A DNA stretch of 64,000 nt, taken from contig JAODMT010000004.1 of assembly GCA_025464975.1 (NCBI GenBank), forward strand, positions 372,001 through 436,000. The letters run 5' to 3'. Shown here in pieces: positions 1 through 64,000 of the stretch (its first letter is position 1; each line of letters begins with the position of its first letter). Both the position numbers and the translations under genes were made by a program. The DNA comes from Microbacteriaceae bacterium. GTDB lineage: Bacteria > Actinomycetota > Actinomycetes > Actinomycetales > Microbacteriaceae. The notes below the pieces were generated by a model. The model ran no database searches. It worked only from the letters and a program-made list of their open reading frames with translations, and had not been told where the DNA came from.

Positions 1-1052
1 ACGGACTCTCCCTCACGGTGGATGCGATCGAGGTGACGGATGACGAGGTTGAGGCAGAGCTGCAGAACCTGCTCACCCGCTTCGGCACGCTCATCACGGT
101 TGACCGCCCGGCCGCGACCGGAGACTTCGCCCAGATTGACCTCCTCGCGACCATTGGTGGCAACGAGGTAGACACCGCGAACGCGATCTCCTACGAGGTC
201 GGCTCCGGCGACCTGATCGACGGCATCGACGAGGCCCTCGACGGCCTCAGCGCCGGCGAGACCACCGTCTTCGAGTCCAAGCTGCTCGGCGGCGACAACG
301 AGGGCGAGTCGGCCGAAATCACCGTGAAGCTCCTCGCCGTCAAGGAGCGCGAGCTTCCCGCGGCCGATGACGACTTCGCCCAGATCGCCAGCCAGTTCGA
401 CACGATCGACGAGCTCAAGGAAGACATCCGCGAGCAGATCAGCCGGTCCAAGGTCTTCGGGCAGGGCACCCAGGCCCGCGACCAGGTCGTCGACAAGCTC
501 CTCGAGGAGCTCGACATCCCCGTGCCGGAGCAGCTCGTTCTCGATGAGGTGCACCGTCACCTCGAGAACGAGAACCGCCTCGAGGACGACGAGCACCGGG
601 CGGAGGTCACCGAGTCGAGCGAGAAGACGTTCCGCAGCCAGATTCTTCTCGACACGATCGCCGAGGCCGAGCAGGTCAAGGTCAGCCAGAACGAGCTCAC
701 CCAGTACCTCGTGCAGGGCGCCGCGCAGTACAACATGGAGCCCGGTGAGTTCATCAAGGTTCTGGACTCGAACGGCCAGATCCCCGGAATGATCGGCGAG
801 GTGGCCCGCGGAAAGGCGCTCGCCATCGTGCTGTCGAAGGCCAAGGTCGTCGACTCCAACGGCAACGACGTCGACCTGACCGAATTCACCGCCCCCGTTG
901 CCGGCGACGACGACGAGTTCGACACCTCCGAGGCATCCGACCTTCTCGTGCAGGCAAACGCCGGCAGCACCGGGGGTCACAGCAACGGTGGCGCGAAAGA
1001 CGGCCACGGTCGTTCGGCGAACCACGAGCACTACGGACACGACCACAACTAG
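1..1052 (+). CDS. tig: trigger factor (ribosome-associated chaperone), 5' end outside window
   Basis: Trigger factor binds the ribosome exit tunnel, shields nascent chains and has an FKBP-type prolyl isomerase domain. The frame is open from the left edge, so the N-terminal ribosome-binding domain is missing. About 350 codons remain of a protein usually 430-480 residues long. The visible part starts just before the FKBP-like domain ([13 protein letters not shown]) and runs through the helical SurA-like C-terminal domain. The tail is acidic, Gly/Asn-rich and ends in a His-rich stretch (HEHYGHDHN), common in actinobacterial Tig. It lies upstream of clpP1/clpP2, the usual order in this phylum. 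Identity is confident; the start cannot be assigned here. Confidence 0.95.
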
Positions 1053-1076
1053 TCGCAACCGCAGGTAGTCGTACAC

Positions 1077-1955
1077 ATGGTCGATCTTGGGCTGCTCTTT
1101 GATGTGGACGGGCCGCTCGCCAGTCCGGTGAGCCGCACCATCCGCATCCCGAGCATCCTCGACGACCTCGTGTCGCTCGCCGCGGCAGGCGCGCCGATCG
1201 CGTTCATCACGGGTCGCTCCGACGCCTTCGTGCGGGACGAAGTGATCGGCCCGCTGTTCGGGGCCGGGCTCGGTGAGGCGCTCGCGAAACCGGGCGCGCG
1301 CATGTTCGGTGTTTTCGAAAAGGGTGGCTCCTGGGCGCCAATCACCGCCGAGGGGCTTGGCCAACTCACGGTCGACAAGAGCGTCGCCCTGCCCGACCCG
1401 GTGATCGACGCGGTTCGCGACCTCGTGGCCAACCGGTTCTCCGACGTCATGTTCTTCGACGAGACGAAGCACGCCATGATTTCGGTTGAGCAGCGCGTCG
1501 ACGTCGCTTCCGCCGACTATCTCGCGGCGCAATCCCAATTCGACGACGCGGCGTTCACCGTCCTGAGTGAAGCCGGGCTTGGTGTGAAGCTCCGTGATCG
1601 GTCAGCGCCGGATGCCGCGGGGCGGGTGCCGTTCCGCCTTGATCCGACCATCATCTCGACCGACATCGAGTCGGTGCTGCTCGACAAGGACCGCGGGGCG
1701 CGGCGCGCGATCGAGTACTTCCGCTCGCTCGGGCCGCTGCCCAGCCGGTGGCGCACTGTCGGCGACTCGCGGAGTGATTACCTCATGGCCGACCACCTCA
1801 TCCAGTCCGGATTCGAGGTCGCACACGTCGACGTGCGGCCGAGCGACGGCATTCTCGAGCGCCCATACCGCGTGATCACGATTGGCGACGACATTCACGA
1901 CGACGCCGGCGCCGCGTTCCTGACCCACTGGGTGCGGGCCCTGGCGCTTCGCTGA
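1077..1955 (+). CDS. HAD-superfamily hydrolase, substrate unknown
   Basis: This 292-residue protein has the haloacid dehalogenase motifs: DVDGP at residues 9-13 (nucleophile Asp9, acid/base Asp11), FITGRS near 43-48 (motif II) and GDSRSD near 229-234 (motif IV). The fold and the long cap segment suggest a Cof or sugar-phosphatase-like type IIB enzyme, but nothing visible fixes the substrate. It lies 24 bp after tig and about 110 bp before clpP1. The ATG at 1077 is chosen because motif I follows immediately, as is usual in the family. Codon use matches its neighbours. Confidence 0.75.
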   Translation: MVDLGLLFDVDGPLASPVSRTIRIPSILDDLVSLAAAGAPIAFITGRSDAFVRDEVIGPLFGAGLGEALAKPGARMFGVFEKGGSWAPITAEGLGQLTVDKSVALPDPVIDAVRDLVANRFSDVMFFDETKHAMISVEQRVDVASADYLAAQSQFDDAAFTVLSEAGLGVKLRDRSAPDAAGRVPFRLDPTIISTDIESVLLDKDRGARRAIEYFRSLGPLPSRWRTVGDSRSDYLMADHLIQSGFEVAHVDVRPSDGILERPYRVITIGDDIHDDAGAAFLTHWVRALALR

Positions 1956-1981
1956 CCTTCGCTGGTTTCGGTTGCCCTTGC

Positions 1982-1999
1982 TCTCTGCCCACGGCGAAC
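1982..1999. promoter_or_regulatory. ClgR-like operator upstream of clpP1P2
   Basis: The core TGCCCACGGCG (1986-1996) followed by AAC matches the published ClgR consensus CGCYNANRGCG-WWS at every core position but the first. ClgR activates clpP1P2 in corynebacteria and other actinobacteria. The site is 68 bp before the clpP1 start, a suitable place for an activator. A TAGATT hexamer near 2027 could be the -10. Assignment rests on motif and position only. Confidence 0.45.
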
Positions 2000-2066
2000 A
2001 GAGCCGTTTACGCGCGTTGGCTCCGATAGATTCAACACCAAGCGACAACTGAAATGGAGCGCAACA

Positions 2067-2666
2067 ATGGCCCAACCGGCATTGGTCTCGAGCATTTTCG
2101 ACCAACTCCTCAAGGACCGCATCATCTGGCTTGGGTCAGAGGTGCGTGACGACAACGCCAACGAGATCTGCGCCAAGATCCTGCTGCTTGCGGCAGAGGA
2201 CCCGAAGCGCGACATCTTCCTATACATCAACTCGCCCGGCGGCTCCATCACCGCGGGTATGGCCATCTACGACACGATGAAGTTCGTTCCGAATGACATT
2301 GTGACCGTCGGAATCGGCATGGCAGCCTCGATGGGACAGTTCCTGCTCTCCTCGGGCACGAAGGGCAAGCGTTACATCACGCCGAACGCTCGAGTGTTGC
2401 TTCACCAGCCGTCCGGTGGTTTCGGCGGAACTGCGGCCGACATCCAGACTCAGGCCAACCTCATCCTCGACATGAAGAAGCGGATGGCGGAACTCACGGC
2501 CGACCAGACCGGAAAGTCGGTCGAGCAGATCATCATCGACGGGGACCGGGACAACTGGTTCACCGCATCGCAGGCGCTGGAATACGGTTTCGTCGACCAC
2601 CTCCGGGAGTTCGCTTCCGAGGTCATCGGCGGCGGCGGCACCGACGAGTCCCTGACCGAGAAGTAG
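2067..2666 (+). CDS. clpP1: ATP-dependent Clp protease proteolytic subunit ClpP1
   Basis: ClpP1 is a serine peptidase that assembles with ClpP2 into the barrel fed by ClpX or ClpC. At 199 aa it is full length. The catalytic triad is visible: Ser88 in GMAASMG, His113 in LLHQP and Asp162 in DGDRDNW. The oligomerisation and substrate-binding segment YINSPGGS is intact. clpP2 follows after 17 bp, so the two are co-transcribed, as expected for the mixed ClpP1P2 complex of actinobacteria. A ClgR-like site lies upstream. The start ATG is preceded by GGAGCG. Confidence 0.97.
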
Positions 2667-2683
2667 AGACAGGCTAGAGAATC

Positions 2684-3352
2684 ATGGAATTCACACAGTT
2701 CAACCGCCCGGGCGGCATGGCCGCGCCGAGCGCCGAGGCACGCTACATCCTGCCGACGTTCGAGGAGCGCACCGCCTACGGCTACAAGCGCCAGGACCCG
2801 TACGCGAAGCTGTTCGAGGATCGAATCATCTTCCTCGGCGTGCAGATCGACGATGCGTCGGCCGATGACGTGATGGCCCAGCTCCTCGTTCTCGAGAGCC
2901 AGGACCCCGACCGCGACATCGTCATGTACATCAACTCACCCGGCGGCTCCTTCACCGCGATGACGGCGATCTACGACACGATGCAGTATGTGCGTCCGCA
3001 GATCCAAACTGTGGTTCTCGGCCAGGCGGCCTCCGCCGCGGCCGTGATCCTCGCCGCGGGAGCTCCGGGCAAGCGCCTCGCGCTGCCTAACGCCCGCATC
3101 CTGATCCATCAGCCGGCGACCGGTGACGCCGGTCGTGGCCAGGCGTCGGACATCGAGATTCAGGCCCGCGAGATCCTGCGGATGCGCTCCTGGCTCGAGG
3201 AGACGCTGTCCCGCCACTCCAACCGCACGCAGGAGCAGGTCAACAAGGACATCGACCGCGACAACATCCTGAGCGGGGAAGAGGCTCTCGCCTACGGCCT
3301 CGTCGACCAGGTACTCACCTCGCGGAAGAATCTCCCGGCCATCACCAAGTAG
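2684..3352 (+). CDS. clpP2: ATP-dependent Clp protease proteolytic subunit ClpP2
   Basis: This is the second ClpP paralogue of the operon, 222 aa, with an N-terminal extension of about 35 residues ([11 protein letters not shown]...) typical of actinobacterial ClpP2. Catalytic residues are Ser117 in GQAASAA, His142 in ILIHQP and Asp193 in DRDN. It partners ClpP1 in a hetero-tetradecamer. A perfect 16-bp-stem hairpin follows the stop and probably ends the operon. clpX is separate, about 2.6 kb downstream, beyond three minus-strand genes. Confidence 0.97.
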
Positions 3353-3362
3353 GCAGAATTTA

Positions 3363-3398
3363 CGAAGAGGGGTCGGGCGAAAGCCCGACCCCTCTTCG
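3363..3398. terminator. intrinsic-type terminator hairpin after clpP2
   Basis: A perfect 16-bp stem (CGAAGAGGGGTCGGGC pairing with 3383-3398) closes on a GAAA tetraloop. It starts 11 bp after the clpP2 stop in a convergent intergenic region. There is no U-tract, as is often the case in actinobacteria. It could serve both clpP2 and the opposing copC gene. Confidence 0.85.
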
Positions 3399-3425
3399 TG
3401 CGTAGGCGCCTTTGGCCGGCTACCC

Positions 3426-3502
3426 AAAACGCAGGAGATTCACCACTTCGCGTGGCCATTCGAGCGGCAGGCGGTGCCGCGGTGGTGATTCTCCTGCGTT
3501 TT
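3426..3502. repeat. 77-bp inverted-end element, copy 1
   Basis: A left arm starting AAAACGCAGGAGATTCACC (21 bp, 3426-3446) and a right arm ending CTCCTGCGTTTT (21 bp, 3482-3502) are inverted repeats with one mismatch. They flank a 35-bp centre. The same arms, same mismatch, same orientation and same total length recur at 35586-35662, but the centres are unrelated. It lies between the clpP2 terminator and the 3' end of copC. No target-site duplication is visible. Confidence 0.85.
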
Positions 3503-3536
3503 CGGCGCACGACGGAAGCGGCGTGGCCACGCGCGG

Positions 3537-4211
3537 CTAGTCCGCCTCGGCCGGTCGGTGTTCGGGCGCGTCTTCGTCCTCATCGTCGCGTCTGCCTCGG
3601 CGGGCGAAAATCAGGGTCAGGATGACCGCTACCGCGACCGCGAGAAAGGCGCCGCCGATCCAGAGCACCGTCTGGAGCGTGCCGGAGTCGACGGTTCGTG
3701 ACGCCGACGTGCCCTGGCCACCGGCGGAAGGCGCTTCTAGTTTGATGGTTCCGTGGCAGTCCGGCACCCGGGTGCTCCCGGAGCTCGCCGTGAAGCCCTG
3801 CGGCGGCTTCCAGGTGAATCTGTAGGTGTCCGAGACGATGTGACTGTCGGTGGAGACCACTTGCCAGGTGACGGTGTAAGTCCCGCCGGCCCCGAGGGCG
3901 GCATTGGTGGTCATTGACGGCCCAGAGATGCGGATGCAGCCGTCGCCGTAGTACCGTCCGGCCGAATCCCTCACCTGCAGCGCGAAGCCGGAGCCGTTGC
4001 CGTCGATGTTGAGAAGCACATCGTTGGTCGTGATCTCGAACTCTGGCGGCAGTGTTGTGAGGGTCGCGCCCGCCGCGGGGGTGGAGGAGACGAGATAGTT
4101 GTGCGCCGCGGCCGGGGCGGCCGTGCCGAGCGCCGCCCCGGCGGTCGCGAGGCCAAGGACGGCGACGGCAATCCACGCAAAGCCTGCGATGGGGTGGATG
4201 CGCCGAGTCAC
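3537..4211 (-). CDS. copC: CopC-domain copper-binding exported protein with C-terminal anchor
   Basis: At 224 aa, it has a signal peptide cleaved near AAPAAA|HNYLV. The mature protein would then begin with His, the residue that in CopC proteins supplies a Cu(II) ligand. The CopC/YobA Ig-like domain follows (SSTPAAGATL, DSHIVSDTYRF), then a Ser/Gly linker, one membrane helix (TVLWIGGAFLAVAVAVILTL) and a charged cytoplasmic tail. It acts outside the membrane in copper binding or delivery. Its start overlaps the ycnI-like stop by 4 bp (ATGA), so the genes are translationally coupled. Direct copper binding is inferred from the family. Confidence 0.88.
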   Translation of the reverse strand: MTRRIHPIAGFAWIAVAVLGLATAGAALGTAAPAAAHNYLVSSTPAAGATLTTLPPEFEITTNDVLLNIDGNGSGFALQVRDSAGRYYGDGCIRISGPSMTTNAALGAGGTYTVTWQVVSTDSHIVSDTYRFTWKPPQGFTASSGSTRVPDCHGTIKLEAPSAGGQGTSASRTVDSGTLQTVLWIGGAFLAVAVAVILTLIFARRGRRDDEDEDAPEHRPAEAD

Positions 4212-4942
4212 GGCTGGCTCGCCTTTCGGGTTGCGCCGACCTGTGGCCGTGATCTCGGCCGGCGTGCGGTCACGGCGAGCACGATTCCGATGGCGCCCAC
4301 GACGAGTCCGCCGATTCCGAGGCCGCGGGCGATCGGGTCTCCCGACGCGGGCGGAGCGGCATCGGCAAGCATCGCGGCCGTCACCTCCGCGTCCGCGTCG
4401 TTGCTGGCCACCGGTGCGTCATTCACGTAGAGCACCGGGGCCGGGTGCTGGGAATCCGACCCGCTCTCGTTCCACCGGACTACCGTGCCGTCGCTGTAGG
4501 TCTGGGTGGCGGGAAGCCGGATCTTGCCCGTGTTGGGAACGGGACCGACCGACAGCGAGAACTGCTGCAGCTGGCCGTCGCGGATTTCGGATCCGGCATC
4601 CGCGGTCCAGATCACCCGCGTCACCGCGGTGGTCAGCTGATTGTGATCGATGGTGACCGGCTTCGGAAGGGTCTCCGATACGAGGTCGGTGGACCAGCCG
4701 GGCACCGGGACATAGCTGACGCTGGCGAACGGGGTGCCGGTGGGAATGTCGATCTCGAGCTTGGTCGTGGTGGCCGTGCTCGACTCGTTCGGCACTTTGA
4801 AGGTAATAACAGCGTACGAGCCTTGGTCGGCGCCGTACGGCGTGATCGTGACGTGAGCGCTGGCCGCGATCGGCACGGCAATGGCCAGTACGGCGCCCGC
4901 GCCGATGGCGATGGCGGCCTTGATCGGGGTGTTCAAATTCAT
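4208..4942 (-). CDS. YcnI-like (DUF1775) copper-binding exported protein
   Basis: A 244-aa exported protein with signal peptide MNLNTPIKAAIAIGAGAVLA and a mature N-terminus at HVTITP. The exposed N-terminal His is the copper ligand in Bacillus YcnI. The DUF1775 domain occupies about residues 30-160 and contains the invariant Trp (VPGWSTDL). A spacer and one C-terminal transmembrane helix (GLGIGGLVVGAIGIVLAV) with a basic tail follow. It is coupled to copC by an ATGA overlap and preceded by a polytopic membrane gene on the same strand. A YcnI/CopC pair is a recurrent copper-handling arrangement in actinobacteria. Confidence 0.88.
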   Translation of the reverse strand: MNLNTPIKAAIAIGAGAVLAIAVPIAASAHVTITPYGADQGSYAVITFKVPNESSTATTTKLEIDIPTGTPFASVSYVPVPGWSTDLVSETLPKPVTIDHNQLTTAVTRVIWTADAGSEIRDGQLQQFSLSVGPVPNTGKIRLPATQTYSDGTVVRWNESGSDSQHPAPVLYVNDAPVASNDADAEVTAAMLADAAPPASGDPIARGLGIGGLVVGAIGIVLAVTARRPRSRPQVGATRKASQP

Positions 4943-5050
4943 GATGGTCCTCGGCGTTCAGAAATCGCGGCAAACGGCGCCACAGATCGTGGCGTAGTGG
5001 GTTCGGAACCGCGTGGTGAAAAAACGGGTGCCCCGCAGAATGGGTGCGCC

Positions 5051-5677
5051 CTACGGGATTGGAGTGCGGACCGTGAGCCGCGGGGGACCACGGTGGCGGA
5101 GCGCCGAGAGCAGCTCATCGATCGGGCGCGGCAGCCGCGCCCGATCGATGGCAACGGTGTGCGGCCCGGACGGCGAAGTCGTGCCGATCGCGACCCGGAG
5201 ACCGAAGAGCCGGGTCAGCGCGAGTCGCGCGATTCGGAAGAGGTTCCAGAATGCGTGCTCACCGTAGCGCAAGGCGACGATCGTGACGGCGGCGGCGATC
5301 GCGTGCCCAACCCACATGCGCGCGTCGGTCGGCATGGGAACGGCCGCTTGCTGCGCCGGAACCGTGGCGGCGAATCCGGCGGAAACGTCCATGCTCATTC
5401 CGTGGCCGGCCGCCGGAGGGGCCGGGGCATCGGCGAGCAGACCGAACAGGCCGTGAAACAGAAACTGGCTGACCGCGACAGACACCGCCTGCCGCAGAAG
5501 GGAGAGGGTCTTACCCGCAAGGAGCACGCAAAAGATGGCCGAGAACGAGAGGCAGAGCGCGATGCCGGCGACACCGGGAATCGATCCTCCGGCCAGAGCA
5601 TGGGAGAACACGGCGACAAATGTCGACACGAGTGCGGCGATCCAGCCGCGAGCGAATCGCGCCCATCTCGTCGTCAT
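5051..5677 (-). CDS. polytopic membrane protein heading the YcnI/CopC cluster
   Basis: The family is not recognised. The protein is 208 aa with about four hydrophobic helices (near residues 10-30, 35-55, 62-82 and 120-140) and a Met/His-containing stretch (AGHGMSMDVS) between helices 3 and 4 that could bind metal. The C-terminal 60 residues are basic and cytoplasmic-looking. The start is preceded by GGGAG. It is transcribed toward ycnI and copC with a gap of about 108 bp, so an accessory role in copper handling is plausible but is only inference from context. Confidence 0.7.
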   Translation of the reverse strand: MTTRWARFARGWIAALVSTFVAVFSHALAGGSIPGVAGIALCLSFSAIFCVLLAGKTLSLLRQAVSVAVSQFLFHGLFGLLADAPAPPAAGHGMSMDVSAGFAATVPAQQAAVPMPTDARMWVGHAIAAAVTIVALRYGEHAFWNLFRIARLALTRLFGLRVAIGTTSPSGPHTVAIDRARLPRPIDELLSALRHRGPPRLTVRTPIP

Positions 5678-5956
5678 AGCGGCTCCCGGTGGCTCGTGTC
5701 CGTCTGAAGAAGTCTAAATCGGCTCACGGCGCCAGCGACCCGGGCCCGAACGCCGTCGCCCGACCTTCCACATTCTGTGCGGCGCCTTCTCGGCGGCGTG
5801 CGTCTTTTTGTGTGTCGCGAACCGTCATTTGCGACCAGTGTCGTCGACTCCGGCTAGGCTCAGTAATTGACCCACAGTAGCGTCATAAGACCGCTGATCC
5901 CCAGACCCGCCTTCCAGGGAAGAGCGGCAAGGGCCGATACCAGGAGGAGGCCGAGC
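5678..5956. promoter_or_regulatory. divergent intergenic region with clpX leader
   Basis: This 279-bp stretch separates the minus-strand copper cluster from clpX. It contains a GTCGC-N12-GCGAC inverted repeat (5814-5818 and 5831-5835) and a TAGGCT hexamer (5855-5860) that could be the clpX -10 box. No matching -35 is clear. AGGAGGAGG at 5942-5950 is the clpX ribosome-binding site. The start at 5957 is chosen over the upstream in-frame GTG for that reason and because the zinc-finger N-terminus begins there. Confidence 0.4.
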
Positions 5957-7234
<1,278 letters not shown>

Positions 7235-7299
7235 CAGGCCACGGCCGCGGGACCATCCGCCCATCCCGGGTTGGACCGCGAGTGGTTTCGAGGTTGCCC

Positions 7300-7305
7300 T
7301 AGGCT
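7300..7305 (+). promoter_or_regulatory. candidate -10 box (TAGGCT) upstream of the BenE-like gene
   Basis: TAGGCT fits the actinobacterial TANNNT -10 pattern and is shared with other genes in this window. It lies in the 179-bp gap between clpX and the transporter. A GAGAGAG sequence (7327-7333) downstream could be a ribosome-binding site. No good -35 was found. Confidence 0.3.
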
Positions 7306-7413
7306 GGACGGGTCCGCCGACCGTTCGAGAGAGCCCGATAGCCCATCGTCCTTCAGCCCATCATCGCGGGAATCGTTGCGGCCATCACCGGTTTCTCCAG
7401 CTCGTTCGCGATC

Positions 7414-8586
7414 GTGCTCGCCGGACTCGCAGCGGTCGGCGCATCGCACTCCGAGGCGTCATCCGGCCTGCTGATCATCTGCATCGCCCAAGGTGTGCTC
7501 GCTATCGTGCTCAGCCTGGTCTACCGGTTGCCGGTCAAGTTCGCCTGGAGCACGCCTGGGGCGGCACTGCTCGTGGCCACCGCCGGCATCACCGGCCGTT
7601 TCACCGAAGCGGTCGCCGCGTTCGTTGTCGCCGCGATCCTGATCATCGTCGTCGGACTGTGGCCCGCGCTCGAGAGGCTTATCGGGCGGATACCGCCGCC
7701 GATCTCGAACGCCATGGTCGCCGGCATTCTCTTTCCCCTCTGCCTGGCTCCCGTGACAGCGGCCGTGAACCTCCCCTTGCTCGCCCTCCCGGTCATCCTG
7801 GTCTGGCTCGTGCTGTACCGACTCGCACCGCGATGGGCCGTTCCGGCGGCCATCGTGCTGGCCGTTGTCCTCCTCGCCGCGACGGCGGGCACCGACTGGC
7901 TCCACGGCGCAAGACTGATGCCGCAGCTGGTCTTCGTCGCGCCGAGCTTTGATCTTCGTGTCGTCGTGAGCCTCGCCATTCCTCTCTTCATCGTGACGAT
8001 GGCTGGCCAGAACATCCCCGGAGCGATGATTCTGAACAGCTTCGGATATCGAACGCCGATGCGGGCGTCGCTGATCGGCTCCGGGGCTCTGTCGGCGGTC
8101 GGGGCGCTATTCGGCGGCATCACTATCAACCTCGCCGCGCTGACGCAGGCACTGACCGCCGGTCCGGAGGCATCGCCCGACCGGACGAAGCGGTGGATCG
8201 CGCCGGTGTCGGCCGGATGCACCTACATCGCGCTCGGCCTGCTCGCCGGGATCGCCACGGCGTTCGTGGCCGCATCGCCGCCGCTGCTGATCGAGGCGGT
8301 CGCCGGCCTCGCGCTGCTCGGCGCGTTGGTCGGCGCAGTGACGGCGGCGATGGAGAGTCCAGGCGGTCGGCTCTCGGCAATCGCCACCTTCCTGGTCACG
8401 GCATCCGGTATAACGCTCCTCGGCATCGGGTCCGCGTTCTGGGGGCTCGTGGTCGGCGCCGTCTTCGTGCTCTGGCTGGGGTGGACCAGGCGCCGCTCCG
8501 GCGGCCTTTTGCGGCAGGAGCGGGCCCGGCACGATGACGTTGAGGATGCGCCGGATGCAGCGGCGGCAGATCGGTCAGCGCAGTAG
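7414..8586 (+). CDS. benE: BenE-type benzoate/proton symporter homologue, N-terminus problematic
   Basis: A polytopic membrane protein with about 11 helices and BenE family features: GFSSSFAIVLAGL, FAWSTPGAALL and GGITINLAALTQAL. The family imports aromatic acids with protons, or remains uncharacterised. The first canonical start in frame (GTG, 7414) falls inside the first helix. Family-like residues (LQPIIAGIVAAITGFSSSF) are encoded upstream from 7351, but an in-frame TAG at 7339-7341 precedes them and no ATG, GTG or TTG lies between. Either an unusual start is used, or the 5' end carries a mutation or sequence error. The C-terminal tail is hydrophilic. Confidence 0.75.
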   Translation: MLAGLAAVGASHSEASSGLLIICIAQGVLAIVLSLVYRLPVKFAWSTPGAALLVATAGITGRFTEAVAAFVVAAILIIVVGLWPALERLIGRIPPPISNAMVAGILFPLCLAPVTAAVNLPLLALPVILVWLVLYRLAPRWAVPAAIVLAVVLLAATAGTDWLHGARLMPQLVFVAPSFDLRVVVSLAIPLFIVTMAGQNIPGAMILNSFGYRTPMRASLIGSGALSAVGALFGGITINLAALTQALTAGPEASPDRTKRWIAPVSAGCTYIALGLLAGIATAFVAASPPLLIEAVAGLALLGALVGAVTAAMESPGGRLSAIATFLVTASGITLLGIGSAFWGLVVGAVFVLWLGWTRRRSGGLLRQERARHDDVEDAPDAAAADRSAQ

Positions 8587-8591
8587 TTCCC

Positions 8592-10625
8592 CTAACAGAG
8601 GCCGCGGCGCTTCAGGAGGGGCTCGATCACGGCGTCACGACCGCGGAAGTCCCGGTAGGCCTCGAGGGCATCCTTCGATCCGCCGACGCCGAGCAGCAGG
8701 CTGCGGAATCGGTCGCCGTTGGCCCGGGTGAGTCCACCGTTCTCGGTAAACCAGTCCACCGTGTCGGCGTCGAGCACCTCGCTCCAGATGTAGGAGTAGT
8801 AGCCGGCGTCGTACCCTCCGGAGAAGGTGTGCGCGAAGTACGGGCTGGAATAGCGGGTCGGCACCGCCGGGTTTCCCAGGCCGACCGAGGCGAGAGCCTC
8901 GGCCTCAAACTCCATGACGTCGGCCACGGTATCGTCGGCGGTGATGCGGTGCCAGGCCTGGTCGAGCAGGGCCGCGGCGAGGTATTCGCTCGTCTTGAAT
9001 CCCTCGTTGAATGCCGACGATGCCTTGATGTTGTCCACGAACTCCTGCGGCATCGGCTCACCCGTCTCGACGTGCACGGCGTAGTTTGCGAGCACCTCCG
9101 GCCACAGCATCCACATTTCGTTGACCTGGCTTGGGAATTCGACGAAGTCGCGGAACACATTCGTCCCACCGAATTTGGGATAGGTCACTCGCGCGAACAG
9201 ACCGTGCAGCGCGTGACCGAACTCGTGGAAGAACGTGTTGACCTCGTCGTAGCTCAGCAGCGTCGGCTCGCCGCCGGCCGGCTTCGGAACGTTGAGGTTG
9301 TTGACGACAACGACCGGTTGGTCGAGGAGCGAGTTTTGCGTGACCAGCGGGTTCATCCAGGCGCCGCCTCGCTTCGAATCTCGCGTGTACAGGTCGAGAA
9401 CGTAGAGACCGACCGGGGAGCCGTCCTCGTCGCGGACCTCAAAGACGCGGGCGTCGGGATGGTACGCCACGAGGTCCTCACGTTCGGTGAACGTCACGCC
9501 GTAGACCCGGGTGGCGGCAAAGAAGACGCCGTCTCTCATCACGCGTTCCGCCTCGAAATACGGTCTCATCTTCGCCGTATCGACGTCGTACTTGGCCACC
9601 CGCACCTTCTCGGTGTAGTACGCCCAGTCGGCGTCGGCGATGGGAGTGCCATCCGGCACCATTGCCTGCAGGTCGGCCTGCTCGGCACCGGCGTTGCGGG
9701 CGGCGATCGGGGCGAGTCGATTGAGCATCGAGGAGACCGCCTCCGGGCTCTTGGCAGTCTCATCCGAGGTCACGTAGGCCGCGTGGTTCCCGAATCCGAG
9801 GAGGCGTGCCCGCTCGGCACGAAGACGCGTGATTTCGAGCACGATTTCGCGGTTGTCGTTGTCTCCGCCGCGGCTTCCGCGGGCGCGGGAGGCCTCCATG
9901 ATGCGCAGACGCACCGCCCGATTGGTCAGGGCATCCAGGTAGGGGTGCCCGGTCGGCAGCACGAGCGTGACGAGGTACTTTCCCTCAAGCCCTCGCTCCT
10001 TGGCGGCCTCCGCCGCGGCGGAGATTTCGCCCGGCCCGAGTCCGTCGAGCTCGGCGACATCGTCGATCACGACCGCCAGATCGTTCGTGTCCGCGAGGAG
10101 GTTCTTCTCGAATCGCGTGGTCAGCGTCGACAGCCGTTGGTTGTATTCGCGGAGGCGCACCTTGTCGGCCTCACCGAGACCGGCACCCGACCGGGAAAAC
10201 TCGGTGTGGTACCGCTCGACGAGGTATTTCGACTCGGCATCAAGATCGAGCTGCGGCAGTTGCTCGAACACGGTCTTAATTCGCGAGTACAGGCGGGAGT
10301 CGAGTTGGATGGCGTCGGAGTGCGCTGCGAGCTCTGGCGCAATCTCCTCCTCGAGCGCGTTGGTGAAGTCGTTGCTGTCGGACGAGTTCTTGTTGAAGAA
10401 CACGGTGGCGACGCGCTCGAGAATCTGTCCGGACTTCTCGAGGGGCACGAACGTGTTTTCGAAGGTGGGGGAGTCCGCTTGCTCGGTGATCTGAGCCACC
10501 TCCGCCAGTTGCTCGGCGAAGCCCGCGTCGAAGGCGGGCCGGTAGTGCTCATCTCGGATCTCCGCAAATGGCGGCAATCCGTAGGGAAGGGAGCTCGGTT
10601 CGAGGAAAGGATTCTGATCAACCAT
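8592..10625 (-). CDS. M3-family oligopeptidase (Dcp-like peptidyl-dipeptidase)
   Basis: A cytoplasmic zinc metallopeptidase of 677 aa, near the usual M3A length of about 680. The zinc motif HEFGH begins at His467 (FFHEFGHALHGLF), with the third ligand region downstream (EFPSQVNE). The C-terminal SGGYDAGYYSYIW is the Tyr-rich substrate-binding segment of Dcp and oligopeptidase A. It probably degrades short peptides, for example those released by Clp. Its start has a TAGGCT box 6 nt upstream and no Shine-Dalgarno sequence, consistent with a leaderless mRNA. It is convergent with the BenE-like gene, 5 bp apart. Confidence 0.93.
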   Translation of the reverse strand: MVDQNPFLEPSSLPYGLPPFAEIRDEHYRPAFDAGFAEQLAEVAQITEQADSPTFENTFVPLEKSGQILERVATVFFNKNSSDSNDFTNALEEEIAPELAAHSDAIQLDSRLYSRIKTVFEQLPQLDLDAESKYLVERYHTEFSRSGAGLGEADKVRLREYNQRLSTLTTRFEKNLLADTNDLAVVIDDVAELDGLGPGEISAAAEAAKERGLEGKYLVTLVLPTGHPYLDALTNRAVRLRIMEASRARGSRGGDNDNREIVLEITRLRAERARLLGFGNHAAYVTSDETAKSPEAVSSMLNRLAPIAARNAGAEQADLQAMVPDGTPIADADWAYYTEKVRVAKYDVDTAKMRPYFEAERVMRDGVFFAATRVYGVTFTEREDLVAYHPDARVFEVRDEDGSPVGLYVLDLYTRDSKRGGAWMNPLVTQNSLLDQPVVVVNNLNVPKPAGGEPTLLSYDEVNTFFHEFGHALHGLFARVTYPKFGGTNVFRDFVEFPSQVNEMWMLWPEVLANYAVHVETGEPMPQEFVDNIKASSAFNEGFKTSEYLAAALLDQAWHRITADDTVADVMEFEAEALASVGLGNPAVPTRYSSPYFAHTFSGGYDAGYYSYIWSEVLDADTVDWFTENGGLTRANGDRFRSLLLGVGGSKDALEAYRDFRGRDAVIEPLLKRRGLC

Positions 10626-10631
10626 CTCGCC

Positions 10632-10637
10632 AGCCTA
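10632..10637 (-). promoter_or_regulatory. -10 box for a probable leaderless mRNA (M3 peptidase)
   Basis: TAGGCT on the minus strand is followed by exactly 6 nt (GGCGAG) and then the ATG at 10625. Transcription would start at or within 1 nt of the start codon. Confidence 0.5.
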
Positions 10638-10756
10638 GGTGCCGAAAGCGTCCGTACAGATCGAGCCCGATTGCGAGCCCGATTGCGAGCGCGAAAGTGG
10701 GCGCAGAAATGTCGGTGGTCGATCGTAACGTCGACACCAAGAAAGAGGTGAAACTG

Positions 10757-10993
10757 ATGACATCCACAATCGTTATGCACCGCGCAGCTACTGCGCTGGC
10801 CGTGCGCCGGGCACGGCCACGGGGCCTCGATCGTGTCGTGATGCGACTCGGCGTGGCCATGTTTCGCTGGGCCCGTCGGCGCGCCGACCGCTCCGCCCTG
10901 TCATTCGAGGACCACGCGCTGTTGATGCAGAACGCGCGGCAACTCGAGTTGAGGGAGCGGGGCTACACGGTGATTGCGCACCGTGTTCTTTAG
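10757..10993 (+). CDS. small basic protein of unknown function
   Basis: A 78-aa Arg-rich protein (MTSTIVMHRAATALAVRRAR...) with an amphipathic central helix (LGVAMFRWARRRADRS) and no recognised domain. The ATG at 10757 is chosen because AGAGGTG lies 7 nt upstream. An upstream in-frame ATG would give a low-complexity N-terminus overlapping the opposing M3 gene. It sits alone between divergent and convergent neighbours. A short helical protein could be membrane-associated, but nothing else can be said. Confidence 0.6.
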   Translation: MTSTIVMHRAATALAVRRARPRGLDRVVMRLGVAMFRWARRRADRSALSFEDHALLMQNARQLELRERGYTVIAHRVL

Positions 10994-11014
10994 CGCCTTC
11001 TTCAGTGCTCGGAA

Positions 11015-11272
11015 CTACAGAACGGCCCCGTCGTCTGACGCTTCCGAGGCTGATGGCGCGAGCACGAATACCTCGCCCCCCGTGTAGCGGATGGTGGTCC
11101 CGTCATCCAGCTCGACGACCGGGTTGCCCTCGAGCCAGGTCAGAGTCCATCGCAGCAGACTCGTGTCGACGTCGGCGAGTTCCGCTTCGACGGCCCGCAC
11201 CGCGTCGATTACCGCATTCGGCAGAGCGGCGGGTGGTTCCGCTCCCACTGCCCAACGAGTTCCCATTTGCAT
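11015..11272 (-). CDS. conserved-looking small protein downstream of valS
   Basis: An 85-aa acidic protein with no recognised domain. The order is valS then this gene, with only 2 bp between the valS stop and its ATG. A GGAAGG within the valS 3' end can serve as ribosome-binding site, so the two are co-transcribed and probably coupled. The body (WTLTWLEGNPVVELDDGTTIRYTGGEVFVL) predicts beta strands. Function unknown; codon use matches valS. Confidence 0.7.
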   Translation of the reverse strand: MQMGTRWAVGAEPPAALPNAVIDAVRAVEAELADVDTSLLRWTLTWLEGNPVVELDDGTTIRYTGGEVFVLAPSASEASDDGAVL

Positions 11273-11274
11273 AG

Positions 11275-13842
11275 CTAGCCTTCCGCTCGGGTGACAACCG
11301 CATCCGCAAGTATGACGTCCGCCACGGCTATCGTGGGCTCCTCCACGAAATTGACGACCGCAATCCGACCTACATCGCGAAGGTCATCGATGGCCAACTT
11401 GAGCAACGCCGGGCCGCTTATCGTCGCAGACTCGACTTCGGCCTTTTGCGATGCCTTGGCATCGGTCTTTGCGCGCCGGATTCCGATCAGGGCTTCTCCC
11501 ACCGCGGCGAGCAGCCCGGTCGGCTGGACTTCGGTCGGGGACGTCGGCCACTCCGAGACATGCACCGAGCCCTCGTGAGTCCAACTCCATACCTCTTCCG
11601 TGGCGAACGGAATGAACGGGGCGAACAGTCGCAACATCACCTCAAGACCGGCACGGAGAGCGAGCACCGCTGAAGCCTGCTGCTCGGGCGCCGTCGAGCT
11701 GTAGGCGCGTTCCTTCACCAGCTCCAGGTAGTCGTCGCAGAAGGTCCAGAAGAACTTCTCGGTTGCCTCGAGCGCCCGTGCGTGGTCGAATTCGTCGAAG
11801 GCCGCCGTCGCTGTCTCCACCACTCGTGCCAGCTCGGCAAGCATGTCGATGTCCAGCGGGTTGCTTATCGTCGCGGCCTCGACAACAGGCTCGGGGAACG
11901 AGTAGACGAACTTCGCCGCGTTCAGAACCTTGATTGCCAGTCGCCGGCCGATCTTGATCTGTTTGGGGTTCTGCGGATCGAAGGCCGCGTCGGTGCCAAG
12001 CCGGCTCGATGCCGACCAATAGCGCACGGCATCCGACCCGTGCTCGTCGAGCATTCCGGCGGGAGTGACGACGTTGCCCTTCGACTTGGACATCTTCTTG
12101 CGATCCGGGTCGACGATGAAGCCGGAGATTCCGGCACTCTTCCACGGGATTGTGCCGTTTTCGAGTTCCGCCCGCAGCATCGTGGAGAAGAGCCAGGTGC
12201 GGATGATGTCCTGACCCTGTGCCCGGAGGGAGTACGGGAAGACCAGGTCGAAGAGCTCGGGGTCGCGTTCCCAGCCGCCGGCGATCTGCGGGGTGAGCGA
12301 CGAGGTGGCCCACGTGTCCATGATGTCTACCTCGCCGACGAAGCCGCCGGGTACGCCCCGTTGGGATTCCTCGAACCCGGGCGCGGGAGCGGATGCCGGG
12401 TCGACCGGAAGGGAGTCCTCGGTGGGGACGATGACGGCCCCCTTCTCGCCAAACTCGTCCAGTTCGTACCAGACCGGGATCGGCACGCCGAAGAACCGTT
12501 GGCGAGAGATCAGCCAGTCGCCGGTGAGCCCGTTGACCCAGTTCTCGTAGCGCACACGCATGAAGTCGGGCACGAAGTTGACCTCGCGGCCGCGCTCAAG
12601 GAGGGTCTCGCGCAGCCTCTCGTCGCGCGCACCATTGCGGATGTACCACTGCCGGGTGGACACGATCTCGAGGGGCTTGTCACCCTTCTCGAAGAACTTG
12701 ACGGCGTGCACGATGGGCTTCGGGGTGCCGATCAGTTCGCCGCTCGCGGTGAGCAGCTCGACGATCTTCGCCTTCGCACTGAAGACCGTCTTCCCGGCCA
12801 GCTCGGCGTAGGAGGCAATGGGGGCGTCCCCGACGATGGCGTCCGGGGGGTCGGCGATGATGCGACCGTCCCGGCCGATGATGGTGCGGTTGGGGAGGTC
12901 GAGTTCCCGCCACCAGACGACGTCGGTAACGTCGCCGAAGGTACACACCATCGCGATGCCCGATCCCTTGTCCTTCTGGGCGAGGTGGTGAGCCAAGACG
13001 GGCACTTCGACGCCGAACAGGGGAGTGGTGACTGTGGTTCCGAACAGGTGCTGGTATCGCTCGTCGTCGGGGTGCGCGACGAGGGCGACGCACGCCGGCA
13101 ACAGTTCGGGTCGGGTCGATTCGATCTGGATGTCGCCGTCAGCGCCATGGAAGGCAAGACCGTAGTAGGCGGCCGGTTGCTCCTTGTCTTCGAGCTCCGC
13201 CTGGGCGACCGCGGTGCGGAAGGTCACGTCCCACAGGGTCGGCGCCTCGGCCTGGTAGGCCTCGCCGCGGGCGAGGTTTCGCAGGAAGGCGCGTTGCGCG
13301 GCGGTCTGCGCCTCGTCGCCGATTGTGCGGTAGGTGAGGGAGTAGTCGACGCTGAGGCCGAGCTTGCGCCACAGGTCCTCGAATTGCTTTTCATCTTCGA
13401 CCGTGAGCCGCTCGCACAGCTGAATGAAGTTGCGGCGGGAGACGGGAAGCTGGTCGGCGGCCTTGCTGCTCGCGTTGTCCCCGCCCTCGAGCGGTGGCGT
13501 GAAGTCCGGGTCATACGGCAGTGACGGGTCGCAACGCACCCCGTAGTAGTTCTGCACGCGACGTTCTGTCGGCAGACCGTTGTCGTCCCAGCCCATCGGG
13601 TAGAAGATGTGGCGCCCCCGCATCCGCTGGTAACGCGCGATGAGGTCCATGTGGGTGTAACTGAAGACGTGCCCGATGTGCAGGCTGCCGGATGCCGTCG
13701 GCGGAGGGGTGTCGATGCTGAATACGTTGTCCCGGGTGGCGGTGGCACGATCGAACCGGTGAGTGTTCTGGGCTTGCCAGACGTCGTCCCATTTGGCTTC
13801 GAGTCCCTCGAGGGCGGGCTTGTCTGGGATGGCGGAAGCCAT
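11275..13842 (-). CDS. valS: valyl-tRNA synthetase
   Basis: Charges tRNA-Val. It is 855 aa, near the usual bacterial size. The class I signatures are HIGH (55-58, in SGSLHIGHVFSY) and KMSKS (about 583-587, in DRKKMSKSKGNVV). The CP1 editing domain lies between them and the anticodon-binding domain follows (FFWTFCDDYLELVK). The long C-terminal coiled coil of many ValRS proteins is short here. The ATG at 13842 is preferred to an upstream ATG at 13911 because GGAG lies 6 nt before it and the upstream extension is Ser/Arg low complexity. No T-box precedes it, unlike ileS. Confidence 0.97.
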   Translation of the reverse strand: MASAIPDKPALEGLEAKWDDVWQAQNTHRFDRATATRDNVFSIDTPPPTASGSLHIGHVFSYTHMDLIARYQRMRGRHIFYPMGWDDNGLPTERRVQNYYGVRCDPSLPYDPDFTPPLEGGDNASSKAADQLPVSRRNFIQLCERLTVEDEKQFEDLWRKLGLSVDYSLTYRTIGDEAQTAAQRAFLRNLARGEAYQAEAPTLWDVTFRTAVAQAELEDKEQPAAYYGLAFHGADGDIQIESTRPELLPACVALVAHPDDERYQHLFGTTVTTPLFGVEVPVLAHHLAQKDKGSGIAMVCTFGDVTDVVWWRELDLPNRTIIGRDGRIIADPPDAIVGDAPIASYAELAGKTVFSAKAKIVELLTASGELIGTPKPIVHAVKFFEKGDKPLEIVSTRQWYIRNGARDERLRETLLERGREVNFVPDFMRVRYENWVNGLTGDWLISRQRFFGVPIPVWYELDEFGEKGAVIVPTEDSLPVDPASAPAPGFEESQRGVPGGFVGEVDIMDTWATSSLTPQIAGGWERDPELFDLVFPYSLRAQGQDIIRTWLFSTMLRAELENGTIPWKSAGISGFIVDPDRKKMSKSKGNVVTPAGMLDEHGSDAVRYWSASSRLGTDAAFDPQNPKQIKIGRRLAIKVLNAAKFVYSFPEPVVEAATISNPLDIDMLAELARVVETATAAFDEFDHARALEATEKFFWTFCDDYLELVKERAYSSTAPEQQASAVLALRAGLEVMLRLFAPFIPFATEEVWSWTHEGSVHVSEWPTSPTEVQPTGLLAAVGEALIGIRRAKTDAKASQKAEVESATISGPALLKLAIDDLRDVGRIAVVNFVEEPTIAVADVILADAVVTRAEG

Positions 13843-13986
13843 GGCATCTCCGGTTCGATATATGCGGCACCGAGTCGATGAAGAGGTGCCTGAGTGTGCG
13901 TGGTGCCGCAATTCTACCGCTCCCGTCCCTTCCGTCCCGTGGGCCGGTGGGGTGATCAGCGAAAGCGGAGGTGGCGGGGCGAATCG

Positions 13987-14955
13987 CTAACCGGTGAACC
14001 CGTTGTTGGTCACCAGGATCGTTTTGCTCGCCTTCGATCCGTTGCCGATAACCGTGATGGTGTATTGGTGGCTCGCCGCCGGGCACGCGAAGGTGAATGG
14101 CGTTTGCGGGAACTTGGTGCTGTCGCCGTTTGGCGGCAGGTTCGGGTAGAACGGATCGACTGCCGCGTCGCTCGTGTCGACTCCAAAGAACGCCTCCGCC
14201 GCGTTCGTGCTTGTCCATCCGAAGGCGAGTTGCGGATTCGGCTGGCTGCTGTCGGTCGAGCAGGTAACCGTCGGCGTGCTCACCGTGAAGGAGTCGACCG
14301 AGGCGACCGGCGCCGGGGGTGTCGTCGCCGAGGGGCTCGGCGACGGCGACGGCGATGGCGATGGAGACGGCGATGGCGACGCGCTCGGCGAAGGAGACGG
14401 CGACACGCTGGGTGCCGCGGACGTCGACGGGCTCGGGCTGGCCGCCGGGCTGGCGGTGTTCCGCGACAGCAACATCAACAGCAACACGATCACGGCGATC
14501 AGAAGCACAACGCCGGCGATGATCAGCGCAAGGGTCAGCCGAGCGCCGGATTCCTCGGAGGCGGTCGGGGTGGCTCTTCGCCTCGCCCGGGATCGGGTGG
14601 GGAATTCGGCGGAGGGAGCGGGCGCGCCGAGCCGCTGGGTGGGAGCGACGTCTGCGGGGGCGGAGAATCGTCGAGTGACGTCACCCGCGGGAGCGTGGTC
14701 GATTCGCTGCGTTGCCAGATCGTGCGGCGCGTCATTCGGCGCCGCGAAGAGTCGGGTTTGCGCATCCTGTTCCGACGCGTCGGCGGCGTCGGCGTGCGGA
14801 CCGGCCTCGGAGTCCGCAGCGGGATCGGCTGGCGAGTCCGCGTCGGAACCGCTCACCGCCGCGTCATCACGGTGCGGATTCCAATCGAATCGGCGGGTCG
14901 GCGGAGCCTCGTCGGGCACCTCTTCCGAACCGCGGGTTGGAGTGTCGTCGCTCAT
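13987..14955 (-). CDS. single-pass membrane protein with Ser-Pro linker and extracellular domain
   Basis: A 322-aa protein. Residues 1-140 are an acidic, disordered cytoplasmic region with repeated TRRF/TQRL motifs, resembling phosphorylatable tails of actinobacterial envelope proteins. One transmembrane helix (LTLALIIAGVVLLIAVIVLLLML) is followed by an extracellular Ser-Pro repeat linker and a C-terminal domain of about 110 residues with two Cys, probably Ig-like. The linker DNA is a GACGGC/GATGGC-type hexamer tract (about 14335-14400) that could change length by slippage. No family is recognised. It lies between the ABC operon and valS on the same strand. Confidence 0.75.
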   Translation of the reverse strand: MSDDTPTRGSEEVPDEAPPTRRFDWNPHRDDAAVSGSDADSPADPAADSEAGPHADAADASEQDAQTRLFAAPNDAPHDLATQRIDHAPAGDVTRRFSAPADVAPTQRLGAPAPSAEFPTRSRARRRATPTASEESGARLTLALIIAGVVLLIAVIVLLLMLLSRNTASPAASPSPSTSAAPSVSPSPSPSASPSPSPSPSPSPSPSPSATTPPAPVASVDSFTVSTPTVTCSTDSSQPNPQLAFGWTSTNAAEAFFGVDTSDAAVDPFYPNLPPNGDSTKFPQTPFTFACPAASHQYTITVIGNGSKASKTILVTNNGFTG

Positions 14956-15000
14956 GACTATCCAGCGTAGAGGGGGCTTAGTGAGTGTCGGACACGCATC

Positions 15001-16569
15001 TCAGCTCACCGCTTCGATCCGCGGCGCAGCGGCGATGAGTTTTCGCGTGTATTCGTCGGCGGGATTCCGAAACACGTCTTCGGTCGGCCCGGCCTCCACG
15101 ACCCGTCCGGCGCGCATCACGATGAGGTCGTCGCTCATGTGCCGGACCACGCCGAGGTCGTGGGTGATGAACAGATAACTGAGTCCGAGCGAGCGTTGCA
15201 GATCGTCGAGCAGATCGAGCACTTGAGCCTGCACCGACACGTCGAGACTCGAGACCGGTTCGTCGCAAATGAGCACGTCCGGTCGCGGGGCGATGGCTCG
15301 CGCGATCGCCACCCGCTGCTGCTGACCGCCGGAGAGCAGCCGCGGACGCCGCGCGGCGAGGGAGGGGGACAGCCCGACCGAGCGGAGCAGCTCGGCAACC
15401 GCGAGGTAGTCCCGCCGGGGCGTGCCAAGCGAGTCGCGGAGGATCCGACCGACGGTCAGCCGTGGATCGAAGGAGCTGAGGGCATCCTGGTAGATGGCGC
15501 CGATCCGCGGTCGTCTCGGGCGGCGGGACGTCTCGGCCAACTCACTCCAGGGCTCGCCGAGCAGCGAGACCGACCCCGCATCCGGGCGTTCGAGCGCGAG
15601 CGTCAGCCGCGCCACGGTCGTCTTTCCCGAACCCGACTCGCCGACAATGCCGAGGGTTCGCCCGCGGCGCAGACGGAACGACACGTCGTCGACGGCTTGC
15701 AGGTCGCCGAATTGCCGCGACAGGCCCGACGCGGAGAGCACGACATCAGGGGTGACCTCCGCGGCCGGCACCGCTGGCGCCTCGGTCAACCGGTCGAATC
15801 GCGGTCGGTCCGTCGGCACTGCGTTCAGCAGGCGCCGGGTGTACGGATGCTGCGGCGCGTCGATCAGCCGAGCGCTCGATCCGCTCTCCACCACCCGGCC
15901 CTCCTTCATCACGAGCACCTGGGAGGCGAGCCGGCTCACCACCGCGAGGTCGTGGCTGATCAGCAGGATCGCGGTGCCCTGATCTCGCAATCGCTCGATC
16001 AGTTCGAGGATGCCCGCCTGCACCGTGGTGTCGAGGGCGGTGGTCGGCTCATCCGCGATGAGCAGCCGCGGTCGCAGCGCGATGGCGGACGCGATGATGG
16101 CGCGCTGCCGCAGACCACCGGAGAGTTCCCCCGGTCGCTGCGACGCCCGAAGCGCCGGTTGCGGCACACCCGCCTCGCCGAGCAGTTCGATGACCCGTTT
16201 GCTGCGCTCGACCGCGGTCGACGCGGTGTGGAGGCGGAGCGAGTCCGCAATCTCCCGGCCAACCGGGCGAAGCGGATCGAGCGCCACGAGAGCACCCTGC
16301 GAGACGAAGCCGATGTCGCGGCCGCGCAGTCGCTGGAGGCGCCGCGGTGAGGCAGTGAGCAGGTCGGTCTGGTCGAATCGAAGCTCGGCCGCCCGCACCG
16401 CCCCGCCGGTGAGTCCAAGGAGTGATCGGGCTGTCACGCTCTTACCCGATCCGGACTCGCCGACTATGGCGGTGCACGCTCCTGCTTCGATGTCGAAGGA
16501 CACGCCAGCGACCACTTCGGCGCGGCCGAAGGTCACGCTGAGGTTGCGAACCGATACGAGGGAGGTCAC
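15001..16569 (-). CDS. ABC transporter ATPase with two fused nucleotide-binding domains (Opp/Dpp type)
   Basis: A 522-aa cytoplasmic protein holding both ATPases of a peptide/nickel-type importer. Domain 1 has Walker A GESGSGKS and signature LSGGLRQR. Domain 2 has Walker A GESGSGKT and signature LSGGQQQR. Both have D-loops and switch His. The start is the GTG at 16569 (VTSLVSVRNLSV), which overlaps the upstream permease stop by 4 bp (GTGA). A longer upstream reading would run into the permease gene. It is the last gene of a four-gene operon with a solute-binding lipoprotein and two permeases. Confidence 0.93.
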   Translation of the reverse strand: MTSLVSVRNLSVTFGRAEVVAGVSFDIEAGACTAIVGESGSGKSVTARSLLGLTGGAVRAAELRFDQTDLLTASPRRLQRLRGRDIGFVSQGALVALDPLRPVGREIADSLRLHTASTAVERSKRVIELLGEAGVPQPALRASQRPGELSGGLRQRAIIASAIALRPRLLIADEPTTALDTTVQAGILELIERLRDQGTAILLISHDLAVVSRLASQVLVMKEGRVVESGSSARLIDAPQHPYTRRLLNAVPTDRPRFDRLTEAPAVPAAEVTPDVVLSASGLSRQFGDLQAVDDVSFRLRRGRTLGIVGESGSGKTTVARLTLALERPDAGSVSLLGEPWSELAETSRRPRRPRIGAIYQDALSSFDPRLTVGRILRDSLGTPRRDYLAVAELLRSVGLSPSLAARRPRLLSGGQQQRVAIARAIAPRPDVLICDEPVSSLDVSVQAQVLDLLDDLQRSLGLSYLFITHDLGVVRHMSDDLIVMRAGRVVEAGPTEDVFRNPADEYTRKLIAAAPRIEAVS

Positions 16570-17363
16570 GACAGTCGTCCTCGCTGTTGGATGCCGCGGC
16601 CGAGCACGGTCGTCGAGATGGCGCTCAAGACGATGAATAGGCCGGGGAAGAATGTCATCCACCAGAACGAGCTGATGTAGGTTCGGCCGGCCGAAAGCAT
16701 CGCCCCCCACTCCGCGGCCGGCGGAACGGCGCCGAGACCGAGATAGCTGAGCGAGGAGGCCCACACGATCGACTGACCGATGCCGAGGGTCACGAGCACG
16801 AAGAGCGAGCCCGCGACGTTTGGCAGGAGGTGCCGGAACAGTCGGTGGGCCGGCCCGCGACCGAGCACAAGCGCCGCCTCGAGATAGGGCGCGCGCCGCA
16901 CCACGAGCACCTGACTGCGGATGATTCGGGCATATCCCGGCGCCGTGGCGAGCCCGACGGCGACGGTCGAGGTCACCACCCCCGGCCCGTAGATCACGAT
17001 GAACAGCAGGGCGAAGAGCAGGCCGGGGAAGGCGAACAGCACCTCGAGAAACCGGGTGGTGCCGAAGTCGAGCCAGCGGGGACCCAGCCCGGCAAGCAGT
17101 CCGAAGACCAGGGCGAGGCCGACTCCGATCGCGGTCGCGGCAAGCCCGATGAGAAGCGAGGCGCCGGTGCCGTGAACGATGCGGGTGTAGATGTCTCGCC
17201 CGGACTCGTCGGTGCCGAACGGGTGGGCGAAAGATGGGCCGCGGAAGCTCTGCAACGGATGGATGGCGAGCGGATTCCCGGGCGCCAGTAGATCCGGAGC
17301 CAGGGCGGCGAGCACCAGGAAGACGATCACCGCGACGGCCAGGACGAGCGTGACGCGCCTCAC
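16566..17363 (-). CDS. ABC transporter permease, DppC/OppC type
   Basis: A 265-aa inner-membrane permease with about six helices. The family EAA loop that contacts the ATPase is EAALVLGRGPAHRLFRHLLP. The periplasmic loop GTDESGRDIYTRIVHG is a hallmark of DppC-like proteins. It overlaps the DppB-like gene upstream and the ATPase gene downstream by 4 bp each, so the operon is tightly coupled. The substrate is a small oligopeptide or nickel-like ligand; it cannot be read from the sequence. Confidence 0.92.
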   Translation of the reverse strand: MRRVTLVLAVAVIVFLVLAALAPDLLAPGNPLAIHPLQSFRGPSFAHPFGTDESGRDIYTRIVHGTGASLLIGLAATAIGVGLALVFGLLAGLGPRWLDFGTTRFLEVLFAFPGLLFALLFIVIYGPGVVTSTVAVGLATAPGYARIIRSQVLVVRRAPYLEAALVLGRGPAHRLFRHLLPNVAGSLFVLVTLGIGQSIVWASSLSYLGLGAVPPAAEWGAMLSAGRTYISSFWWMTFFPGLFIVLSAISTTVLGRGIQQRGRLS

Positions 17364-18334
17364 CGGGCGCGCAATCTCGGATCGACCAGTCGGTCGGCCA
17401 GGTCGGTGAGGGTGGTCACGAGCATGTACCCGAGAGCCACGACGATGACCACGCCGACCACTAGCGGAACGTCACGCTGCTGGACGGCGGAGAGCAGACT
17501 CCGCCCGATACCCGGCCTCGCGAAGATCGTCTCGACCACGACCGCCCCGCTGATCAGCGCGCCGAACGCCCAGCCGGCGAGCCCGATGGCCGGTATGGCC
17601 GCGTGGCGAAGGGCGTGACGCCAGAACACGCCGTTCGACCCCTCGCCGCGGGCACGGGCGGCGAGCACGAAGGGGGACGCCATGGCGTCGAGGATCGATT
17701 CCCGCATCACCTGACCGAGGAATCCGGCTAGCGGAATGGCGAGAGTGAGCACGGGCAGGATCAGTCCGGCCGCGCCAGGGATGCTCACCGGGGGAAGCCA
17801 ATCGAGAGTGGTGCTGAACAGGAGGATGAGCGAGATCGCGAGCCAGAAGTGTGGAACGGCGGCGGCGACGACCTCGAGCACCGAACTCACCGCGGAGGCG
17901 CCCGGCCCGCCCCATGCCGACCAGGCGGCGAGCCCGAGCGCGATGGCCGCTGCTACGACGAGCGAGACCGCCGCAAGAAGCAGGGTGCCGCCAAGGTTCT
18001 GGCCGATCACGGTGATGACGGGTTGGCGCAACGCGTAGGACTGTCCGAGGTCACCGACGGCGAGCCGGCCGAGGTAGTGGAGGTACTGCAGCGGAAGCGG
18101 CTGATCGAGCCCGAAGTCCGCCCGCGCCTTCGCGAGCGCTGCGGCGCTCGCCTGGGAACCGGGGCCGCCGAGGATCGCCTCGGCGGGGTCCCCCGGAATG
18201 AGCCGGATGGCGAAGAAAGTGACGGTCGCGACCGCCCACAGCACGAAGACGACGCCGCCGAGGCGGAGGAGCAGCCAGGGCAGCCAGCGTCGCGCGACCG
18301 AAGACCGGGGTGCGGCCGCTACCGGGAGAGCCAC
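17360..18334 (-). CDS. ABC transporter permease, DppB/OppB type
   Basis: A 324-aa permease with about six helices and family signature FFAIRLIPGDPAEAILGG near the N-terminus. The EAA-type coupling loop is ARARGEGSNGVFWRHALRHA. It pairs with the DppC-like permease (4-bp overlap) and starts 16 bp inside the 3' end of the solute-binding protein gene, again coupled. Confidence 0.92.
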   Translation of the reverse strand: MALPVAAAPRSSVARRWLPWLLLRLGGVVFVLWAVATVTFFAIRLIPGDPAEAILGGPGSQASAAALAKARADFGLDQPLPLQYLHYLGRLAVGDLGQSYALRQPVITVIGQNLGGTLLLAAVSLVVAAAIALGLAAWSAWGGPGASAVSSVLEVVAAAVPHFWLAISLILLFSTTLDWLPPVSIPGAAGLILPVLTLAIPLAGFLGQVMRESILDAMASPFVLAARARGEGSNGVFWRHALRHAAIPAIGLAGWAFGALISGAVVVETIFARPGIGRSLLSAVQQRDVPLVVGVVIVVALGYMLVTTLTDLADRLVDPRLRAR

Positions 18335-19962
18335 GCGTCATACATCGTCGGTGTCGACACCGTCGGCATCGCCCGCACGCCCTTCACGGTTGACCGCAGC
18401 AGGTAGTGGTTCTGCTGGTCGTAGAGCGGGAGGATGTAGTAGCCGCCCAGGATGATGTCCTGGGCCTGTTTGTAGAGCGACGCGCGCTCCTTCTGATCCG
18501 AGGTCTCGCCGGCCCTGACGAGCAGCGCATCGAGCGCCGGGTCCTTGACCTGGGAGTGGTTGGCGAAGTATCCGCTCGGTGCCGGCTTCGTGCCGTCGGA
18601 GTCGTAGAGGATGCGCAAGACGTCCGGACCGACCTTCGTGTACGGGGCGCTGACGAGGTTGTACTGGTTGGCGCCGAGGGCGCCGTACCAGCTCGAGAGG
18701 TCAAGCGGGTGGAGGTCGACCTTGAAGCCGGCCTGTTTCGTCGTGGCCTGAAGCTGCTCGAACAGCGACTGCTCGGCCGGGATCGATTGATTGGTGCTCA
18801 CGGGGAAGTTCAGCTCGAGCACCTTGCCGTCCTTGACGCGGTAGCCGTCGGAGTTCCGCTGGGTCCAGCCGGCTTCATCCAGCAGCTTCGCGGCGGCCTT
18901 CTGGTCGTAGGTGAAGAGTTTCGGCTCGGAGATGCCGAGTTTCTCGACGCTCGACAGCGCGGAGTACGACCGCTTTGCGGTTCCGAAGAACAGGCTCGTG
19001 ATGGCGTCGTTGACGTCGGCCGAGCGGATGAACGCCTCCCGCACCCGCTTGTCGTCGAACGGCGCGATGCTCGAGTTCAGTTCTATGCGATTGGAGGCGC
19101 CGGGGCGCGGCGCGTCGATCGCGACGAGGTCCTTGGTCTTTTTCGCCGCGACGAGCGTGTCGGGCTGGGCGTTGTCGATCACGTCGACGGTGCCGGACTG
19201 CAGGGCGGCGTACCGGGAGGCCGAGTCGGGCAGGAATCGCCACTGGATGGCCTTGAGGTACGCCGGGCCGGTGTGAGCGGCATCCGCGGGCGGCGAGTTG
19301 TACTTGTCGTTGCGGACGAGCGAGATCGACTGCTGGTGCACCCACTTGGTCACGATGAACGGCCCGGTGCCGACCGGGGACTCGCAATTGACCGCCTGGC
19401 TGCGCTTCAGGGCCTTCGCCGACTCGATGGCGAGCCACGGTTGGGACAGCGAATCGAGGAGTGCGCTATCCGGGGTGCTCAGCGTGAAGCGCGCCGTCAG
19501 ATCGTTGACCACGGTGACGCCCGTGACCTTCTGCAGGGCGAGGTAGCCGGTGGATGACCCGGTGGCCGGGTCCTGCAGGTGCGCGACGTTTGCGGCGACG
19601 GCCTCGGCGTTCAGCGGCGTGCCATCGGTGAATTTCACGTTCTTACGCAGCGTGAAGTCCCAGCTCAGGCCGTTGGCGGACTCCGTCCACTTCGTCGCCA
19701 GCCACGGGATGATGTCGCCGGCCTTATTCTTGGAGACCAGCGACTCGAGGTACTGGGTCGCGACGAGGGCCTGAGGATAGTTTCCCCCGACATGTGGGTC
19801 GAGGCAGGTCGGTTCGGCGTCGCCGGTCGCATAGACGAGTGTTCCGCCGGAGACGGGAGCGGATCCGCGCGGCGCGGCCGTCGTGGTGCATCCGACCAGC
19901 AAGAGGCCGACGGCGGCCATGGCAATCAGGGGGGACAGGAAGCGTTTCACGGGCTCTCTCAC
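18319..19962 (-). CDS. family 5 solute-binding lipoprotein of the ABC importer
   Basis: A 547-aa extracellular binding protein. It has a lipoprotein signal with lipobox LLVGC (Cys25) and the SBP_bac_5 architecture: CLDPHVGGNYPQAL near the start, FTLRKNVKFTDGTPL in domain I and a C-terminal LPLYDQQNHYLL. It captures a peptide or related solute for the downstream permeases and ATPase. It heads the operon and is transcribed divergently from a TetR-family regulator that probably controls it. Confidence 0.93.
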   Translation of the reverse strand: MREPVKRFLSPLIAMAAVGLLLVGCTTTAAPRGSAPVSGGTLVYATGDAEPTCLDPHVGGNYPQALVATQYLESLVSKNKAGDIIPWLATKWTESANGLSWDFTLRKNVKFTDGTPLNAEAVAANVAHLQDPATGSSTGYLALQKVTGVTVVNDLTARFTLSTPDSALLDSLSQPWLAIESAKALKRSQAVNCESPVGTGPFIVTKWVHQQSISLVRNDKYNSPPADAAHTGPAYLKAIQWRFLPDSASRYAALQSGTVDVIDNAQPDTLVAAKKTKDLVAIDAPRPGASNRIELNSSIAPFDDKRVREAFIRSADVNDAITSLFFGTAKRSYSALSSVEKLGISEPKLFTYDQKAAAKLLDEAGWTQRNSDGYRVKDGKVLELNFPVSTNQSIPAEQSLFEQLQATTKQAGFKVDLHPLDLSSWYGALGANQYNLVSAPYTKVGPDVLRILYDSDGTKPAPSGYFANHSQVKDPALDALLVRAGETSDQKERASLYKQAQDIILGGYYILPLYDQQNHYLLRSTVKGVRAMPTVSTPTMYDAWLSR

Positions 19963-19980
19963 GAACGGGCTATTATTGGG

Positions 19981-20002
19981 CTGAGTCCATTATCGCACTC
20001 AG
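19981..20002. promoter_or_regulatory. inverted repeat, candidate TetR-family operator
   Basis: CTGAGT-N10-ACTCAG is a perfect inverted repeat in the 50-bp gap between the ABC operon and the divergent TetR gene. The right half-site overlaps the start of AGGAGG (20001-20006), the regulator's ribosome-binding site. It is well placed for autorepression and control of the importer. Confidence 0.55.
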
Positions 20003-20012
20003 GAGGTGACGC

Positions 20013-20705
20013 GTGACTTCCCAAGCTCAAAAGCCAGTCGGTCGTCCGCGCAGGTCGTCGAGGTCAATGCTCGAGGATGCGGCGGTGGAGCTGTTCCTCG
20101 AGAACACCTACGCCCTAACCACCATCGAACAGATCACGCAGCGAGCCGGCGTCAGCCGCAACACCTTCTTCAACTACTTCTCCGCCAAGAGCGACCTTCT
20201 GTGGGTGGAGCTGGATGCCGGCATCGACCGGCTCGCGGCCGAGCTCTCCCGTGTTCCGGCCGGGGGGCCGGCCCTTTCCGCGGTGCGGGACGCCGCGCTT
20301 CGGGTCGTCTACGACGTCGGGGTTGACCGGGTGCCGCTCGCCCTGACCCAGGACGACGTGATGGGCACCCGGGAGGAGACCCGCTCATCCGGGCTTGCGC
20401 GACTGGCGCGACGGTCGGACGTGATCGCGGCGTTCCTCTCCCGCCAGATCGGGCGACCGGTCGACGACCTGCTCGTGCTGAGCGCGGCGAACGCACTGTC
20501 CGGGGCGATCTCCGCCGCCTGGACGGTGTGGGCGCGGGACGGCATCGGCCGCGGCCCGCTGTTCGACTACGCCTCGGATGCCCTCGCGATCGTGTCGATC
20601 GGGCTCGACGCGGGCCTCGAGCCCGCGGCCGCGGCTAGAATGGCTGGCAACGACATCGATCCGGTCATCACCGGGGAGTCTTCGGAAGAACGGTCGGGTT
20701 CTTAG
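20013..20705 (+). CDS. TetR-family transcriptional regulator
   Basis: A 230-aa repressor. The N-terminal helix-turn-helix spans about residues 20-65 (TTIEQITQRAGVSRNTFFNYF), with the usual F-x-x-K-x-D-L end (FSAKSDLL). The C-terminal ligand domain is not family-specific. The GTG start follows AGGAGG with 6-nt spacing. It is divergent from the ABC importer, and a palindrome between them is the likely operator, so it probably senses the imported solute or a product. The gene ends 6 bp before the ileS T-box leader begins. Confidence 0.88.
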   Translation: MTSQAQKPVGRPRRSSRSMLEDAAVELFLENTYALTTIEQITQRAGVSRNTFFNYFSAKSDLLWVELDAGIDRLAAELSRVPAGGPALSAVRDAALRVVYDVGVDRVPLALTQDDVMGTREETRSSGLARLARRSDVIAAFLSRQIGRPVDDLLVLSAANALSGAISAAWTVWARDGIGRGPLFDYASDALAIVSIGLDAGLEPAAAARMAGNDIDPVITGESSEERSGS

Positions 20706-20710
20706 CGGAC

Positions 20711-20865
20711 CTCGACCAAGTAGAACCGAACGGGTCTGGCCCGTCATCGCCAATGAATAAGCGGTCGATCGGGCGCAATCCCGATCGGCAAGCGGGGTGG
20801 TACCGCGGCATCCGTGTCCAAACGGGTGACGTCCTCGTCCAGTTGAAAGCCCGACCTGGAGAGAC
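20711..20865 (+). promoter_or_regulatory. T-box riboswitch controlling ileS, translational type
   Basis: The conserved T-box GGGGTGGTACCGCGG is at 20794-20808. Upstream, AGTAGAA (20719-20725) resembles the S-turn of a short Stem I, with ACGGG-TCTGG-CCCGT as its apical hairpin. ATC at 20746-20748 is the isoleucine specifier. A perfect hairpin (20766-20787) fits Stem III. Downstream, TCCAG (20838-20842) can pair with CTGGA (20856-20860), which includes the ileS Shine-Dalgarno. There is no U-tract. This matches the short-Stem-I translational T-boxes known for actinobacterial ileS. Confidence 0.9.
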
Positions 20866-23800
20866 ATGACCTACCCGCTGACCCCCGATGGCGAAACCGA
20901 GCCGCTCACCGCGTCTCCGAACTTCCCGGCGATCGAAGACGGCATTCTCGCGTTCTGGAAGAGAGACAACACCTTCCAGGCATCCGTCGATCGCCGCGAG
21001 GGATGCGAGGAATGGGTGTTCTACGACGGCCCGCCCTTCGCTAACGGGCTCCCGCACTACGGACACCTGCTCACCGGATATGCCAAGGACCTGTTTCCCC
21101 GGTTCCAGACGATGCGCGGAAAGCAGGTCCACCGACGCTTCGGCTGGGATACCCACGGACTCCCTGCCGAGCTCGAGGCGATGCGTCAGCTCGGGATCAC
21201 GGAGAAGTCGCAGATCGAAGAGATGGGCGTCGAGCAGTTCAATGCCGCCGCCCGCGCATCGGTGCTCGGATACACCACTGAGTGGCAGGACTACGTCACC
21301 CGCCAGGCTCGCTGGGTCGACTTCGAGAACGACTACAAGACCCTCGATGTGACGTTCATGGAGTCGGTCATCTGGGCATTCAAGCAACTCCACGACAAGG
21401 GGCTCGCCTACGAGGGCTTCCGCGTGCTTCCGTACTGTTGGCACGACGAAACGCCGCTGTCCAACCACGAACTGCGCATGGATGACGACGTCTATAAGAC
21501 CCGTCAGGACCAGACCGTCACCGTTACCTTCCCGCTGGACGGGGCCAAGGCCGAGGCGCTGCACCTCACCGGGGTGAAGGCCCTGGCCTGGACCACAACG
21601 CCGTGGACCCTCCCGACCAACCTCGCCCTCGCGGTCGGCCCCCGGATCGAATACGCCGTGGTGCCGAGCGGACCGCACGGGGCATCGGACGGCTCGGCCG
21701 ATGGGGTCGCCGAGTTCCTGCTCGCCGCCGACACCGTCGCGGCCTACGCGAAGGATCTCGGCTACGGCTCGCCGGAGGCGGCGATCGCTGCGGTCAGCCG
21801 CACCATCCTCGGCGCCGACCTCGCCGGCGTCACCTACGACCGGTTGTGGGACTATTACGCCGACGAGGAGACCTGGGGGACCCAGAACGCCTGGCAGATC
21901 CTTGTCGCGGAGTACGTCGCCACCGGCGAGGGAACCGGCATCGTTCACCAGGCTCCCGCGTACGGCGAGGACGACCAGGTCACCTGCGCCGCCGCCGGCA
22001 TCCCGGTGATCATCTCGGTGGACGACGGCGGCAAGTTCCTTTCGCAGGTGCCGGAGGTGGCCGGACTCCAGGTGTTCGACGCGAACAAGACGCTCACCCA
22101 GTTGCTCCGGGCCAACGGCCGACTGCTTCGGGTGGCGAGCTACGAGCACCCGTACCCGCACTGTTGGCGTTGTCGCAATCCGCTCATCTACAAGGCGGTG
22201 TCGAGCTGGTTCGTGCGTGTCACCGAGTTCCGGGACCGCATGGGCGAACTCAACCAGGAGATCAACTGGGTGCCGGAGAACGTCAAGGACGGCCAGTTCG
22301 GAAAGTGGTTAGCCAACGCCCGCGACTGGTCAATTTCCCGCAATCGGTATTGGGGTTCGCCCATTCCGGTGTGGAAGAGCGACGATCCCGACTACCCGCG
22401 CGTCGACGTGTACGGCTCGCTCGACGAACTGCGGCGCGACTTCGGCGCGCTGCCGCTGAACTCCGATGGTGAGCCAGACCTGCACCGTCCGTTCATCGAT
22501 GAGCTGACGAGACCAAACCCGGACGATCCCACCGGGCGCAGCACCATGCGCCGGATCGAGGACGTGCTCGACGTGTGGTTCGATTCCGGTTCGATGCCAT
22601 TCGCCCAGGTGCACTACCCGTTCGAAAACCAGGACTGGTTCGACAGCCACAACCCGGCCGACTTCATCGTCGAGTACATCGGACAGACTCGCGGCTGGTT
22701 CTACATGCTGCACGTGCTCTCGACCGCGCTGTTCGACCGGCCGGCCTTCTCCAATGTCATCAGTCACGGCATCGTGCTCGGAAGCGATGGGCAGAAGATG
22801 TCGAAGAGCCTCCGCAACTATCCGGATGTCTCGGAGGTGTTCGACCGGGACGGCGCGGACGCGATGCGGTGGTTCCTGATGGCGTCATCGGTGATCCGCG
22901 GCGGAAACCTCGTGGTCACGGAGGAGGGCATCCGTGAGGGAGTGCGACAGCTGATGCTGCCGCTCTGGAGCTGCTACTACTTCTTCACGCTCTACGCGAA
23001 TGCCGGCGGCTACACGGCGACCTGGCGCACCGACTCGCCGGACGTTCTCGATCGCTACCTCCTTGCGAAGACCCGGCAGCTCGTCGTCGACGTCACCAGC
23101 GACCTTGAGGCACTCGACAGCCCGCTCGCAGCGAACGCCCTCCGGGACTTCGGGGACGTGCTCACCAACTGGTACGTGCGGCGCAGCCGGGACCGGTTCT
23201 GGTCCGGTGACAACCCGGATGCCTTCGACACGCTGTACACCGTGCTCGAGACGCTGGCCCGGCTCGCCGCCCCGCTGCTCCCGCTCGTGACGGAACAGAT
23301 CTGGAAGGGCCTCACTGGCGGCCGAAGCGTGCACCTCGAGGATTGGCCGGACCCGGACTCCTACCCGCGGGACGATGCCCTTGTCGCGACGATGGACCGG
23401 GTGCGCGAGATCGCTTCATCCGGTCTCAGCCTGCGCAAGGCGACCGGGCTGCGGGTGCGACTCCCGCTTGCCGAACTCACCGTCGTCGCGGGAAACGCCG
23501 CCGACCTCACCGGCTTCGGCGACATCCTGCGCGACGAGCTCAACGTGAAGGCGGTCGTGCTGCGCGAGCTCTCCGAGGACAGCCTCGGCGAATTCGGCAT
23601 CCAGCGAAAGCTCACAGTCAACGCCCGCGCCGCGGGCCCCCGCATCGGCAAGCAGGTGCAAACCGTCATTCAGGCCGCCCGGCTTGGCGACTGGTCGGCG
23701 AACGGAGAGAACGTCATCGTCGGCGGCGTCGAACTTCTGCCGGGCGAATTCGAACTGCACCTGCAGGCAGCGGATGACGCGCAAGCGATCACCTTCCTTC

Positions 23801-24180
23801 CCGGCGGCGGGTTCGTTCTGCTCGACACCGCGACGACTCCGGAGCTGGAGGCCGAGGGACTCGCCCGCGACCTCATCCGCGCCGTTCAGGACACCCGCAA
23901 GGGCGCCGGCCTCAACGTGAGCGACCGGATCGACCTCACCCTGTACTTCCAGTCCGACGTCGAGTGCGCCGGGGTTCGGCCGTTCGCCAAGACGATCGGG
24001 GACGAGACTCTCGCCCTCTCGATCGACGCGGTCCCCACAGGGGGCGACAATGTCGAGGTGTTTGCCGCTCAGCACGGCAAGACCGCGGCGTTCCGTTCGC
24101 TGATCACGGCGGGCCAGTACGCAAACATCGGCGATGTGCTCGTCGAAGTAACCATCCATGGAGCAGGTATCGATGTCTAA
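20866..24180 (+). CDS. ileS: isoleucyl-tRNA synthetase, type 2 (eukaryote-like)
   Basis: Charges tRNA-Ile. It is 1104 aa, longer than type 1 bacterial IleRS (about 930). The class I motifs are HYGH (64-67, in [12 protein letters not shown]) and KMSKS (644-648, in [11 protein letters not shown]). The editing domain lies between them and the C-terminal anticodon domain is of the long type. The sequence pattern is that of the IleS2 clade, which as a family is less sensitive to mupirocin. A T-box riboswitch precedes it. The ATG follows GGAGAG. The stop overlaps the folC start by 8 bp. Confidence 0.97.
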
Positions 24181-25564
24181 CGACCATGATTCGCACGACC
24201 CCGAGCTGAGCGACGACTCCCTCTACCAGCGAGAGGCCGACGCGGTGTATGCCGAGCTGCTCGCCCGCATCGGGGAGGGCCACCCGCAGCCGCGGCTTGG
24301 CGCGGTGCGTCGGGTGGTCGAGCTGCTCGGCGATCCGCAGCGCGCCTACCCGATCATCCACGTGACGGGAACCAACGGGAAGACCTCGACGAGCCGAATC
24401 ACCGAGAGCATTCTTCGCGCCTACGGACTGCGAACGGGTCTGTTCTCGAGCCCGCATCTGGTGCGCGTCAACGAGCGAATTCTGATCGACGGTGCCCCGA
24501 TCTCCAACGAGGCCTTCGTCAGCAACTATCGCGACATCAAGCCGTATCTCGACCTCGTCGACGCGGAACTACGCACGGCCGGCGACGCGCCGCTCGCATT
24601 TTTCGAAGCTTTTACCGCCCTCGCCTTCGCGAGCTTCGCCGACGCGCCGGTCGACGTCGCGGTCATTGAGGTCGGCCTCGGCGGGGAGTGGGATGCCACC
24701 AACGTCGGCGACGGACAGGTCGCCGTGTTCACGCCGATTTCGCTCGATCACACGGCCCGGCTCGGCAACACCGTCGCGCTCATCGCCGCGACCAAGGCCG
24801 GCATCATCAAGCCGGCCGCGGCCGTCGTGTCGTCCAACCAGCCGCCGACCGCGCTCGCCGAACTGGAGCGCGCCAGCGAACTCATGGAAGCCAGCTTTGC
24901 CGTGCAGGGCGGCGGTTTCGAGCTGCTGTCCAACACGGTTGCCGTGGGAGGTCAGCTGATCTCGGTTCGCGGCCTCGCCGGAACCTACAACGACCTCTTC
25001 CTTCCGCTGTTTGGCGACCACCAGGCGCAAAACGCCACGGTCGCGATCGCCGCCGTGGAGTCCTTTCTCGGCGGTGGAAGCCAGATGCTCGTCGGCGACG
25101 TGCTCGCCGAGGGGATCGCCACCGCGACATCCCCGGGTCGGCTGCAGGTGCTCGGCATCGAGCCAACGGTGATTTTGGATGCCGCTCACAACCCGGACGG
25201 CGCCGAGTCGCTCACCGCCGCCATCGGCCGCTACTTCACGTTCGACGAGGTGGCGATCGTGCTCGGGGTGCTCGCCGATAAGGACGCGCGAGGGATCATC
25301 TCGGCGCTGGCCCCCCTCGCCGAGGTGTTTCTGGTCACGGCCTCGAGCTCGGATCGCGCCATCCCGGTCGACGAACTCGCGGAACTGGTTCGCGAGGTGG
25401 CCCCCGACAACTCGGTCGAGGACTACGACTCTCCGGCAGAGGCGATCGAGGCAGCGCGGGCGTGGGCGGCGAAAAAGCCTCGCCGCGGCGTTGTCGTCAC
25501 CGGATCGATCACTCTCATCGGTGAGGCGATGGAGATTTCCGAGAGTGAAGGCTGGAAGCGGTGA
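24173..25564 (+). CDS. folC: folylpolyglutamate/dihydrofolate synthase
   Basis: Adds glutamates to folates and usually makes dihydrofolate from dihydropteroate. It is 463 aa. The P-loop [10 protein letters not shown] and the Mur ligase-like central domain ([22 protein letters not shown]) are clear, with the C-terminal [12 protein letters not shown] motif. The ATG at 24173 is chosen because GGAG lies about 9 nt upstream. It overlaps the ileS end, and the DUF4233 gene starts 4 bp inside its end, so it sits in one transcription unit controlled by the ileS T-box or by internal promoters. Confidence 0.95.
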
Positions 25565-25953
25565 CAGAGCCGGCCGCGACGCCGAGGTCGCGACGGGAGA
25601 AGTCGGCGACCGAGTCGCTGCTCTCGATCGCGCTGCTGCTCGAGGCGATCCTGATCTTCTTCGTGGTCATGGTCGCCTTCGGGCTCAAAGTTCTGCCGCC
25701 GGCGGTCGTGTTCGGCGGCGGAGCGGCGCTCTTCGTGATCATGCTTGTGACCGGTCGTCTGATTCGCTTTACGTGGGCGGTGTGGGCGGGGTGGCTGTTG
25801 CAAGCGGCACTCATCGCCATCGGCGTTCTGCTGCCACTCATGTACTTCATTGGCGCGGTGTTCTGCGCCATCTGGATCTATTGCTTCCTGATGGGCCGAA
25901 AACTGGACCGTCAGAAGGCCGCCTATCTCGCCAACCCCAACAACAAGGAGTAA
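25561..25953 (+). CDS. DUF4233 four-helix membrane protein
   Basis: A 130-aa membrane protein with four hydrophobic helices (around residues 20-42, 44-64, 70-90 and 92-113), a basic N-terminus and a short hydrophilic C-terminus. It matches the actinobacterial DUF4233 family, which is regularly encoded between folC and ndk. Function unknown. The start GTG overlaps the folC stop by 4 bp (GTGA), so translation is coupled. Confidence 0.85.
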   Translation: MTEPAATPRSRREKSATESLLSIALLLEAILIFFVVMVAFGLKVLPPAVVFGGGAALFVIMLVTGRLIRFTWAVWAGWLLQAALIAIGVLLPLMYFIGAVFCAIWIYCFLMGRKLDRQKAAYLANPNNKE

Positions 25954-25956
25954 TGA

Positions 25957-26376
25957 ATGGCCACCGTCGAAGAAACTCTCGTGCTCGTCAAGCCAGACGG
26001 CGTGTCCCGCAACCTGACCGGGGAAATTCTGCGCCGCATCGAGTCGAAGGGGTATCAGCTCGTCGACGTGAAGCTCGTGCAGGCGAGCCGCGAGCTGCTC
26101 GCTAAGCACTACGAGGAGCACCTCGGCAAGCCGTTCTACGAGCCGCTCGTGGAATTCATGGAGAGCGGCGCCATCGTGGCATTTCGCATCGCCGGTGAGC
26201 GTGTGATCGAGGGCTTTCGCTCGATCGCCGGCACCACGGACCCGACCACGGCGGCCCCCGGCACCATCAGGGGAGACCTCGGACGCGACTGGGGCCTCGC
26301 GGTACAGCAGAACCTCGTGCACGGATCGGACTCGTCAGAGTCCGCCGCGCGCGAGCTCGCACTCTGGTTCGACTGA
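25957..26376 (+). CDS. ndk: nucleoside diphosphate kinase
   Basis: Transfers the gamma phosphate between nucleoside triphosphates and diphosphates through a phospho-histidine. It is 139 aa, the standard length. The active-site histidine is His122 in LVHGSDS. The N-terminal ETLVLVKPDGVSRNL and the AAPGTIRGDLG segment are invariant family features. It follows DUF4233 by 3 bp, with GGAGTAATG supplying the ribosome-binding site. Confidence 0.98.
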   Translation: MATVEETLVLVKPDGVSRNLTGEILRRIESKGYQLVDVKLVQASRELLAKHYEEHLGKPFYEPLVEFMESGAIVAFRIAGERVIEGFRSIAGTTDPTTAAPGTIRGDLGRDWGLAVQQNLVHGSDSSESAARELALWFD

Positions 26377-26727
26377 GCTCTCCGTGAGCCACGGCGGCCG
26401 CCGTCGTTCAGCGCGGTGCAGCTGGTAGCCCGGTGAGCGCCGAGTCACGCTGCCCCGCGCTATTGCGGGCCTCTTCCGACAAAACGGGGTTGGCACGCCG
26501 GCCCTACTAGTCCGTTGTGGCCCGCTTTCGCGCTTCCCCGCCCCAACGGCCCGGATTTCTCCGGAGGTCTCTGAGATGTGCCGCAATGTGAACGCTCACT
26601 TGGGTCAGATTGCCTGGGTTTTGCCAAATCCTCCGGAGAAACGTGTCAGCGGGAACGATTGGTGGCCGGAAATGGACCCGTCGCAACCCGAAAGGGTGCG
26701 CACCCAATCAGGTGTCTGGCGGCCCGC
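26377..26727. other. 351-bp convergent intergenic region, no gene seen
   Basis: No open frame here looks coding. CCCGC/GCGGG at 26454-26469 could form a weak terminator for ndk. The main structure is a long-range inverted repeat, listed separately. Base composition is slightly less GC-rich around 26570-26640 than in the neighbouring genes. Confidence 0.5.
26556..26641. repeat. inverted repeat with 12-bp perfect arms
   Basis: TTTCTCCGGAGG (26556-26567) and CCTCCGGAGAAA (26630-26641) are perfect inverted repeats around a 62-bp centre. Each arm also contains the palindrome CTCCGGAG. It lies between ndk and the opposing dsbA-like gene. The design (terminal inverted repeats, about 80 bp, convergent intergenic site) resembles the 77-bp elements but the arms are unrelated. 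No second copy was seen in the window. Confidence 0.6.
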
Positions 26728-27603
26728 CTAGCCCGCGTTCTGCTGCACGAAGGTGGCGAACGCGGTCGGGTCGGTGAGGGACCCGGAATACTGCGCGCCG
26801 TTCACGAAGACCGTCGGCGTGCCGTTGAATTTGCCGTTCTGCGTGTTCGGCAGGGTCGTGGACCCGGTGACCCGGGCGGTCGAGGCTGTCACCCAGGCCG
26901 AGAACTTGTCGCGATTCACGCACGAGGTGATTGCGCTGCTGCTGCTTCCCGCCCCCTTGAGCACCGAGAGGATCTTCGCGTTGGTGAGTCCGGTCGTCTG
27001 CTCGGCAGGCTGATTGGCAAACAGCGCCTTGTTGACCGCGAAGTAGTTGTTCGGGTCGTAATTCGCCACACAGGCTGCGGCGTTAGCGGCGCGAGACGAA
27101 TACTGGGTGCCGAGCGACGAGCCGTCCAGGATCGAAATGGGGTGGATCTCGAGTGTCGCCGTCCCCGCCTTGACCCAGCTGGAAATCTGGTCCTGGTTGG
27201 TCGTCTCGAACTGGTCACAGTACGGGCACTGATAGTCGACGTAGGTCACGATGTTGACCGTTTTGGAGTGCGCGGCGGTGTTGGTCGGCACGGGCTTCTG
27301 GGTGGTCTTGAGGGCCGGCGTCGTCACCACGTCAAGGTTGGGTCCGGAAATCAGCACCCCGTCGCTGGCCATGTTCTTCGGCCCGAGTGCGGCGGGCTTC
27401 GGCGCTGATCCGTTCACGATGAAGATCGCGATTATCGCGATGACGGCGAGGATGCCGATGCCGATGCCGCTCTGCAGGAAGATCCGATTCCGGCGCTGAC
27501 GGCGCTTCTCGGCCTCGCGCTCAATGCGCGCCAGTTCGCGGGCGGCCTCACGACGATCCTTCTTGCCAGGCTGCGAGGAATTGGAATTGACGGGACCAAC
27601 CAT
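26728..27603 (-). CDS. DsbA-family thioredoxin-fold oxidoreductase, membrane-anchored
   Basis: A 291-aa protein with a basic cytoplasmic N-terminus (QPGKKDRREAARELARIE), a membrane anchor at 41-64 and an extracellular thioredoxin-like domain. The active site is CPYC (Cys126, Cys129) and the cis-Pro loop is GTPTVFVNG. It introduces disulfides into exported proteins. The VKOR gene just upstream on the same strand is its probable reoxidation partner. The ATG at 27603 is chosen; an upstream start at 27648 would add only a basic extension. The AAGGA ribosome-binding site is rather distant. Confidence 0.9.
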   Translation of the reverse strand: MVGPVNSNSSQPGKKDRREAARELARIEREAEKRRQRRNRIFLQSGIGIGILAVIAIIAIFIVNGSAPKPAALGPKNMASDGVLISGPNLDVVTTPALKTTQKPVPTNTAAHSKTVNIVTYVDYQCPYCDQFETTNQDQISSWVKAGTATLEIHPISILDGSSLGTQYSSRAANAAACVANYDPNNYFAVNKALFANQPAEQTTGLTNAKILSVLKGAGSSSSAITSCVNRDKFSAWVTASTARVTGSTTLPNTQNGKFNGTPTVFVNGAQYSGSLTDPTAFATFVQQNAG

Positions 27604-27712
27604 TTTGAGTGACCAACGTTCCTTTCGGCGCACATGCGCGATTGTCAAGCTAGGAAAAGGGATTGAGAGGTTTCTCTGCGTCGGCTGTGAAAAGGCCCAG
27701 AGCAGGCTGAGC

Positions 27713-28696
27713 TCACAAGCGGTGAATCACGTCCAAACGAAGCTGGGCGATGATGGCGATCACGACGAAGCAGATCAGCGTGATCAAGGGGATGAACGTG
27801 TACGCGGTGGCGAAGAAGGAACGCGCCCGGGCTGGAACGGGGATGTTGCCGGACCTCAAGTTGTGCAGGGTCACGAGCCAGAACCCCGGGATCGTCACGG
27901 CCCACGTGGCCATGCACCACGGGCAGAGCGTGCCAAGGGCAAAAATGCTCTGGTAGATCAGCCAGATGATGAGGGCGAGCGCCCCGGCGACGCCGACATT
28001 CATGGCGATCCAGAACCAGCGGGCAAACGACACCCCGGAGAGGATCAGTGCGCCGATGACGAAAACGGCGATCCAGCCGCCGATTCCGAGAAGCGGGTTG
28101 GGGAATCCGAATAGCGAGCCCTGCCAGGAACCGAGGTTCTTGCCACACGACACGAGCACGCTGAGATTGCAGCTCGGCGCGACGGTCGGGTTGGTGAAGG
28201 TTCCCACCTTATCCACGGTGAGACGGAAGGCGGCGAAGAACCCGATGGTCGAGAGCACCGTGAGCGATACGCCGAGCCCGGCGAAGCTGCCGTTCGGCTG
28301 GAAGCGACGGATGGCGACGGCGAGGGCCACGGCCATGAGAAGCAGCTGCACAAGCAGCAGCCAGGTGAACGCGAGGTAGGCCGCCCACAGCACGAACACG
28401 ACTCCAACCGAGAAGACGACGACTAGCGCCGTCCACCAGCTCTGGGGGAGGCGCGCGCCCGACAGCTGCGCGGCGCCGACCGCCAGGACCACGACGAAGA
28501 TGACCATGGCGAACGCGGAAGACGGGTACCCGAGTTCGTTGTCCGCGCCGATCAGCTTGGGCGTTCCGGACGCCGACTCGATCCCGACGAAGGCCGCAAC
28601 CGTGGCAATGAAAGACGCCAGCACGCCGAGTGCCCCGACCGCGGTAAGAACGATCGTTCCACCGTTGGCGCGGAAGGATCGCTCGATCGTGGGCAC
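27713..28696 (-). CDS. vitamin K epoxide reductase (VKOR) family membrane protein with N-terminal helical extension
   Basis: A 327-aa polytopic protein. The C-terminal half carries the VKOR features: a cysteine pair in CNLSVLVSCG with SLFGFPNPLLGI following, and the redox CPWC in LCPWCMATW. In bacteria it reoxidises DsbA-like proteins and passes electrons to quinone. The N-terminal 150 residues add about four extra helices not found in minimal VKORs. The dsbA-like gene follows 109 bp downstream on the same strand, a typical actinobacterial pair. Confidence 0.9.
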   Translation of the reverse strand: MPTIERSFRANGGTIVLTAVGALGVLASFIATVAAFVGIESASGTPKLIGADNELGYPSSAFAMVIFVVVLAVGAAQLSGARLPQSWWTALVVVFSVGVVFVLWAAYLAFTWLLLVQLLLMAVALAVAIRRFQPNGSFAGLGVSLTVLSTIGFFAAFRLTVDKVGTFTNPTVAPSCNLSVLVSCGKNLGSWQGSLFGFPNPLLGIGGWIAVFVIGALILSGVSFARWFWIAMNVGVAGALALIIWLIYQSIFALGTLCPWCMATWAVTIPGFWLVTLHNLRSGNIPVPARARSFFATAYTFIPLITLICFVVIAIIAQLRLDVIHRL

Positions 28697-29082
28697 ACAC
28701 GGATTATTGCATGGGCCAAATGCCGCGTTACTCGTAATGCATGCGATAATTTGAGTAAGTCACCCGAGCCGCGCTCGACGTGGCACCAAAAGAATGCTTA
28801 CCGGGCACCAACCCGGGCCATGCAGAATCGGCGTCGATCAGAAGAAGATCGACCCGCATTGATGGCGTGTCGGATAGCCAGTTCCGAGCAGAATTACCAC
28901 AAACGAGCGAAACCAGAGCCAGCCCCAGCGTGTCACAGCGACCGGGGGCCGGGGGCCGGTTTCGGAGCGTAATGATTAGCGGCACATTTGCTGAGGCACC
29001 AGTTCGCCGAGGTTTTGATCCGCACGAGAGAGTACCCGACGGGCAGCGCGGCTCCCCGATCCGGCCAAGGAGTGCACCAGAA
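28697..29082. promoter_or_regulatory. 386-bp divergent region: VKOR promoter side and long rne leader
   Basis: TTACTC (28728-28733) and GAGTAA (28753-28758) form an inverted repeat around an AT-richer segment containing GATAAT (28745-28750), a -10-like hexamer facing rne. The remaining 320 nt up to the rne start would be a long 5' leader with GC-rich hairpin potential (ACCGGGCACCAACCCGGGC near 28800). An open frame continues upstream through this leader in phase with rne, but it lacks a ribosome-binding site and is Ser/Arg-rich. Long leaders mediate RNase E autoregulation in other bacteria; that role here is inference. Confidence 0.4.
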
Positions 29083-31929
29083 ATGGTGGAGACAACTACA
29101 GATAACAATGACGGTGCGGCAAACGAACCGAAGAAGCGTCCGCGCCTATTCGGCGGTCGCCGGGCCAAGGCAAGCGCGTCCGCAGTGGTGCCGCCAATCG
29201 CGGCGCCGACAGAGTCCGTGCCGGACCAGCAGGTCGCGGCCCTGCCTGTCGCCGTCGAGCCGGTCACGGTCGATACCCGCGCGGCCGACGCCGGCAAGGC
29301 CGACGCAGCGAATCTGATCGCCGTCAACGCCGATATGAACAACGCCGATACGAACAACGGCGACGTGACGACGAAAACCCAGCCGGCAAAGCGCGCTCCG
29401 GCGCGCCGCACGCCCGCAAAGGCCACGACCGCCGCGACGAGTTCAGACTCCGCGCCGGCCTCTTCGACCGATCACCAGGCCTCGACCGATCCGACTTCGG
29501 ACGAGGATGCCGCAGTCGCGCCCGCCAAGAAGACAACACGAAGCCGAGCCAAGAAACCCGAGGTGGCGCCGGCCTCCGAAGAAACCCCGGTCTCCTCGGA
29601 CGCTATCGCCGTCGAGACGCCGCGGAAGGCCCCGCCGGCTCGCCCGTCCACCTCACTGCTTTTCCAGGCGCCCGATCTGCCGGTGTTGCCGCCGCGCCGC
29701 GCCGGCCGAGATGACGACCTCGACGACGAACCGCGCGAGAACAACCGCAATCAGCGCGGCGACCGCAACCAGCGCGGCGACCGCAACCAAAGCGATGACC
29801 GCAACCAGCGCGACGACCGGGACGACGACGGTGAACCGACGACGCTCCGTCGCCGCTCTCGCCGCCGTGCCGGGGACGAAGACCGTGAGCCGGGCGGCTC
29901 CGGCAACGGCAACCCCACTAACACGGTGGTCAAGGTTCGCACGCCGCGTCCGCCGCAGGAGCAGAGCAACGAGCCGACGAAGGTTCGCGGCTCGACCAGG
30001 CTCGAGGCCAAGAAGCAGCGCCGTCGCGATGGGCGGGACGCCGGTCGCCGCCGCCCCGTGATCACCGAGGCCGAATTCCTGGCTCGTCGGGAGAGCGTCG
30101 ACCGCGCAATGGTGGTTCGCTCCAAGTTCAACCGCATCCAGATCGGCGTTCTGGAGGACGGTGTGCTCGTCGAGCACTATGTCGCAAAGGCTGCCGACGC
30201 GAGTCTCATCGGGAACGTCTACCTCGGGCGGGTGCAGAACGTGCTTCCGAGCATGGAAGCCGCGTTCGTGGACATCGGACGCGGTCGCAACGCCGTGCTC
30301 TATTCCGGAGAGGTCGACTGGGATGCCGCGGCCGAGAACTCGACCGACGGCAAGAGCCAGGCCCGCCGTATCGAACTTGCGCTCAAGCCCGGTGACAAGG
30401 TGCTCGTTCAGGTCACCAAGGATCCGGTCGGTCACAAGGGGGCGAGGCTCACCAGCCAGGTCAGCCTGCCGGGTCGCTACCTCGTCTACGTGCCGAACGG
30501 CTCGATGAACGGCATTTCGCGCAAGCTGCCGGATACCGAGCGAGCCCGTCTCAAGAAGATTCTCAAGGAGGTGCTTCCCGAGAACGTCGGCGTGATTGTG
30601 CGCACCGCGGCCGAGGGCGCCACCGACGAGCAACTGACGCTCGACGTCAACCGGCTCACCGCCCAGTGGGCAGCGATCAGCCAGACCCTCGAGTCCGTGC
30701 AGGCGCCCGCGCTCCTTCACAGCGAACCGGATCTGCTCGTCAAGATCGTGCGCGACGTCTTCAACGAGGACTTCGACAAGCTCGTCATCGAGGGTGAGGA
30801 CGCCGAGGCGACGATCAAGACGTACCTCGCGCAGATTGCGCCGGACCTCGTCGACCGGGTGCAGACCTACGAAGGCACCGTCGACTCGTTCGATGAGTTC
30901 CGCATCACCGAGCAGATCGAGAAGGCGCTCGACCGCAAGGTCTGGCTGCCCTCCGGCGGGTCACTCGTGATCGACCGCACCGAGGCAATGACCGTTGTCG
31001 ACGTCAACACCGGCAAGTTCGTCGGGTCGGGCGGGAACCTCGAAGAGACCGTCACGAAGAACAACCTCGAGGCTGCCGAGGAGATCGTTCGACAGCTTCG
31101 CTTGCGCGACATCGGCGGCATCATCGTTGTCGACTTCATCGACATGGTGCTCGAGTCGAATCGCGACCTCGTGCTTCGCCGTCTCGTGGAGAGCCTGAGC
31201 CGCGACCGCACCAAGCATCAGGTCGCGGAGGTGACCTCGCTCGGTCTCGTGCAGATGACGCGGAAGAAGCTCGGACTCGGCCTCGTCGAGTCGTTCAGCG
31301 AGCCCTGTGAATTCTGTGCCGGCCGCGGAATCATCATCCACCACGACCCGGTCACGAAGCACCGTCAGTCCGCCCAGCCGGAGACCCCGCGTCGCGGTCG
31401 CGGCAAAGGCGGCAACGGGGGCAACGGCGGCGGCAACGGCGGAGGCAACGGGGGAGACTCCGGTCGCTCCAACGGCAACTCGGCCGGCTCCGCCCAAAAA
31501 ACCAACAGCGGCGGAACCCACGCCATCACTGACGACGTGAAGAACGCTCTCGCGCAGATCGCGGCCTCGACCATCGCCCACTCCACAGCGGAGGAGGATG
31601 CCCCGGCAACGGCCGGCGTCGAGACCCCCGCTATCGAGGCGCCGGCTGGTGAGACCGTGCAGCCCGTCGTGGAGACTCCCGTGGTCGAAGAGGTGACGAT
31701 CGCCGCCGCCGAGAAAGCGGTGGAGATTCTCGACATCCCGGTGAAAAAGAATGCTCGCGGTCCGCGACGCATCTCTACTCACGACGCCGAGCAGATTCTG
31801 GACTCGGTGCTCGACGCGCTTCCCGAGCCGAAGCAGCCGGGGCAGGGCCGTTCGCGCGTGTCCCGTCGGGCGTCGAGTGCCGGCACGGTGCGTACCTCCG
31901 AGTCCTCCGCCACTTCTGAGGAGCCCTAG
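29083..31929 (+). CDS. rne: ribonuclease E/G family endoribonuclease
   Basis: The central endonuclease of RNA processing and decay, 948 aa. Residues 1-330 are disordered, Ala/Pro/Lys-rich with an NRNQRGD tandem repeat, the RNA-binding scaffold seen in actinobacterial RNase E. The S1 domain follows (QIGVLEDGVLVEHYV, IGNVYLGRVQNVLPSMEAAF). The catalytic DNase I-like domain has two acidic magnesium sites (VVDVNTGKFVG and VVDFIDM). The zinc-link CEFC (CxxC) joins subunits. The Gly/Asn-rich C-terminus holds a short conserved end. The start at 29083 is set by AAGGAG 10 nt upstream. Confidence 0.95.
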   Translation: MVETTTDNNDGAANEPKKRPRLFGGRRAKASASAVVPPIAAPTESVPDQQVAALPVAVEPVTVDTRAADAGKADAANLIAVNADMNNADTNNGDVTTKTQPAKRAPARRTPAKATTAATSSDSAPASSTDHQASTDPTSDEDAAVAPAKKTTRSRAKKPEVAPASEETPVSSDAIAVETPRKAPPARPSTSLLFQAPDLPVLPPRRAGRDDDLDDEPRENNRNQRGDRNQRGDRNQSDDRNQRDDRDDDGEPTTLRRRSRRRAGDEDREPGGSGNGNPTNTVVKVRTPRPPQEQSNEPTKVRGSTRLEAKKQRRRDGRDAGRRRPVITEAEFLARRESVDRAMVVRSKFNRIQIGVLEDGVLVEHYVAKAADASLIGNVYLGRVQNVLPSMEAAFVDIGRGRNAVLYSGEVDWDAAAENSTDGKSQARRIELALKPGDKVLVQVTKDPVGHKGARLTSQVSLPGRYLVYVPNGSMNGISRKLPDTERARLKKILKEVLPENVGVIVRTAAEGATDEQLTLDVNRLTAQWAAISQTLESVQAPALLHSEPDLLVKIVRDVFNEDFDKLVIEGEDAEATIKTYLAQIAPDLVDRVQTYEGTVDSFDEFRITEQIEKALDRKVWLPSGGSLVIDRTEAMTVVDVNTGKFVGSGGNLEETVTKNNLEAAEEIVRQLRLRDIGGIIVVDFIDMVLESNRDLVLRRLVESLSRDRTKHQVAEVTSLGLVQMTRKKLGLGLVESFSEPCEFCAGRGIIIHHDPVTKHRQSAQPETPRRGRGKGGNGGNGGGNGGGNGGDSGRSNGNSAGSAQKTNSGGTHAITDDVKNALAQIAASTIAHSTAEEDAPATAGVETPAIEAPAGETVQPVVETPVVEEVTIAAAEKAVEILDIPVKKNARGPRRISTHDAEQILDSVLDALPEPKQPGQGRSRVSRRASSAGTVRTSESSATSEEP

Positions 31930-31960
31930 GCTGTCGCGCCGCATTCCGGCGGAGGCCCCA

Positions 31961-31966
31961 TAAGAT
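31961..31966 (+). promoter_or_regulatory. -10 box for a probable leaderless mRNA (DUF318 permease)
   Basis: TAAGAT is followed by 7 nt and then the GTG start at 31974. No Shine-Dalgarno fits between. The spacing matches the other leaderless candidates. Confidence 0.4.
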
Positions 31967-31973
31967 TTCGAGG

Positions 31974-32996
31974 GTGGGTACTCGGGTAGAGGAGCGAAAG
32001 CGAGTCTTCCGGGCACCCACCATCACCGGACTGGTCGTCGGGTTACTCGGCATTTCGGCGGTCTTCGCCGTTCGAGCCCTGACCCCCGGGCTTGGCAAGT
32101 GGTCGCTTCCGAACCAGCTGCAGGACCTCCTCACGCTGAGCATCAGCGTGATCGTGGAATCGCTGCCGTTCGTGATCCTCGGCATTCTCCTTTCGATCGC
32201 GGTGCAGGTTTGGATTCCCGACCGCTGGATCATGCGGGTTCTGCCGCGTAACGCGTTCCTGCGTCGCACCGTGATCTCATTCCTCGGCATTTTCCTTCCG
32301 GTGTGCGAGTGCGGCAACGTGCCGCTCGCTCGCGGGCTCATCGTCAAGGGCTTTACGGTTTCCGAGTCGATGACCTTTCTGCTCGCGGCCCCGATTCTCA
32401 ACCCGATCACGATCCTGACTACCGGCCAGGCATTCGGATTCGGCAGCTGGGTCTTTGTTGCCCGAATCGTCGGCGGCTTCGCGATCGCCAACATCCTCGG
32501 ATGGCTGTTTTCGAAGCATCCGGATCAGGACAGCCTGCTCACCGATCGCTTCGCCGCCGAGTGCCGACTCCCCGACGCGCACGAGCACGACCAGACGCGC
32601 TGGCAGAAGAGCGTCGAACTCTTCACGCGGGAGTGTGGGGTCATCATGCCGGCGATGTTCATCGGCTCCCTCGTCGCCGGCCTCGTGCAGGTCGCGGTTC
32701 CGCGGGCTATTCTGCTCGGCCTCGGCAGCAATCCCGTGTGGTCGATCCTGGCCATGATGGCGCTCGCCTTCGTGATCTCCGTGTGCTCCACCGTCGACGC
32801 GTTCTTCATCCTGCCGTTCGCGAGCACCTTCATGCCGGGCTCGATCGCCGTATTCCTGGTGTTCGGACCGATCATTGACATCAAGATGCTCACGCTGATG
32901 CGCACGACCTTCACCGCGAGGGTGCTTGTGCGTCTCACCGTCATTGTCGGGCTGCTCAGCGCCCTGATCGGATTGGTCATCAACTATGTGGCGTAA
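31974..32996 (+). CDS. DUF318/YraQ-type permease
   Basis: A 340-aa membrane protein with about eight helices and the paired motifs of this permease family: LPVCECGNVPLARGL (first half) and VCSTVDAFFILPFA (second half), an internal duplication. Members are proposed metal or oxyanion permeases; the substrate here is unknown. A His-rich cytoplasmic loop (DAHEHDQTRW) lies in the middle. Its stop overlaps the next gene, a TIGR03943 protein, by 11 bp, reproducing the two-gene unit found in Bacillus (YcgR/YcgQ). Confidence 0.85.
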   Translation: MGTRVEERKRVFRAPTITGLVVGLLGISAVFAVRALTPGLGKWSLPNQLQDLLTLSISVIVESLPFVILGILLSIAVQVWIPDRWIMRVLPRNAFLRRTVISFLGIFLPVCECGNVPLARGLIVKGFTVSESMTFLLAAPILNPITILTTGQAFGFGSWVFVARIVGGFAIANILGWLFSKHPDQDSLLTDRFAAECRLPDAHEHDQTRWQKSVELFTRECGVIMPAMFIGSLVAGLVQVAVPRAILLGLGSNPVWSILAMMALAFVISVCSTVDAFFILPFASTFMPGSIAVFLVFGPIIDIKMLTLMRTTFTARVLVRLTVIVGLLSALIGLVINYVA

Positions 32997-33759
32997 CAGA
33001 CTGTGGCGTTCGATTCAGCGCTGGCAGGGCATCGCCCTCGTGATCGCGGCTCTCGTGGCGACGGTGTGGCTCGCCTGGACGAACCAGCTGATCCTGTACA
33101 TCAATCCCAGTTACATCGTGTTCACCGTGATCATGGGCGCGATCGGACTCGTCTTCGTCGTGGCGAGCTTCGTCACCAAGGCGGATCACAACCACGATCA
33201 CGATCTCGATGAACCGCGTCGCCGGTTCAGCGGCCCGCTGTCCGTCGTCGCAACGCTGCTGACCCTCTTTGTGGCGGCCGGTCTCGTCGTCGTGCCGCCG
33301 GCCACCCTGACGACCGCGACTGCGGATCAGCGAGTGGTGAACAGCACCGGGGTCGGAACGGGGACCAAGACGGTGGGGGCCGCGGCATCCGCCCCCACCG
33401 GAGCGTTTGCCAAGTTCACCGTTGAAGACTGGTCGTCGTTGCTGCGCCAGACCACCGACGCAAGCTTCTACCAGAACAAGACAGCGGATGTCGTCGGCTT
33501 CATCTCGAAGGACCCGGACGACCCCGACAACGTTTTTTACGTCACCCGATTTGTCATCACCTGCTGCGCCGTCGACGCGCAGCCGGTGGGCGTTCCGGTG
33601 TACCTGCCCAACTGGAAGAGCACGCTCCGCACCGATCAGTGGGTGAAGGTCGTTGGGGCCTTCGACACCAATCCGAGCAGTAAGAGCCAGCAGGCGATTG
33701 CCCTCGTTCCGACATCGACGACCAAAGTGGACCAGCCGAGTGACCCATACCTCTATTGA
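32986..33759 (+). CDS. TIGR03943-family membrane-anchored protein (YcgQ-like)
   Basis: A 257-aa protein. Two N-terminal helices (15-32 and 40-60) flank a His-rich segment (KADHNHDHDLD) that could bind zinc or another metal. A third helix lies near 82-102. The extracytoplasmic C-terminal domain carries FVITCCAVDAQPVGVPV, the Cys-Cys signature of the family. It is coupled to the upstream permease, and the pair probably acts together in metal transport or sensing; this is inferred from conserved pairing. The next gene starts inside its 3' end. Confidence 0.85.
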   Translation: MWRNRLWRSIQRWQGIALVIAALVATVWLAWTNQLILYINPSYIVFTVIMGAIGLVFVVASFVTKADHNHDHDLDEPRRRFSGPLSVVATLLTLFVAAGLVVVPPATLTTATADQRVVNSTGVGTGTKTVGAAASAPTGAFAKFTVEDWSSLLRQTTDASFYQNKTADVVGFISKDPDDPDNVFYVTRFVITCCAVDAQPVGVPVYLPNWKSTLRTDQWVKVVGAFDTNPSSKSQQAIALVPTSTTKVDQPSDPYLY

Positions 33760-35170
33760 GCCCAACCGCGGCTCCGGCACGGCGGGGGGCGCGAGCGACC
33801 GACCGTACCGTCGAGCGCTCGCCACCACGGTCACCACCCTGGTCGTGCTCGTGGCGGTGTTCGCCGGCCTGAACTACCTGCAGGGTCCCAAGCTCGCGAG
33901 TGCCCAGGTGGACTCGAGTCGCGTCGTCGCCCAATCGGGTCAACAGTTGCGACTGTTCGCCAACCAGAGCATCACGGCGGTGAGGAAGAGCCAGGTGAGG
34001 GTGACGCCGGCCTCCCCGTTCACGGTCAGCAGTTCCGGTGACGTCATCGCCGTGCAGTTCAGCAATCGGCTGCTCTACGGCACCAGTTACACGGTCAAGG
34101 TCGACGGGGTCGGTAATGGCGCCCAGCCTCGCACGACGAACTTTGCCTACTCGTTCCGCACGCCAGCCGCCCAGGTCTACTACCTGGATCGAGCCGATCC
34201 CAGGACGGGCGGTCCGGACGAGATCGTGAAGACGAGCCTCACGGGGAATGCTCGCACCGTCGTCTACTCGGCCCCGCGCATCCAGCAGTTCGTCGTCTTC
34301 CCTCAGGCGATCGCCGTGACGACACTCGGGGACGATGGCACGAGCGCGCTCTCCCTCGTCAGCCTTGACAAGGGTTTCGTCGCGAAGCTGCTGCTGCCCG
34401 GCAGCGGCACAATCGACGAGTTGCAGGGGGCGAACGCTGCGGGCGTCGTCGGCTTGACCTTCACCAGCAGCGGCCCTGCCGCCGAACGTGAATTCAACGA
34501 CACCCTGATGACCGTCAACCTGACCGGCGCGCAAACCGTCGATCCGGTGCTCGATCTCGCCGGCAAACCGCTCCAGGTCCTGACCTGGTCGTTCGTGACC
34601 GGAAGCCCAAGCATTGTCGCGCAGAGCACCGACCAGACGGTGTTTCTCATCGATCCGACAAAGCCGGGTTCCATAGTGCCGCTCGGCCAGTATCAGGATC
34701 TCGGCGGCAGCGCGCCGGATGGCAAGTCGATAGTGGTGAGCGACATTTACGGCAAGATCGCCTATTCGCTCTCCTCCGGCAAGGAAACTCGGTTGCCTTC
34801 GCTGCCCATGGCCGGCGCGACGACCTACGGGGGAGAGGCGGAACTCATCGGCTCCGGAACTGCTCGCGTGCAGCAGGTGGCCGTGCCCGACAGCACCGGC
34901 AGCGGCCGCTACCAGAGCTTCCTTGTGCTCGAGGACGGCACCCAGACCCGCATGCTGTTTCAACCTGCGGATGAGAAGGGCAGCATTCAGGGATTCAGCG
35001 TGTCCCCGAACGGGCAATACGTTGCCGTCAACGTGATCCCCGACTTCGCCGCGAGTGTCTCCGACAACTACGCGGTGGATGCCCAGTCGACCTCGATCTC
35101 CACCATCTTCATCGATATCAAGAGTGGAACCGTGGTTCGGAGCGTGACGGGATTCGAGGAGAGCTGGTGA
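33740..35170 (+). CDS. anchored extracytoplasmic protein with Ig-like and beta-propeller-like domains
   Basis: A 476-aa protein. A basic N-terminus is followed by one membrane helix (ALATTVTTLVVLVAVFAGLNYL), an Ig-like domain (about 50-125, with FTVSSSGDVIAVQFSNRLLYGTS split by turns) and then repeated beta-strand blades resembling a WD40/PD40-type propeller (SPNGQYVAVNV near the end). Function unknown. The GTG at 33740 lies 20 bp inside the TIGR03943 gene, so it belongs to that operon and may be a surface partner of the permease pair. No ribosome-binding site is evident; coupling may supply ribosomes. Confidence 0.7.
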   Translation: MTHTSIEPNRGSGTAGGASDRPYRRALATTVTTLVVLVAVFAGLNYLQGPKLASAQVDSSRVVAQSGQQLRLFANQSITAVRKSQVRVTPASPFTVSSSGDVIAVQFSNRLLYGTSYTVKVDGVGNGAQPRTTNFAYSFRTPAAQVYYLDRADPRTGGPDEIVKTSLTGNARTVVYSAPRIQQFVVFPQAIAVTTLGDDGTSALSLVSLDKGFVAKLLLPGSGTIDELQGANAAGVVGLTFTSSGPAAEREFNDTLMTVNLTGAQTVDPVLDLAGKPLQVLTWSFVTGSPSIVAQSTDQTVFLIDPTKPGSIVPLGQYQDLGGSAPDGKSIVVSDIYGKIAYSLSSGKETRLPSLPMAGATTYGGEAELIGSGTARVQQVAVPDSTGSGRYQSFLVLEDGTQTRMLFQPADEKGSIQGFSVSPNGQYVAVNVIPDFAASVSDNYAVDAQSTSISTIFIDIKSGTVVRSVTGFEESW

Positions 35171-35171
35171 A

Positions 35172-35441
35172 CTAGCGTTCCCGCCGCTCTCGTTGGGACA
35201 CCCGCAGCCCGCTGGACTGAAGCCGCTTCACCAGTTCCCGATTGCTCACCGGCGCGGCGCCTGCTTCCACAAGGTCGTCGTACCGCCGAGCTGGAACGTC
35301 GTAGTGGTCACGGTCGAAGGCTCGGCGCTGAAGACCCACTCGCTCGGCAAACTCGTGCAGCTCCGAAAGAGAGCTGTCGCTCACGAGGTGGGACCAGAGC
35401 GTGTCGTGAGCCGGCCACCGCGGCTGGTCAATCAGTATCAC
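35172..35441 (-). CDS. DUF4031 small protein
   Basis: An 89-aa cytoplasmic protein matching the actinobacterial DUF4031 pattern (WPAHDTLWSHLVSDSSLSEL, FDRDHYDVP, near-terminal VSNRELVKRL). Function unknown. The GTG at 35441 is chosen because AGGGGG lies 8 nt upstream and family members start at this point. Longer readings starting at 35474 or 35609 are possible, but the latter would begin inside the 77-bp repeat. It is convergent with the propeller gene, 1 bp apart. Confidence 0.75.
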   Translation of the reverse strand: MILIDQPRWPAHDTLWSHLVSDSSLSELHEFAERVGLQRRAFDRDHYDVPARRYDDLVEAGAAPVSNRELVKRLQSSGLRVSQRERRER

Positions 35442-35585
35442 GCGTGCCACCCCCTGCTGATTCGATTCCGGCATCCCTGGCCGTCTCTCGCACCGGTTGC
35501 TCTCATTCTCGACCATGGCCGACAGGCTGACCATCGCGTATCCGATTCGGACTTCATCGAGGGGCGTTGCCACGCGGCGTTCCCG

Positions 35586-35662
35586 AAAACGCAGGAGATT
35601 CACCACCACAGTCGTCTTTTCCGGCCGGGTTTCGCCGAGGTGTGGTGATTCTCCTGCGTTTT
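35586..35662. repeat. 77-bp inverted-end element, copy 2
   Basis: The left arm (35586-35606) and right arm (35642-35662) are identical to those of the copy at 3426-3502, including the single arm mismatch and the orientation. The 35-bp centre differs. It lies between the 5' end of the DUF4031 gene and the promoter of the next plus-strand gene, so it is not limited to convergent gene ends. Confidence 0.85.
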
Positions 35663-35740
35663 GGTACGGCCGACCGCCACGTCGGATCGAGCAGCCCGGT
35701 CAGATCCGTGCAGCTGCTGGTGACGAGCGGGGTGCGCCGC

Positions 35741-35746
35741 TATGGT
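35741..35746 (+). promoter_or_regulatory. -10 box for a probable leaderless mRNA (membrane protein)
   Basis: TATGGT is followed by 7 nt (GATGAAA) and the ATG at 35754. No Shine-Dalgarno is present. This favours 35754 over the ATG at 35742, which would lie within the box. Confidence 0.4.
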
Positions 35747-35753
35747 GATGAAA

Positions 35754-36140
35754 ATGAGCACAACTCTCGATGGTGCCCCTCGCTGGCGCAGCATTCGTTT
35801 CGCGCTCGGCGCCGGGGGATCGGTCTTCGCCCTGCTCGTGATCCAGGGCGGGTTGAGCTTCGCCGCCCTGCAGATGCTCGGGAGTGACTGGCCAGAGGCG
35901 CAACTGGCCATGGACATGATCGGCGGCCTCGGCCAGGAGATAGGCCGCACCTACTTGCCGTTCGCGGCCGGGGTGGTCGCGAGCCTGTGGATCGTCGCGC
36001 CCCTCGTCTCGGAGCTCTCACTCGCCCGGGTGGTGGTCAGGGCCGTTGTCGCCTCCGCGATCGGCGCCGTGTTCGTCGCGGTTGTCCTGGTTGCTTCGCG
36101 GCTGGGCTCCCTCCCCGAGGGCGGCGGCCTGATGAGCTAG
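35754..36140 (+). CDS. membrane protein, probably truncated by an in-frame TAG
   Basis: A 128-aa product with three hydrophobic helices (about residues 18-40, 58-82 and 90-115) and no recognised family. It ends at a TAG (36138-36140) after GGGLMS. The same frame stays open for 60 more codons (to 36323) and encodes another membrane helix with a basic C-terminal tail, as if the two pieces were one protein of four helices. A nonsense mutation, a genuine shorter protein or a sequence error are all possible. Confidence 0.6.
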   Translation: MSTTLDGAPRWRSIRFALGAGGSVFALLVIQGGLSFAALQMLGSDWPEAQLAMDMIGGLGQEIGRTYLPFAAGVVASLWIVAPLVSELSLARVVVRAVVASAIGAVFVAVVLVASRLGSLPEGGGLMS

Positions 36141-36323
36141 ATCAGGTTCTCGGGACCTTCAGCCGAGGCGACCATGAACCTCTTCAGCGTCGCTATTGGC
36201 AGCGCGGCGGGGGAGTTCCTCTCCGCGGCTCCGCTCGTGGCTGTGGTGGCCATTGTTGCCTGGTCACGGCTGCCGAAGCGATCGTCGACGCACGTCCTGT
36301 TCGGCCGACCGGAGCAGGTTTGA
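36141..36323 (+). pseudogene. same-frame continuation after the TAG: helix and basic tail
   Basis: It continues the preceding gene in phase. An internal ATG at 36174 gives 49 residues (MNLFSVAIGSAAGEFL, helix FLSAAPLVAVVAIVAWSRL, tail KRSSTHVLFGRPEQV). No ribosome-binding site precedes that ATG, which argues for a readthrough or nonsense-split gene rather than an independent one. Confidence 0.4.
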
Positions 36324-36349
36324 CCGGAAAGCTTTTGATCGACTATTGT

Positions 36350-36462
36350 TGACCTTCGGTGTGTGCTGGGCTAAGCCCGCAACGAATACACACCAAGACT
36401 TCTGCTGGGTTCTCCAGCACGCGGTTCATCAAGTGCAGGTTTCACAAAGTTAGGGTTACCAA
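36350..36462 (+). ncRNA. structured rplU leader, candidate ribosomal-protein regulatory RNA
   Basis: GGTGTGT (36358-36364) pairs with ACACACC (36388-36394), enclosing an inner GGGC/GCCC hairpin. A second hairpin TGCTGG/CCAGCA lies at 36403-36419. The rplU start at 36463 has only a weak ribosome-binding site. Leader structures that bind L21 are known in Firmicutes; an actinobacterial counterpart here is a hypothesis based on position and fold. Confidence 0.4.
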
Positions 36463-36771
36463 GTGGTTTACGCAGTTGTGCGCGCCGGTGGTCGGCAGGA
36501 AAAGATCGAGGTCGGCAGCATCGTCGTTCTCGACCGCATCAAGGCCGACAAAGACGGCAACGTCGAACTCGTGCCGGTTTTGCTGGTCGACGGCGACACC
36601 ATCACGCATGACGCGTCGGCACTCGCGAAGGTCAAGGTGACCGCCGAGGTCGTCGGCGACCTGCGCGGACCGAAGATCGTCATCCAGAAGTTCAAGAACA
36701 AGACCGGGTACAAGAAGCGCCAGGGCCACCGCCAGGAGCTCACCCGTATCAAGATCACAAGCATCAAGTAA
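36463..36771 (+). CDS. rplU: 50S ribosomal protein L21
   Basis: A 102-aa protein of the large ribosomal subunit, binding 23S rRNA. It has the typical start [11 protein letters not shown] and the C-terminal basic [21 protein letters not shown]. The GTG start is fixed by the family N-terminus. rpmA follows after 17 bp and obg further downstream, the standard rplU-rpmA-obg cluster. Confidence 0.98.
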
Positions 36772-36788
36772 CTAGGGGCTGAACACTC

Positions 36789-37043
36789 ATGGCACACAAA
36801 AAGGGCGCAAGCTCCACCCGTAACGGTCGCGACTCCAACGCTCAGCGCCTCGGCGTGAAGCGCTTCGGCGGCCAGGTCGTCAGCGCAGGCGAGATCATCG
36901 TCCGCCAGCGCGGCACGCACTTCCACCCCGGCGTCAACGTCGGCCGCGGCGGCGACGACACCCTCTTCGCACTCTCGGCCGGAGCGGTCGAGTTCGGCGC
37001 CAAGGGCGGCCGCAAGGTAGTCAACATCGTCGTTGCCGCGTAG
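36789..37043 (+). CDS. rpmA: 50S ribosomal protein L27
   Basis: An 84-aa protein with the conserved N-terminus [16 protein letters not shown], which reaches the peptidyl transferase centre, and the [21 protein letters not shown] body. It has no cleavable N-terminal extension of the Firmicutes type. It is co-transcribed with rplU and followed by a hairpin before obg. Confidence 0.98.
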
Positions 37044-37122
37044 GTCTCGATACCATCTAGGTTTCGGTACCGTCGCGTAGCGACCGGTCGACCGCCACGG
37101 CGGTCACACAATTCATGGGTTC

Positions 37123-37151
37123 GAGCGGGCTTCGGCTCGCTCTCGCCTTTT
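37123..37151 (+). terminator. hairpin with T-rich tail between rpmA and obg
   Basis: AGCGGGC (37123-37129), loop TTCG and GCTCGCT (37134-37140) form a 7-bp stem with one G-U pair. TTCTCGCCTTTT follows. It probably terminates or attenuates rplU-rpmA transcripts before obg. Confidence 0.5.
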
Positions 37152-37181
37152 AAGCAGTAGATCGAATCGAAGGGATGCGTT

Positions 37182-38732
37182 GTGGCCACCTTCGTTGACC
37201 AAGTAACACTCCACTTGAGCGCCGGCGACGGCGGTGACGGGTGCGTTTCAGTCAAGCGCGAGAAGTTCAAGCCTCTCGCTGGCCCCGACGGCGGCAACGG
37301 CGGTGACGGCGGAGACATCGTGCTCGTGAGCGACGCGAGCGTCACCACCCTTCTCGGCTTTCACCGCGCACCGCACCGCAAGTCGGAGCGTGGTGGCCAG
37401 GGCATGGGAGACCATCGCAACGGGTCGGATGGCGGCGACGTCGAACTCGCCGTTCCGATTGGCACGGTCGTGAAGGATGCCGAGGGAAACGAACTCATCG
37501 ACTTCACCGAGTCCGGCATGCGTTACGTCGCCGCACCCGGCGGCCAAGGCGGACTCGGCAACGCGGCCCTCGCCTCGACCAAGCGCAAGGCACCCGGCTT
37601 CGCTCTGCTCGGCATCCCCGGCTGGGAGGGCGACGTCTACCTCGAGCTCAAGGTCGTCGCGGATGTGGCCCTCGTCGGCTATCCGTCCGCCGGCAAGTCC
37701 AGTCTCGTTGCCGCAATCTCCGCCGCGAAGCCGAAGATCGCGGATTACCCGTTCACCACGCTTCACCCCAACCTCGGTGTCGTGCAGGCTGGTGAGACGC
37801 GCTACACAGTCGCAGATGTTCCCGGTCTGATCGAGGGAGCGAGCGAGGGCAAGGGCCTCGGACTCGAGTTCCTCCGCCACGTCGAGCGCTGCTCCGCCCT
37901 GCTGCACGTGCTCGATTGCGCGACCCTGGAACCTGGCCGCGACCCGATCAGCGACCTCGACGTGATCCTCGGAGAACTGGCCGCCTACCCGGTTCCGGAT
38001 GGTCAGCTTCCGCTGCTCGAGCGCCCACAGCTCATTGCGCTCAACAAGGTCGATGTTCCGGAGGGTCGCGATCTGGCCGATCTCGTGCGCCCCGAACTTG
38101 AGGCACGCGGCTACCGGGTGTTCGAGATTTCCGCCGTCAGCCGCGAGGGGCTGCGTGAGCTCTCCTACGCGCTCGGAGAGCTCGTCGAGGCCGACCGGGC
38201 CGCCAGAGCGGCCGAGCCCGTCGCCCAGCGAATTGTGCTTCGCCCGCGCGCTTTCGGCGACGCCGGGTTCACGGTGAAGGTGGAGGGTGGCTCCGGCGGC
38301 AACGTCTATCGTGTCGTCGGCGGAAAGCCGGAGCGGTGGGTCGCCCAGACTGACTTCAATAACGAAGAGGCCATCGGATTCCTCGCCGATCGCCTGGCGA
38401 AGGCCGGGGTCGAGAACGAGCTGTTCAAGGCGGGCGCGGTAGCCGGATCGACCGTAATCATCGGACCGGTCACCTTCGACTGGGAGCCGACACTCACGTC
38501 GACTGCCGAACTGCTCACCGCCCCGCGCGGTACCGACCCGCGGCTCCTGCAGAACGATCGCCCGACCTCCAAGACCCGCCGCCAGGAATACCTGGACCGG
38601 ATGGACGGCAAGGCCGAGGCGCGAGCGGAACTCCTTCGAGAGCGCGAGGCCGGCATGTGGAACGACGACGACGGCTTCGCGATCGCGGAGAAGGACACGG
38701 CGTCCGCGGAGGAACCCTCCACGGATGCATAG
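37182..38732 (+). CDS. obgE: Obg-family GTPase
   Basis: A ribosome-associated GTPase of the late 50S assembly and stress pathway, 516 aa. The N-terminal Gly-rich Obg fold (about 1-158) has [15 protein letters not shown]. The G domain has GYPSAGKSS (G1), DVPGLIEGA (G3) and NKVD (G4). The C-terminal OCT domain (about 345-425) and an acidic tail follow. The GTG start has GAAGGGA upstream. Its last 8 bp overlap the proB start. Confidence 0.97.
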
Positions 38733-39519
38733 CTCTCCCGTATCTCGCGCCGACATTCCGGACGCACGCCGCATCATCGTCAAAGTTGGCTCTTCGTCGA
38801 TCAGCGGAAGCAACGTCGACCAGATCGCGCCGCTTGTCGATGCCCTTGCCGCTGCCCATGGCCGCGGCACGCAAGTGATCCTCGTCTCCTCCGGCGCCAT
38901 CGCGACCGGTATGCCGTACCTCATGCTCGATTCACGGCCGACGGACCTCGCCACTCAGCAGGCCGCCGCAGCCGTCGGCCAGAACGCTCTCATTCACCGC
39001 TACCAGGAGCGGCTCGACCGGTTCGGGATCGTCGCGGGCCAGGTGTTGCTCACAGCGGGAGACATTGAAAACCCGACGCATCGCGGCAACGCGCAGCGGG
39101 CCATGGAACGGCTGCTCGACCTTCGAATCCTGCCCATCGTCAACGAAAACGACACCGTCGCCACCCACGAGATCCGGTTCGGTGACAACGACAGGCTCGC
39201 GGCTCTCGTCTCGCAACTGGTGCGGGCCGACCTTCTCATCCTGCTTTCGGATGTCGATGCCCTGTACACGCGGCCGCCGGAGCAGCCGGGTGCCCGCCGC
39301 ATCGACAGCGTTCCCTTCTCCGACGACCTGCTCGGAGTGGAGTTCGGCGACATCGGCTCCGCCGGTGTAGGGACCGGGGGAGCGGGTACGAAAGTCGCGG
39401 CGGCGAAGCTCGCCGCGTCATCCGGAACGCCGGTGCTTCTCGCGTCCACCAAAGACGTGGCGGCCGCCCTCAACGGCGAAGAACTGGGCACCTGGTTCGA
39501 GTCGGCCCCGCGCGACTGA
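38725..39519 (+). CDS. proB: glutamate 5-kinase, short form without PUA domain
   Basis: First step of proline synthesis, phosphorylating glutamate. It is 264 aa and contains only the amino acid kinase domain ([45 protein letters not shown]). The C-terminal PUA domain of E. coli-type ProB (about 367 aa) is absent; short forms are known. The ATG overlaps the obg stop. proA, the next pathway enzyme, is 0.7 kb downstream after one unrelated gene. Confidence 0.96.
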
Positions 39520-39548
39520 GCCCTCCCGCGCCCGCAGTGGACCGGGTG

Positions 39549-39554
39549 TACCGT
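39549..39554 (+). promoter_or_regulatory. -10 box for a probable leaderless mRNA
   Basis: TACCGT lies 7 nt before the ATG at 39562 with no Shine-Dalgarno in between. It is the weakest of the leaderless candidates because the hexamer is GC-rich. Confidence 0.3.
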
Positions 39555-39561
39555 CGGCCGA

Positions 39562-40173
39562 ATGACGCACCGAACCCGAATCGTGCACTGGGTGGGAGAG
39601 GACGACCCCGACCGGCTCGACGCGTCGACCATCCGGCTCGGCGACGACCGATTGAGCGCGATCGGCACCACGCGCACCGCGGAGTACGCGACGAGCTGGT
39701 CGCTGGTGACCGGACCGGACTGGATCACCGAGCGCATCGAGGTGTCGGCGCACGGCGTCGACTGGGCCCGCTGGCTACGGCTCGATCGAGAATCGTCCGG
39801 CCATTGGAGTAGCGAGGTGGAACAGAGCGGAACCGCGGATCTCGCTCCGCCGGGCATCGAGCGCACGGCAAGTCTCGCCGACGCGATGGATTGCGACCTT
39901 GCGCTCTGCCCCGTCACGAACACAATGCCGATTCTTCGGCTGCGGATGTTCGACCGTTTCGTCGAACGGACGGCGCTCGTCATGGCCTGGATCGACGTTC
40001 CGTCGCTGCAGGTCGTGCGCAGCGAGCAGATCTACAGTTCACGCGGACCGACCGGCGGAGACGCGGGAATCATCAACTACGAGAGCCGTGACGGCGCCTT
40101 TCGCGCTGCGCTGACCGTCGACCGCGACGGCATCGTCATCGACTACCCGCAGCTGGCGCGGAGGGTCCGCTGA
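39562..40173 (+). CDS. putative glycolipid-binding protein (DUF1089 type)
   Basis: A 203-aa cytoplasmic protein resembling the putative glycolipid-binding family (Pseudomonas PA1994-like): an N-terminal RLGDDRLSAIGTTRT, central DWARWLRLDRESSGHW, ASLADAMDCDLALCPVTNTMPILRL and a C-terminal YDYPQLA-type end (VIDYPQLARR). The fold is an antiparallel beta sheet related to LolB. Its cellular role is not established. It sits between proB and proA and has its own promoter-like box. Confidence 0.75.
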   Translation: MTHRTRIVHWVGEDDPDRLDASTIRLGDDRLSAIGTTRTAEYATSWSLVTGPDWITERIEVSAHGVDWARWLRLDRESSGHWSSEVEQSGTADLAPPGIERTASLADAMDCDLALCPVTNTMPILRLRMFDRFVERTALVMAWIDVPSLQVVRSEQIYSSRGPTGGDAGIINYESRDGAFRAALTVDRDGIVIDYPQLARRVR

Positions 40174-40179
40174 GCGGGA

Positions 40180-40227
40180 CCCTGCTCAATCGGCGCCCTG
40201 CTCAATTGGCGCCCTGCTCAATCGGCG
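40180..40227. repeat. three tandem 16-bp repeats upstream of proA
   Basis: CCCTGCTCAATCGGCG occurs three times head to tail (40180-40195, 40196-40211, 40212-40227). The middle copy has one C-to-T change. The array ends 10 bp before the proA -10-like box, so copy number could alter the promoter region. Confidence 0.9.
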
Positions 40228-40237
40228 CGGGGCGAAC

Positions 40238-40243
40238 TAAACT
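40238..40243 (+). promoter_or_regulatory. -10 box for a probable leaderless proA mRNA
   Basis: TAAACT is followed by 6 nt (TGGCCC) and the ATG at 40250. No Shine-Dalgarno is present. Confidence 0.5.
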
Positions 40244-40249
40244 TGGCCC

Positions 40250-41518
40250 ATGCCTGAGACCGCCGTCGCCACGCGCACCCTCGTTGAAAAACTGACCGCC
40301 GCCCGGGCGGCATCGCTCGCCCTTGCGACCGCGACCGCGGACGTGAAAAACGCCGCACTCGAAGCCATCGCCGCGGCGATCGGCCGCAACTCCCGGCAGA
40401 TCATCGATGCGAACGAACTCGATTTGGCCAACGGCCGCGACAACAGCCTCAGCATCGGGATGCAGGATCGTCTCCGGCTTGACGAAGGCAGGCTCGAGTC
40501 CCTCTCCCAGGCGGTGCGGCTTGTTGCAGCACTCGTCGACCCGGTGGGGGAGAACGTGCGCGGGCAGACGCTGCCGAACGGTCTCCAGTTGACCGAGGTT
40601 CGAGTGCCATTCGGCGTGGTTGGGGTGATCTATGAGGCACGACCGAACGTCACCGTTGACATCGCCAGCCTCGCCCTGAAGAGCGGAAACGCCGTTGTCT
40701 TGCGAGGCGGAAGTGCTGCCGAGAACACCAACCGTGTGCTTGTCTCCGTCATTCAGGAGGCGATTGTGCTCGCCGGTCTTCCGGCAGACAGCGTCCAGAC
40801 CATCGATGAGTTCGGTCGTGACGGCGCGCGTGAACTGATGCAGGCCCGTGGGCTCGTCGATGTGCTGATCCCGAGGGGCAGCGCGAGCCTCATCAACACG
40901 GTGGTGACCGAGTCGAAGGTGCCTGTGATCGAGACGGGCGCCGGAGTCGTGCACGTGTTCCTCGACGAATCGGCCGACGAACGCTGGTCGATCGACATCG
41001 TAGAGAATTCGAAGGTGCAGCGCCCGAGCGTATGCAACGCTCTCGAGACGCTCCTCGTTCACGAGGCGGCAGCCGAACGTCTGCTCCCACCGGTGCTTGC
41101 GAAGCTGCGGGCATCCGGCGTCGCAATCCACGCCGACGATCGCGCCCGCTCGATCTTTGCGGACTCCGTGCCGGCGACCGAAGAGGATTGGACGACCGAA
41201 TACATGTCGCTCGACGTCTCGGTGCGGGTGGTTCCGAACCTCGACGAGGCGATCGACCACATCCGCCGGTATTCGACCCACCACACCGAGTCGATCATCA
41301 CGAACGACCTCGGCAACGCGGAGCGCTTTCTCGCCGAGGTCGATTCCGCAGTTGTCATGGTCAATGCGTCGACCCGCTTCACCGATGGGGGCGAGTTCGG
41401 TTTCGGCGCCGAGGTCGGGATCTCCACTCAAAAGCTGCACGCTCGCGGTCCGATGGGTCTCAGCGAACTGACGAGCACAAAGTGGATCGTGCGCGGCTCC
41501 GGGCAGGTCAGGCAGTAG
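40250..41518 (+). CDS. proA: gamma-glutamyl phosphate reductase
   Basis: Second enzyme of proline synthesis, NADPH-dependent. It is 422 aa, full length. The aldehyde dehydrogenase-like fold shows VPFGVVGVIYEARPNVT, LRGGSAAENTN and the catalytic Cys in NSKVQRPSVCNALET. The C-terminal GEFGFGAEVGISTQKLHARG is invariant. It is transcribed from its own probable leaderless promoter behind a 16-bp tandem repeat array. Confidence 0.97.
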   Translation: MPETAVATRTLVEKLTAARAASLALATATADVKNAALEAIAAAIGRNSRQIIDANELDLANGRDNSLSIGMQDRLRLDEGRLESLSQAVRLVAALVDPVGENVRGQTLPNGLQLTEVRVPFGVVGVIYEARPNVTVDIASLALKSGNAVVLRGGSAAENTNRVLVSVIQEAIVLAGLPADSVQTIDEFGRDGARELMQARGLVDVLIPRGSASLINTVVTESKVPVIETGAGVVHVFLDESADERWSIDIVENSKVQRPSVCNALETLLVHEAAAERLLPPVLAKLRASGVAIHADDRARSIFADSVPATEEDWTTEYMSLDVSVRVVPNLDEAIDHIRRYSTHHTESIITNDLGNAERFLAEVDSAVVMVNASTRFTDGGEFGFGAEVGISTQKLHARGPMGLSELTSTKWIVRGSGQVRQ

Positions 41519-41533
41519 TCGGCCACGGCCCGG

Positions 41534-41539
41534 TAGGCT
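41534..41539 (+). promoter_or_regulatory. candidate -10 box (TAGGCT) for the small membrane protein
   Basis: TAGGCT 35 nt before the ATG at 41575, which is preceded by GGTGG. It shares its sequence with other -10 candidates in the window. Confidence 0.35.
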
Positions 41540-41574
41540 AGTTCCACCGCATTAATGAATTACAAGATTGGTGG

Positions 41575-41775
41575 ATGTCGTTGCTAAGCACGATTGTTCT
41601 GGCTGCTGCAGAGGCGAAGGCCCCGCTGTTCTTCCCGGCCTGGGTCTTTCCCATGATCGCGTTCCTCGTCTTCGTCACCCTCGGCTTCGTCGTGTATAGC
41701 TTTCGGGATGTCGCCAATCGGCACAGCCACAAGACCGGCCACTCGCCGGCGAGCGGGCACACGACCGACCACTAG
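41575..41775 (+). CDS. small single-helix membrane protein between proA and nadD
   Basis: A 66-aa protein with one hydrophobic helix ([20 protein letters not shown], residues 19-38) and a His/Ser/Gly-rich tail ([15 protein letters not shown]). No recognised family. It lies 14 bp upstream of nadD, so the two are probably co-transcribed. The His-rich tail could bind metal; that is speculation. Confidence 0.65.
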
Positions 41776-41789
41776 GAGCGAGGCACCTG

Positions 41790-42392
41790 GTGACCGCAAG
41801 CGGGGGAGACCGCCCGAAAATCGGCGTGATGGGCGGAACGTTCGACCCGATTCATCATGGGCATCTCGTCGCCGCGAGCGAGGTGGCGCAGTCCTTTGGA
41901 CTCGACGAGGTGATCTTCGTTCCCACCGGGATGCCCTACCAGAAGACCGGTACCACCTCGAGCGAACACCGTTACCTGATGACCGTGATCGCTACCGCTG
42001 CCAATCCGAACTTCACGGTGAGCCGGGTGGATATCGATCGCAAGGGTCCGACCTACACGATCGATACCCTTCGAGATCTGCACCGGGAGCGGCCCGATGC
42101 GGATCTCTATTTCATCTCGGGAGCCGACGCGATCGCGCAAATCCTCGATTGGAAAAACGCGAAGGAACTGTGGTCGCTCGCCCATTTCGTAGCTGTGTCT
42201 AGGCCGGGACATTCCCTGACTATTTCCGGTTTGCCCGAGTCCGACGTAAGCTTGCTCGAAGTGCCCGCGCTTGCGATCTCCTCCACGGACTGTCGCAGCC
42301 GGGTCAACCGGGGATACCCGGTGTGGTATTTGGTCCCCGATGGTGTTGTTCAATACATCTCCAAGCACCACTTGTATCGGAGTCTGACATGA
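41790..42392 (+). CDS. nadD: nicotinate-mononucleotide adenylyltransferase
   Basis: Makes deamido-NAD from nicotinate mononucleotide and ATP. It is 200 aa. The nucleotidyltransferase motif [11 protein letters not shown] is near the N-terminus and [10 protein letters not shown] near the C-terminus. The GTG start follows GGAGCGAGG at a slightly long spacing. The stop overlaps the ATG of the next gene (ATGA), so translation is coupled. Confidence 0.97.
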
Positions 42393-44146
42393 CAGCCTGG
42401 CAAGATCAGCCGCCCGTTAGCAGGCGGCAGGTACGACAAACTGAGCGCGACGAGTCAATCGACGCCGATGTTAGCCGCGACCATGAAAACTCGAATAACG
42501 GTTCCTTCGCGGGGCTGGCCCGGCAGGGTTGGGAAGCGGATGCTCGCCGAGCCTCCGCCCCTGAGGGACCCCCGACGAATGACGTCGGTGCTCCGGTAGT
42601 CCGTGGCCGTCGCGCCCAGCAGGCCGCCTCCGGGTCGCGTGAGGACGCGCCCGCTGTAGTATCGGCCGAGCCGGTCGCCTACGTTGCTCCCGTCCGCCCT
42701 GAAGTGCCGGGCTACGACGTGCCATCCCTCGTTGGACGCCCAATTTCCGCGGTGTCGGATTCCCGCGATCGGTCGGCCGAGGCCGCACCGGAGCCACAGC
42801 GATATCGAGCCCGCGACTACAGCCCGGAGGGTCGCCGTTCCGCCTTCCGACCGGTCGGACCGGCCGAGACCTGGGAACCGCCCGTCTCCCTCGTTCCCAC
42901 GGAGTCTCCTGATGACGCGGCAGCGCAAGAGCCAACCGAGTCCGACGCGGCGCCCGCGTCATCCTCTTCGGCGTCCGCCTCTTCATCGTCCGAAGGGGCG
43001 ACGGAAACTGATCGCCCCCTGACGCGACGCGAACTTCGCGCCCGCGGGCTCGGTGGGTTTGCCACGGCTCCCGCCGGCGACGCGCCGGACAAAACGGAGC
43101 CCGCTGTCGAGAAGCCCGCTGTAGAGGCCGTCGCCGAGGCCGCCCCTGTCGAAGCCGCTCCGGCCGAGGAGGTGCTCGAAGAGCCCGCCGTCGACAGCGC
43201 ACCCGTCGCCGAGCCAGCCCCGGAGCGTCCGCGCTTCCGCGAACGCATTCGTGATTCCCTCCTGGGCTCTTCCCGGTCAAGCCAGGCCGAGGAGCCCGAG
43301 ACGCCGGCCGACGACGTCACTCTCGCCGAGATTCTCGATGCCCCGGAGGCCGAGCCGCTTCCCGAGCTGGAGGTGATCGAGGCGACTGTGGTCGACTCCC
43401 CGGAGACGGCAGTCGTCGTCGCCGAGCTCGATTCGACCGAAGAGGCGCGCGACTCCGCTCCCGCGTTCGAGGACCTGCTATTCCCGAACGGTGCCCCCGC
43501 GGAAGTGAGGGGCGAGGAAACCGCGGATATCCGTGACGCCGAGGTGGTAAACGCCGAGGTGGTCGAGGTGAGCTTCGACGAGTTCGTCGCCGACCTGCAG
43601 GCCGCGGCCGATGAGCCCGAACCGGTCACTCCGCAGACGGACGGGTCGGGGTTCACTCCGCCGGTCGGTCACTGGTCCACCCAGGCATTGATCGACGACG
43701 ACGAGCAGGTCAGCGACGGCACCGTCGGCGGCCGCGATGTCGCCGCAACGAGCGGTGCGCTCACGACCAACGCCCTGGTGCTGCCGTCGATTCCGTCCGC
43801 CGACGGAATCATGGGCCCGCTGAGCGGCACAGGCGAGATCCTGATCACCGGATCCATCAACCTGTCGAGCAGCATCGGAAACACCGGCGTGCACCCGACC
43901 AACTACGACCACTCGGATGTCGATGCGCTTCTCGAGGCGACCGATCGTGAAGACGCCGAGCCAGGCTCGGCGCCGGTCCGGGCCATCCGTGCCGTCAGCA
44001 CGCACACCGGCTCGGCGGACGTCATCGGCTCGATGAAGCCGCCGAAGATCAGCAAGGTGCCGATGGTTCTGACCATCACGGCGTCCAGCATGGGTGTCGG
44101 TGTCGTCGGTCTGCTCGTCGCCGGATTGATCTTCAAGATCTTCTAG
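42389..44146 (+). CDS. large disordered Ala/Glu/Pro-rich protein with C-terminal membrane anchor
   Basis: A 585-aa protein with no recognised domain. Most of it is low-complexity, acidic and rich in Ala, Glu and Pro, with short motifs ([24 protein letters not shown]) resembling sites in other actinobacterial envelope-associated proteins. It ends in one helix ([22 protein letters not shown]), so most of the protein should be cytoplasmic. It is translationally coupled to nadD (4-bp overlap) and followed by rsfS. A structural or cell-division-related role is possible, but unsupported. Confidence 0.7.
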
Positions 44147-44190
44147 GCCGTGACTACTTTTTTGATTCTCCCCTCACCCCGAAGGACCCT

Positions 44191-44568
44191 GTGACTGCTA
44201 CCCAACATGCCCTCGACCTGCTCAAGATAGCCGCGAAGGCTGCCGACTCGAAGCAGGCAGAGGACCTCGTTGCGCTGGACGTATCCGGTCCGTTGCCGCT
44301 CACTGACGTCTTCTTGCTCGTCACCGGACGCAACGAACGTAACGTCGTAGCCATCGCGAGCGAGATCGAAGACAAGCTCATCGAGCACGGGTCCAAGCCG
44401 CTTCGCCGCGAGGGTCGAGCCGAGGGACGTTGGATCCTGCTCGACTTCGGGGATCTCGTCGTGCATGTCTTCCACGAGGAAGACCGAATGTATTACTCCC
44501 TCGAGCGTCTGTGGAAGGACTGCCCGGTGATTCCGATCGACGTTCCCGTTCGCGAGAACGCCGAGTAG
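44191..44568 (+). CDS. rsfS: ribosomal silencing factor RsfS
   Basis: A 125-aa protein that binds L14 and blocks subunit joining during starvation. Family features are KQAEDLVALDVS, LPLTDVFLLVTGRNERNV, RWILLDFGDLVVHVFHEEDRMYYSLERLW. The GTG start is preceded by GAAGGA. The nadD-rsfS proximity is widely conserved. Confidence 0.96.
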   Translation: MTATQHALDLLKIAAKAADSKQAEDLVALDVSGPLPLTDVFLLVTGRNERNVVAIASEIEDKLIEHGSKPLRREGRAEGRWILLDFGDLVVHVFHEEDRMYYSLERLWKDCPVIPIDVPVRENAE

Positions 44569-44586
44569 CACTCCCGAGGTCCCGTC

Positions 44587-45549
44587 GTGCACGCGCCGAC
44601 GTTGCCGTTCTGGTGCGGGCGTTCGGATGACGCGGAGCGCACCGTTGCGGCGATAGATCTCTGGGCGTCCGGCGAGGCGATCGCCCGGCTGGTCTCCGCA
44701 TTCGGCGGCGAGAGCGGTAGGCGCTCGCCAGGGCCATTCCTCGAGTGGCTCGATCTCTTCGCGGCGCGGCACTGGGACTTCCGCCGCGGGCGGGAGCGCA
44801 ATCTGGCGGATGCCGGAGAGCTCACGGCGGGTCAAGAACGACTCATTCTGGCGCTGGCCCCCGGGTTGGGTCTCTCCGGCGTCGAGCGTCCGATGGGCGG
44901 CCGGTACGACGTGATCATCCTCACCGGAGGAATGGTGCGGGCCGGCATCGTGAAGCCCCGGTTCGCCGCGGAGCTGCTGGCCGGGGGACTGGTGGCCGAC
45001 CACATCGTGTTTCTCGGCGCCTTCCGCCCGTTCGCCGGTGACGAGCTCGAGCTCGCCCGGGCCCTCGGCGTCGAGGGCGACAACGAGTTCTCCGCCATGG
45101 TCACCGGGATGCAGCGGGCCTTCGGTCCGCTCGGCGAGCCGACTGTGACCGAGGGTCTGGCCGACGACCCGAACGCGTCCTGGCGCGAGTCGGTCTGGGA
45201 GTCGCCGATTGCCCGTCTGAGCGTCGTGGCGGCGCCCTCCTCCGATCCTCAGCGGCGGCGCGCAAATTCGATCGACACCTATCGCTTCTGGGCGAAACAC
45301 CGCAGGGGAGCGCTCGAGCGGTCTGTACTGCAGGTCACGACACCCGTCTACGTGCCGTACCAGGCTGCGGCGGCCGTCGAGGTCCTCGGCCTGGAATTCG
45401 GGCTTCGGGTGGAGACGGTGGGGGTTAGCGCCACAGCGAGCGACCTCGGCGCGTTGAGCCAGCCCTTCCTCGCGACTCACCACCTTCAGGAGCTGCGGGC
45501 GGCCATCGGCGCGATGCGGTCGCTTCGATCGAAGCTCACGCGGCAGTGA
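44587..45549 (+). CDS. uncharacterised 320-aa protein downstream of rsfS
   Basis: No family is recognised with confidence. The protein is soluble, with alternating hydrophobic strands and helices (YDVIILTGGMVRAGIVKP, ADHIVFLGAFRPF, VTTPVYVPYQAAAAVEVL) that suggest a Rossmann-like alpha/beta fold, somewhat reminiscent of DUF218/YdcF proteins. The GTG start is 18 bp after rsfS, with CCGAGGTC upstream. It is the last chromosomal protein gene before the tRNA attachment site. Confidence 0.65.
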   Translation: MHAPTLPFWCGRSDDAERTVAAIDLWASGEAIARLVSAFGGESGRRSPGPFLEWLDLFAARHWDFRRGRERNLADAGELTAGQERLILALAPGLGLSGVERPMGGRYDVIILTGGMVRAGIVKPRFAAELLAGGLVADHIVFLGAFRPFAGDELELARALGVEGDNEFSAMVTGMQRAFGPLGEPTVTEGLADDPNASWRESVWESPIARLSVVAAPSSDPQRRRANSIDTYRFWAKHRRGALERSVLQVTTPVYVPYQAAAAVEVLGLEFGLRVETVGVSATASDLGALSQPFLATHHLQELRAAIGAMRSLRSKLTRQ

Positions 45550-45621
45550 CCACGGTGCGCGCAAATGTGTAGTAATCTGGCGTAGTTGCCTTCTTGGAGC
45601 TTCTATCCAGGTCGGCAGTAT

Positions 45622-45695
45622 GGGTCCATGGCGCAGCCCGGTAGCGCACCTGCATGGCATGCAGGGGGTCAGGGGTTCGAATCCCCTTGGATCCA
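45622..45695 (+). tRNA. tRNA-Ala (anticodon GGC), integration site
   Basis: A complete cloverleaf: acceptor GGGTCCA/TGGATCC with the G3-U70 wobble that identifies alanine tRNAs, D stem GCGC/GCGC, anticodon stem CCTGC/GCAGG with loop ATGGCAT (anticodon GGC) and T arm AGGGG-TTCGAAT-CCCCT. CCA is not encoded. The integrase gene lies just downstream, so the 3' half is the likely attachment core. The gene remains intact. Confidence 0.96.
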
Positions 45696-45702
45696 CATTT
45701 AG

Positions 45703-45743
45703 CCCCCGTAATCATTGAGATTGCGGGGGTATTTTTCTTTTTC
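45703..45743 (+). terminator. tRNA-Ala terminator
   Basis: CCCCCGTAATC and GATTGCGGGGG form an 11-bp stem with one G-U pair and loop ATTGA, followed by TATTTTTCTTTTTC. It starts 8 nt after the tRNA. If integration used the tRNA 3' end, this terminator may be supplied by the element. Confidence 0.9.
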
Positions 45744-45836
45744 GGTGGGCTGAAATCACGCTTTCACATCACGTTTTCATTCAAACCGTGTCAACCAACG
45801 CGAAGTTCGCGGTCGGCAGGGGCGGATTCGGGCCGT

Positions 45837-45869
45837 AAAAAAGGGCAGCCGCGGCGACGCGACTGCCCT
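45837..45869 (-). terminator. integrase terminator
   Basis: On the minus strand, AGGGCAG/CTGCCCT forms a 7-bp stem around a GC-rich inner hairpin and is followed by a run of six T. It lies just after the integrase stop. Confidence 0.85.
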
Positions 45870-45879
45870 GGGCTCTTGG

Positions 45880-47094
45880 CTACGAGTAGAGCTCCTGAAC
45901 CGGAGACGAAAGGTCGGGCCGGGTCACTTTCTTGGACAGGTACGCCTTCTCGGTAACAGACACACTGCTGTGACCGAGCATGCGGCTCACCTCGAACAGG
46001 CTCGCCGGATTGGCTGCAAGCAACAAGCTGGCGGTGGTCCTACGTAGGGCATGTGGAGTGACCTGGGAAAATTCTGTCCCGCGAACACACGCCCGGAGCC
46101 ACTTCTGGTACTGGGCCGTCGCCAGGACGGTCCCGTTCCGTGTCGGGAACACCAGCGGTCCATGGGAGAGGGCCTTCCTACTGCGAAGCAGCTCGGCCGC
46201 GAACTGTGGGATAGAGAGGTCGCGCATGCTACTGAGGGTCTTTGTCTCCGATTGCGCCTTCGTCCCGCGCGACTTTGCCGTGACAACCGTTCGTCGGATG
46301 GCCGCCATTGGTTTGTCTGTGTCGAGGCCGGAGATATCTTCCCAGTGAAGAGCGAGCAGCTCCCCGGGACGGAGGGCGAGTGCCAGGTTCACTTCAACGA
46401 AGTCCGCGAGCTGTCGCGAGTTTCGGGGACCCGGCTTGCCGGGTTCATGTCCGAAACGAGCCACAAGTGCTCTAAATCGAGGAACCTGCTCCGCTGTAAG
46501 CGAGTAGATGTCGCGCTGAGGCTTGTGGAATGACTCCACTAGCTTGAGCGGGCTCACCGGAATCGCACCGTACCGGACCGCGAGATTGAGCGGCCCCGCG
46601 AGAGCAGCTCGGACGTTGCGAGGTTGCGAGGCGTGCTTGACCTCCAGAGCGGTGAGAAAGGTCTCTAGAACTTGTACGGTCAGTTCATTCAGACGGAGGT
46701 TCCCTAGGCCGGCGAGTTCTCGGTCGTGGCCCTTGCGGTCTAGGACCTCTCGATTCAGGAGTCGGATGTACTCTTCAAGCGTCTGGGGGCGCAAGCAGTT
46801 GGGCTTCTCGGCGGCCGTCTCTGCTGCTTTCTTGACATACCAGACAGAGACAACCGTCGACAGCTTGGAAGCGGGAGTAATGACCGCAGTACCCGCAGCT
46901 GGCGCGGATTCGAGTGTGGCAAGCACGCGATTCAACGCAACTTTCGCCTTCCCTTGGCTCGGGCCAGTTCCCCGGCGCTGAACGATTCGACCGTCCATCT
47001 GTCGGTATCGAGCCGACGCTACGAATCCGCCAGTCGGCAAGGATTTCACACTGACATTCCCATGCGCTCCGAGCGCGAGCGGTGCACGGGGCAT
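45880..47094 (-). CDS. tyrosine site-specific integrase
   Basis: A 404-aa phage/AICE-type integrase. The N-terminal arm-binding region is followed by the SAM-like core-binding domain (about 80-170). The catalytic domain has Arg in LRPGELLALHW, HALRRT (His-x-x-Arg), LGHSS and the nucleophile Tyr in KAYLSKK. It integrates the element at the adjacent tRNA-Ala. The ATG at 47094 overlaps the excisionase stop (TAATG), so the two are coupled; a longer start at 47121 would overlap further. Confidence 0.95.
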   Translation of the reverse strand: MPRAPLALGAHGNVSVKSLPTGGFVASARYRQMDGRIVQRRGTGPSQGKAKVALNRVLATLESAPAAGTAVITPASKLSTVVSVWYVKKAAETAAEKPNCLRPQTLEEYIRLLNREVLDRKGHDRELAGLGNLRLNELTVQVLETFLTALEVKHASQPRNVRAALAGPLNLAVRYGAIPVSPLKLVESFHKPQRDIYSLTAEQVPRFRALVARFGHEPGKPGPRNSRQLADFVEVNLALALRPGELLALHWEDISGLDTDKPMAAIRRTVVTAKSRGTKAQSETKTLSSMRDLSIPQFAAELLRSRKALSHGPLVFPTRNGTVLATAQYQKWLRACVRGTEFSQVTPHALRRTTASLLLAANPASLFEVSRMLGHSSVSVTEKAYLSKKVTRPDLSSPVQELYS

Positions 47095-47303
47095 TAGGCG
47101 GCCGCTCGTTCGATGAGCCACGCGTCGACGTCTTCACGGTGATAGAGCGGTCGGCGGCCCGCCTGCCCTCGCGCTGGCGGCCCCTCCCCGAGGTAACGCC
47201 ATCGGTAGATGGTGCCTTTTGGGCTTCGCACGTACTCGGCCAGGTCATCGATGGACAGCCAGGGGCTAGTAGTGGTGCTCTTCTCGATAGTGGACGTTGT
47301 CAT
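47094..47303 (-). CDS. excisionase-like helix-turn-helix protein
   Basis: A 69-aa DNA-binding protein with a MerR/excisionase winged helix: LSIDDLAEYVRSPKGTIYRW, a GQAGRRPLYHREDVDAWL wing and helix. It probably directs excision together with the integrase. The start ATG at 47303 has GAGAG upstream. A longer version from 47384 would add a CPTC segment and cannot be excluded. Confidence 0.85.
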   Translation of the reverse strand: MTTSTIEKSTTTSPWLSIDDLAEYVRSPKGTIYRWRYLGEGPPARGQAGRRPLYHREDVDAWLIERAAA

Positions 47304-47590
47304 ACACTCTCTGTGCGCGGCACAGGTTGGGCAGGGCGTCTCGGTCTCGACAGATGTGGGAGTTGGTTGTGGTTTGGTGAGCATGCTGTCTCTATGCCGA
47401 CCGATTCCAGCTAGGTGTCGTGCGCCGAATCTTGACGGTCTCCGACAGGCGATAGGAAGCTATTGGAAATGAAAGCGCCTAAGTCATAGACGCACGCACC
47501 GTCGGGCTCCAACTGCCGCCTCCGCCGGATCGAGACAATGGAATGAACTCACCCAGATTGGGGATAGTTGCCCCTTCCGGGTTGCTTTAA
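47304..47590. other. intergenic region upstream of the int/xis operon
   Basis: It holds the promoter side of the minus-strand xis-int operon. No clear -10/-35 pair, tandem repeats or arm-type integrase sites were recognised by eye. No plus-strand gene is evident before the truncated frame at 47591. Confidence 0.4.
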
Positions 47591-47995
47591 GCCATCCTCG
47601 AGTTCGCGAAAGGCGTTGAGGCGGCCTCTTTCGATGTGGATCTGGAGTGGAGGGAGCCTGATCGGCCGACCGAGCGAGCAACGTTTACAAAGGCGGACGC
47701 CCTACAGGTTAAGCGGCTGGTGTCCGCTCGTGAGCTAGATCAAGACGAGGTCACCCTTCGAGGTCGTCTGGTCACCCTCAGCACCGAATCACGTTGGGAA
47801 TTGGATGTCGGAGACGGTAACCGCTTGACCATTGATCCGACGACGATGGCGGCGGACGTTGATGTAACGCAGTTTCACCTCCAAGAGGACATCACAATCT
47901 TGGCGAAGCCTCATCGCAAGGATTTCCCCGGTGGGGGACATTCAACTATCTTCAAAGCCGTGACCGCTACCTCCAACGAGGCTCTGGGTACCTAG
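47591..47995 (+). pseudogene. 5'-truncated gene remnant
   Basis: The frame opens after a TAA at 47588 and reads AILEFAKGVEAASF... straight into a good-looking acidic protein (LVSARELDQDEVTLRGRLVTLS, FHLQEDITILAKPH) of about 134 residues. No ATG occurs; the first GTG is at 47636, inside the continuous reading and without a ribosome-binding site. It looks like the C-terminal third of a larger protein cut off by rearrangement near the attachment site. The original function is unknown. Confidence 0.5.
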
Positions 47996-48203
47996 TCGCC
48001 GAAGGGGCGGGCACTTCAGCGCCTGCGGGAAATGTGGTGGGCGCCTACCCACGCGTCATCTCGCCAGCATCGCGTGGTTCGCAGGAGGATGGTTCCTTCG
48101 CAACGGGTCGTCGGCGAAGCGATGAACAAGGGAGGCGAGCGGGGCCTCGTCATGGCGCGCCGACCTTGCCATCGATCGGAGCACGTCCGCGCATAGCTGT
48201 TAT

Positions 48204-48755
48204 ATGGCCCATCTCGTGCTCGACGAACTCCGCTCATCAGCTCCCACCAAGCCGGACGGGTCCGAATGGAGGCTTCGCTTAATCGCTCGGGCTGAACACC
48301 AGACTATTTACGGCGACACGTTCGAGGATCTCGTCCGCGGGGCGTTCATCGAGGGCTACCCGTCTGCGCCGTATACCGCTGATGTGATCGCCGAGATGTG
48401 GCGCGCAAGGCGAGCCTTCGCGTGCAACTTGGCTGATGTGAGCCAAGCAAACGTAGTGCTTGACGTCGAGAATGAGGATCCCGATCGGCTACATAAACTT
48501 TGCCAGCGTGAAGTGCGGGCCCTGTTGGAGGCGCGGGCGACGCCCAAGGCGACCACGTGGTGGTGGAGCGCGGATATTCCGCTCTACATAGTTGCATCGT
48601 CGTTCGCACCGTTCGCTACTCGCAAGCGCCCAAAGCCTTCCGGTTTCGGTGAGGTAGTGATGATCGACGATTTCGATGACGAATCGCTTGTGACCAGCGT
48701 GGCACCGCTTCTTGGGTGGGAGATCGTGGACGTCGCGTCAAGCGACCGCGCCTGA
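48204..48755 (+). CDS. unknown protein A of a tandem pair
   Basis: A 183-aa cytoplasmic protein, not recognised. The N-terminal half is mixed alpha/beta (DTFEDLVRGAFIEGYPS), followed by VVLDVENEDPDRLHKLCQREVRALLEA and an acidic end. There is no Shine-Dalgarno upstream of the ATG, so the start is uncertain. The next gene begins 1 bp after its stop. It is probable cargo of the integrative element. Confidence 0.6.
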   Translation: MAHLVLDELRSSAPTKPDGSEWRLRLIARAEHQTIYGDTFEDLVRGAFIEGYPSAPYTADVIAEMWRARRAFACNLADVSQANVVLDVENEDPDRLHKLCQREVRALLEARATPKATTWWWSADIPLYIVASSFAPFATRKRPKPSGFGEVVMIDDFDDESLVTSVAPLLGWEIVDVASSDRA

Positions 48756-48756
48756 G

Positions 48757-49281
48757 GTGAAAGACTTGTCGATCGTGGACAGAAAGCACCAATTGGCTGG
48801 CCCGGGCGCCGTGTACATCGTCGAGGGATTTATGGCCGGCGATGGCCAAGCCACGGAGATTGCGGATGGCTACTCCGGTGTGCTTGGAGTAGTCGCCCAC
48901 TACCTCGGCGTCCAATACACGGTCTCGGCATCGCCCCGCCAAAAGTATGAGGCGCGCAAGCTGATCGCGGAGGCCGCAGCCGAGAAGGAACAACGTCTCG
49001 TTGTCGATGAAACGCTGCAACCGAATGCGCCTTGGAAGCGTCTCGAGGACCTGCCGGCGTGGATCGGCAGCCTTCTCACCCGGCCGAAGGGGCTGGATCT
49101 ACCGCGACTGCCGGAAGATGGATTGCCTGCCGGTTCGCCGCCGATGTTCGTATGCCGGCACCGATTGCCGGGCGATATTTACGTCCCCGGCGGTTTGATC
49201 GAAATCTTCGACCCGCTGACGGAGGCGAGCCTGGTGGAATCATTCGTGATTGGCGGATTTCTAAAGGTAAAGGCGTTCTAG
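48757..49281 (+). CDS. unknown protein B of a tandem pair
   Basis: A 174-aa protein, not recognised. It shows alpha/beta character (YSGVLGVVAHYLGVQYTVSA, ARKLIAEAAAEKEQRLVVDE) and a C-terminal strand-rich region (FVCRHRLPGDIYVPGGLIEIF). The GTG at 48757 directly follows the stop of gene A, suggesting coupled translation. An in-frame start at 48712 inside gene A is possible but unlikely. The two genes may act together. Confidence 0.6.
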   Translation: MKDLSIVDRKHQLAGPGAVYIVEGFMAGDGQATEIADGYSGVLGVVAHYLGVQYTVSASPRQKYEARKLIAEAAAEKEQRLVVDETLQPNAPWKRLEDLPAWIGSLLTRPKGLDLPRLPEDGLPAGSPPMFVCRHRLPGDIYVPGGLIEIFDPLTEASLVESFVIGGFLKVKAF

Positions 49282-49593
49282 ACCAAGCGGCGCGGTGATT
49301 GGTCGCTAACTCCACGCCGGACGGATCGGACACACCGACACGCCCACAAGCCAGCACCGGTGCGCGGATGGGAATGAGCGCAGACGCTGAGGGAACGGGG
49401 GTTGAGGGTTCGGCCGCGCGCACGCGTCGGGAGGCCGAGAACTGATTCCTTGAGTACATCGTCACGCTCAGTCACGGCACCACAGCCCCGTGCCGTGGGC
49501 GGTCGCCTGAAGCACCACAACGACCGCGTCTCGGAATCGCTTAAGGCGCTCCGGTTGACCTGAATCCGTGTCGGGAAGGGGTATCGCCGGCCG
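49282..49593. other. 312-bp region without a gene
   Basis: No credible open frame. It contains a perfect hairpin CACGGCAC-N9-GTGCCGTG (49473-49497) that may end the preceding pair's transcript, without a U-tract. The end of the region holds the lipoprotein gene's upstream sequence (GGGAAGGGG near 49574). Confidence 0.45.
49473..49497. terminator. hairpin, possible terminator
   Basis: An 8-bp perfect stem with a 9-nt loop, about 190 bp after the unknown tandem pair. There is no T-run on either side. Confidence 0.3.
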
Positions 49594-50121
49594 ATGGTTG
49601 CGGTTACGCTCACGCGCGTGTTGAGGCTTCATCCTCTCTTCGCCGTGGCGGCGCTGGTCGCCGCGACAGTGTGCGGGTGCTCCACCGCTGAGCCCAGCCC
49701 GACCCCGTCTGCGTCAGTCAAGCCGTCCCCGACCCCGACGACCATGACCGAATCGGAGGCGGCCGCGGCATATCTTTCTGCTGTCTGCCCGACGAACAAG
49801 CTTCTCTCGCAGCTCAATGAAGCAGTTACGAAAGGTGACTTCCCCACAGCTCACGCGTTATTCCCGCAGCTAGTTGCAGGCGAGGTATCCGCAGCCAAAG
49901 CCTTGGACGCCGGCCGTTGGCCAATAACCGTGAAAGCCGATGTCAAAACAATTCGAGACTTTTACTTCGCCAGCATCGTCCCCGACCAGCAGGCCGCGGC
50001 TGCGACGTCCTTGGACGAGATGAATGCAATCGTGTATCCCGACGCAACCGCCTCGAACGCAGCGAGCCAACGTGCACGAGCCCGGCTCGGACTCTCCCCG
50101 TCACAGTTAGTCGGCTGCTGA
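49594..50121 (+). CDS. small lipoprotein of unknown function
   Basis: A 175-aa exported lipoprotein. The signal peptide ends in the lipobox-like TVCGC with the acylated Cys near residue 29. A Ser/Pro/Thr linker (SPTPSASVKPSPTPTT) tethers a mainly helical domain (EAAAAYLSAVCPTNKLLSQLN) with two further cysteines, one at the C-terminus. Several actinobacterial element-borne lipoproteins look like this; surface exclusion is one possible role but is unsupported. Confidence 0.7.
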   Translation: MVAVTLTRVLRLHPLFAVAALVAATVCGCSTAEPSPTPSASVKPSPTPTTMTESEAAAAYLSAVCPTNKLLSQLNEAVTKGDFPTAHALFPQLVAGEVSAAKALDAGRWPITVKADVKTIRDFYFASIVPDQQAAAATSLDEMNAIVYPDATASNAASQRARARLGLSPSQLVGC

Positions 50122-50260
50122 CCGCTCAGAGCACTGACGCTTCCACTGTCACGAGTTCATCCGGCGTCAACCCGTGAACCGGTCCAACGAGAAGCATCTC
50201 GAGAACCCACCGGGCCACCCTTCTTGTGGATAGATCGCACAGTCACTCCTGCCTGTCGCT

Positions 50261-50266
50261 CAAACT
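50261..50266 (+). promoter_or_regulatory. -10-like box before the 42-residue protein
   Basis: CAAACT is followed by GGCGAG and the ATG at 50273. The six-nucleotide spacer and start context are identical to those of the M3 peptidase gene (TAGGCT-GGCGAG-ATG). The first base deviates from TANNNT. Confidence 0.3.
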
Positions 50267-50272
50267 GGCGAG

Positions 50273-50401
50273 ATGGAAACCTTGGATCTCATCGTTTGCG
50301 AGAGGTGCCGAGGCCGGCTCGGTTACTGGTACGAACGAACGCCTTGGGGAGTCGCTCGCCGTGTCTTCTGCAAGAACTGCGACCGCGGCGGAGGCGTCTG
50401 A
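50273..50401 (+). CDS. 42-residue double-CxxC (zinc-ribbon-like) microprotein
   Basis: A short frame encoding METLDLIVCERCRGRL at its start and FCKNCDRGGGV at its end. The CERC and CKNC knuckles are spaced about 21 residues apart, as in minimal zinc ribbons. The N-terminus resembles treble-clef or ribbon proteins encoded on phages. A promoter-like box at leaderless distance supports expression. Function unknown; a regulatory or nucleic-acid-binding role is a guess. Confidence 0.5.
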   Translation: METLDLIVCERCRGRLGYWYERTPWGVARRVFCKNCDRGGGV

Positions 50402-50604
50402 GCAAGGTGGAGCGTGCAATCGACAGGTTGGAACGACGGCGGTACCTTGGAGCTGCAGGATTCTGCCCCAAGTAGGTGATCCGAATGAATCGTCCGGCAT
50501 TCGTCCTCGTAGCCGCGAGCTATGAGCCATCGGTGGGGGTAAATCCGGAGATTTGATGAGCGGCAGTACTCAGGCCCTGCGCGCCATCGGAGGGCAAGCA
50601 AACG

Positions 50605-50865
50605 CTACTGTCCCTCCGCCTGATCAATCAGGTAGTCGAGTGCGGCTTCCCAGTCGTCGATCGATTCGCTGACCGTTGCGCCTTCATGGTCGAGCCGCAC
50701 CGTGTACAGCGGCCCGCGTTCGTCAACGGCTGGTGTGGCGATCAGGGTTCCGATGAGTCTGGCACCTTCGAATACCGACCAAGTTTCGCTCTCACGCTCC
50801 TCGAGCCGGTAAACCTTGTCTCCGTACTCGTAGCGGCCTTCTGCTGACTCTGGTCCATCTTCCAT
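50605..50865 (-). CDS. small acidic protein of unknown function
   Basis: An 86-aa acidic protein. It reads as beta strands (GRYEYGDKVYRLEER, SVFEGARLIGTLIA, LYTVRLDHEGATV) followed by a helix (DDWEAALDYLIDQA). No family is recognised. The ATG at 50865 is preferred to 50946 because a TACGAT box lies 7 nt upstream, giving a leaderless arrangement. It is divergent from the zinc-ribbon-array gene. Confidence 0.6.
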   Translation of the reverse strand: MEDGPESAEGRYEYGDKVYRLEERESETWSVFEGARLIGTLIATPAVDERGPLYTVRLDHEGATVSESIDDWEAALDYLIDQAEGQ

Positions 50866-50872
50866 GTGCTCG

Positions 50873-50878
50873 ATCGTA
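50873..50878 (-). promoter_or_regulatory. -10 box for a probable leaderless mRNA
   Basis: TACGAT on the minus strand is followed by CGAGCAC and the ATG at 50865. Confidence 0.45.
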
Positions 50879-51068
50879 GCGGTGCCCCGCGACCGTTCAT
50901 GAAGCGCGATCTCTCCCTGAGAATCCCACAGAAGATGCCTATTCAATCACGCGAGTCGACCAGTTGACGCGCGGTTGACCGTCACAAAGGGCGCGCCGAC
51001 TTGCCCAACACTCACCTAGTCTGTCTGCGCTGACCGGCATAATCGTGGAGACATCGAGAGGAGGGCAC

Positions 51069-52721
51069 ATGGCTAAGCGCGCGCTCTCGCTCGATCAGAC
51101 CCACCCGGACGTTTCTGCCCAATGGCACTTCAAGTTGAACGGCGACTTGACGCCGAGCAATGTGACGCGTTCCTCTGACCGCAAAGTCTGGTGGCTCTGT
51201 GACCTGGGCCACGCTTGGATTGCAACGCCGGGGCACCGAACGCGAGGTCAGGGTTGCTCGGTGTGCGCGGGCAAGCAGATCATCGTCGGCGTGAACGATC
51301 TCGCGACCACAGCCGCGAACGTCGCGTCCGACTGGCATCCCACGCTCAACGGGGACCTCGCGCCGACGGACGTCACAAAGGGCTCCGCGAAACGTGTCTG
51401 GTGGCGTGATGAACTCGGCCATGAATGGCAGTCGCAAATTAACAACCGGGTAAATGGGACCGGTTGCCCGTATTGCGCGAATCAGCAGGTGCAGGCGGGC
51501 TTCAACGACCTCGCTAGCCGGCTGCCTGATCTTGCCGCTCAATGGGATTGCAGCAAAAACGCCGACTTGAAGCCGGAAATGGTGACAGCGTACGCGAACC
51601 GCAAGGTCTGGTGGCTTTGCGCCAACGGTCATTCCTGGTTCGCCCATGTCGGAAACCGTGCGAACGGCAACGGCTGCCCGGGCTGCGCAGGTCAGATGGT
51701 TGTCGCCGGCGAGAACGACATGGTGACCACGCACCCGGCGCTCGCAGCGGAGTGGCACCCACAGCGCAACGGCGAGGAGTCACCGTCCGATGTATTTGCT
51801 GGCTTAGGCCGCAAAGTCTGGTGGATGTGTGCCGGGGGACACGAATGGCAGGCGACCGGAAATTCGAGGACAGGGGGAGCAGGGTGCCCAACTTGCGCCG
51901 GTCAGCGAGTTCTCGCCGGGTTTAACGATCTGCGGACCCGAAATGCGCAGCTAGCGGCAGACTGGCACCCCGAACGGAACGGCGACCTGCATCCAGAGAT
52001 GGTGACGATTAGCAATGCGCGTCGCGTCTGGTGGCTCGGCACCTGTGGCCACGAATGGCAAGCGATCATTTCCAGCCGGACGGCCGGATCGGGATGCCCG
52101 GTCTGTGCCGGTCTCCAGATTCTTCCGGGATTCAACGACCTCGCGACCGCTGAACCGGCGCTCGTTCAGGACTGGCATCCGACCAAGAACGGGAGTCTTA
52201 CGCCTTCCGAGTTCGCACGGTACTCCAACAAGAAGGTTTGGTGGCAGGACGGGGAAGGCCACGAGTGGGAGTCGACGATCAACAACCGGTCTCACGGCCA
52301 AGGGTGCCCTTTCTGTGCTGAGCGTGGATTCAACCCGGGCCAACCGGGCTACGTCTACTTCCTCGAGCACACAGCATTAGGCGCTTTCAAGGTTGGCATA
52401 ACGAACATCGGAAGAGGCCGACTCGATCAGTTCAGGCGCGACGGCTGGCAAATCCTAAATCTGGAATTGTTCGGGAATGGCCGCGACGCTGCGGCTGTCG
52501 AGCTTGCGATCAAACAGTGGTGGCGCCGCGCGCTGAAGCTGCCAGCGTGGCTTGCCTCGCAGGATATGCCTCGGACCGGAGGTTGGTCGGAGACCATTTC
52601 CTCTGAGGCTCTCACCGCCAGGGAGTGCATTGAAAGGATCAAGGTCGAAACCGCGCGCAGGTTGGAGATACGGCGCGTGACAGACTTGGAGGGACGCGAA
52701 GTCGTCGATGCGTTGCAGTAA
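51069..52721 (+). CDS. six-repeat zinc-ribbon (DUF4379-like) protein with C-terminal GIY-YIG-like domain
   Basis: A 550-aa protein. Six repeats of about 65-70 residues occupy residues 5-415, each with W-H-x-x-x-N-G-x-x-x-P, V-W-W, G-H-x-W and G-C-x-x-C-A. Repeats 1, 3 and 4 keep the first Cys (WWLC, WWLC, WWMC), repeats 2 and 6 have Asp nearby instead, and repeat 5 has it shifted. The C-terminus (GYVYFLEHT, AFKVGITNI, RGRLDQF) resembles a GIY-YIG/T5orf172-type nuclease or binding domain. The start has GAGGAGG upstream. DUF4379 arrays are often fused to nucleases; a nucleic-acid defence role is possible but unproven. Confidence 0.8.
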   Translation: MAKRALSLDQTHPDVSAQWHFKLNGDLTPSNVTRSSDRKVWWLCDLGHAWIATPGHRTRGQGCSVCAGKQIIVGVNDLATTAANVASDWHPTLNGDLAPTDVTKGSAKRVWWRDELGHEWQSQINNRVNGTGCPYCANQQVQAGFNDLASRLPDLAAQWDCSKNADLKPEMVTAYANRKVWWLCANGHSWFAHVGNRANGNGCPGCAGQMVVAGENDMVTTHPALAAEWHPQRNGEESPSDVFAGLGRKVWWMCAGGHEWQATGNSRTGGAGCPTCAGQRVLAGFNDLRTRNAQLAADWHPERNGDLHPEMVTISNARRVWWLGTCGHEWQAIISSRTAGSGCPVCAGLQILPGFNDLATAEPALVQDWHPTKNGSLTPSEFARYSNKKVWWQDGEGHEWESTINNRSHGQGCPFCAERGFNPGQPGYVYFLEHTALGAFKVGITNIGRGRLDQFRRDGWQILNLELFGNGRDAAAVELAIKQWWRRALKLPAWLASQDMPRTGGWSETISSEALTARECIERIKVETARRLEIRRVTDLEGREVVDALQ

Positions 52722-52786
52722 TCGGGCTAGTGTCCGTCGTCACAGCGATTTAGTGGCCTGGCCCGCGGCCCAGCCCAACGTGACTC

Positions 52787-53290
52787 CTAGAAGAGAAAAC
52801 CTTTCAACGCGGCGGTCGCAATAGTCGCGACCCCTCCCAGCACTATTCCCCAGATCGCTTTCTTGCGGCCGATCGGCGCGTGGCCGTCGCGCTCCCAAGC
52901 ATTCGCCCGCTGTATTGCAAAGATGCCCCAGACGATGGCGGCGATTCCGACTAGACAGAAAAGGTTGAACAAGAAGGAAACTATTCCCCAGACGAGCGCG
53001 TTCGTTGCCAACGTGTTCTTTCCGGCAGCGAGGTCGCGGGCGGGCTTGTACGGGTTGTACCCACGCCCGTTCATCGTTACTTTGGCAGGTGCGCTCACGC
53101 TAGCAACGTGCTCCCGTCCAACGGCAGCGACGTCCGGGACCGGCTGGGCTGCTTCCAAAATCGGGGGAGTGAGCCTCGAAGCCGCACCGCCAGTTTCGTA
53201 GTGGCTGGTCCATTCGTACCCATTCCACCAGCGTCGTGCGGGTGCGCCCGCCGGGTCTGGGTAGAAGCCTGCGGGCGCGGTCGTACTCAT
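52787..53290 (-). CDS. DUF2510 membrane protein
   Basis: A 167-aa protein. The N-terminal DUF2510 motif (GFYPDPAGAPARRWWNGYEW) is cytoplasmic and Trp-rich. A linker leads to two helices (about 95-123 and 145-165), giving a DUF4190-like end (ALVWGIVSFLFNLFCLVGIAA). Function unknown; the combination is common in actinobacterial genomes. It overlaps the upstream gene by 4 bp. Confidence 0.75.
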   Translation of the reverse strand: MSTTAPAGFYPDPAGAPARRWWNGYEWTSHYETGGAASRLTPPILEAAQPVPDVAAVGREHVASVSAPAKVTMNGRGYNPYKPARDLAAGKNTLATNALVWGIVSFLFNLFCLVGIAAIVWGIFAIQRANAWERDGHAPIGRKKAIWGIVLGGVATIATAALKGFLF

Positions 53291-53610
53291 ACGATCTCCT
53301 CGTTAGTGGTTAGCCCATGTTGATAGAAACATTCGACCTCGTCTAGCCCCGCTTGTAGGGCCACGCCGCCCAGCGAAACGGTGTTCATTACACAGATCAC
53401 GATCGTCGGCTTGGGGCGTTGCGACAGTGTGCGGTTCTCGTCGCCGCAGGCGTAGCCGTAGCCGTGTGACGGGTCGAAAGCGTTGGCGACTGGGCACGAC
53501 GCGCATTCGATCCGGCCGTCGACCACCTGGCCCGCCAGATCGCCGGCCTCATTCGTGACGGTACTAGGGCTGCGATGCGCAACCTCCACCAGGTCGGGAA
53601 GGCCATTCAA
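53287..53610 (-). CDS. Cys-containing unknown protein
   Basis: A 107-aa frame with five cysteines (ECASCPVANAF, YGYACGD, IVICVMN, DEVECFYQ) and no recognised family. CASC and the later Cys could bind metal. Its stop overlaps the DUF2510 start by 4 bp (ATGA), suggesting coupled translation, which is the main argument that it is real. The promoter and ribosome-binding site are not clear. Confidence 0.5.
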   Translation of the reverse strand: MNGLPDLVEVAHRSPSTVTNEAGDLAGQVVDGRIECASCPVANAFDPSHGYGYACGDENRTLSQRPKPTIVICVMNTVSLGGVALQAGLDEVECFYQHGLTTNEEIV

Positions 53611-53670
53611 CTACGGAGACAGGAGCGTTAACGACGATGAGGGCGGCGAAGAACTTTTCCGGCGCGGGGT

Positions 53671-54402
53671 TTAGCCACCCACGGCAGCGCGGTGCTCCTC
53701 AAGTGTCCTCCGGACGGTTCGTGTCGAACATGCGAAGAGTTCGGCGATCTCTCCTGATTGCCGGCCTTCGCCGCGAAGGCGGATAACCTCAAGCTTCTGT
53801 GCCTCGCTCAGGCTCGCTGGCCTTCCGCCGACGCGACCGCGTGCTTTCGCGGCTACCAAACCATCCTTGACTCGCGCTCGCAACAGCTGCCGCTCGTGTT
53901 CCGCGAGTGCTGCGACGATGGTGAAGACCATGGCGCCCGCCGGTGTAGCCGTGTCGACGCCGAGCTGCAAAATACGCAGGTGTATGCCGGTAGCCCTCAG
54001 CTCGTCAGCCCATTGCAGCAGCTGACGCGTATCGCGTCCGAGACGATCGAGCGACTGCACCACGACGATGTCACCTGCCCGGGCTGCGTTCCACAGGGCA
54101 TCAAGCTGGGGTCGGCTCGCCTTTGCACCAGAGACGTGGTCGATGAAGACGCGGTCACAGCCGGCCTCCCGGAGGGCGTCCTCTTGGCGGTCGGTTACCT
54201 GGCGGCCATCAGAAGTGCTGACACGCGCGTAGCCGAGCAGCATCGGGCGGCCAGAAACCCGGGTGGCAGGCCCGGCTGTATCGCCGGGGTTTATTTCCGC
54301 CTCCGAACCGCGGATCTCCGGTGCATCATCGGCCGGACTGGCGAGGTGGCCATAAACAGTTGTTTTTGCTCCCATGTGGTGTTTATGCGCGGCAGGACGC
54401 AT
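53671..54402 (-). CDS. serine recombinase (resolvase/invertase family)
   Basis: A 243-aa protein. A poorly conserved N-terminal extension of about 53 residues precedes the resolvase domain starting MLLGYARVSTSDGRQ, whose Ser in RVSTSD is the nucleophile; the usual Arg residues are present (QSLDRLGRDTRQLL, LAEHERQLLRARVKDGL). A C-terminal Hin-type helix-turn-helix (LSEAQKLEVIRLRGEGRQSGEIAELF) binds DNA. It starts 9 bp after the membrane-patatin stop. It may resolve or invert part of the element. The true start may be at MLLGY. Confidence 0.88.
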   Translation of the reverse strand: MRPAAHKHHMGAKTTVYGHLASPADDAPEIRGSEAEINPGDTAGPATRVSGRPMLLGYARVSTSDGRQVTDRQEDALREAGCDRVFIDHVSGAKASRPQLDALWNAARAGDIVVVQSLDRLGRDTRQLLQWADELRATGIHLRILQLGVDTATPAGAMVFTIVAALAEHERQLLRARVKDGLVAAKARGRVGGRPASLSEAQKLEVIRLRGEGRQSGEIAELFACSTRTVRRTLEEHRAAVGG

Positions 54403-54411
54403 TAGTCGGGC

Positions 54412-57400
54412 CTATTTCTGCTGCTCGAGGCTCGTAAGCTCACTCAAATGAGCGTATGCAGAGCTGTCGTCGGTCGTTGCGTCCTTGACCGCATCGGTAA
54501 GGCTGGTGGCACTGACCTTTGAGAGGGCCCATCCGAGTGGAGGGACGATGGTCGGTTTTGTGAATGGAGCGACGACAATGATCTTGGAACGCATCAGGTG
54601 ATTTTTGTTGGCATTTCCGCATCCAGTTGCGCCGGTGGCCGGGCAGTAACGTTGGAAGCTCGTCATGATCCTCTGCACCCACGCTTGCTCATCGACCTGG
54701 TTGCTCCTGGCGCCATAACCGATGAAGGGGATGAGCGGCTCCGCCACGGCTCCTGCTCCTTTGGGCGCAAGGTCGAAGCCGCTCGAGTTTCGAAGGTAGA
54801 GCAGGATGGGAACTGCGTAGTGACCTTCGGCGGCCCCCACTGTGGAGTTGTAGCTTCGGACCGCCTCGGCAATTGTGGGCGCTAGGTCGGCAACCGTTCC
54901 GAGAGCTGAGCCTTCTGCGTATCCGCCGTCGATCAACTGCGTCGCTGTTCCCTTGGCGCATGAGCTGTCGCCGCTCGGGAACCGGCCAGCAGGTGTGATG
55001 AAAGGGAATCGAGCGGAAAGCATAGCGGCGGCGGCCCAATCCAATGATTTGGGGCATGCTGCGCCGTAGATGGTCGCAAGGTTCCCGGACTTCGCTGGTG
55101 CAATTGTCGGGCTCGAACAGCTGAGGGGATCGCTTTGGTTCTGTTTCGGGTTTGGTGCGCTTGCCGGCAACTGCCCAACGAGCACGCGGCATTTTGAACG
55201 AGCATCTGTCGAATTGAGCACCAGGTAACCTGTTCCATCGGTGGGTTTCAGGTCGAGCGGTTTGCCCAGCTCCTTCGCGGCTTTGATCCAGCCTTCTTCG
55301 ATGAGAGCTGCCCGGTCTCGCCACTTGTAGTCGCCGCCGACCATGGAAGGTGAATGGACACCGAAGCCTGTGGCGACAAGGTCTCCCGCCAGCAGCCCGG
55401 TAGCCGCGGACGCGACGATGCTGGGACTTGCGAGGAGTTCGACCTTCTCTGCTGCCTGGGATTTGTAGGCCTTGGTAAGTGCAAGGCCGAGCGATCCGCC
55501 GCTCACTCCGCTTGAGAGAAGCACCGATTCTGGAAGGCAGCTCTCTTTCGTTGCCCAGAGGCTACTCATCGCTTTGCTCGTTAAGTAAGCTGCCCGTATT
55601 CCGCCTCCTTGGGCGGCCACGACGACGATCGGTTTCACGATCACGCCCTCAGAGGTTTTCACAAGGCAGGAACTTGCCGTGATGCGCTCGCGCAGAATAG
55701 CTGCGAGGTTAGTTTCCGGCGTGGAATTCGTGTCAGAAGTGCCTCCTGCGTCGTTTATTAAACGTGTGGCGTGCACAGTCGCGTCACCGCCCCCGGAAGC
55801 CGTGACAACGGTAAACACTAAGGGGACGACTATTGCCAGGGTAAGCACCGGCGCGGCCCTCAGGCGAAACATGCGAAAGATAGCTAGGAGCCGGTAGTCC
55901 TGCAGCGCGATTGTGAATGAGCCGAGGATCAAACCCCAAGCGGTGATAAGCACCACTGTTACGGCGACGCCGCCAAGCGCCCTGGCGAAGTCTGTCGGGA
56001 AGATGAGTGCCGCGGTAACAACCGCGGCTCCAACAACCAGTAACCAGAAGAGTGCGACCCGTGTGCGTGCCGCTTCTTCGGGCGACCGGTTGGCCACCGG
56101 GTTGTAAGAGCGGGTGCGGTTGATGTGACGACGCGGCCAATCCGTCCATCGCTGCCAAAATGCCGTTGCATCGTCTGTTTGGGAGGCGCTGTTCGCAGTG
56201 ACTAGAGCTCTCGGCCAAAGGATCGCACCAGCGACTCCCAAGACAAAGCCGGCGACTCCCAAGACAAATTGGAGCAGTGGCAATCCCGAGAAGGGGCCCA
56301 GGAAAATGAAGCCAGCGAACGACCGCACCAGGCCTAACCCACCCACGCAAAGGACAAGGACTGCCAGAACGTCCCCGAAGATCCAAGAGTACACAGCCCG
56401 CTCGTTGTCAGGATCTGTACGCCGAGAAAGCAGGTCTCGCCGTCCATCGAGCCACCGCGACAACAGGACGATCATGACCGGCACTAGTAAGAAAAGGACG
56501 GCTGCTACGCCGAAATGGTGCGGGACTTGCGACCATCCGCCGCCGAGAAAGACCGTGCTCAGCACCGTCCAAACGGCGAGAGCCGCCCAGGCCATGACCG
56601 GAATAAGCCACCATATCCATTGCCGAGCAAAAGGAAGCTTCGCCGTGTCCTCTACCTGTCTTACGCGTATGTCGAAGCTGCAGCGCGCACGCTGCCGACC
56701 AAGCACGAAACTACCGAACGCTGCAATTCCCAGAAAGGCGGCGGCAACTGCCACGTACCAGAGCCCCGACAGCGAGTCCAACCACTGCCGTTGTATGTCA
56801 GGCAGCTGGTCCAGCACACCTGCCCCCGGAATGCACGAAAACACAACGAGAACGAGCACAAGTACCGCTGACAGCCGATGCACCCACACTGCTCTGGCTG
56901 AATGCTTAATAATCCTCGCGAGAATCGTTCGCGTCCCAGAGTTGCGCAAGACTGCAGCAGAGAAGACGGCTACAACGATCCACTTCAGAGTGGAAACCAC
57001 TGCCACCATTCCTCCGACCACATCGAGGGGGAACGGAAGGCCCAAGATAACGCTGGCGCCGAAGAGTAGAAAGCCAGCCTCAAGAATTTCGGTGGCGATG
57101 AGAGACCACAAGAGAACCCTGCTCACATTCACCCATTCGAGGGGCGGAGGGCTTCCCGCTGGTGGATTTGGCGGAAGTGCGCGCGCGGTCAGGCGGAAAA
57201 GAATGACGGCGTAGGCGAGTACGAACAACGCATCGATCAACGCGGACGCGACGATCCACCATCCGATCGTGCTACCTAGCCCACTGGAAGCCCATTGCCC
57301 CCACGCGGGTACGTTGAAGATGGCGAGCGGGCCGATGACGCTGGTCAGAGAGTGGCTCTGACGGTCCGGTCCAATCGCATCAGAAATCAGACGATCGATT

Positions 57401-57504
57401 TCGGCCATTGTCAGTAAGCTGACTGCCGCCAACATTATCCATTGCAGCAGGGTTGCGACACGCGGGATTCTGTTCGATACAGAGGCCGTCACAGCGGAAG
57501 CCAT
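54412..57504 (-). CDS. polytopic membrane protein with C-terminal patatin-like phospholipase domain
   Basis: A 1030-aa protein. About residues 10-595 hold roughly a dozen hydrophobic helices (first ATLLQWIMLAAVSLLTMAEI). The C-terminal 400 residues are a patatin lipase: oxyanion motif QGGGIRAAYLT near 632, nucleophile elbow GVSGGSLG (Ser near 668) and DGGY (Asp near 858) of the Ser-Asp dyad. It should hydrolyse lipid acyl esters at the membrane, on a side that cannot be predicted by eye. The ATG at 57504 has GGAG upstream; 57573 is an alternative. A small gene precedes it. Confidence 0.85.
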   Translation of the reverse strand: MASAVTASVSNRIPRVATLLQWIMLAAVSLLTMAEIDRLISDAIGPDRQSHSLTSVIGPLAIFNVPAWGQWASSGLGSTIGWWIVASALIDALFVLAYAVILFRLTARALPPNPPAGSPPPLEWVNVSRVLLWSLIATEILEAGFLLFGASVILGLPFPLDVVGGMVAVVSTLKWIVVAVFSAAVLRNSGTRTILARIIKHSARAVWVHRLSAVLVLVLVVFSCIPGAGVLDQLPDIQRQWLDSLSGLWYVAVAAAFLGIAAFGSFVLGRQRARCSFDIRVRQVEDTAKLPFARQWIWWLIPVMAWAALAVWTVLSTVFLGGGWSQVPHHFGVAAVLFLLVPVMIVLLSRWLDGRRDLLSRRTDPDNERAVYSWIFGDVLAVLVLCVGGLGLVRSFAGFIFLGPFSGLPLLQFVLGVAGFVLGVAGAILWPRALVTANSASQTDDATAFWQRWTDWPRRHINRTRSYNPVANRSPEEAARTRVALFWLLVVGAAVVTAALIFPTDFARALGGVAVTVVLITAWGLILGSFTIALQDYRLLAIFRMFRLRAAPVLTLAIVVPLVFTVVTASGGGDATVHATRLINDAGGTSDTNSTPETNLAAILRERITASSCLVKTSEGVIVKPIVVVAAQGGGIRAAYLTSKAMSSLWATKESCLPESVLLSSGVSGGSLGLALTKAYKSQAAEKVELLASPSIVASAATGLLAGDLVATGFGVHSPSMVGGDYKWRDRAALIEEGWIKAAKELGKPLDLKPTDGTGYLVLNSTDARSKCRVLVGQLPASAPNPKQNQSDPLSCSSPTIAPAKSGNLATIYGAACPKSLDWAAAAMLSARFPFITPAGRFPSGDSSCAKGTATQLIDGGYAEGSALGTVADLAPTIAEAVRSYNSTVGAAEGHYAVPILLYLRNSSGFDLAPKGAGAVAEPLIPFIGYGARSNQVDEQAWVQRIMTSFQRYCPATGATGCGNANKNHLMRSKIIVVAPFTKPTIVPPLGWALSKVSATSLTDAVKDATTDDSSAYAHLSELTSLEQQK

Positions 57505-57520
57505 GATCTCCGTATCAGCG

Positions 57521-57892
57521 TCACTGAGCACGGGTAGCCCCCTCGCGACTTGAGCACTCGAACAGACTGACAACCAGCGCCTGGGGCTTGAGCTGTCCCA
57601 GAGCCGGGGCGACTCGCATGTATAGCGAGCAGTTCGGAAGGTCCTTCTGGAGATAGAAGTTCGACATCAAGTTCGCCTTCTCTCGGGGTGCTAGTACGAC
57701 ATCAATCTCAGAGTTGGGTGGAGGTAAATGGAACACCTCTGTATTAGGGTCACGGAGCCCATCCCTACATCCAAAGAGTGCCTTCCTATAACGCAGAAGC
57801 ATCTCTGATGTGCTCTCGCCGCCATCTCCCAATAGGCGGACGACCCAACGCACATCCTGCACCTCCTCGTTGGCGGCACTTGCTTGAGTCAT
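57521..57892 (-). CDS. small unknown partner of the membrane patatin
   Basis: A 123-aa soluble protein, not recognised. It reads DVRWVVRLLGDGGESTSEM, then an acidic/proline loop (FHLPPPNSEIDVVLAP) and a C-terminal strand-rich end (PQALVVSLFEC). The ATG at 57892 has GAGG 7 nt upstream. The patatin gene starts 16 bp downstream, so the two are an operon, and this could be a sensor, regulator or inhibitor of the lipase. The TTG at 57898 is an alternative start. Confidence 0.6.
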   Translation of the reverse strand: MTQASAANEEVQDVRWVVRLLGDGGESTSEMLLRYRKALFGCRDGLRDPNTEVFHLPPPNSEIDVVLAPREKANLMSNFYLQKDLPNCSLYMRVAPALGQLKPQALVVSLFECSSREGATRAQ

Positions 57893-58555
57893 ATTCAATC
57901 CTCAATTTTCGCGCGCGCAAGGCCCATGCGTCTTTGGCGTCCCGGCGCTGTTTCTCTTGGAAAACGAAGGTCTAGTTACCACTAGCCGGAGGGCGGCAGG
58001 CGCGAGCGTTCAGGCTGACCGCTATCCCGATGTTTTTGTCATCCCAATTGAATTCGCGGAAGCAGCCCCATCTCATCACCTTGAACTCAACCGAGCCATC
58101 CTCGCACTCCGTACCGCCCGGACCGTCACCGGAAAACAGAAGCGCCAGGCAGAATGGCACTCGCCGCAGTGGAACACGAAGGGCGCGTTTGATCCGATCA
58201 TCGACCACTCAATCCACCAGATCGCTCACCTCACTCGTGATAGGGCTACCGCGCAGCCGAGTACACGAACGCCGAAGCAAAGCACACGCTGGTGCATGAC
58301 CCAGGCACCGTGCAGGTCGCACCGGCTCAATGCCCTGAATCCGCAACAGCCCGTCCTGCGTCAAGTCAGCCGTGCGCCGGAGCTTAGCGGAGCGACCACT
58401 CGACCGGATGCCGTTCCGCGTGAGCGCTCCGGGGCCGCTGAGTCCGGCAAGAAAAGCGAACGCCCCCGAGTCTGTGCCTCAGGGACGTTCGCTTTCGGGA
58501 TTCTGACCGCCGGTGAGTCAGTCCGGCGATCAGAAATTTGGGAAAGCAGTCTCGG
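57893..58555. other. 663-bp region with no convincing gene
   Basis: A plus-strand frame (57957-58559) is open for 200 codons, but it runs through a strong terminator hairpin, has no ribosome-binding site and reads as Ser/Arg/Pro/His-rich low complexity. Some of it (KQKRQAEWHSPQWN, DPIIDHSIHQIAH) could be a decayed gene. The upstream end holds the promoter of the patatin operon. Otherwise only the terminator at 58453-58495 was seen. Confidence 0.45.
58453..58495. terminator. hairpin terminator for the transfer/surface operon
   Basis: AAAGCGAACG (58453-58462) pairs with CGTTCGCTTT (58486-58495), and further bases inside extend the stem. It lies 60 bp after the pilin-like gene stop on the minus strand and separates it from the cargo region. 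Confidence 0.75.
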
Positions 58556-59767
58556 CTAGGGGGCCACCGTCGTATCGATCGTCGTCGTTGGCATGGCGTC
58601 CTCGACCCCTTGGGGGGCACCCGTCTTATAGGTGATCGCGTACGTTCCTACCGGAGCCGGATTGGTCGAGGTATCGAATTGGACGCGGAAGCCGAGCGAG
58701 AACGCGTAACCGTTGTTCACGCCCGCCCTGCTCACCACTGGTTGTGTGTCGGTGAAGGTGAACTCGCTAATGCCATTGACGGTCGCCGCGCTCGTCAGCT
58801 GCCAGTCGGCAATGGTGTCGGCCCAAGTGAACATGCCGTCGCTGTCGCCTTGTGGCGTGCGGGCGTCGACAAGCGTCGGCGTGGCCGTGCCGATCATCGC
58901 TACGGGTATCCCGATGGTGAGGGTCATCCCGTGGATCGTGCCGTCGAGCATCGTTGAAGTACAAGCGACACTTGTGCCGGTCTGGATGACCGGAATTTGG
59001 AGGGTGACTGGCGCGGACCCGGTCGAGGCTATAAACGTATTGCCGCCGGTGACGATCTCGGTTTGCGGGGATCCGTTGCACGAGCTTGTTGCTGAAGGAT
59101 CAGGCGCGGCGTTCCCGATCGCCGGGAATGATGCCCCGATGCAGTCGGTAGCCGGCGCGACCGCGTCGGCCGCAAGTTGATTGACGACTTTACTGTCTGA
59201 GGTGATCCAGAAGGTGGATCCGGTCTGTGAGCGCGAGGCGGCAACAAAACATGTGCCATCGGGGCTGGTCGTCACTGCCGTCGAAGTGGACGGGGTCGCC
59301 GGCGGAGTGGGTGGAGGAGAAGATCCATTGGACGGGTTCAAATCCCCGGTGAACAACGCGGCGACGCCTACGGATTTCCCCCGGCCGCCTGCGCGGATCA
59401 GATTGACCGCCGGGCTGATACCGGCTGCGCTCGTCGTGGCGGCTGCCTGCGGCAAGTATCCGTCGGCCACCAGTGCGGGAATGGGTTCGAATTGTCCGTT
59501 TTGCACCCGGGCGACGCTTTCGGCGGTGGTGATCGAATCGAGGTTCTGCTTCGCGGCGTTGTCCTGAGTCCACGGCACTATTGCGAACACGGTCGAGGCG
59601 ATGACCCCGGCGATGATGCCGATGACGAGGACACCGACCATGATCGACGCGAGGTCGATGGCGCCGGGGTCCTTGCCGAGGACGGCGGGTAGCTGCACTT
59701 TTGCGTCACGAATCCGGCGCAAGAAACCTACGCTTCGGATCGAGCTGGGCTGGCGAATGGCTGTCAT
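58556..59767 (-). CDS. pilin-like membrane-anchored surface protein
   Basis: A 403-aa protein. A basic cytoplasmic N-terminus (SIRSVGFLRRIRD) is followed by GAIDLASIMVGVLVIGIIAG, a hydrophobic segment resembling a type IV pilin stalk, with Gly where prepilin peptidase would cut but Asp rather than Glu at about position 4. The stalk leads to a pseudopilin-like helix (QNLDSITTAESVARVQNG), a Pro/Thr linker and an extracellular beta-rich domain. AGGAG precedes the start. It ends a minus-strand gene set with an L,D-transpeptidase and an FtsK-like ATPase, suggesting a role in contact during transfer. Confidence 0.7.
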   Translation of the reverse strand: MTAIRQPSSIRSVGFLRRIRDAKVQLPAVLGKDPGAIDLASIMVGVLVIGIIAGVIASTVFAIVPWTQDNAAKQNLDSITTAESVARVQNGQFEPIPALVADGYLPQAAATTSAAGISPAVNLIRAGGRGKSVGVAALFTGDLNPSNGSSPPPTPPATPSTSTAVTTSPDGTCFVAASRSQTGSTFWITSDSKVVNQLAADAVAPATDCIGASFPAIGNAAPDPSATSSCNGSPQTEIVTGGNTFIASTGSAPVTLQIPVIQTGTSVACTSTMLDGTIHGMTLTIGIPVAMIGTATPTLVDARTPQGDSDGMFTWADTIADWQLTSAATVNGISEFTFTDTQPVVSRAGVNNGYAFSLGFRVQFDTSTNPAPVGTYAITYKTGAPQGVEDAMPTTTIDTTVAP

Positions 59768-59893
59768 GGGTGACTCCTGATTGACTCGTTTTTACTTGCC
59801 GGCTGCCGAATAGGTGACCGCATCCCTGATGTGTGCGGCGACCTTCTCCTAAAAGCCCAGATCTCGCTGTTTCCGGAAACGTTGAGCAAACAC

Positions 59894-60757
59894 TCAGTTT
59901 CGAATGAGGATTGGGGTGCCGGTCGGTAAGGCTCCGACGACCTCAGCGGCCGACGATGACGGGAGACGAAGGCAACCATGCGAGGCGGCATTCGCCGGCT
60001 CGTTCGCGAAGAAGTGAAGGCCGAGCTCGCCGGCGTTGCCGTTAAAGGAAGTGGTTTGGCTATGGAAACTGGTCAACGTGATGGTCGTGTTGGCGGTTTC
60101 AGTCTGTCTGGGGTCTACGTACTCGCTTTCGAGATACCCGATGCCTACCGGCGTCGGTGAGGAGTCGACCGCCCCTTGCACGATCGGCCAAGTGTGGGCG
60201 ACTCGGTTCGATCCTGTGTCGATGATCGCCAGGCTGTGAGCGGACAGATCAACGAGGACGTGGTCTGGCGTTGCATGTAGCGGGACGAGGTCAGAGGTGC
60301 GCACCCACCCAGCCGTTTGTGCCGGCGCCGGCGAACCAGGAGACGGTGTCCGTTGCCGCGCCGGCAGCAGAATCTTGTCGAAACCGCACCGATCCTCGCC
60401 GATGACGACCACTGGCTGTGGAATCGTCTCCCAGGGTGTGCTGCGGGCCAAGGCGCCAGAAGGTGTGAGCTCGTTTCCTGTAGCGGATTTCTCGTAGATG
60501 GTTACTCGGCCGCCGGAGATCTGGAACGTCGACGTCCACGGAGTTATAGAGGTTGGGGCGGCGACCAGGCTTCCGATGACCGACGATGAGGTCAGTACAG
60601 AAAGGGCGGCGGTTGTCGCGACGACCGTCGGGCAGCTAACCGCTTTTGCAGGCGTCACCGTCGCGTGCAGATTGCTCGGCGCAGCAGCTGTGCAGCCGGT
60701 TAGGAGGACTGCTAGTGCTACGGCTGCGGCGACGACGGCAGGGAAGAGGCGGTTCAT
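59894..60757 (-). CDS. L,D-transpeptidase (YkuD) lipoprotein
   Basis: A 287-aa exported lipoprotein with lipobox LLTGC (Cys near 22). The C-terminal YkuD domain has the catalytic motif ASHGCLRLP, in which the Cys is the nucleophile that crosslinks peptidoglycan through 3-3 bonds. The middle has a GWVRTSDL segment resembling an SH3-like wall-binding piece. Local wall remodelling for a transfer channel is plausible because of its place in the element. The start has GGAG upstream. A palindromic TTTCCGGAAA lies beyond its 3' end (about 59870). Confidence 0.88.
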   Translation of the reverse strand: MNRLFPAVVAAAVALAVLLTGCTAAAPSNLHATVTPAKAVSCPTVVATTAALSVLTSSSVIGSLVAAPTSITPWTSTFQISGGRVTIYEKSATGNELTPSGALARSTPWETIPQPVVVIGEDRCGFDKILLPARQRTPSPGSPAPAQTAGWVRTSDLVPLHATPDHVLVDLSAHSLAIIDTGSNRVAHTWPIVQGAVDSSPTPVGIGYLESEYVDPRQTETANTTITLTSFHSQTTSFNGNAGELGLHFFANEPANAASHGCLRLPSSSAAEVVGALPTGTPILIRN

Positions 60758-60810
60758 GGTGGAGAACTCCGGGTTAAAGGGGCGGTGCGAGGTGATGGAT
60801 GGGGATGAGA

Positions 60811-60863
60811 GGAAAAGCCCGCCGAGGATGAGAGAGGAAAGAGGAGAGACATCCCCGGCGGGC
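60811..60863 (-). terminator. intrinsic terminator after the secreted Pro/Ala-tailed protein
   Basis: On the minus strand, GCCCGCCGGGGATG (60863-60850) pairs with CATCCTCGGCGGGC (60830-60817), with one G-T pair. TTTTCC follows. It lies 20 bp after the gene's stop. Confidence 0.85.
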
Positions 60864-60883
60864 CGTTTATGGGCAGCGACGAA

Positions 60884-62254
60884 TCAGCCGCTGACGATCG
60901 GTGGGAGGGCCTTGCTTTGCGCTGGTGCGGGACTGCCGACCGGTGCAGGCGCGGGTGCAGCCGGCAGGGGCGCTGGGACCGGCACGGGCGCTGGGTTTGG
61001 TGTCGGCGCGATGACCGGCGTTACCGGCGTGCCGGCGGCCGGTACTACGTTCAGCGTGATGGTCGCCGGTGCACTCGTGGCCCCTCCGCCCGATACGTCG
61101 GGGTCTTTCAGCGAGTACATGAGCCTGTATGTTCCAGTGGCGGGTGGAGTCCACGCGACGCTATTGCTTCCGTCCGCACCAGTGGAGATGGTGGCGCCTG
61201 GCGCCGAACCGGCGACCACGGCTACCAAAGACGACGTCGGGTCATAGGAGGATGAACCTGCACGCAGCTGCGACGCTGAGATCGTGACAGTGTCTCCGAC
61301 CGTTGCTTGGAATGAGTGATCGACGGCGACTGGACTCTGCAGAAGGTCAATCGTTGAAGACGAATCTGGGACCAACGACGGATTATCCGAAGAGACGGTG
61401 TAAGGCAGGACAACATCGCCTGTACCCGAGTAGGAAATTGTCGCGACGTCGCCGCCCGAATCACGGGTTACTGTGACGCCCGTCGGAAGGGCGCCGAGGG
61501 CCACGCTGAGATACACAGGAGTGAGAACGTCAGCCCAAGTGCTGCCGTCGCTGAGGTTCACTGCGGGGCGCTGCGGCACCATCACCGTGTACCTCCCGAG
61601 TGTCGAATTCCACTCGCCTGCGTTGGTCGACATGAGGAGATCCTGCGCAGTTACGGTGTTGCTGCCGGTGATTGGTTGTGCGACCGGCAGTACGAAGGAA
61701 CAAACGTCCTCGTCCTGAAACACTTGGACTTGGCCGACAATGGTGCGGCCGCTTGAATCCCAGATCTGGATCACGCCAGCCCAGTTTCGGTCACTGCAGT
61801 CAGCGGGGAGCGACAATCCGATGAAGCCGTCGGCTGCACCTGTTGTTACGGTCGGCGCGCCGTCTGGGCCGGGGTGGGAGACGCCGGCCCCCGTGGTTAC
61901 GGCCATCGGTGAGCCGACACCCTGAGCGCTGAGAGTAATGCCGAAGGCTGCCCACTCCGTATCGGTGTACTGCGGATACAAGGAATGGAGCTGGGCGGCA
62001 GTGTAGGACGCTCCGGAAGTTTCGGTCGTGTACAGCTCGACGGCGAAATACCCCGAGGGTCCCCACGGCTTCACGACGGGGTAGGCCGAAGGCGGTGTGG
62101 CGGTGCTTGCCGAAGCGGCACTTGCTCTGAGCGGCGTTGCGGGGCTTGCCGTTGCCGCTCCGGCAGTTGTCAGGAGCCCAGCTGCAGCCACCAAGGCCAC
62201 AGCCGTTGCTACGGCCGCCCATTTGCGACGCTTGGTTGCGAGTTTTTCTGTCAT
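60884..62254 (-). CDS. secreted surface protein with Ala/Pro-rich C-terminus
   Basis: A 456-aa exported protein. The signal peptide has hydrophobic core WAAVATAVALVAAAGLLTTAG. The body contains beta-rich segments (WGPSGYFAVELYTTET, WAGVIQIWDSSGRTIVGQV) and a cadherin/Ig-like stretch (DVVLPYTVSSDNPSLVPDSS, TPPATGTYRLMYSL). The tail is Pro/Ala/Val repeats without LPXTG, so anchoring is unknown. It is transcribed after the FtsK-like gene, with AAGAGATGAGAG upstream of the ATG. A role as a surface or adhesion protein is inferred from context. Confidence 0.75.
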   Translation of the reverse strand: MTEKLATKRRKWAAVATAVALVAAAGLLTTAGAATASPATPLRASAASASTATPPSAYPVVKPWGPSGYFAVELYTTETSGASYTAAQLHSLYPQYTDTEWAAFGITLSAQGVGSPMAVTTGAGVSHPGPDGAPTVTTGAADGFIGLSLPADCSDRNWAGVIQIWDSSGRTIVGQVQVFQDEDVCSFVLPVAQPITGSNTVTAQDLLMSTNAGEWNSTLGRYTVMVPQRPAVNLSDGSTWADVLTPVYLSVALGALPTGVTVTRDSGGDVATISYSGTGDVVLPYTVSSDNPSLVPDSSSTIDLLQSPVAVDHSFQATVGDTVTISASQLRAGSSSYDPTSSLVAVVAGSAPGATISTGADGSNSVAWTPPATGTYRLMYSLKDPDVSGGGATSAPATITLNVVPAAGTPVTPVIAPTPNPAPVPVPAPLPAAPAPAPVGSPAPAQSKALPPIVSG

Positions 62255-62435
62255 GGTTCTCTCATCTCTTGGTTTCGGGTTTCCACCTGTGGTTCATCTC
62301 TTTCATTGCTTCTATGCGGCGTGCTTGTCGCCTGGTGTTCATTCGTGGATCTGAGAGCCAAACCGGCTGTGGTCGGTTGCCCTTCTTTCGTTCCTTTGTC
62401 TCTATGTGTGCGGCAGCCGATTTCTCACGATCGAT

Positions 62436-63998
62436 CTACCACTGGATCAAAGGCGTCGGTGCTGGCTTCAGCTCGACAGTGCTGGGCGGCGGCGCATCGA
62501 AGGCGGAGAAGTCGAGGTCGCTGAGGTCGAGCGAGTCCATTACCACCTCGGTTGACTGTTTCTCCGCGGCCCTCGCTGCGCGAAGGAGGGGGAATTCGGC
62601 CGACCATTCTTCGATCTGTCGATCGTCAGTGAAGGGGAGACGGATCCTTACAGGTGCCGGATCTCCTTCGACGCGCATGAAACCTGTCCCAGCGCTCGCG
62701 TACCCGTTTCCCGGGGCTGCGATCGGAATCAGATGAGCCTCTGCGCCTGCATCGGTCGCGCCGTCGCCGAGCACAAGATCGGTCTCGATTTTCGTTCCGG
62801 TTCTGAGCGCTACTCGCATCGGCATGAAATCTCGCAGATCTCCAACCATGTCCTTTTGCGGGGCCTGGACGAGTCCGACGATCAGGACATTGAGGGAACG
62901 CCCCTGACTCGCGATAGCGAGCAGGCCTGCCATGACGTCTTGCGCTCGCTTTTTGTCGGTGTCTAGCTTGGACAAAGCGCTTAGCTCGTCGATCAGAAGA
63001 ATTCGGAGTGGATGCTCGCGCGTCACCGGCGGTTTACGCCCACGGCCCTTACGGGAGTTCATCTCAGTAACAAGTTCGTCGACGAGCTCCGCCCATTCGT
63101 GTGCGGTGGTGGCCACCTTCTCGAACACGCCAAGCGGGCGACCATCCTCGCCAATGGCTTCTGCGCCCTTAGGGTCGATCGCGTAACACTCGACGAGCCC
63201 GGCACGCATTGATGGGACTAGACCGTTGAAGATCGACCACCAGATGCTGCCTTTGCCTGCTCCGGTTTGACCGACACCCAAAGTATGAAAGGTCTGGTAC
63301 TCCACCGGGCTGCCGTCCTCGCGGATAGCGATCGGGAAGGACCGCCACGACTCCGAAGGATCGGTGACCCTGTTTCGGAACCGCTCATTGAAATCCGCGA
63401 GAGTGAGGATGTCCTTGAGGGGGTCCTGCAGGCGGCGGAGCTTGATGGCGCCGCCCTCGGAAGTTCTGTCTTCAAAGCGCCAAATTGTCGCTGGGACCGC
63501 CGGCAGGACCGAGGCCGCGAGCGCCAGCCACTGGGTGCGGCGTTTGACTTTGTCTAGAACGGGTGGCGCACGAAGGACCTCGACCTCCGAGACGTAGCCC
63601 TCGAGTGGATTCACGGTCAGATTGACCGCAACCTCGTGCGAGGGAACGCCCAAGAATCCGGCGATGCTATTGCGAACAGCGAGGGTTTGCGGCTCCAACT
63701 TCCCAACCGTCGCTGTGCGCTGGTACGGAGCCCAGGAGATGAGTGTCATGCCTTGGGATTCTGCAAGTGCCTGAATTCGCGGCGCTGCCGTGGGGGCGGC
63801 ATCCTCGGATAGGTGCCAGATCTGCCGGGGCAGTTCGCCGGCTTCGACCTCTTCGATGCCGATGACCAAGCCGTCGCTTTCGGCAAGTCGTTCGCGCGCG
63901 GTCTGCGCCTCAAGGCTTGTTTCGATCGGGTCGAACACGATTTGTTGGGGGCCGCTGCTGCGCTCGTTGATCACGAATTCGGGCATGACGTGGGCCAA
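62436..63998 (-). CDS. FtsK/SpoIIIE-type DNA translocase of the integrative element, start uncertain
   Basis: About 520 residues, ending in PTPLIQW. Walker A is GVGQTGAGKGS and Walker B is RILLIDELSAL, with the FtsK/TraB-type arrangement (YAIDPKGAEAIGED, SQGRSLNVLIVGLVQAPQKD). One hydrophobic helix lies near WLALAASVLPAVPATIW. AICEs use one such ATPase to move double-stranded DNA between cells. The frame runs to the window edge; the first ATG is at 63986 and a TTG at 63998, and more sequence may lie outside. Confidence 0.88.
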   Translation of the reverse strand: MAHVMPEFVINERSSGPQQIVFDPIETSLEAQTARERLAESDGLVIGIEEVEAGELPRQIWHLSEDAAPTAAPRIQALAESQGMTLISWAPYQRTATVGKLEPQTLAVRNSIAGFLGVPSHEVAVNLTVNPLEGYVSEVEVLRAPPVLDKVKRRTQWLALAASVLPAVPATIWRFEDRTSEGGAIKLRRLQDPLKDILTLADFNERFRNRVTDPSESWRSFPIAIREDGSPVEYQTFHTLGVGQTGAGKGSIWWSIFNGLVPSMRAGLVECYAIDPKGAEAIGEDGRPLGVFEKVATTAHEWAELVDELVTEMNSRKGRGRKPPVTREHPLRILLIDELSALSKLDTDKKRAQDVMAGLLAIASQGRSLNVLIVGLVQAPQKDMVGDLRDFMPMRVALRTGTKIETDLVLGDGATDAGAEAHLIPIAAPGNGYASAGTGFMRVEGDPAPVRIRLPFTDDRQIEEWSAEFPLLRAARAAEKQSTEVVMDSLDLSDLDFSAFDAPPPSTVELKPAPTPLIQW

Positions 63999-64000
63999 TC

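Follow-up and report, generated by a model that had tools for sequence, protein, structure and literature searches.

The two 77-bp palindromic sequences found in the window (the whole analysed stretch of 64,000 nucleotides) are members of an old dispersed family that probably has a dedicated nuclease as its partner. The element and the nuclease gene are genetically linked and have co-evolved, and by analogy we read the system as REPIN-RAYT-like, built on a restriction-type nuclease. The features discussed are collected in Table 1.

Table 1. Position of the palindromic elements, their parts and the candidate partner gene (window numbering unless a contig is named).
Feature	Position	Strand	Remarks
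Copy 1, 77-bp palindromic element	3426..3502	+	Arm match; G000:C17:375426-375502
Copy 1 left arm, AAAACGCAGGAGATTCACCAC	3426..3446	+	Same sequence as copy 2 left arm
Copy 1 centre, 35 bp	3447..3481	.	Shared within a subfamily (G000: 11 copies, 10 places)
Copy 1 right arm, GTGGTGATTCTCCTGCGTTTT	3482..3502	+	T/T mismatch with left arm
Unit copied in copy 1 subfamily (approximate)	3416..3507	.	From pairwise identity per 5-bp blocks
Perfect 17-bp hairpin, outside the element	3362..3399	.	Between upstream gene and copy 1; terminator-like, without a T-run behind
Copy 2, 77-bp palindromic element	35586..35662	+	Arm match; G000:C17:407586-407662
Copy 2 left arm	35586..35606	+	Same as copy 1 left arm
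Copy 2 centre, 35 bp	35607..35641	.	11/35 bases match copy 1 centre
Copy 2 right arm	35642..35662	+	Same as copy 1 right arm
Candidate partner nuclease gene	G000 C3:584418-585347		Adjoins manA, between element copies

Dispersed palindromes of fixed length

The window comes from a genome (G000; assembly 96% complete) of the genus of Lacisediminihabitans profunda. Both copies are as originally described, 77 bp long with 21-bp left arms identical to each other and right arms likewise, and the match between their centres is near chance. Searching by the arms enlarges this first observation to about 47 copies in the genome: 46 paired by the arm search, and one with a damaged arm (L040). A model search yields 94 matches over both strands, in agreement with 47 copies; it scored 150 out of 2265 candidates and may therefore have passed over a few weak ones. 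Copy number within the genus ranges from 0 to 54, and relatives of the element occur in at least 40 of the 299 Microbacteriaceae genomes searched (15 candidates scored per genome, E<=1e-4; 259 without a match). Two hits from a pattern scan, in Oscillospiraceae (L108, 16.5 bits) and Polyangiaceae (L112, no match), were discarded as chance. As for a phage origin, the arm pattern has no exact match in viral_contigs.

After reduction of 103 element records in the genus to 90 distinct copies, all 90 are 76-77 bp long; the centre measures 35 bp in 75 of them and 34 bp in 15, while anything from 25 to 45 bp was permitted. Arms evolve slowly, flanks fast, and centres at an intermediate rate. Between G000 and G010 there are 18 orthologous pairs, 16 of which were used for these rates, with 14/672 differences in arms, 56/556 in centres and 179/1174 in flanks; L021/L067 and L039/L080 were excluded, as the sequence adjoining the element has no alignment. 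Since the arm pattern had found many of the G010 copies, arm conservation was rechecked at the positions which that pattern leaves free, where 7/256 differ. Orthologous copies retain recognizable centres, the G000-G010 comparison of centres covering the 14 equal-length pairs of the 18. At loci shared by species 69-83% alike, the arms differ at 4/42 positions in each of four pairs and match each species' own version, and the centres differ at 18-27 of 34-35 positions.

Copies in unrelated contexts have in common both the centre and 5-15 bp beyond the arms, in a comparison of 17 rows whose centres looked similar by eye and which were picked for that reason (L068 and L071, both from G010, resemble orthologues of L040 and L050). 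A fast-changing centre is thus common to unrelated contexts, and therefore the unit itself is copied: whole elements, centre included, have gone into unrelated sites. In the subfamily of copy 1, the unit overhangs the 77 bp by approximately 10-15 bp on the left and 5 bp on the right. The centre had been proposed to be either exchangeable or free to drift. Drift holds, and exchange is ruled out by the subfamily's shared centre and by the centres recognizable in orthologues.

The element also lies in frame within mutM in four species and within smc in three, and it is missing from smc in five, so that filled and empty versions of genes exist among relatives. In G000, two of 46 copies fall within called ORFs, mutM being one. 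There was no sign of a target-site duplication, an excision product or an identical pair that had moved recently; by eye the flanks have no prominent direct repeats at the junctions, and the comparison of filled and empty smc is blurred by low complexity. The suggestion of a mobile REP/MITE-like element is supported by the roughly 47 dispersed copies, the whole-unit copying and the filled and empty coding genes. The T/T mismatch between arms fares differently: initially described as constant, it is in fact one of 19 arm combinations and the most frequent, with 14 of 46 copies. Because the mismatch varies within the family, its proposed use as a signal distinguishing left from right is not supported. 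As to a possible replication-linked orientation, the T/T-type copies on the contig of the window (C17) all point one way, but how a contig is oriented is arbitrary and few of them are independent.

The linked nuclease

At manA, a nuclease gene is bracketed by elements in four genomes (G000, G004, G006 and G002). The candidate partner protein has an AbiEi-like N-terminal region followed by a nuclease domain (DUF559/MTES_1575, Vsr-like) that is likely of PD-(D/E)XK type, as predicted from domain matches and from the invariant acidic residues E214, D241, E251 and D253. Among 16 members of the family, PF18741 (MTES_1575) matches 13 and PF04480 (DUF559) 12 at E<=0.1 for both, AbiEi_4 matches 7 and Vsr 1; the Lacisediminihabitans nuclease lies below the Pfam cut-off for DUF559 (16.5 vs 20.6 bits). 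L210 was excluded from the protein alignment, having stop codons within the nuclease range, and a single-sequence structure model (pLDDT 34.5) is unusable.

The linkage was examined with a de novo flank test that is blind to the arms. Among 30 Microbacteriaceae nuclease loci, palindromes are found on both sides in 16 and on either side in 26, and a common 15-mer or longer occurs in 20. Palindromes on both sides occur in 0/25 control genes, 0/1000 random places and 0/27 outer ends of these nuclease loci. The single sides, counted separately, give 2 and 1 of 25 genes, 15 and 20 of 1000 places, and 1 and 1 of 27 outer ends, and sharing is seen in 0/25 genes, 7/1000 places, 2/27 outer ends and 21/600 comparisons between different loci. 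Three loci (L179, L180 and L202) are cut by contig ends, and the flanks of L179 were scored from wrong gene coordinates (the true region is 1014-1925), an error that works against the linkage claim. Six extra loci in G000, G004 and G007 include four with palindromes on both sides, one with none (L212) and one with a palindrome 0.5 kb off (L207). The same layout with other arms is found in six further actinobacterial families, in a class-level set with 500-bp flanks and a control; in that set, one of six Microbacteriaceae loci has palindromes on both sides. In G020 a close nuclease lacks palindromes, and G112 has weak palindrome matches only, about 1.2 kb from the nuclease. Dispersal is weak in one of the other families: G422 has five arm matches, four in the pair beside the nuclease, and G454 has eight, with none in four congeners.

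Arms resemble each other more where nucleases are closer (Mantel r=-0.36, 0/5000 permutations, n=35; shared host kinship may contribute), the set being the 35 of 64 loci with at least 60 bits and at least one palindrome. The three nucleases of one genome, G004, go with three different arm types. Within the genus, copy number is weakly linked to nuclease presence, with rank test p values of 0.025, 0.046 or 0.071 depending on which incomplete genomes are retained; the first such test omitted G010, G003 and G009 likewise have no manA match, and the test was repeated in these three ways. Elements are also found where the nuclease is not: the G007 assembly, 98% complete, lacks a close nuclease and has 20 copies, and there are 17 copies in G001, 8 in G009, 3 in G003 and 2 in G011. 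The idea of a binding site for an unknown recombinase comes close, with the DUF559/MTES_1575 nuclease that the element brackets as the likely partner that would bind it.

Proposed mechanism and its alternatives

From this arrangement we infer that the nuclease binds and mobilizes the element. Its target would be double-stranded DNA with the two inverted arms a set distance apart, the centre serving mainly as spacer. Cutting by the nuclease, followed by host repair or some joining step, may then spread both the unit and, enclosed by two copies, the nuclease gene; most copies would nowadays be inherited vertically. Counting against this explanation, no PD-(D/E)XK nuclease is known to join DNA on its own. 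On a broader scale, it may be, with a confidence just short of even, that a large actinobacterial class of DUF559/MTES_1575 nucleases, each with its own bracketing and co-evolving palindrome, is a new kind of mobile or selfish DNA, one that relies on a restriction-type nuclease instead of a transposase to spread and maintain short palindromes fixed only in their two arms and spacing.

Alternatively, the nuclease would bind the palindromes, as operators, decoys or protection sites, and would not move them. Its AbiEi-like N-terminus would bind to regulate its own gene, and the dispersed sites would act across the genome, for instance to control the nuclease or to mark DNA as self. AbiEi proteins do autoregulate via inverted-repeat binding, and the flanking position, the arm co-evolution, the slow change of arms at fixed loci and a spacing that suits a protein complex all fit; still, this is unlikely given a fast-changing centre common to unrelated contexts, in-frame copies in mutM and smc, and the occupation of both sides of the gene, including a 3' end for which an operator has no need. 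We find it improbable that a conventional transposase that escaped detection in G000 moves the elements as its MITEs, with the nuclease gene as a passenger between two copies. A nuclease family bracketed by unrelated palindromes across many genera and several families, and arms that track the nuclease, are not what chance capture predicts. Among the matches listed (100 of 115, in an assembly 96% complete), no two solitary arms are neighbours that could mark an autonomous parent; those with 0-1 mismatches are on three different contigs (L018, which is decayed, L025 and L043). The Y1 transposase, the only transposase family covered, is absent from G000 (Y1_Tnp, PF01797: 0 matches; as a control, the profile is positive in 5/14 genomes). 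Such MITEs would nonetheless account for the terminal inverted repeats, the dispersal as a unit, the one nuclease locus in the genus and the persistence of copies in G007, and an assembly that is 96% complete could lack a transposase gene.

Readings that set the nuclease aside fare worse. When symmetric and all column pairs are considered, only arm pair 17-61 stands out, eleven other arm pairs being uninformative because one side is invariant; symmetric centre pairs show no covariation, and a few offset pairs reach z 3-5 among thousands. Covariation confined to pair 17-61 gives no support to the RNA hairpin that had been put forward as a candidate. Bidirectional intrinsic terminators or other structured RNA are very improbable: with this limited covariation go a loop kept at 34-35 bp despite its varied sequence, copies within the coding genes mutM and smc, and Rfam, which has no match at the elements and matches only a tRNA in the window. 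In their favour are the architecture of A-tract, stem and T-tract and the 17 of 46 copies between convergent genes (25 are co-directional and 4 divergent, by a simple gene caller and without a genome baseline). The original doubt about a pure terminator role is borne out by the perfect 17-bp hairpin that already precedes copy 1 by 26 bp, separate from the element. Sites for a host chromosome-organising protein, with a secondary nuclease link, would explain slow arms and constant spacing at fixed loci and a density of roughly one element per 70 kb in G000, but they are likewise very improbable where one genus holds anything from 0 to 54 copies and 259/299 family genomes have no match in the search described above, and the nuclease linkage would be left unexplained.

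Dispersed palindromes are widespread in bacteria, many without a known mover. From the tie between one such family and a gene family of "unknown function" follows a predicted function for many DUF559/MTES_1575 genes, as well as a mechanism testable with one purified protein, one 77-bp DNA and natural specificity swaps, which are ready-made because arms differ from lineage to lineage. Should the nuclease move the elements, dispersal would be driven by a restriction-type enzyme and no transposase would be needed; should it do no more than bind them, dozens of sites for an unrecognized DNA-binding nuclease would exist in actinobacteria. The element also offers cases of palindromes tolerated within core proteins (smc and mutM), and an example of a spacer with constant length and changing sequence.

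Comparison with known systems

REPIN-RAYT systems are described as inverted-repeat units around a spacer, dispersed mainly between genes and tied to specific enzyme genes (Bertels and Rainey 2011, PMC3116915). The element is likewise a dispersed inverted pair with a spacer, linked to a candidate cognate enzyme gene of another class: the predicted partner is a PD-(D/E)XK-type nuclease rather than a Y1/HUH RAYT, total length is fixed, and loop pairing has no covariation support. REP units carry GTAG or CGTC tags (title of PMC3733652); neither motif is in AAAACGCAGGAGATTCACCAC or its common G000 variants on either strand, and the arms of G085 and G112 have CGTC on one strand. MITEs, as reviewed in PMC10969869, are short and dispersed, with terminal inverted repeats, and sometimes lie within genes, all of which applies to the element. 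It differs in that neither a parent insertion sequence nor a target-site duplication was found for it, and in that orthologous copies keep their arms as the centre changes. The same review presents Rickettsia palindromic elements of about 150 bp, in frame in unrelated protein genes; the element resembles them in mutM and smc, and differs from that description in its 77 bp, its nearly always intergenic copies and its linked nuclease.

On the enzyme side, the likeness to DUF559, REase_MTES_1575 and Vsr-like proteins (PF04480, PF18741, PF03852) lies in domain matches and conserved acidic residues. Titles and abstract openings of papers retrieved on these nucleases contain no mention of linked palindromes, and Vsr is reported to work in mismatch repair (PMC12907096). 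In addition, the predicted nuclease would have relatives by fold class whose behaviour is selfish. Homing endonucleases with the Vsr fold (EDxHD) spread their own gene, a likeness to the selfish nuclease gene proposed here, with the difference that here many short non-coding palindromes would be spread.

Spread and anatomy of the element

The original prediction described two 77-bp sequences with 21-bp inverted arms, and both sequences match that description exactly. Further copies, on which the idea of a mobile unit depended, are indeed present: the genome of the window (G000) carries about 47. The arm search gives 46 complete pairs, L040 adds a copy with a damaged arm, and the covariance model has 94 matches when both strands are counted. 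Across the Microbacteriaceae, matches are found in 40 of 299 genomes and 22 of 78 genera (E≤1e-4; 15 candidates scored per genome). Tandem pairs or triplets spaced by 115-147 bp, and one decayed copy, are listed in the table.

Positions of individual features
Feature	Locus	Positions	Remark
Element, first copy	window	3426-3502	
Element, second copy	window	35586-35662	
tRNA-Ala (GGC) gene	window	45622-45696	unrelated to elements
Tandem elements	L050	1561-1761	flanks part of repeat
Tandem elements	L045	1546-1769	
Tandem elements	L122	160-483	
Decayed copy, left arm only	L018 (G000, contig C2:286620)	~1520-1560	intact counterpart in G010 (L113), flank and centre start similar
Related element within tilS-like reading frame	L144 (G268)	1501-1586	peptide ...GESPAFS..., resembling mutM and smc insert peptides

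Although lengths of 25-45 bp were permitted, the centre measures 35 bp in 75 of 90 distinct copies from the genus and 34 bp in the other 15. This fixed length points to recognition of the two arms on double-stranded DNA. In a set of 53 copies 77 bp long, the invariant arm positions include 4-11, 67-72 and 74, the most variable being 12, 14, 64 and 66, and a short symmetric ACYS/SRGT adjoins the arms in the flanks. The arm sequence varies by genus, with both sides changing together (CGCAGG, CGAAGG, CGACGG, TGCAGG and GCGAGG, for example). In a covariation test, pairing between symmetric centre positions does not rise above shuffled expectation, and the sole covarying arm pair, 17-61, reflects a between-species change (eleven other arm pairs cannot be judged). 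The T/T mismatch between arms, called constant in the original prediction, occurs in only 14 of 46 G000 copies and is one of 19 combinations. On contig C17 of G000 the T/T-type copies all have the same direction, which could be replication-linked or due to chance.

Copying of the unit and change at orthologous loci

Seventeen copies were picked because their centres are alike, 11 of them from 10 places in G000 (the first window copy among them) and 6 from G010. Their surroundings are mostly unrelated: beyond 10-15 bp on the left side and about 5 bp on the right, similarity is no higher than background, and therefore the element has been copied as a whole unit. It also lies in frame within genes, with mutM copies in G000, G010, G004 and G006 and smc linker copies in G006, G002 and G008. 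In the other genomes with a readable linker (all but G005, G011 and G012), it has no element in G000, G010, G003, G004 and G009, and by eye it carries other palindromes in G007 and G001. The G001 linker (L173) contains four VDLSGLSSAE-type repeats and an unrelated palindrome of the GGTTTCGATACGC...GCTACTCAACC type (by eye), and so palindromes may enter the smc linker more often than other places. The G007 palindrome (L166, CTCCGGAG type by eye) resembles the one that flanks a G007 nuclease gene (L210), which itself bears stop codons.

DNA flanking orthologous loci of G010 and G000 is about 92-98% identical. In 16 orthologous pairs, base differences amount to 2.1% in the arms, 10.1% in the centres and 15.2% in the flanks. 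Since the arm pattern had itself found many G010 copies, the arm count was redone at positions left unconstrained by the search, where 7 of 256 differ (2.7%). The centre drifts, as foreseen, but it changes more slowly than the flanks (p=0.003) and is therefore not wholly free. Four loci are shared with more distant species, with flanks 69-83% alike. There the element keeps its position, each comparison shows 4 differences among 42 arm bases, the arms being the species' own version, and 18-27 of the 34-35 centre positions have changed. The mutM element has an identical centre length of 34 bp in four species. Separate conversion of two 21-bp arms with the centre left untouched is implausible, so that a trans-acting factor co-evolving with the arms would be the simpler reading.

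Nuclease genes between palindromes

The candidate partner is encoded beside manA. The element-nuclease-element order is seen there in G000, G004, G006 and G002, and in the first three of these the downstream element encodes the last codons and the stop of the gene. The protein matches DUF559 below the cut-off; 16 aligned homologues match MTES_1575 (13), DUF559 (12), AbiEi_4 (7) and Vsr (1) at E≤0.1, and their invariant residues include E214, D241, E251 and D253. In G011, manA immediately precedes galE, with neither nuclease nor element, and G007, G001 and G005 have no nuclease at manA. In G012, which has no detected element, another ORF (L255, DUF222-like by eye) occupies the position of the nuclease cassette of relatives.

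Copy numbers in the genus are halved covariance model matches, and are lower bounds because 150 candidates were scored per genome, several assemblies being incomplete. They stand at 47, 9, 18, 9 and 54 where a close nuclease (E<1e-100) is present (G000, G004, G006, G002 and G008), at 20, 17, 8, 3, 2, 0 and 0 where none was found (G007, G001, G009, G003, G011, G012 and G005), and at 29 in G010, likewise without a find. G010, G003 and G009 gave no match to manA either. One-sided rank tests, uncorrected for kinship, give p=0.046 for all genomes, 0.025 without G010 and 0.071 without the three manA-less genomes, lending weak support to a link between copy number and nuclease presence.

A homologue occurs in 119 of 199 Microbacteriaceae genomes (E≤1e-10), and a close one in ten (E<1e-50). 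Elements lie on both sides of six of these ten loci (L177, L178, L179, L181, L182 and L184) and on one side of L186 and of L180, which is cut by a contig end; L183 and L185 have no adjacent element. When flanks were searched de novo for palindromes, without reference to arm sequence, 16 of 30 nuclease loci had them on both sides and 26 on at least one; 20 flank pairs had a common 15-mer or longer. For window genes, random window places and the outer ends of the same loci, the corresponding figures were 0/25, 0/1000 and 0/27 for both sides, 2 and 1 of 25, 15 and 20 of 1000, and 1 and 1 of 27 for single sides, and 0/25, 7/1000 and 2/27 for sharing. Flanks of different loci shared sequence in 21 of 600 comparisons, some having related arms. 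Six more nuclease loci come from G000, G004 and G007. Palindromes flank four of them on both sides, with an arm type particular to each locus; at L207 a single palindrome lies roughly 0.5 kb off, and none accompanies L212. Many homologues (L191, L195, L196, L197, L198 and others) have in-frame stops within the matched range, which suggests frequent decay of the gene.

Across the class, the nuclease occurs in 54 of 148 genomes. With 500-bp flanks, palindromes lie on both sides of 8 of 23 loci outside the Microbacteriaceae, six of which, from six families, have an arm sequence common to both sides (L222, L228, L230, L234, L241 and L243); 10 of the 23 share a 15-mer or longer. Controls with flanks of equal length gave 0/1000 places and 0/22 outer ends for both sides, and 5/1000 and 0/22 for sharing. 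Within the same set, one of six Microbacteriaceae loci (L219) has palindromes on both sides. Dispersal is modest in the genomes tested, with five arm hits in G422 (four beside the nuclease), eight in G454 and none in four congeners.

Binding, mobilisation and known systems

G004 alone has three nucleases with three arm types (L177, L208 and L209), and therefore arm type follows the nuclease, not the host. Arm similarity also falls with greater nuclease distance (r=-0.36 for n=35, a value that none of 5000 permutations reached). The linkage and co-evolution of element and nuclease are taken as shown, with high confidence. That the nuclease also mobilises the element is likely, at roughly even odds, the main rival being that it only binds the elements.

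Among the papers listed on DUF559, on MTES_1575 and on AbiEi with palindromes and endonucleases, PMC12907096 included, titles and abstract openings mention no such system, most subscription papers being outside this scope. RAYT is absent from G000. REPINs are dispersed inverted-repeat units with the gene of an enzyme, RAYT, beside them (PMC3116915). The element resembles them in being a dispersed inverted-repeat unit with an enzyme gene alongside, but its partner enzyme is of a different kind.
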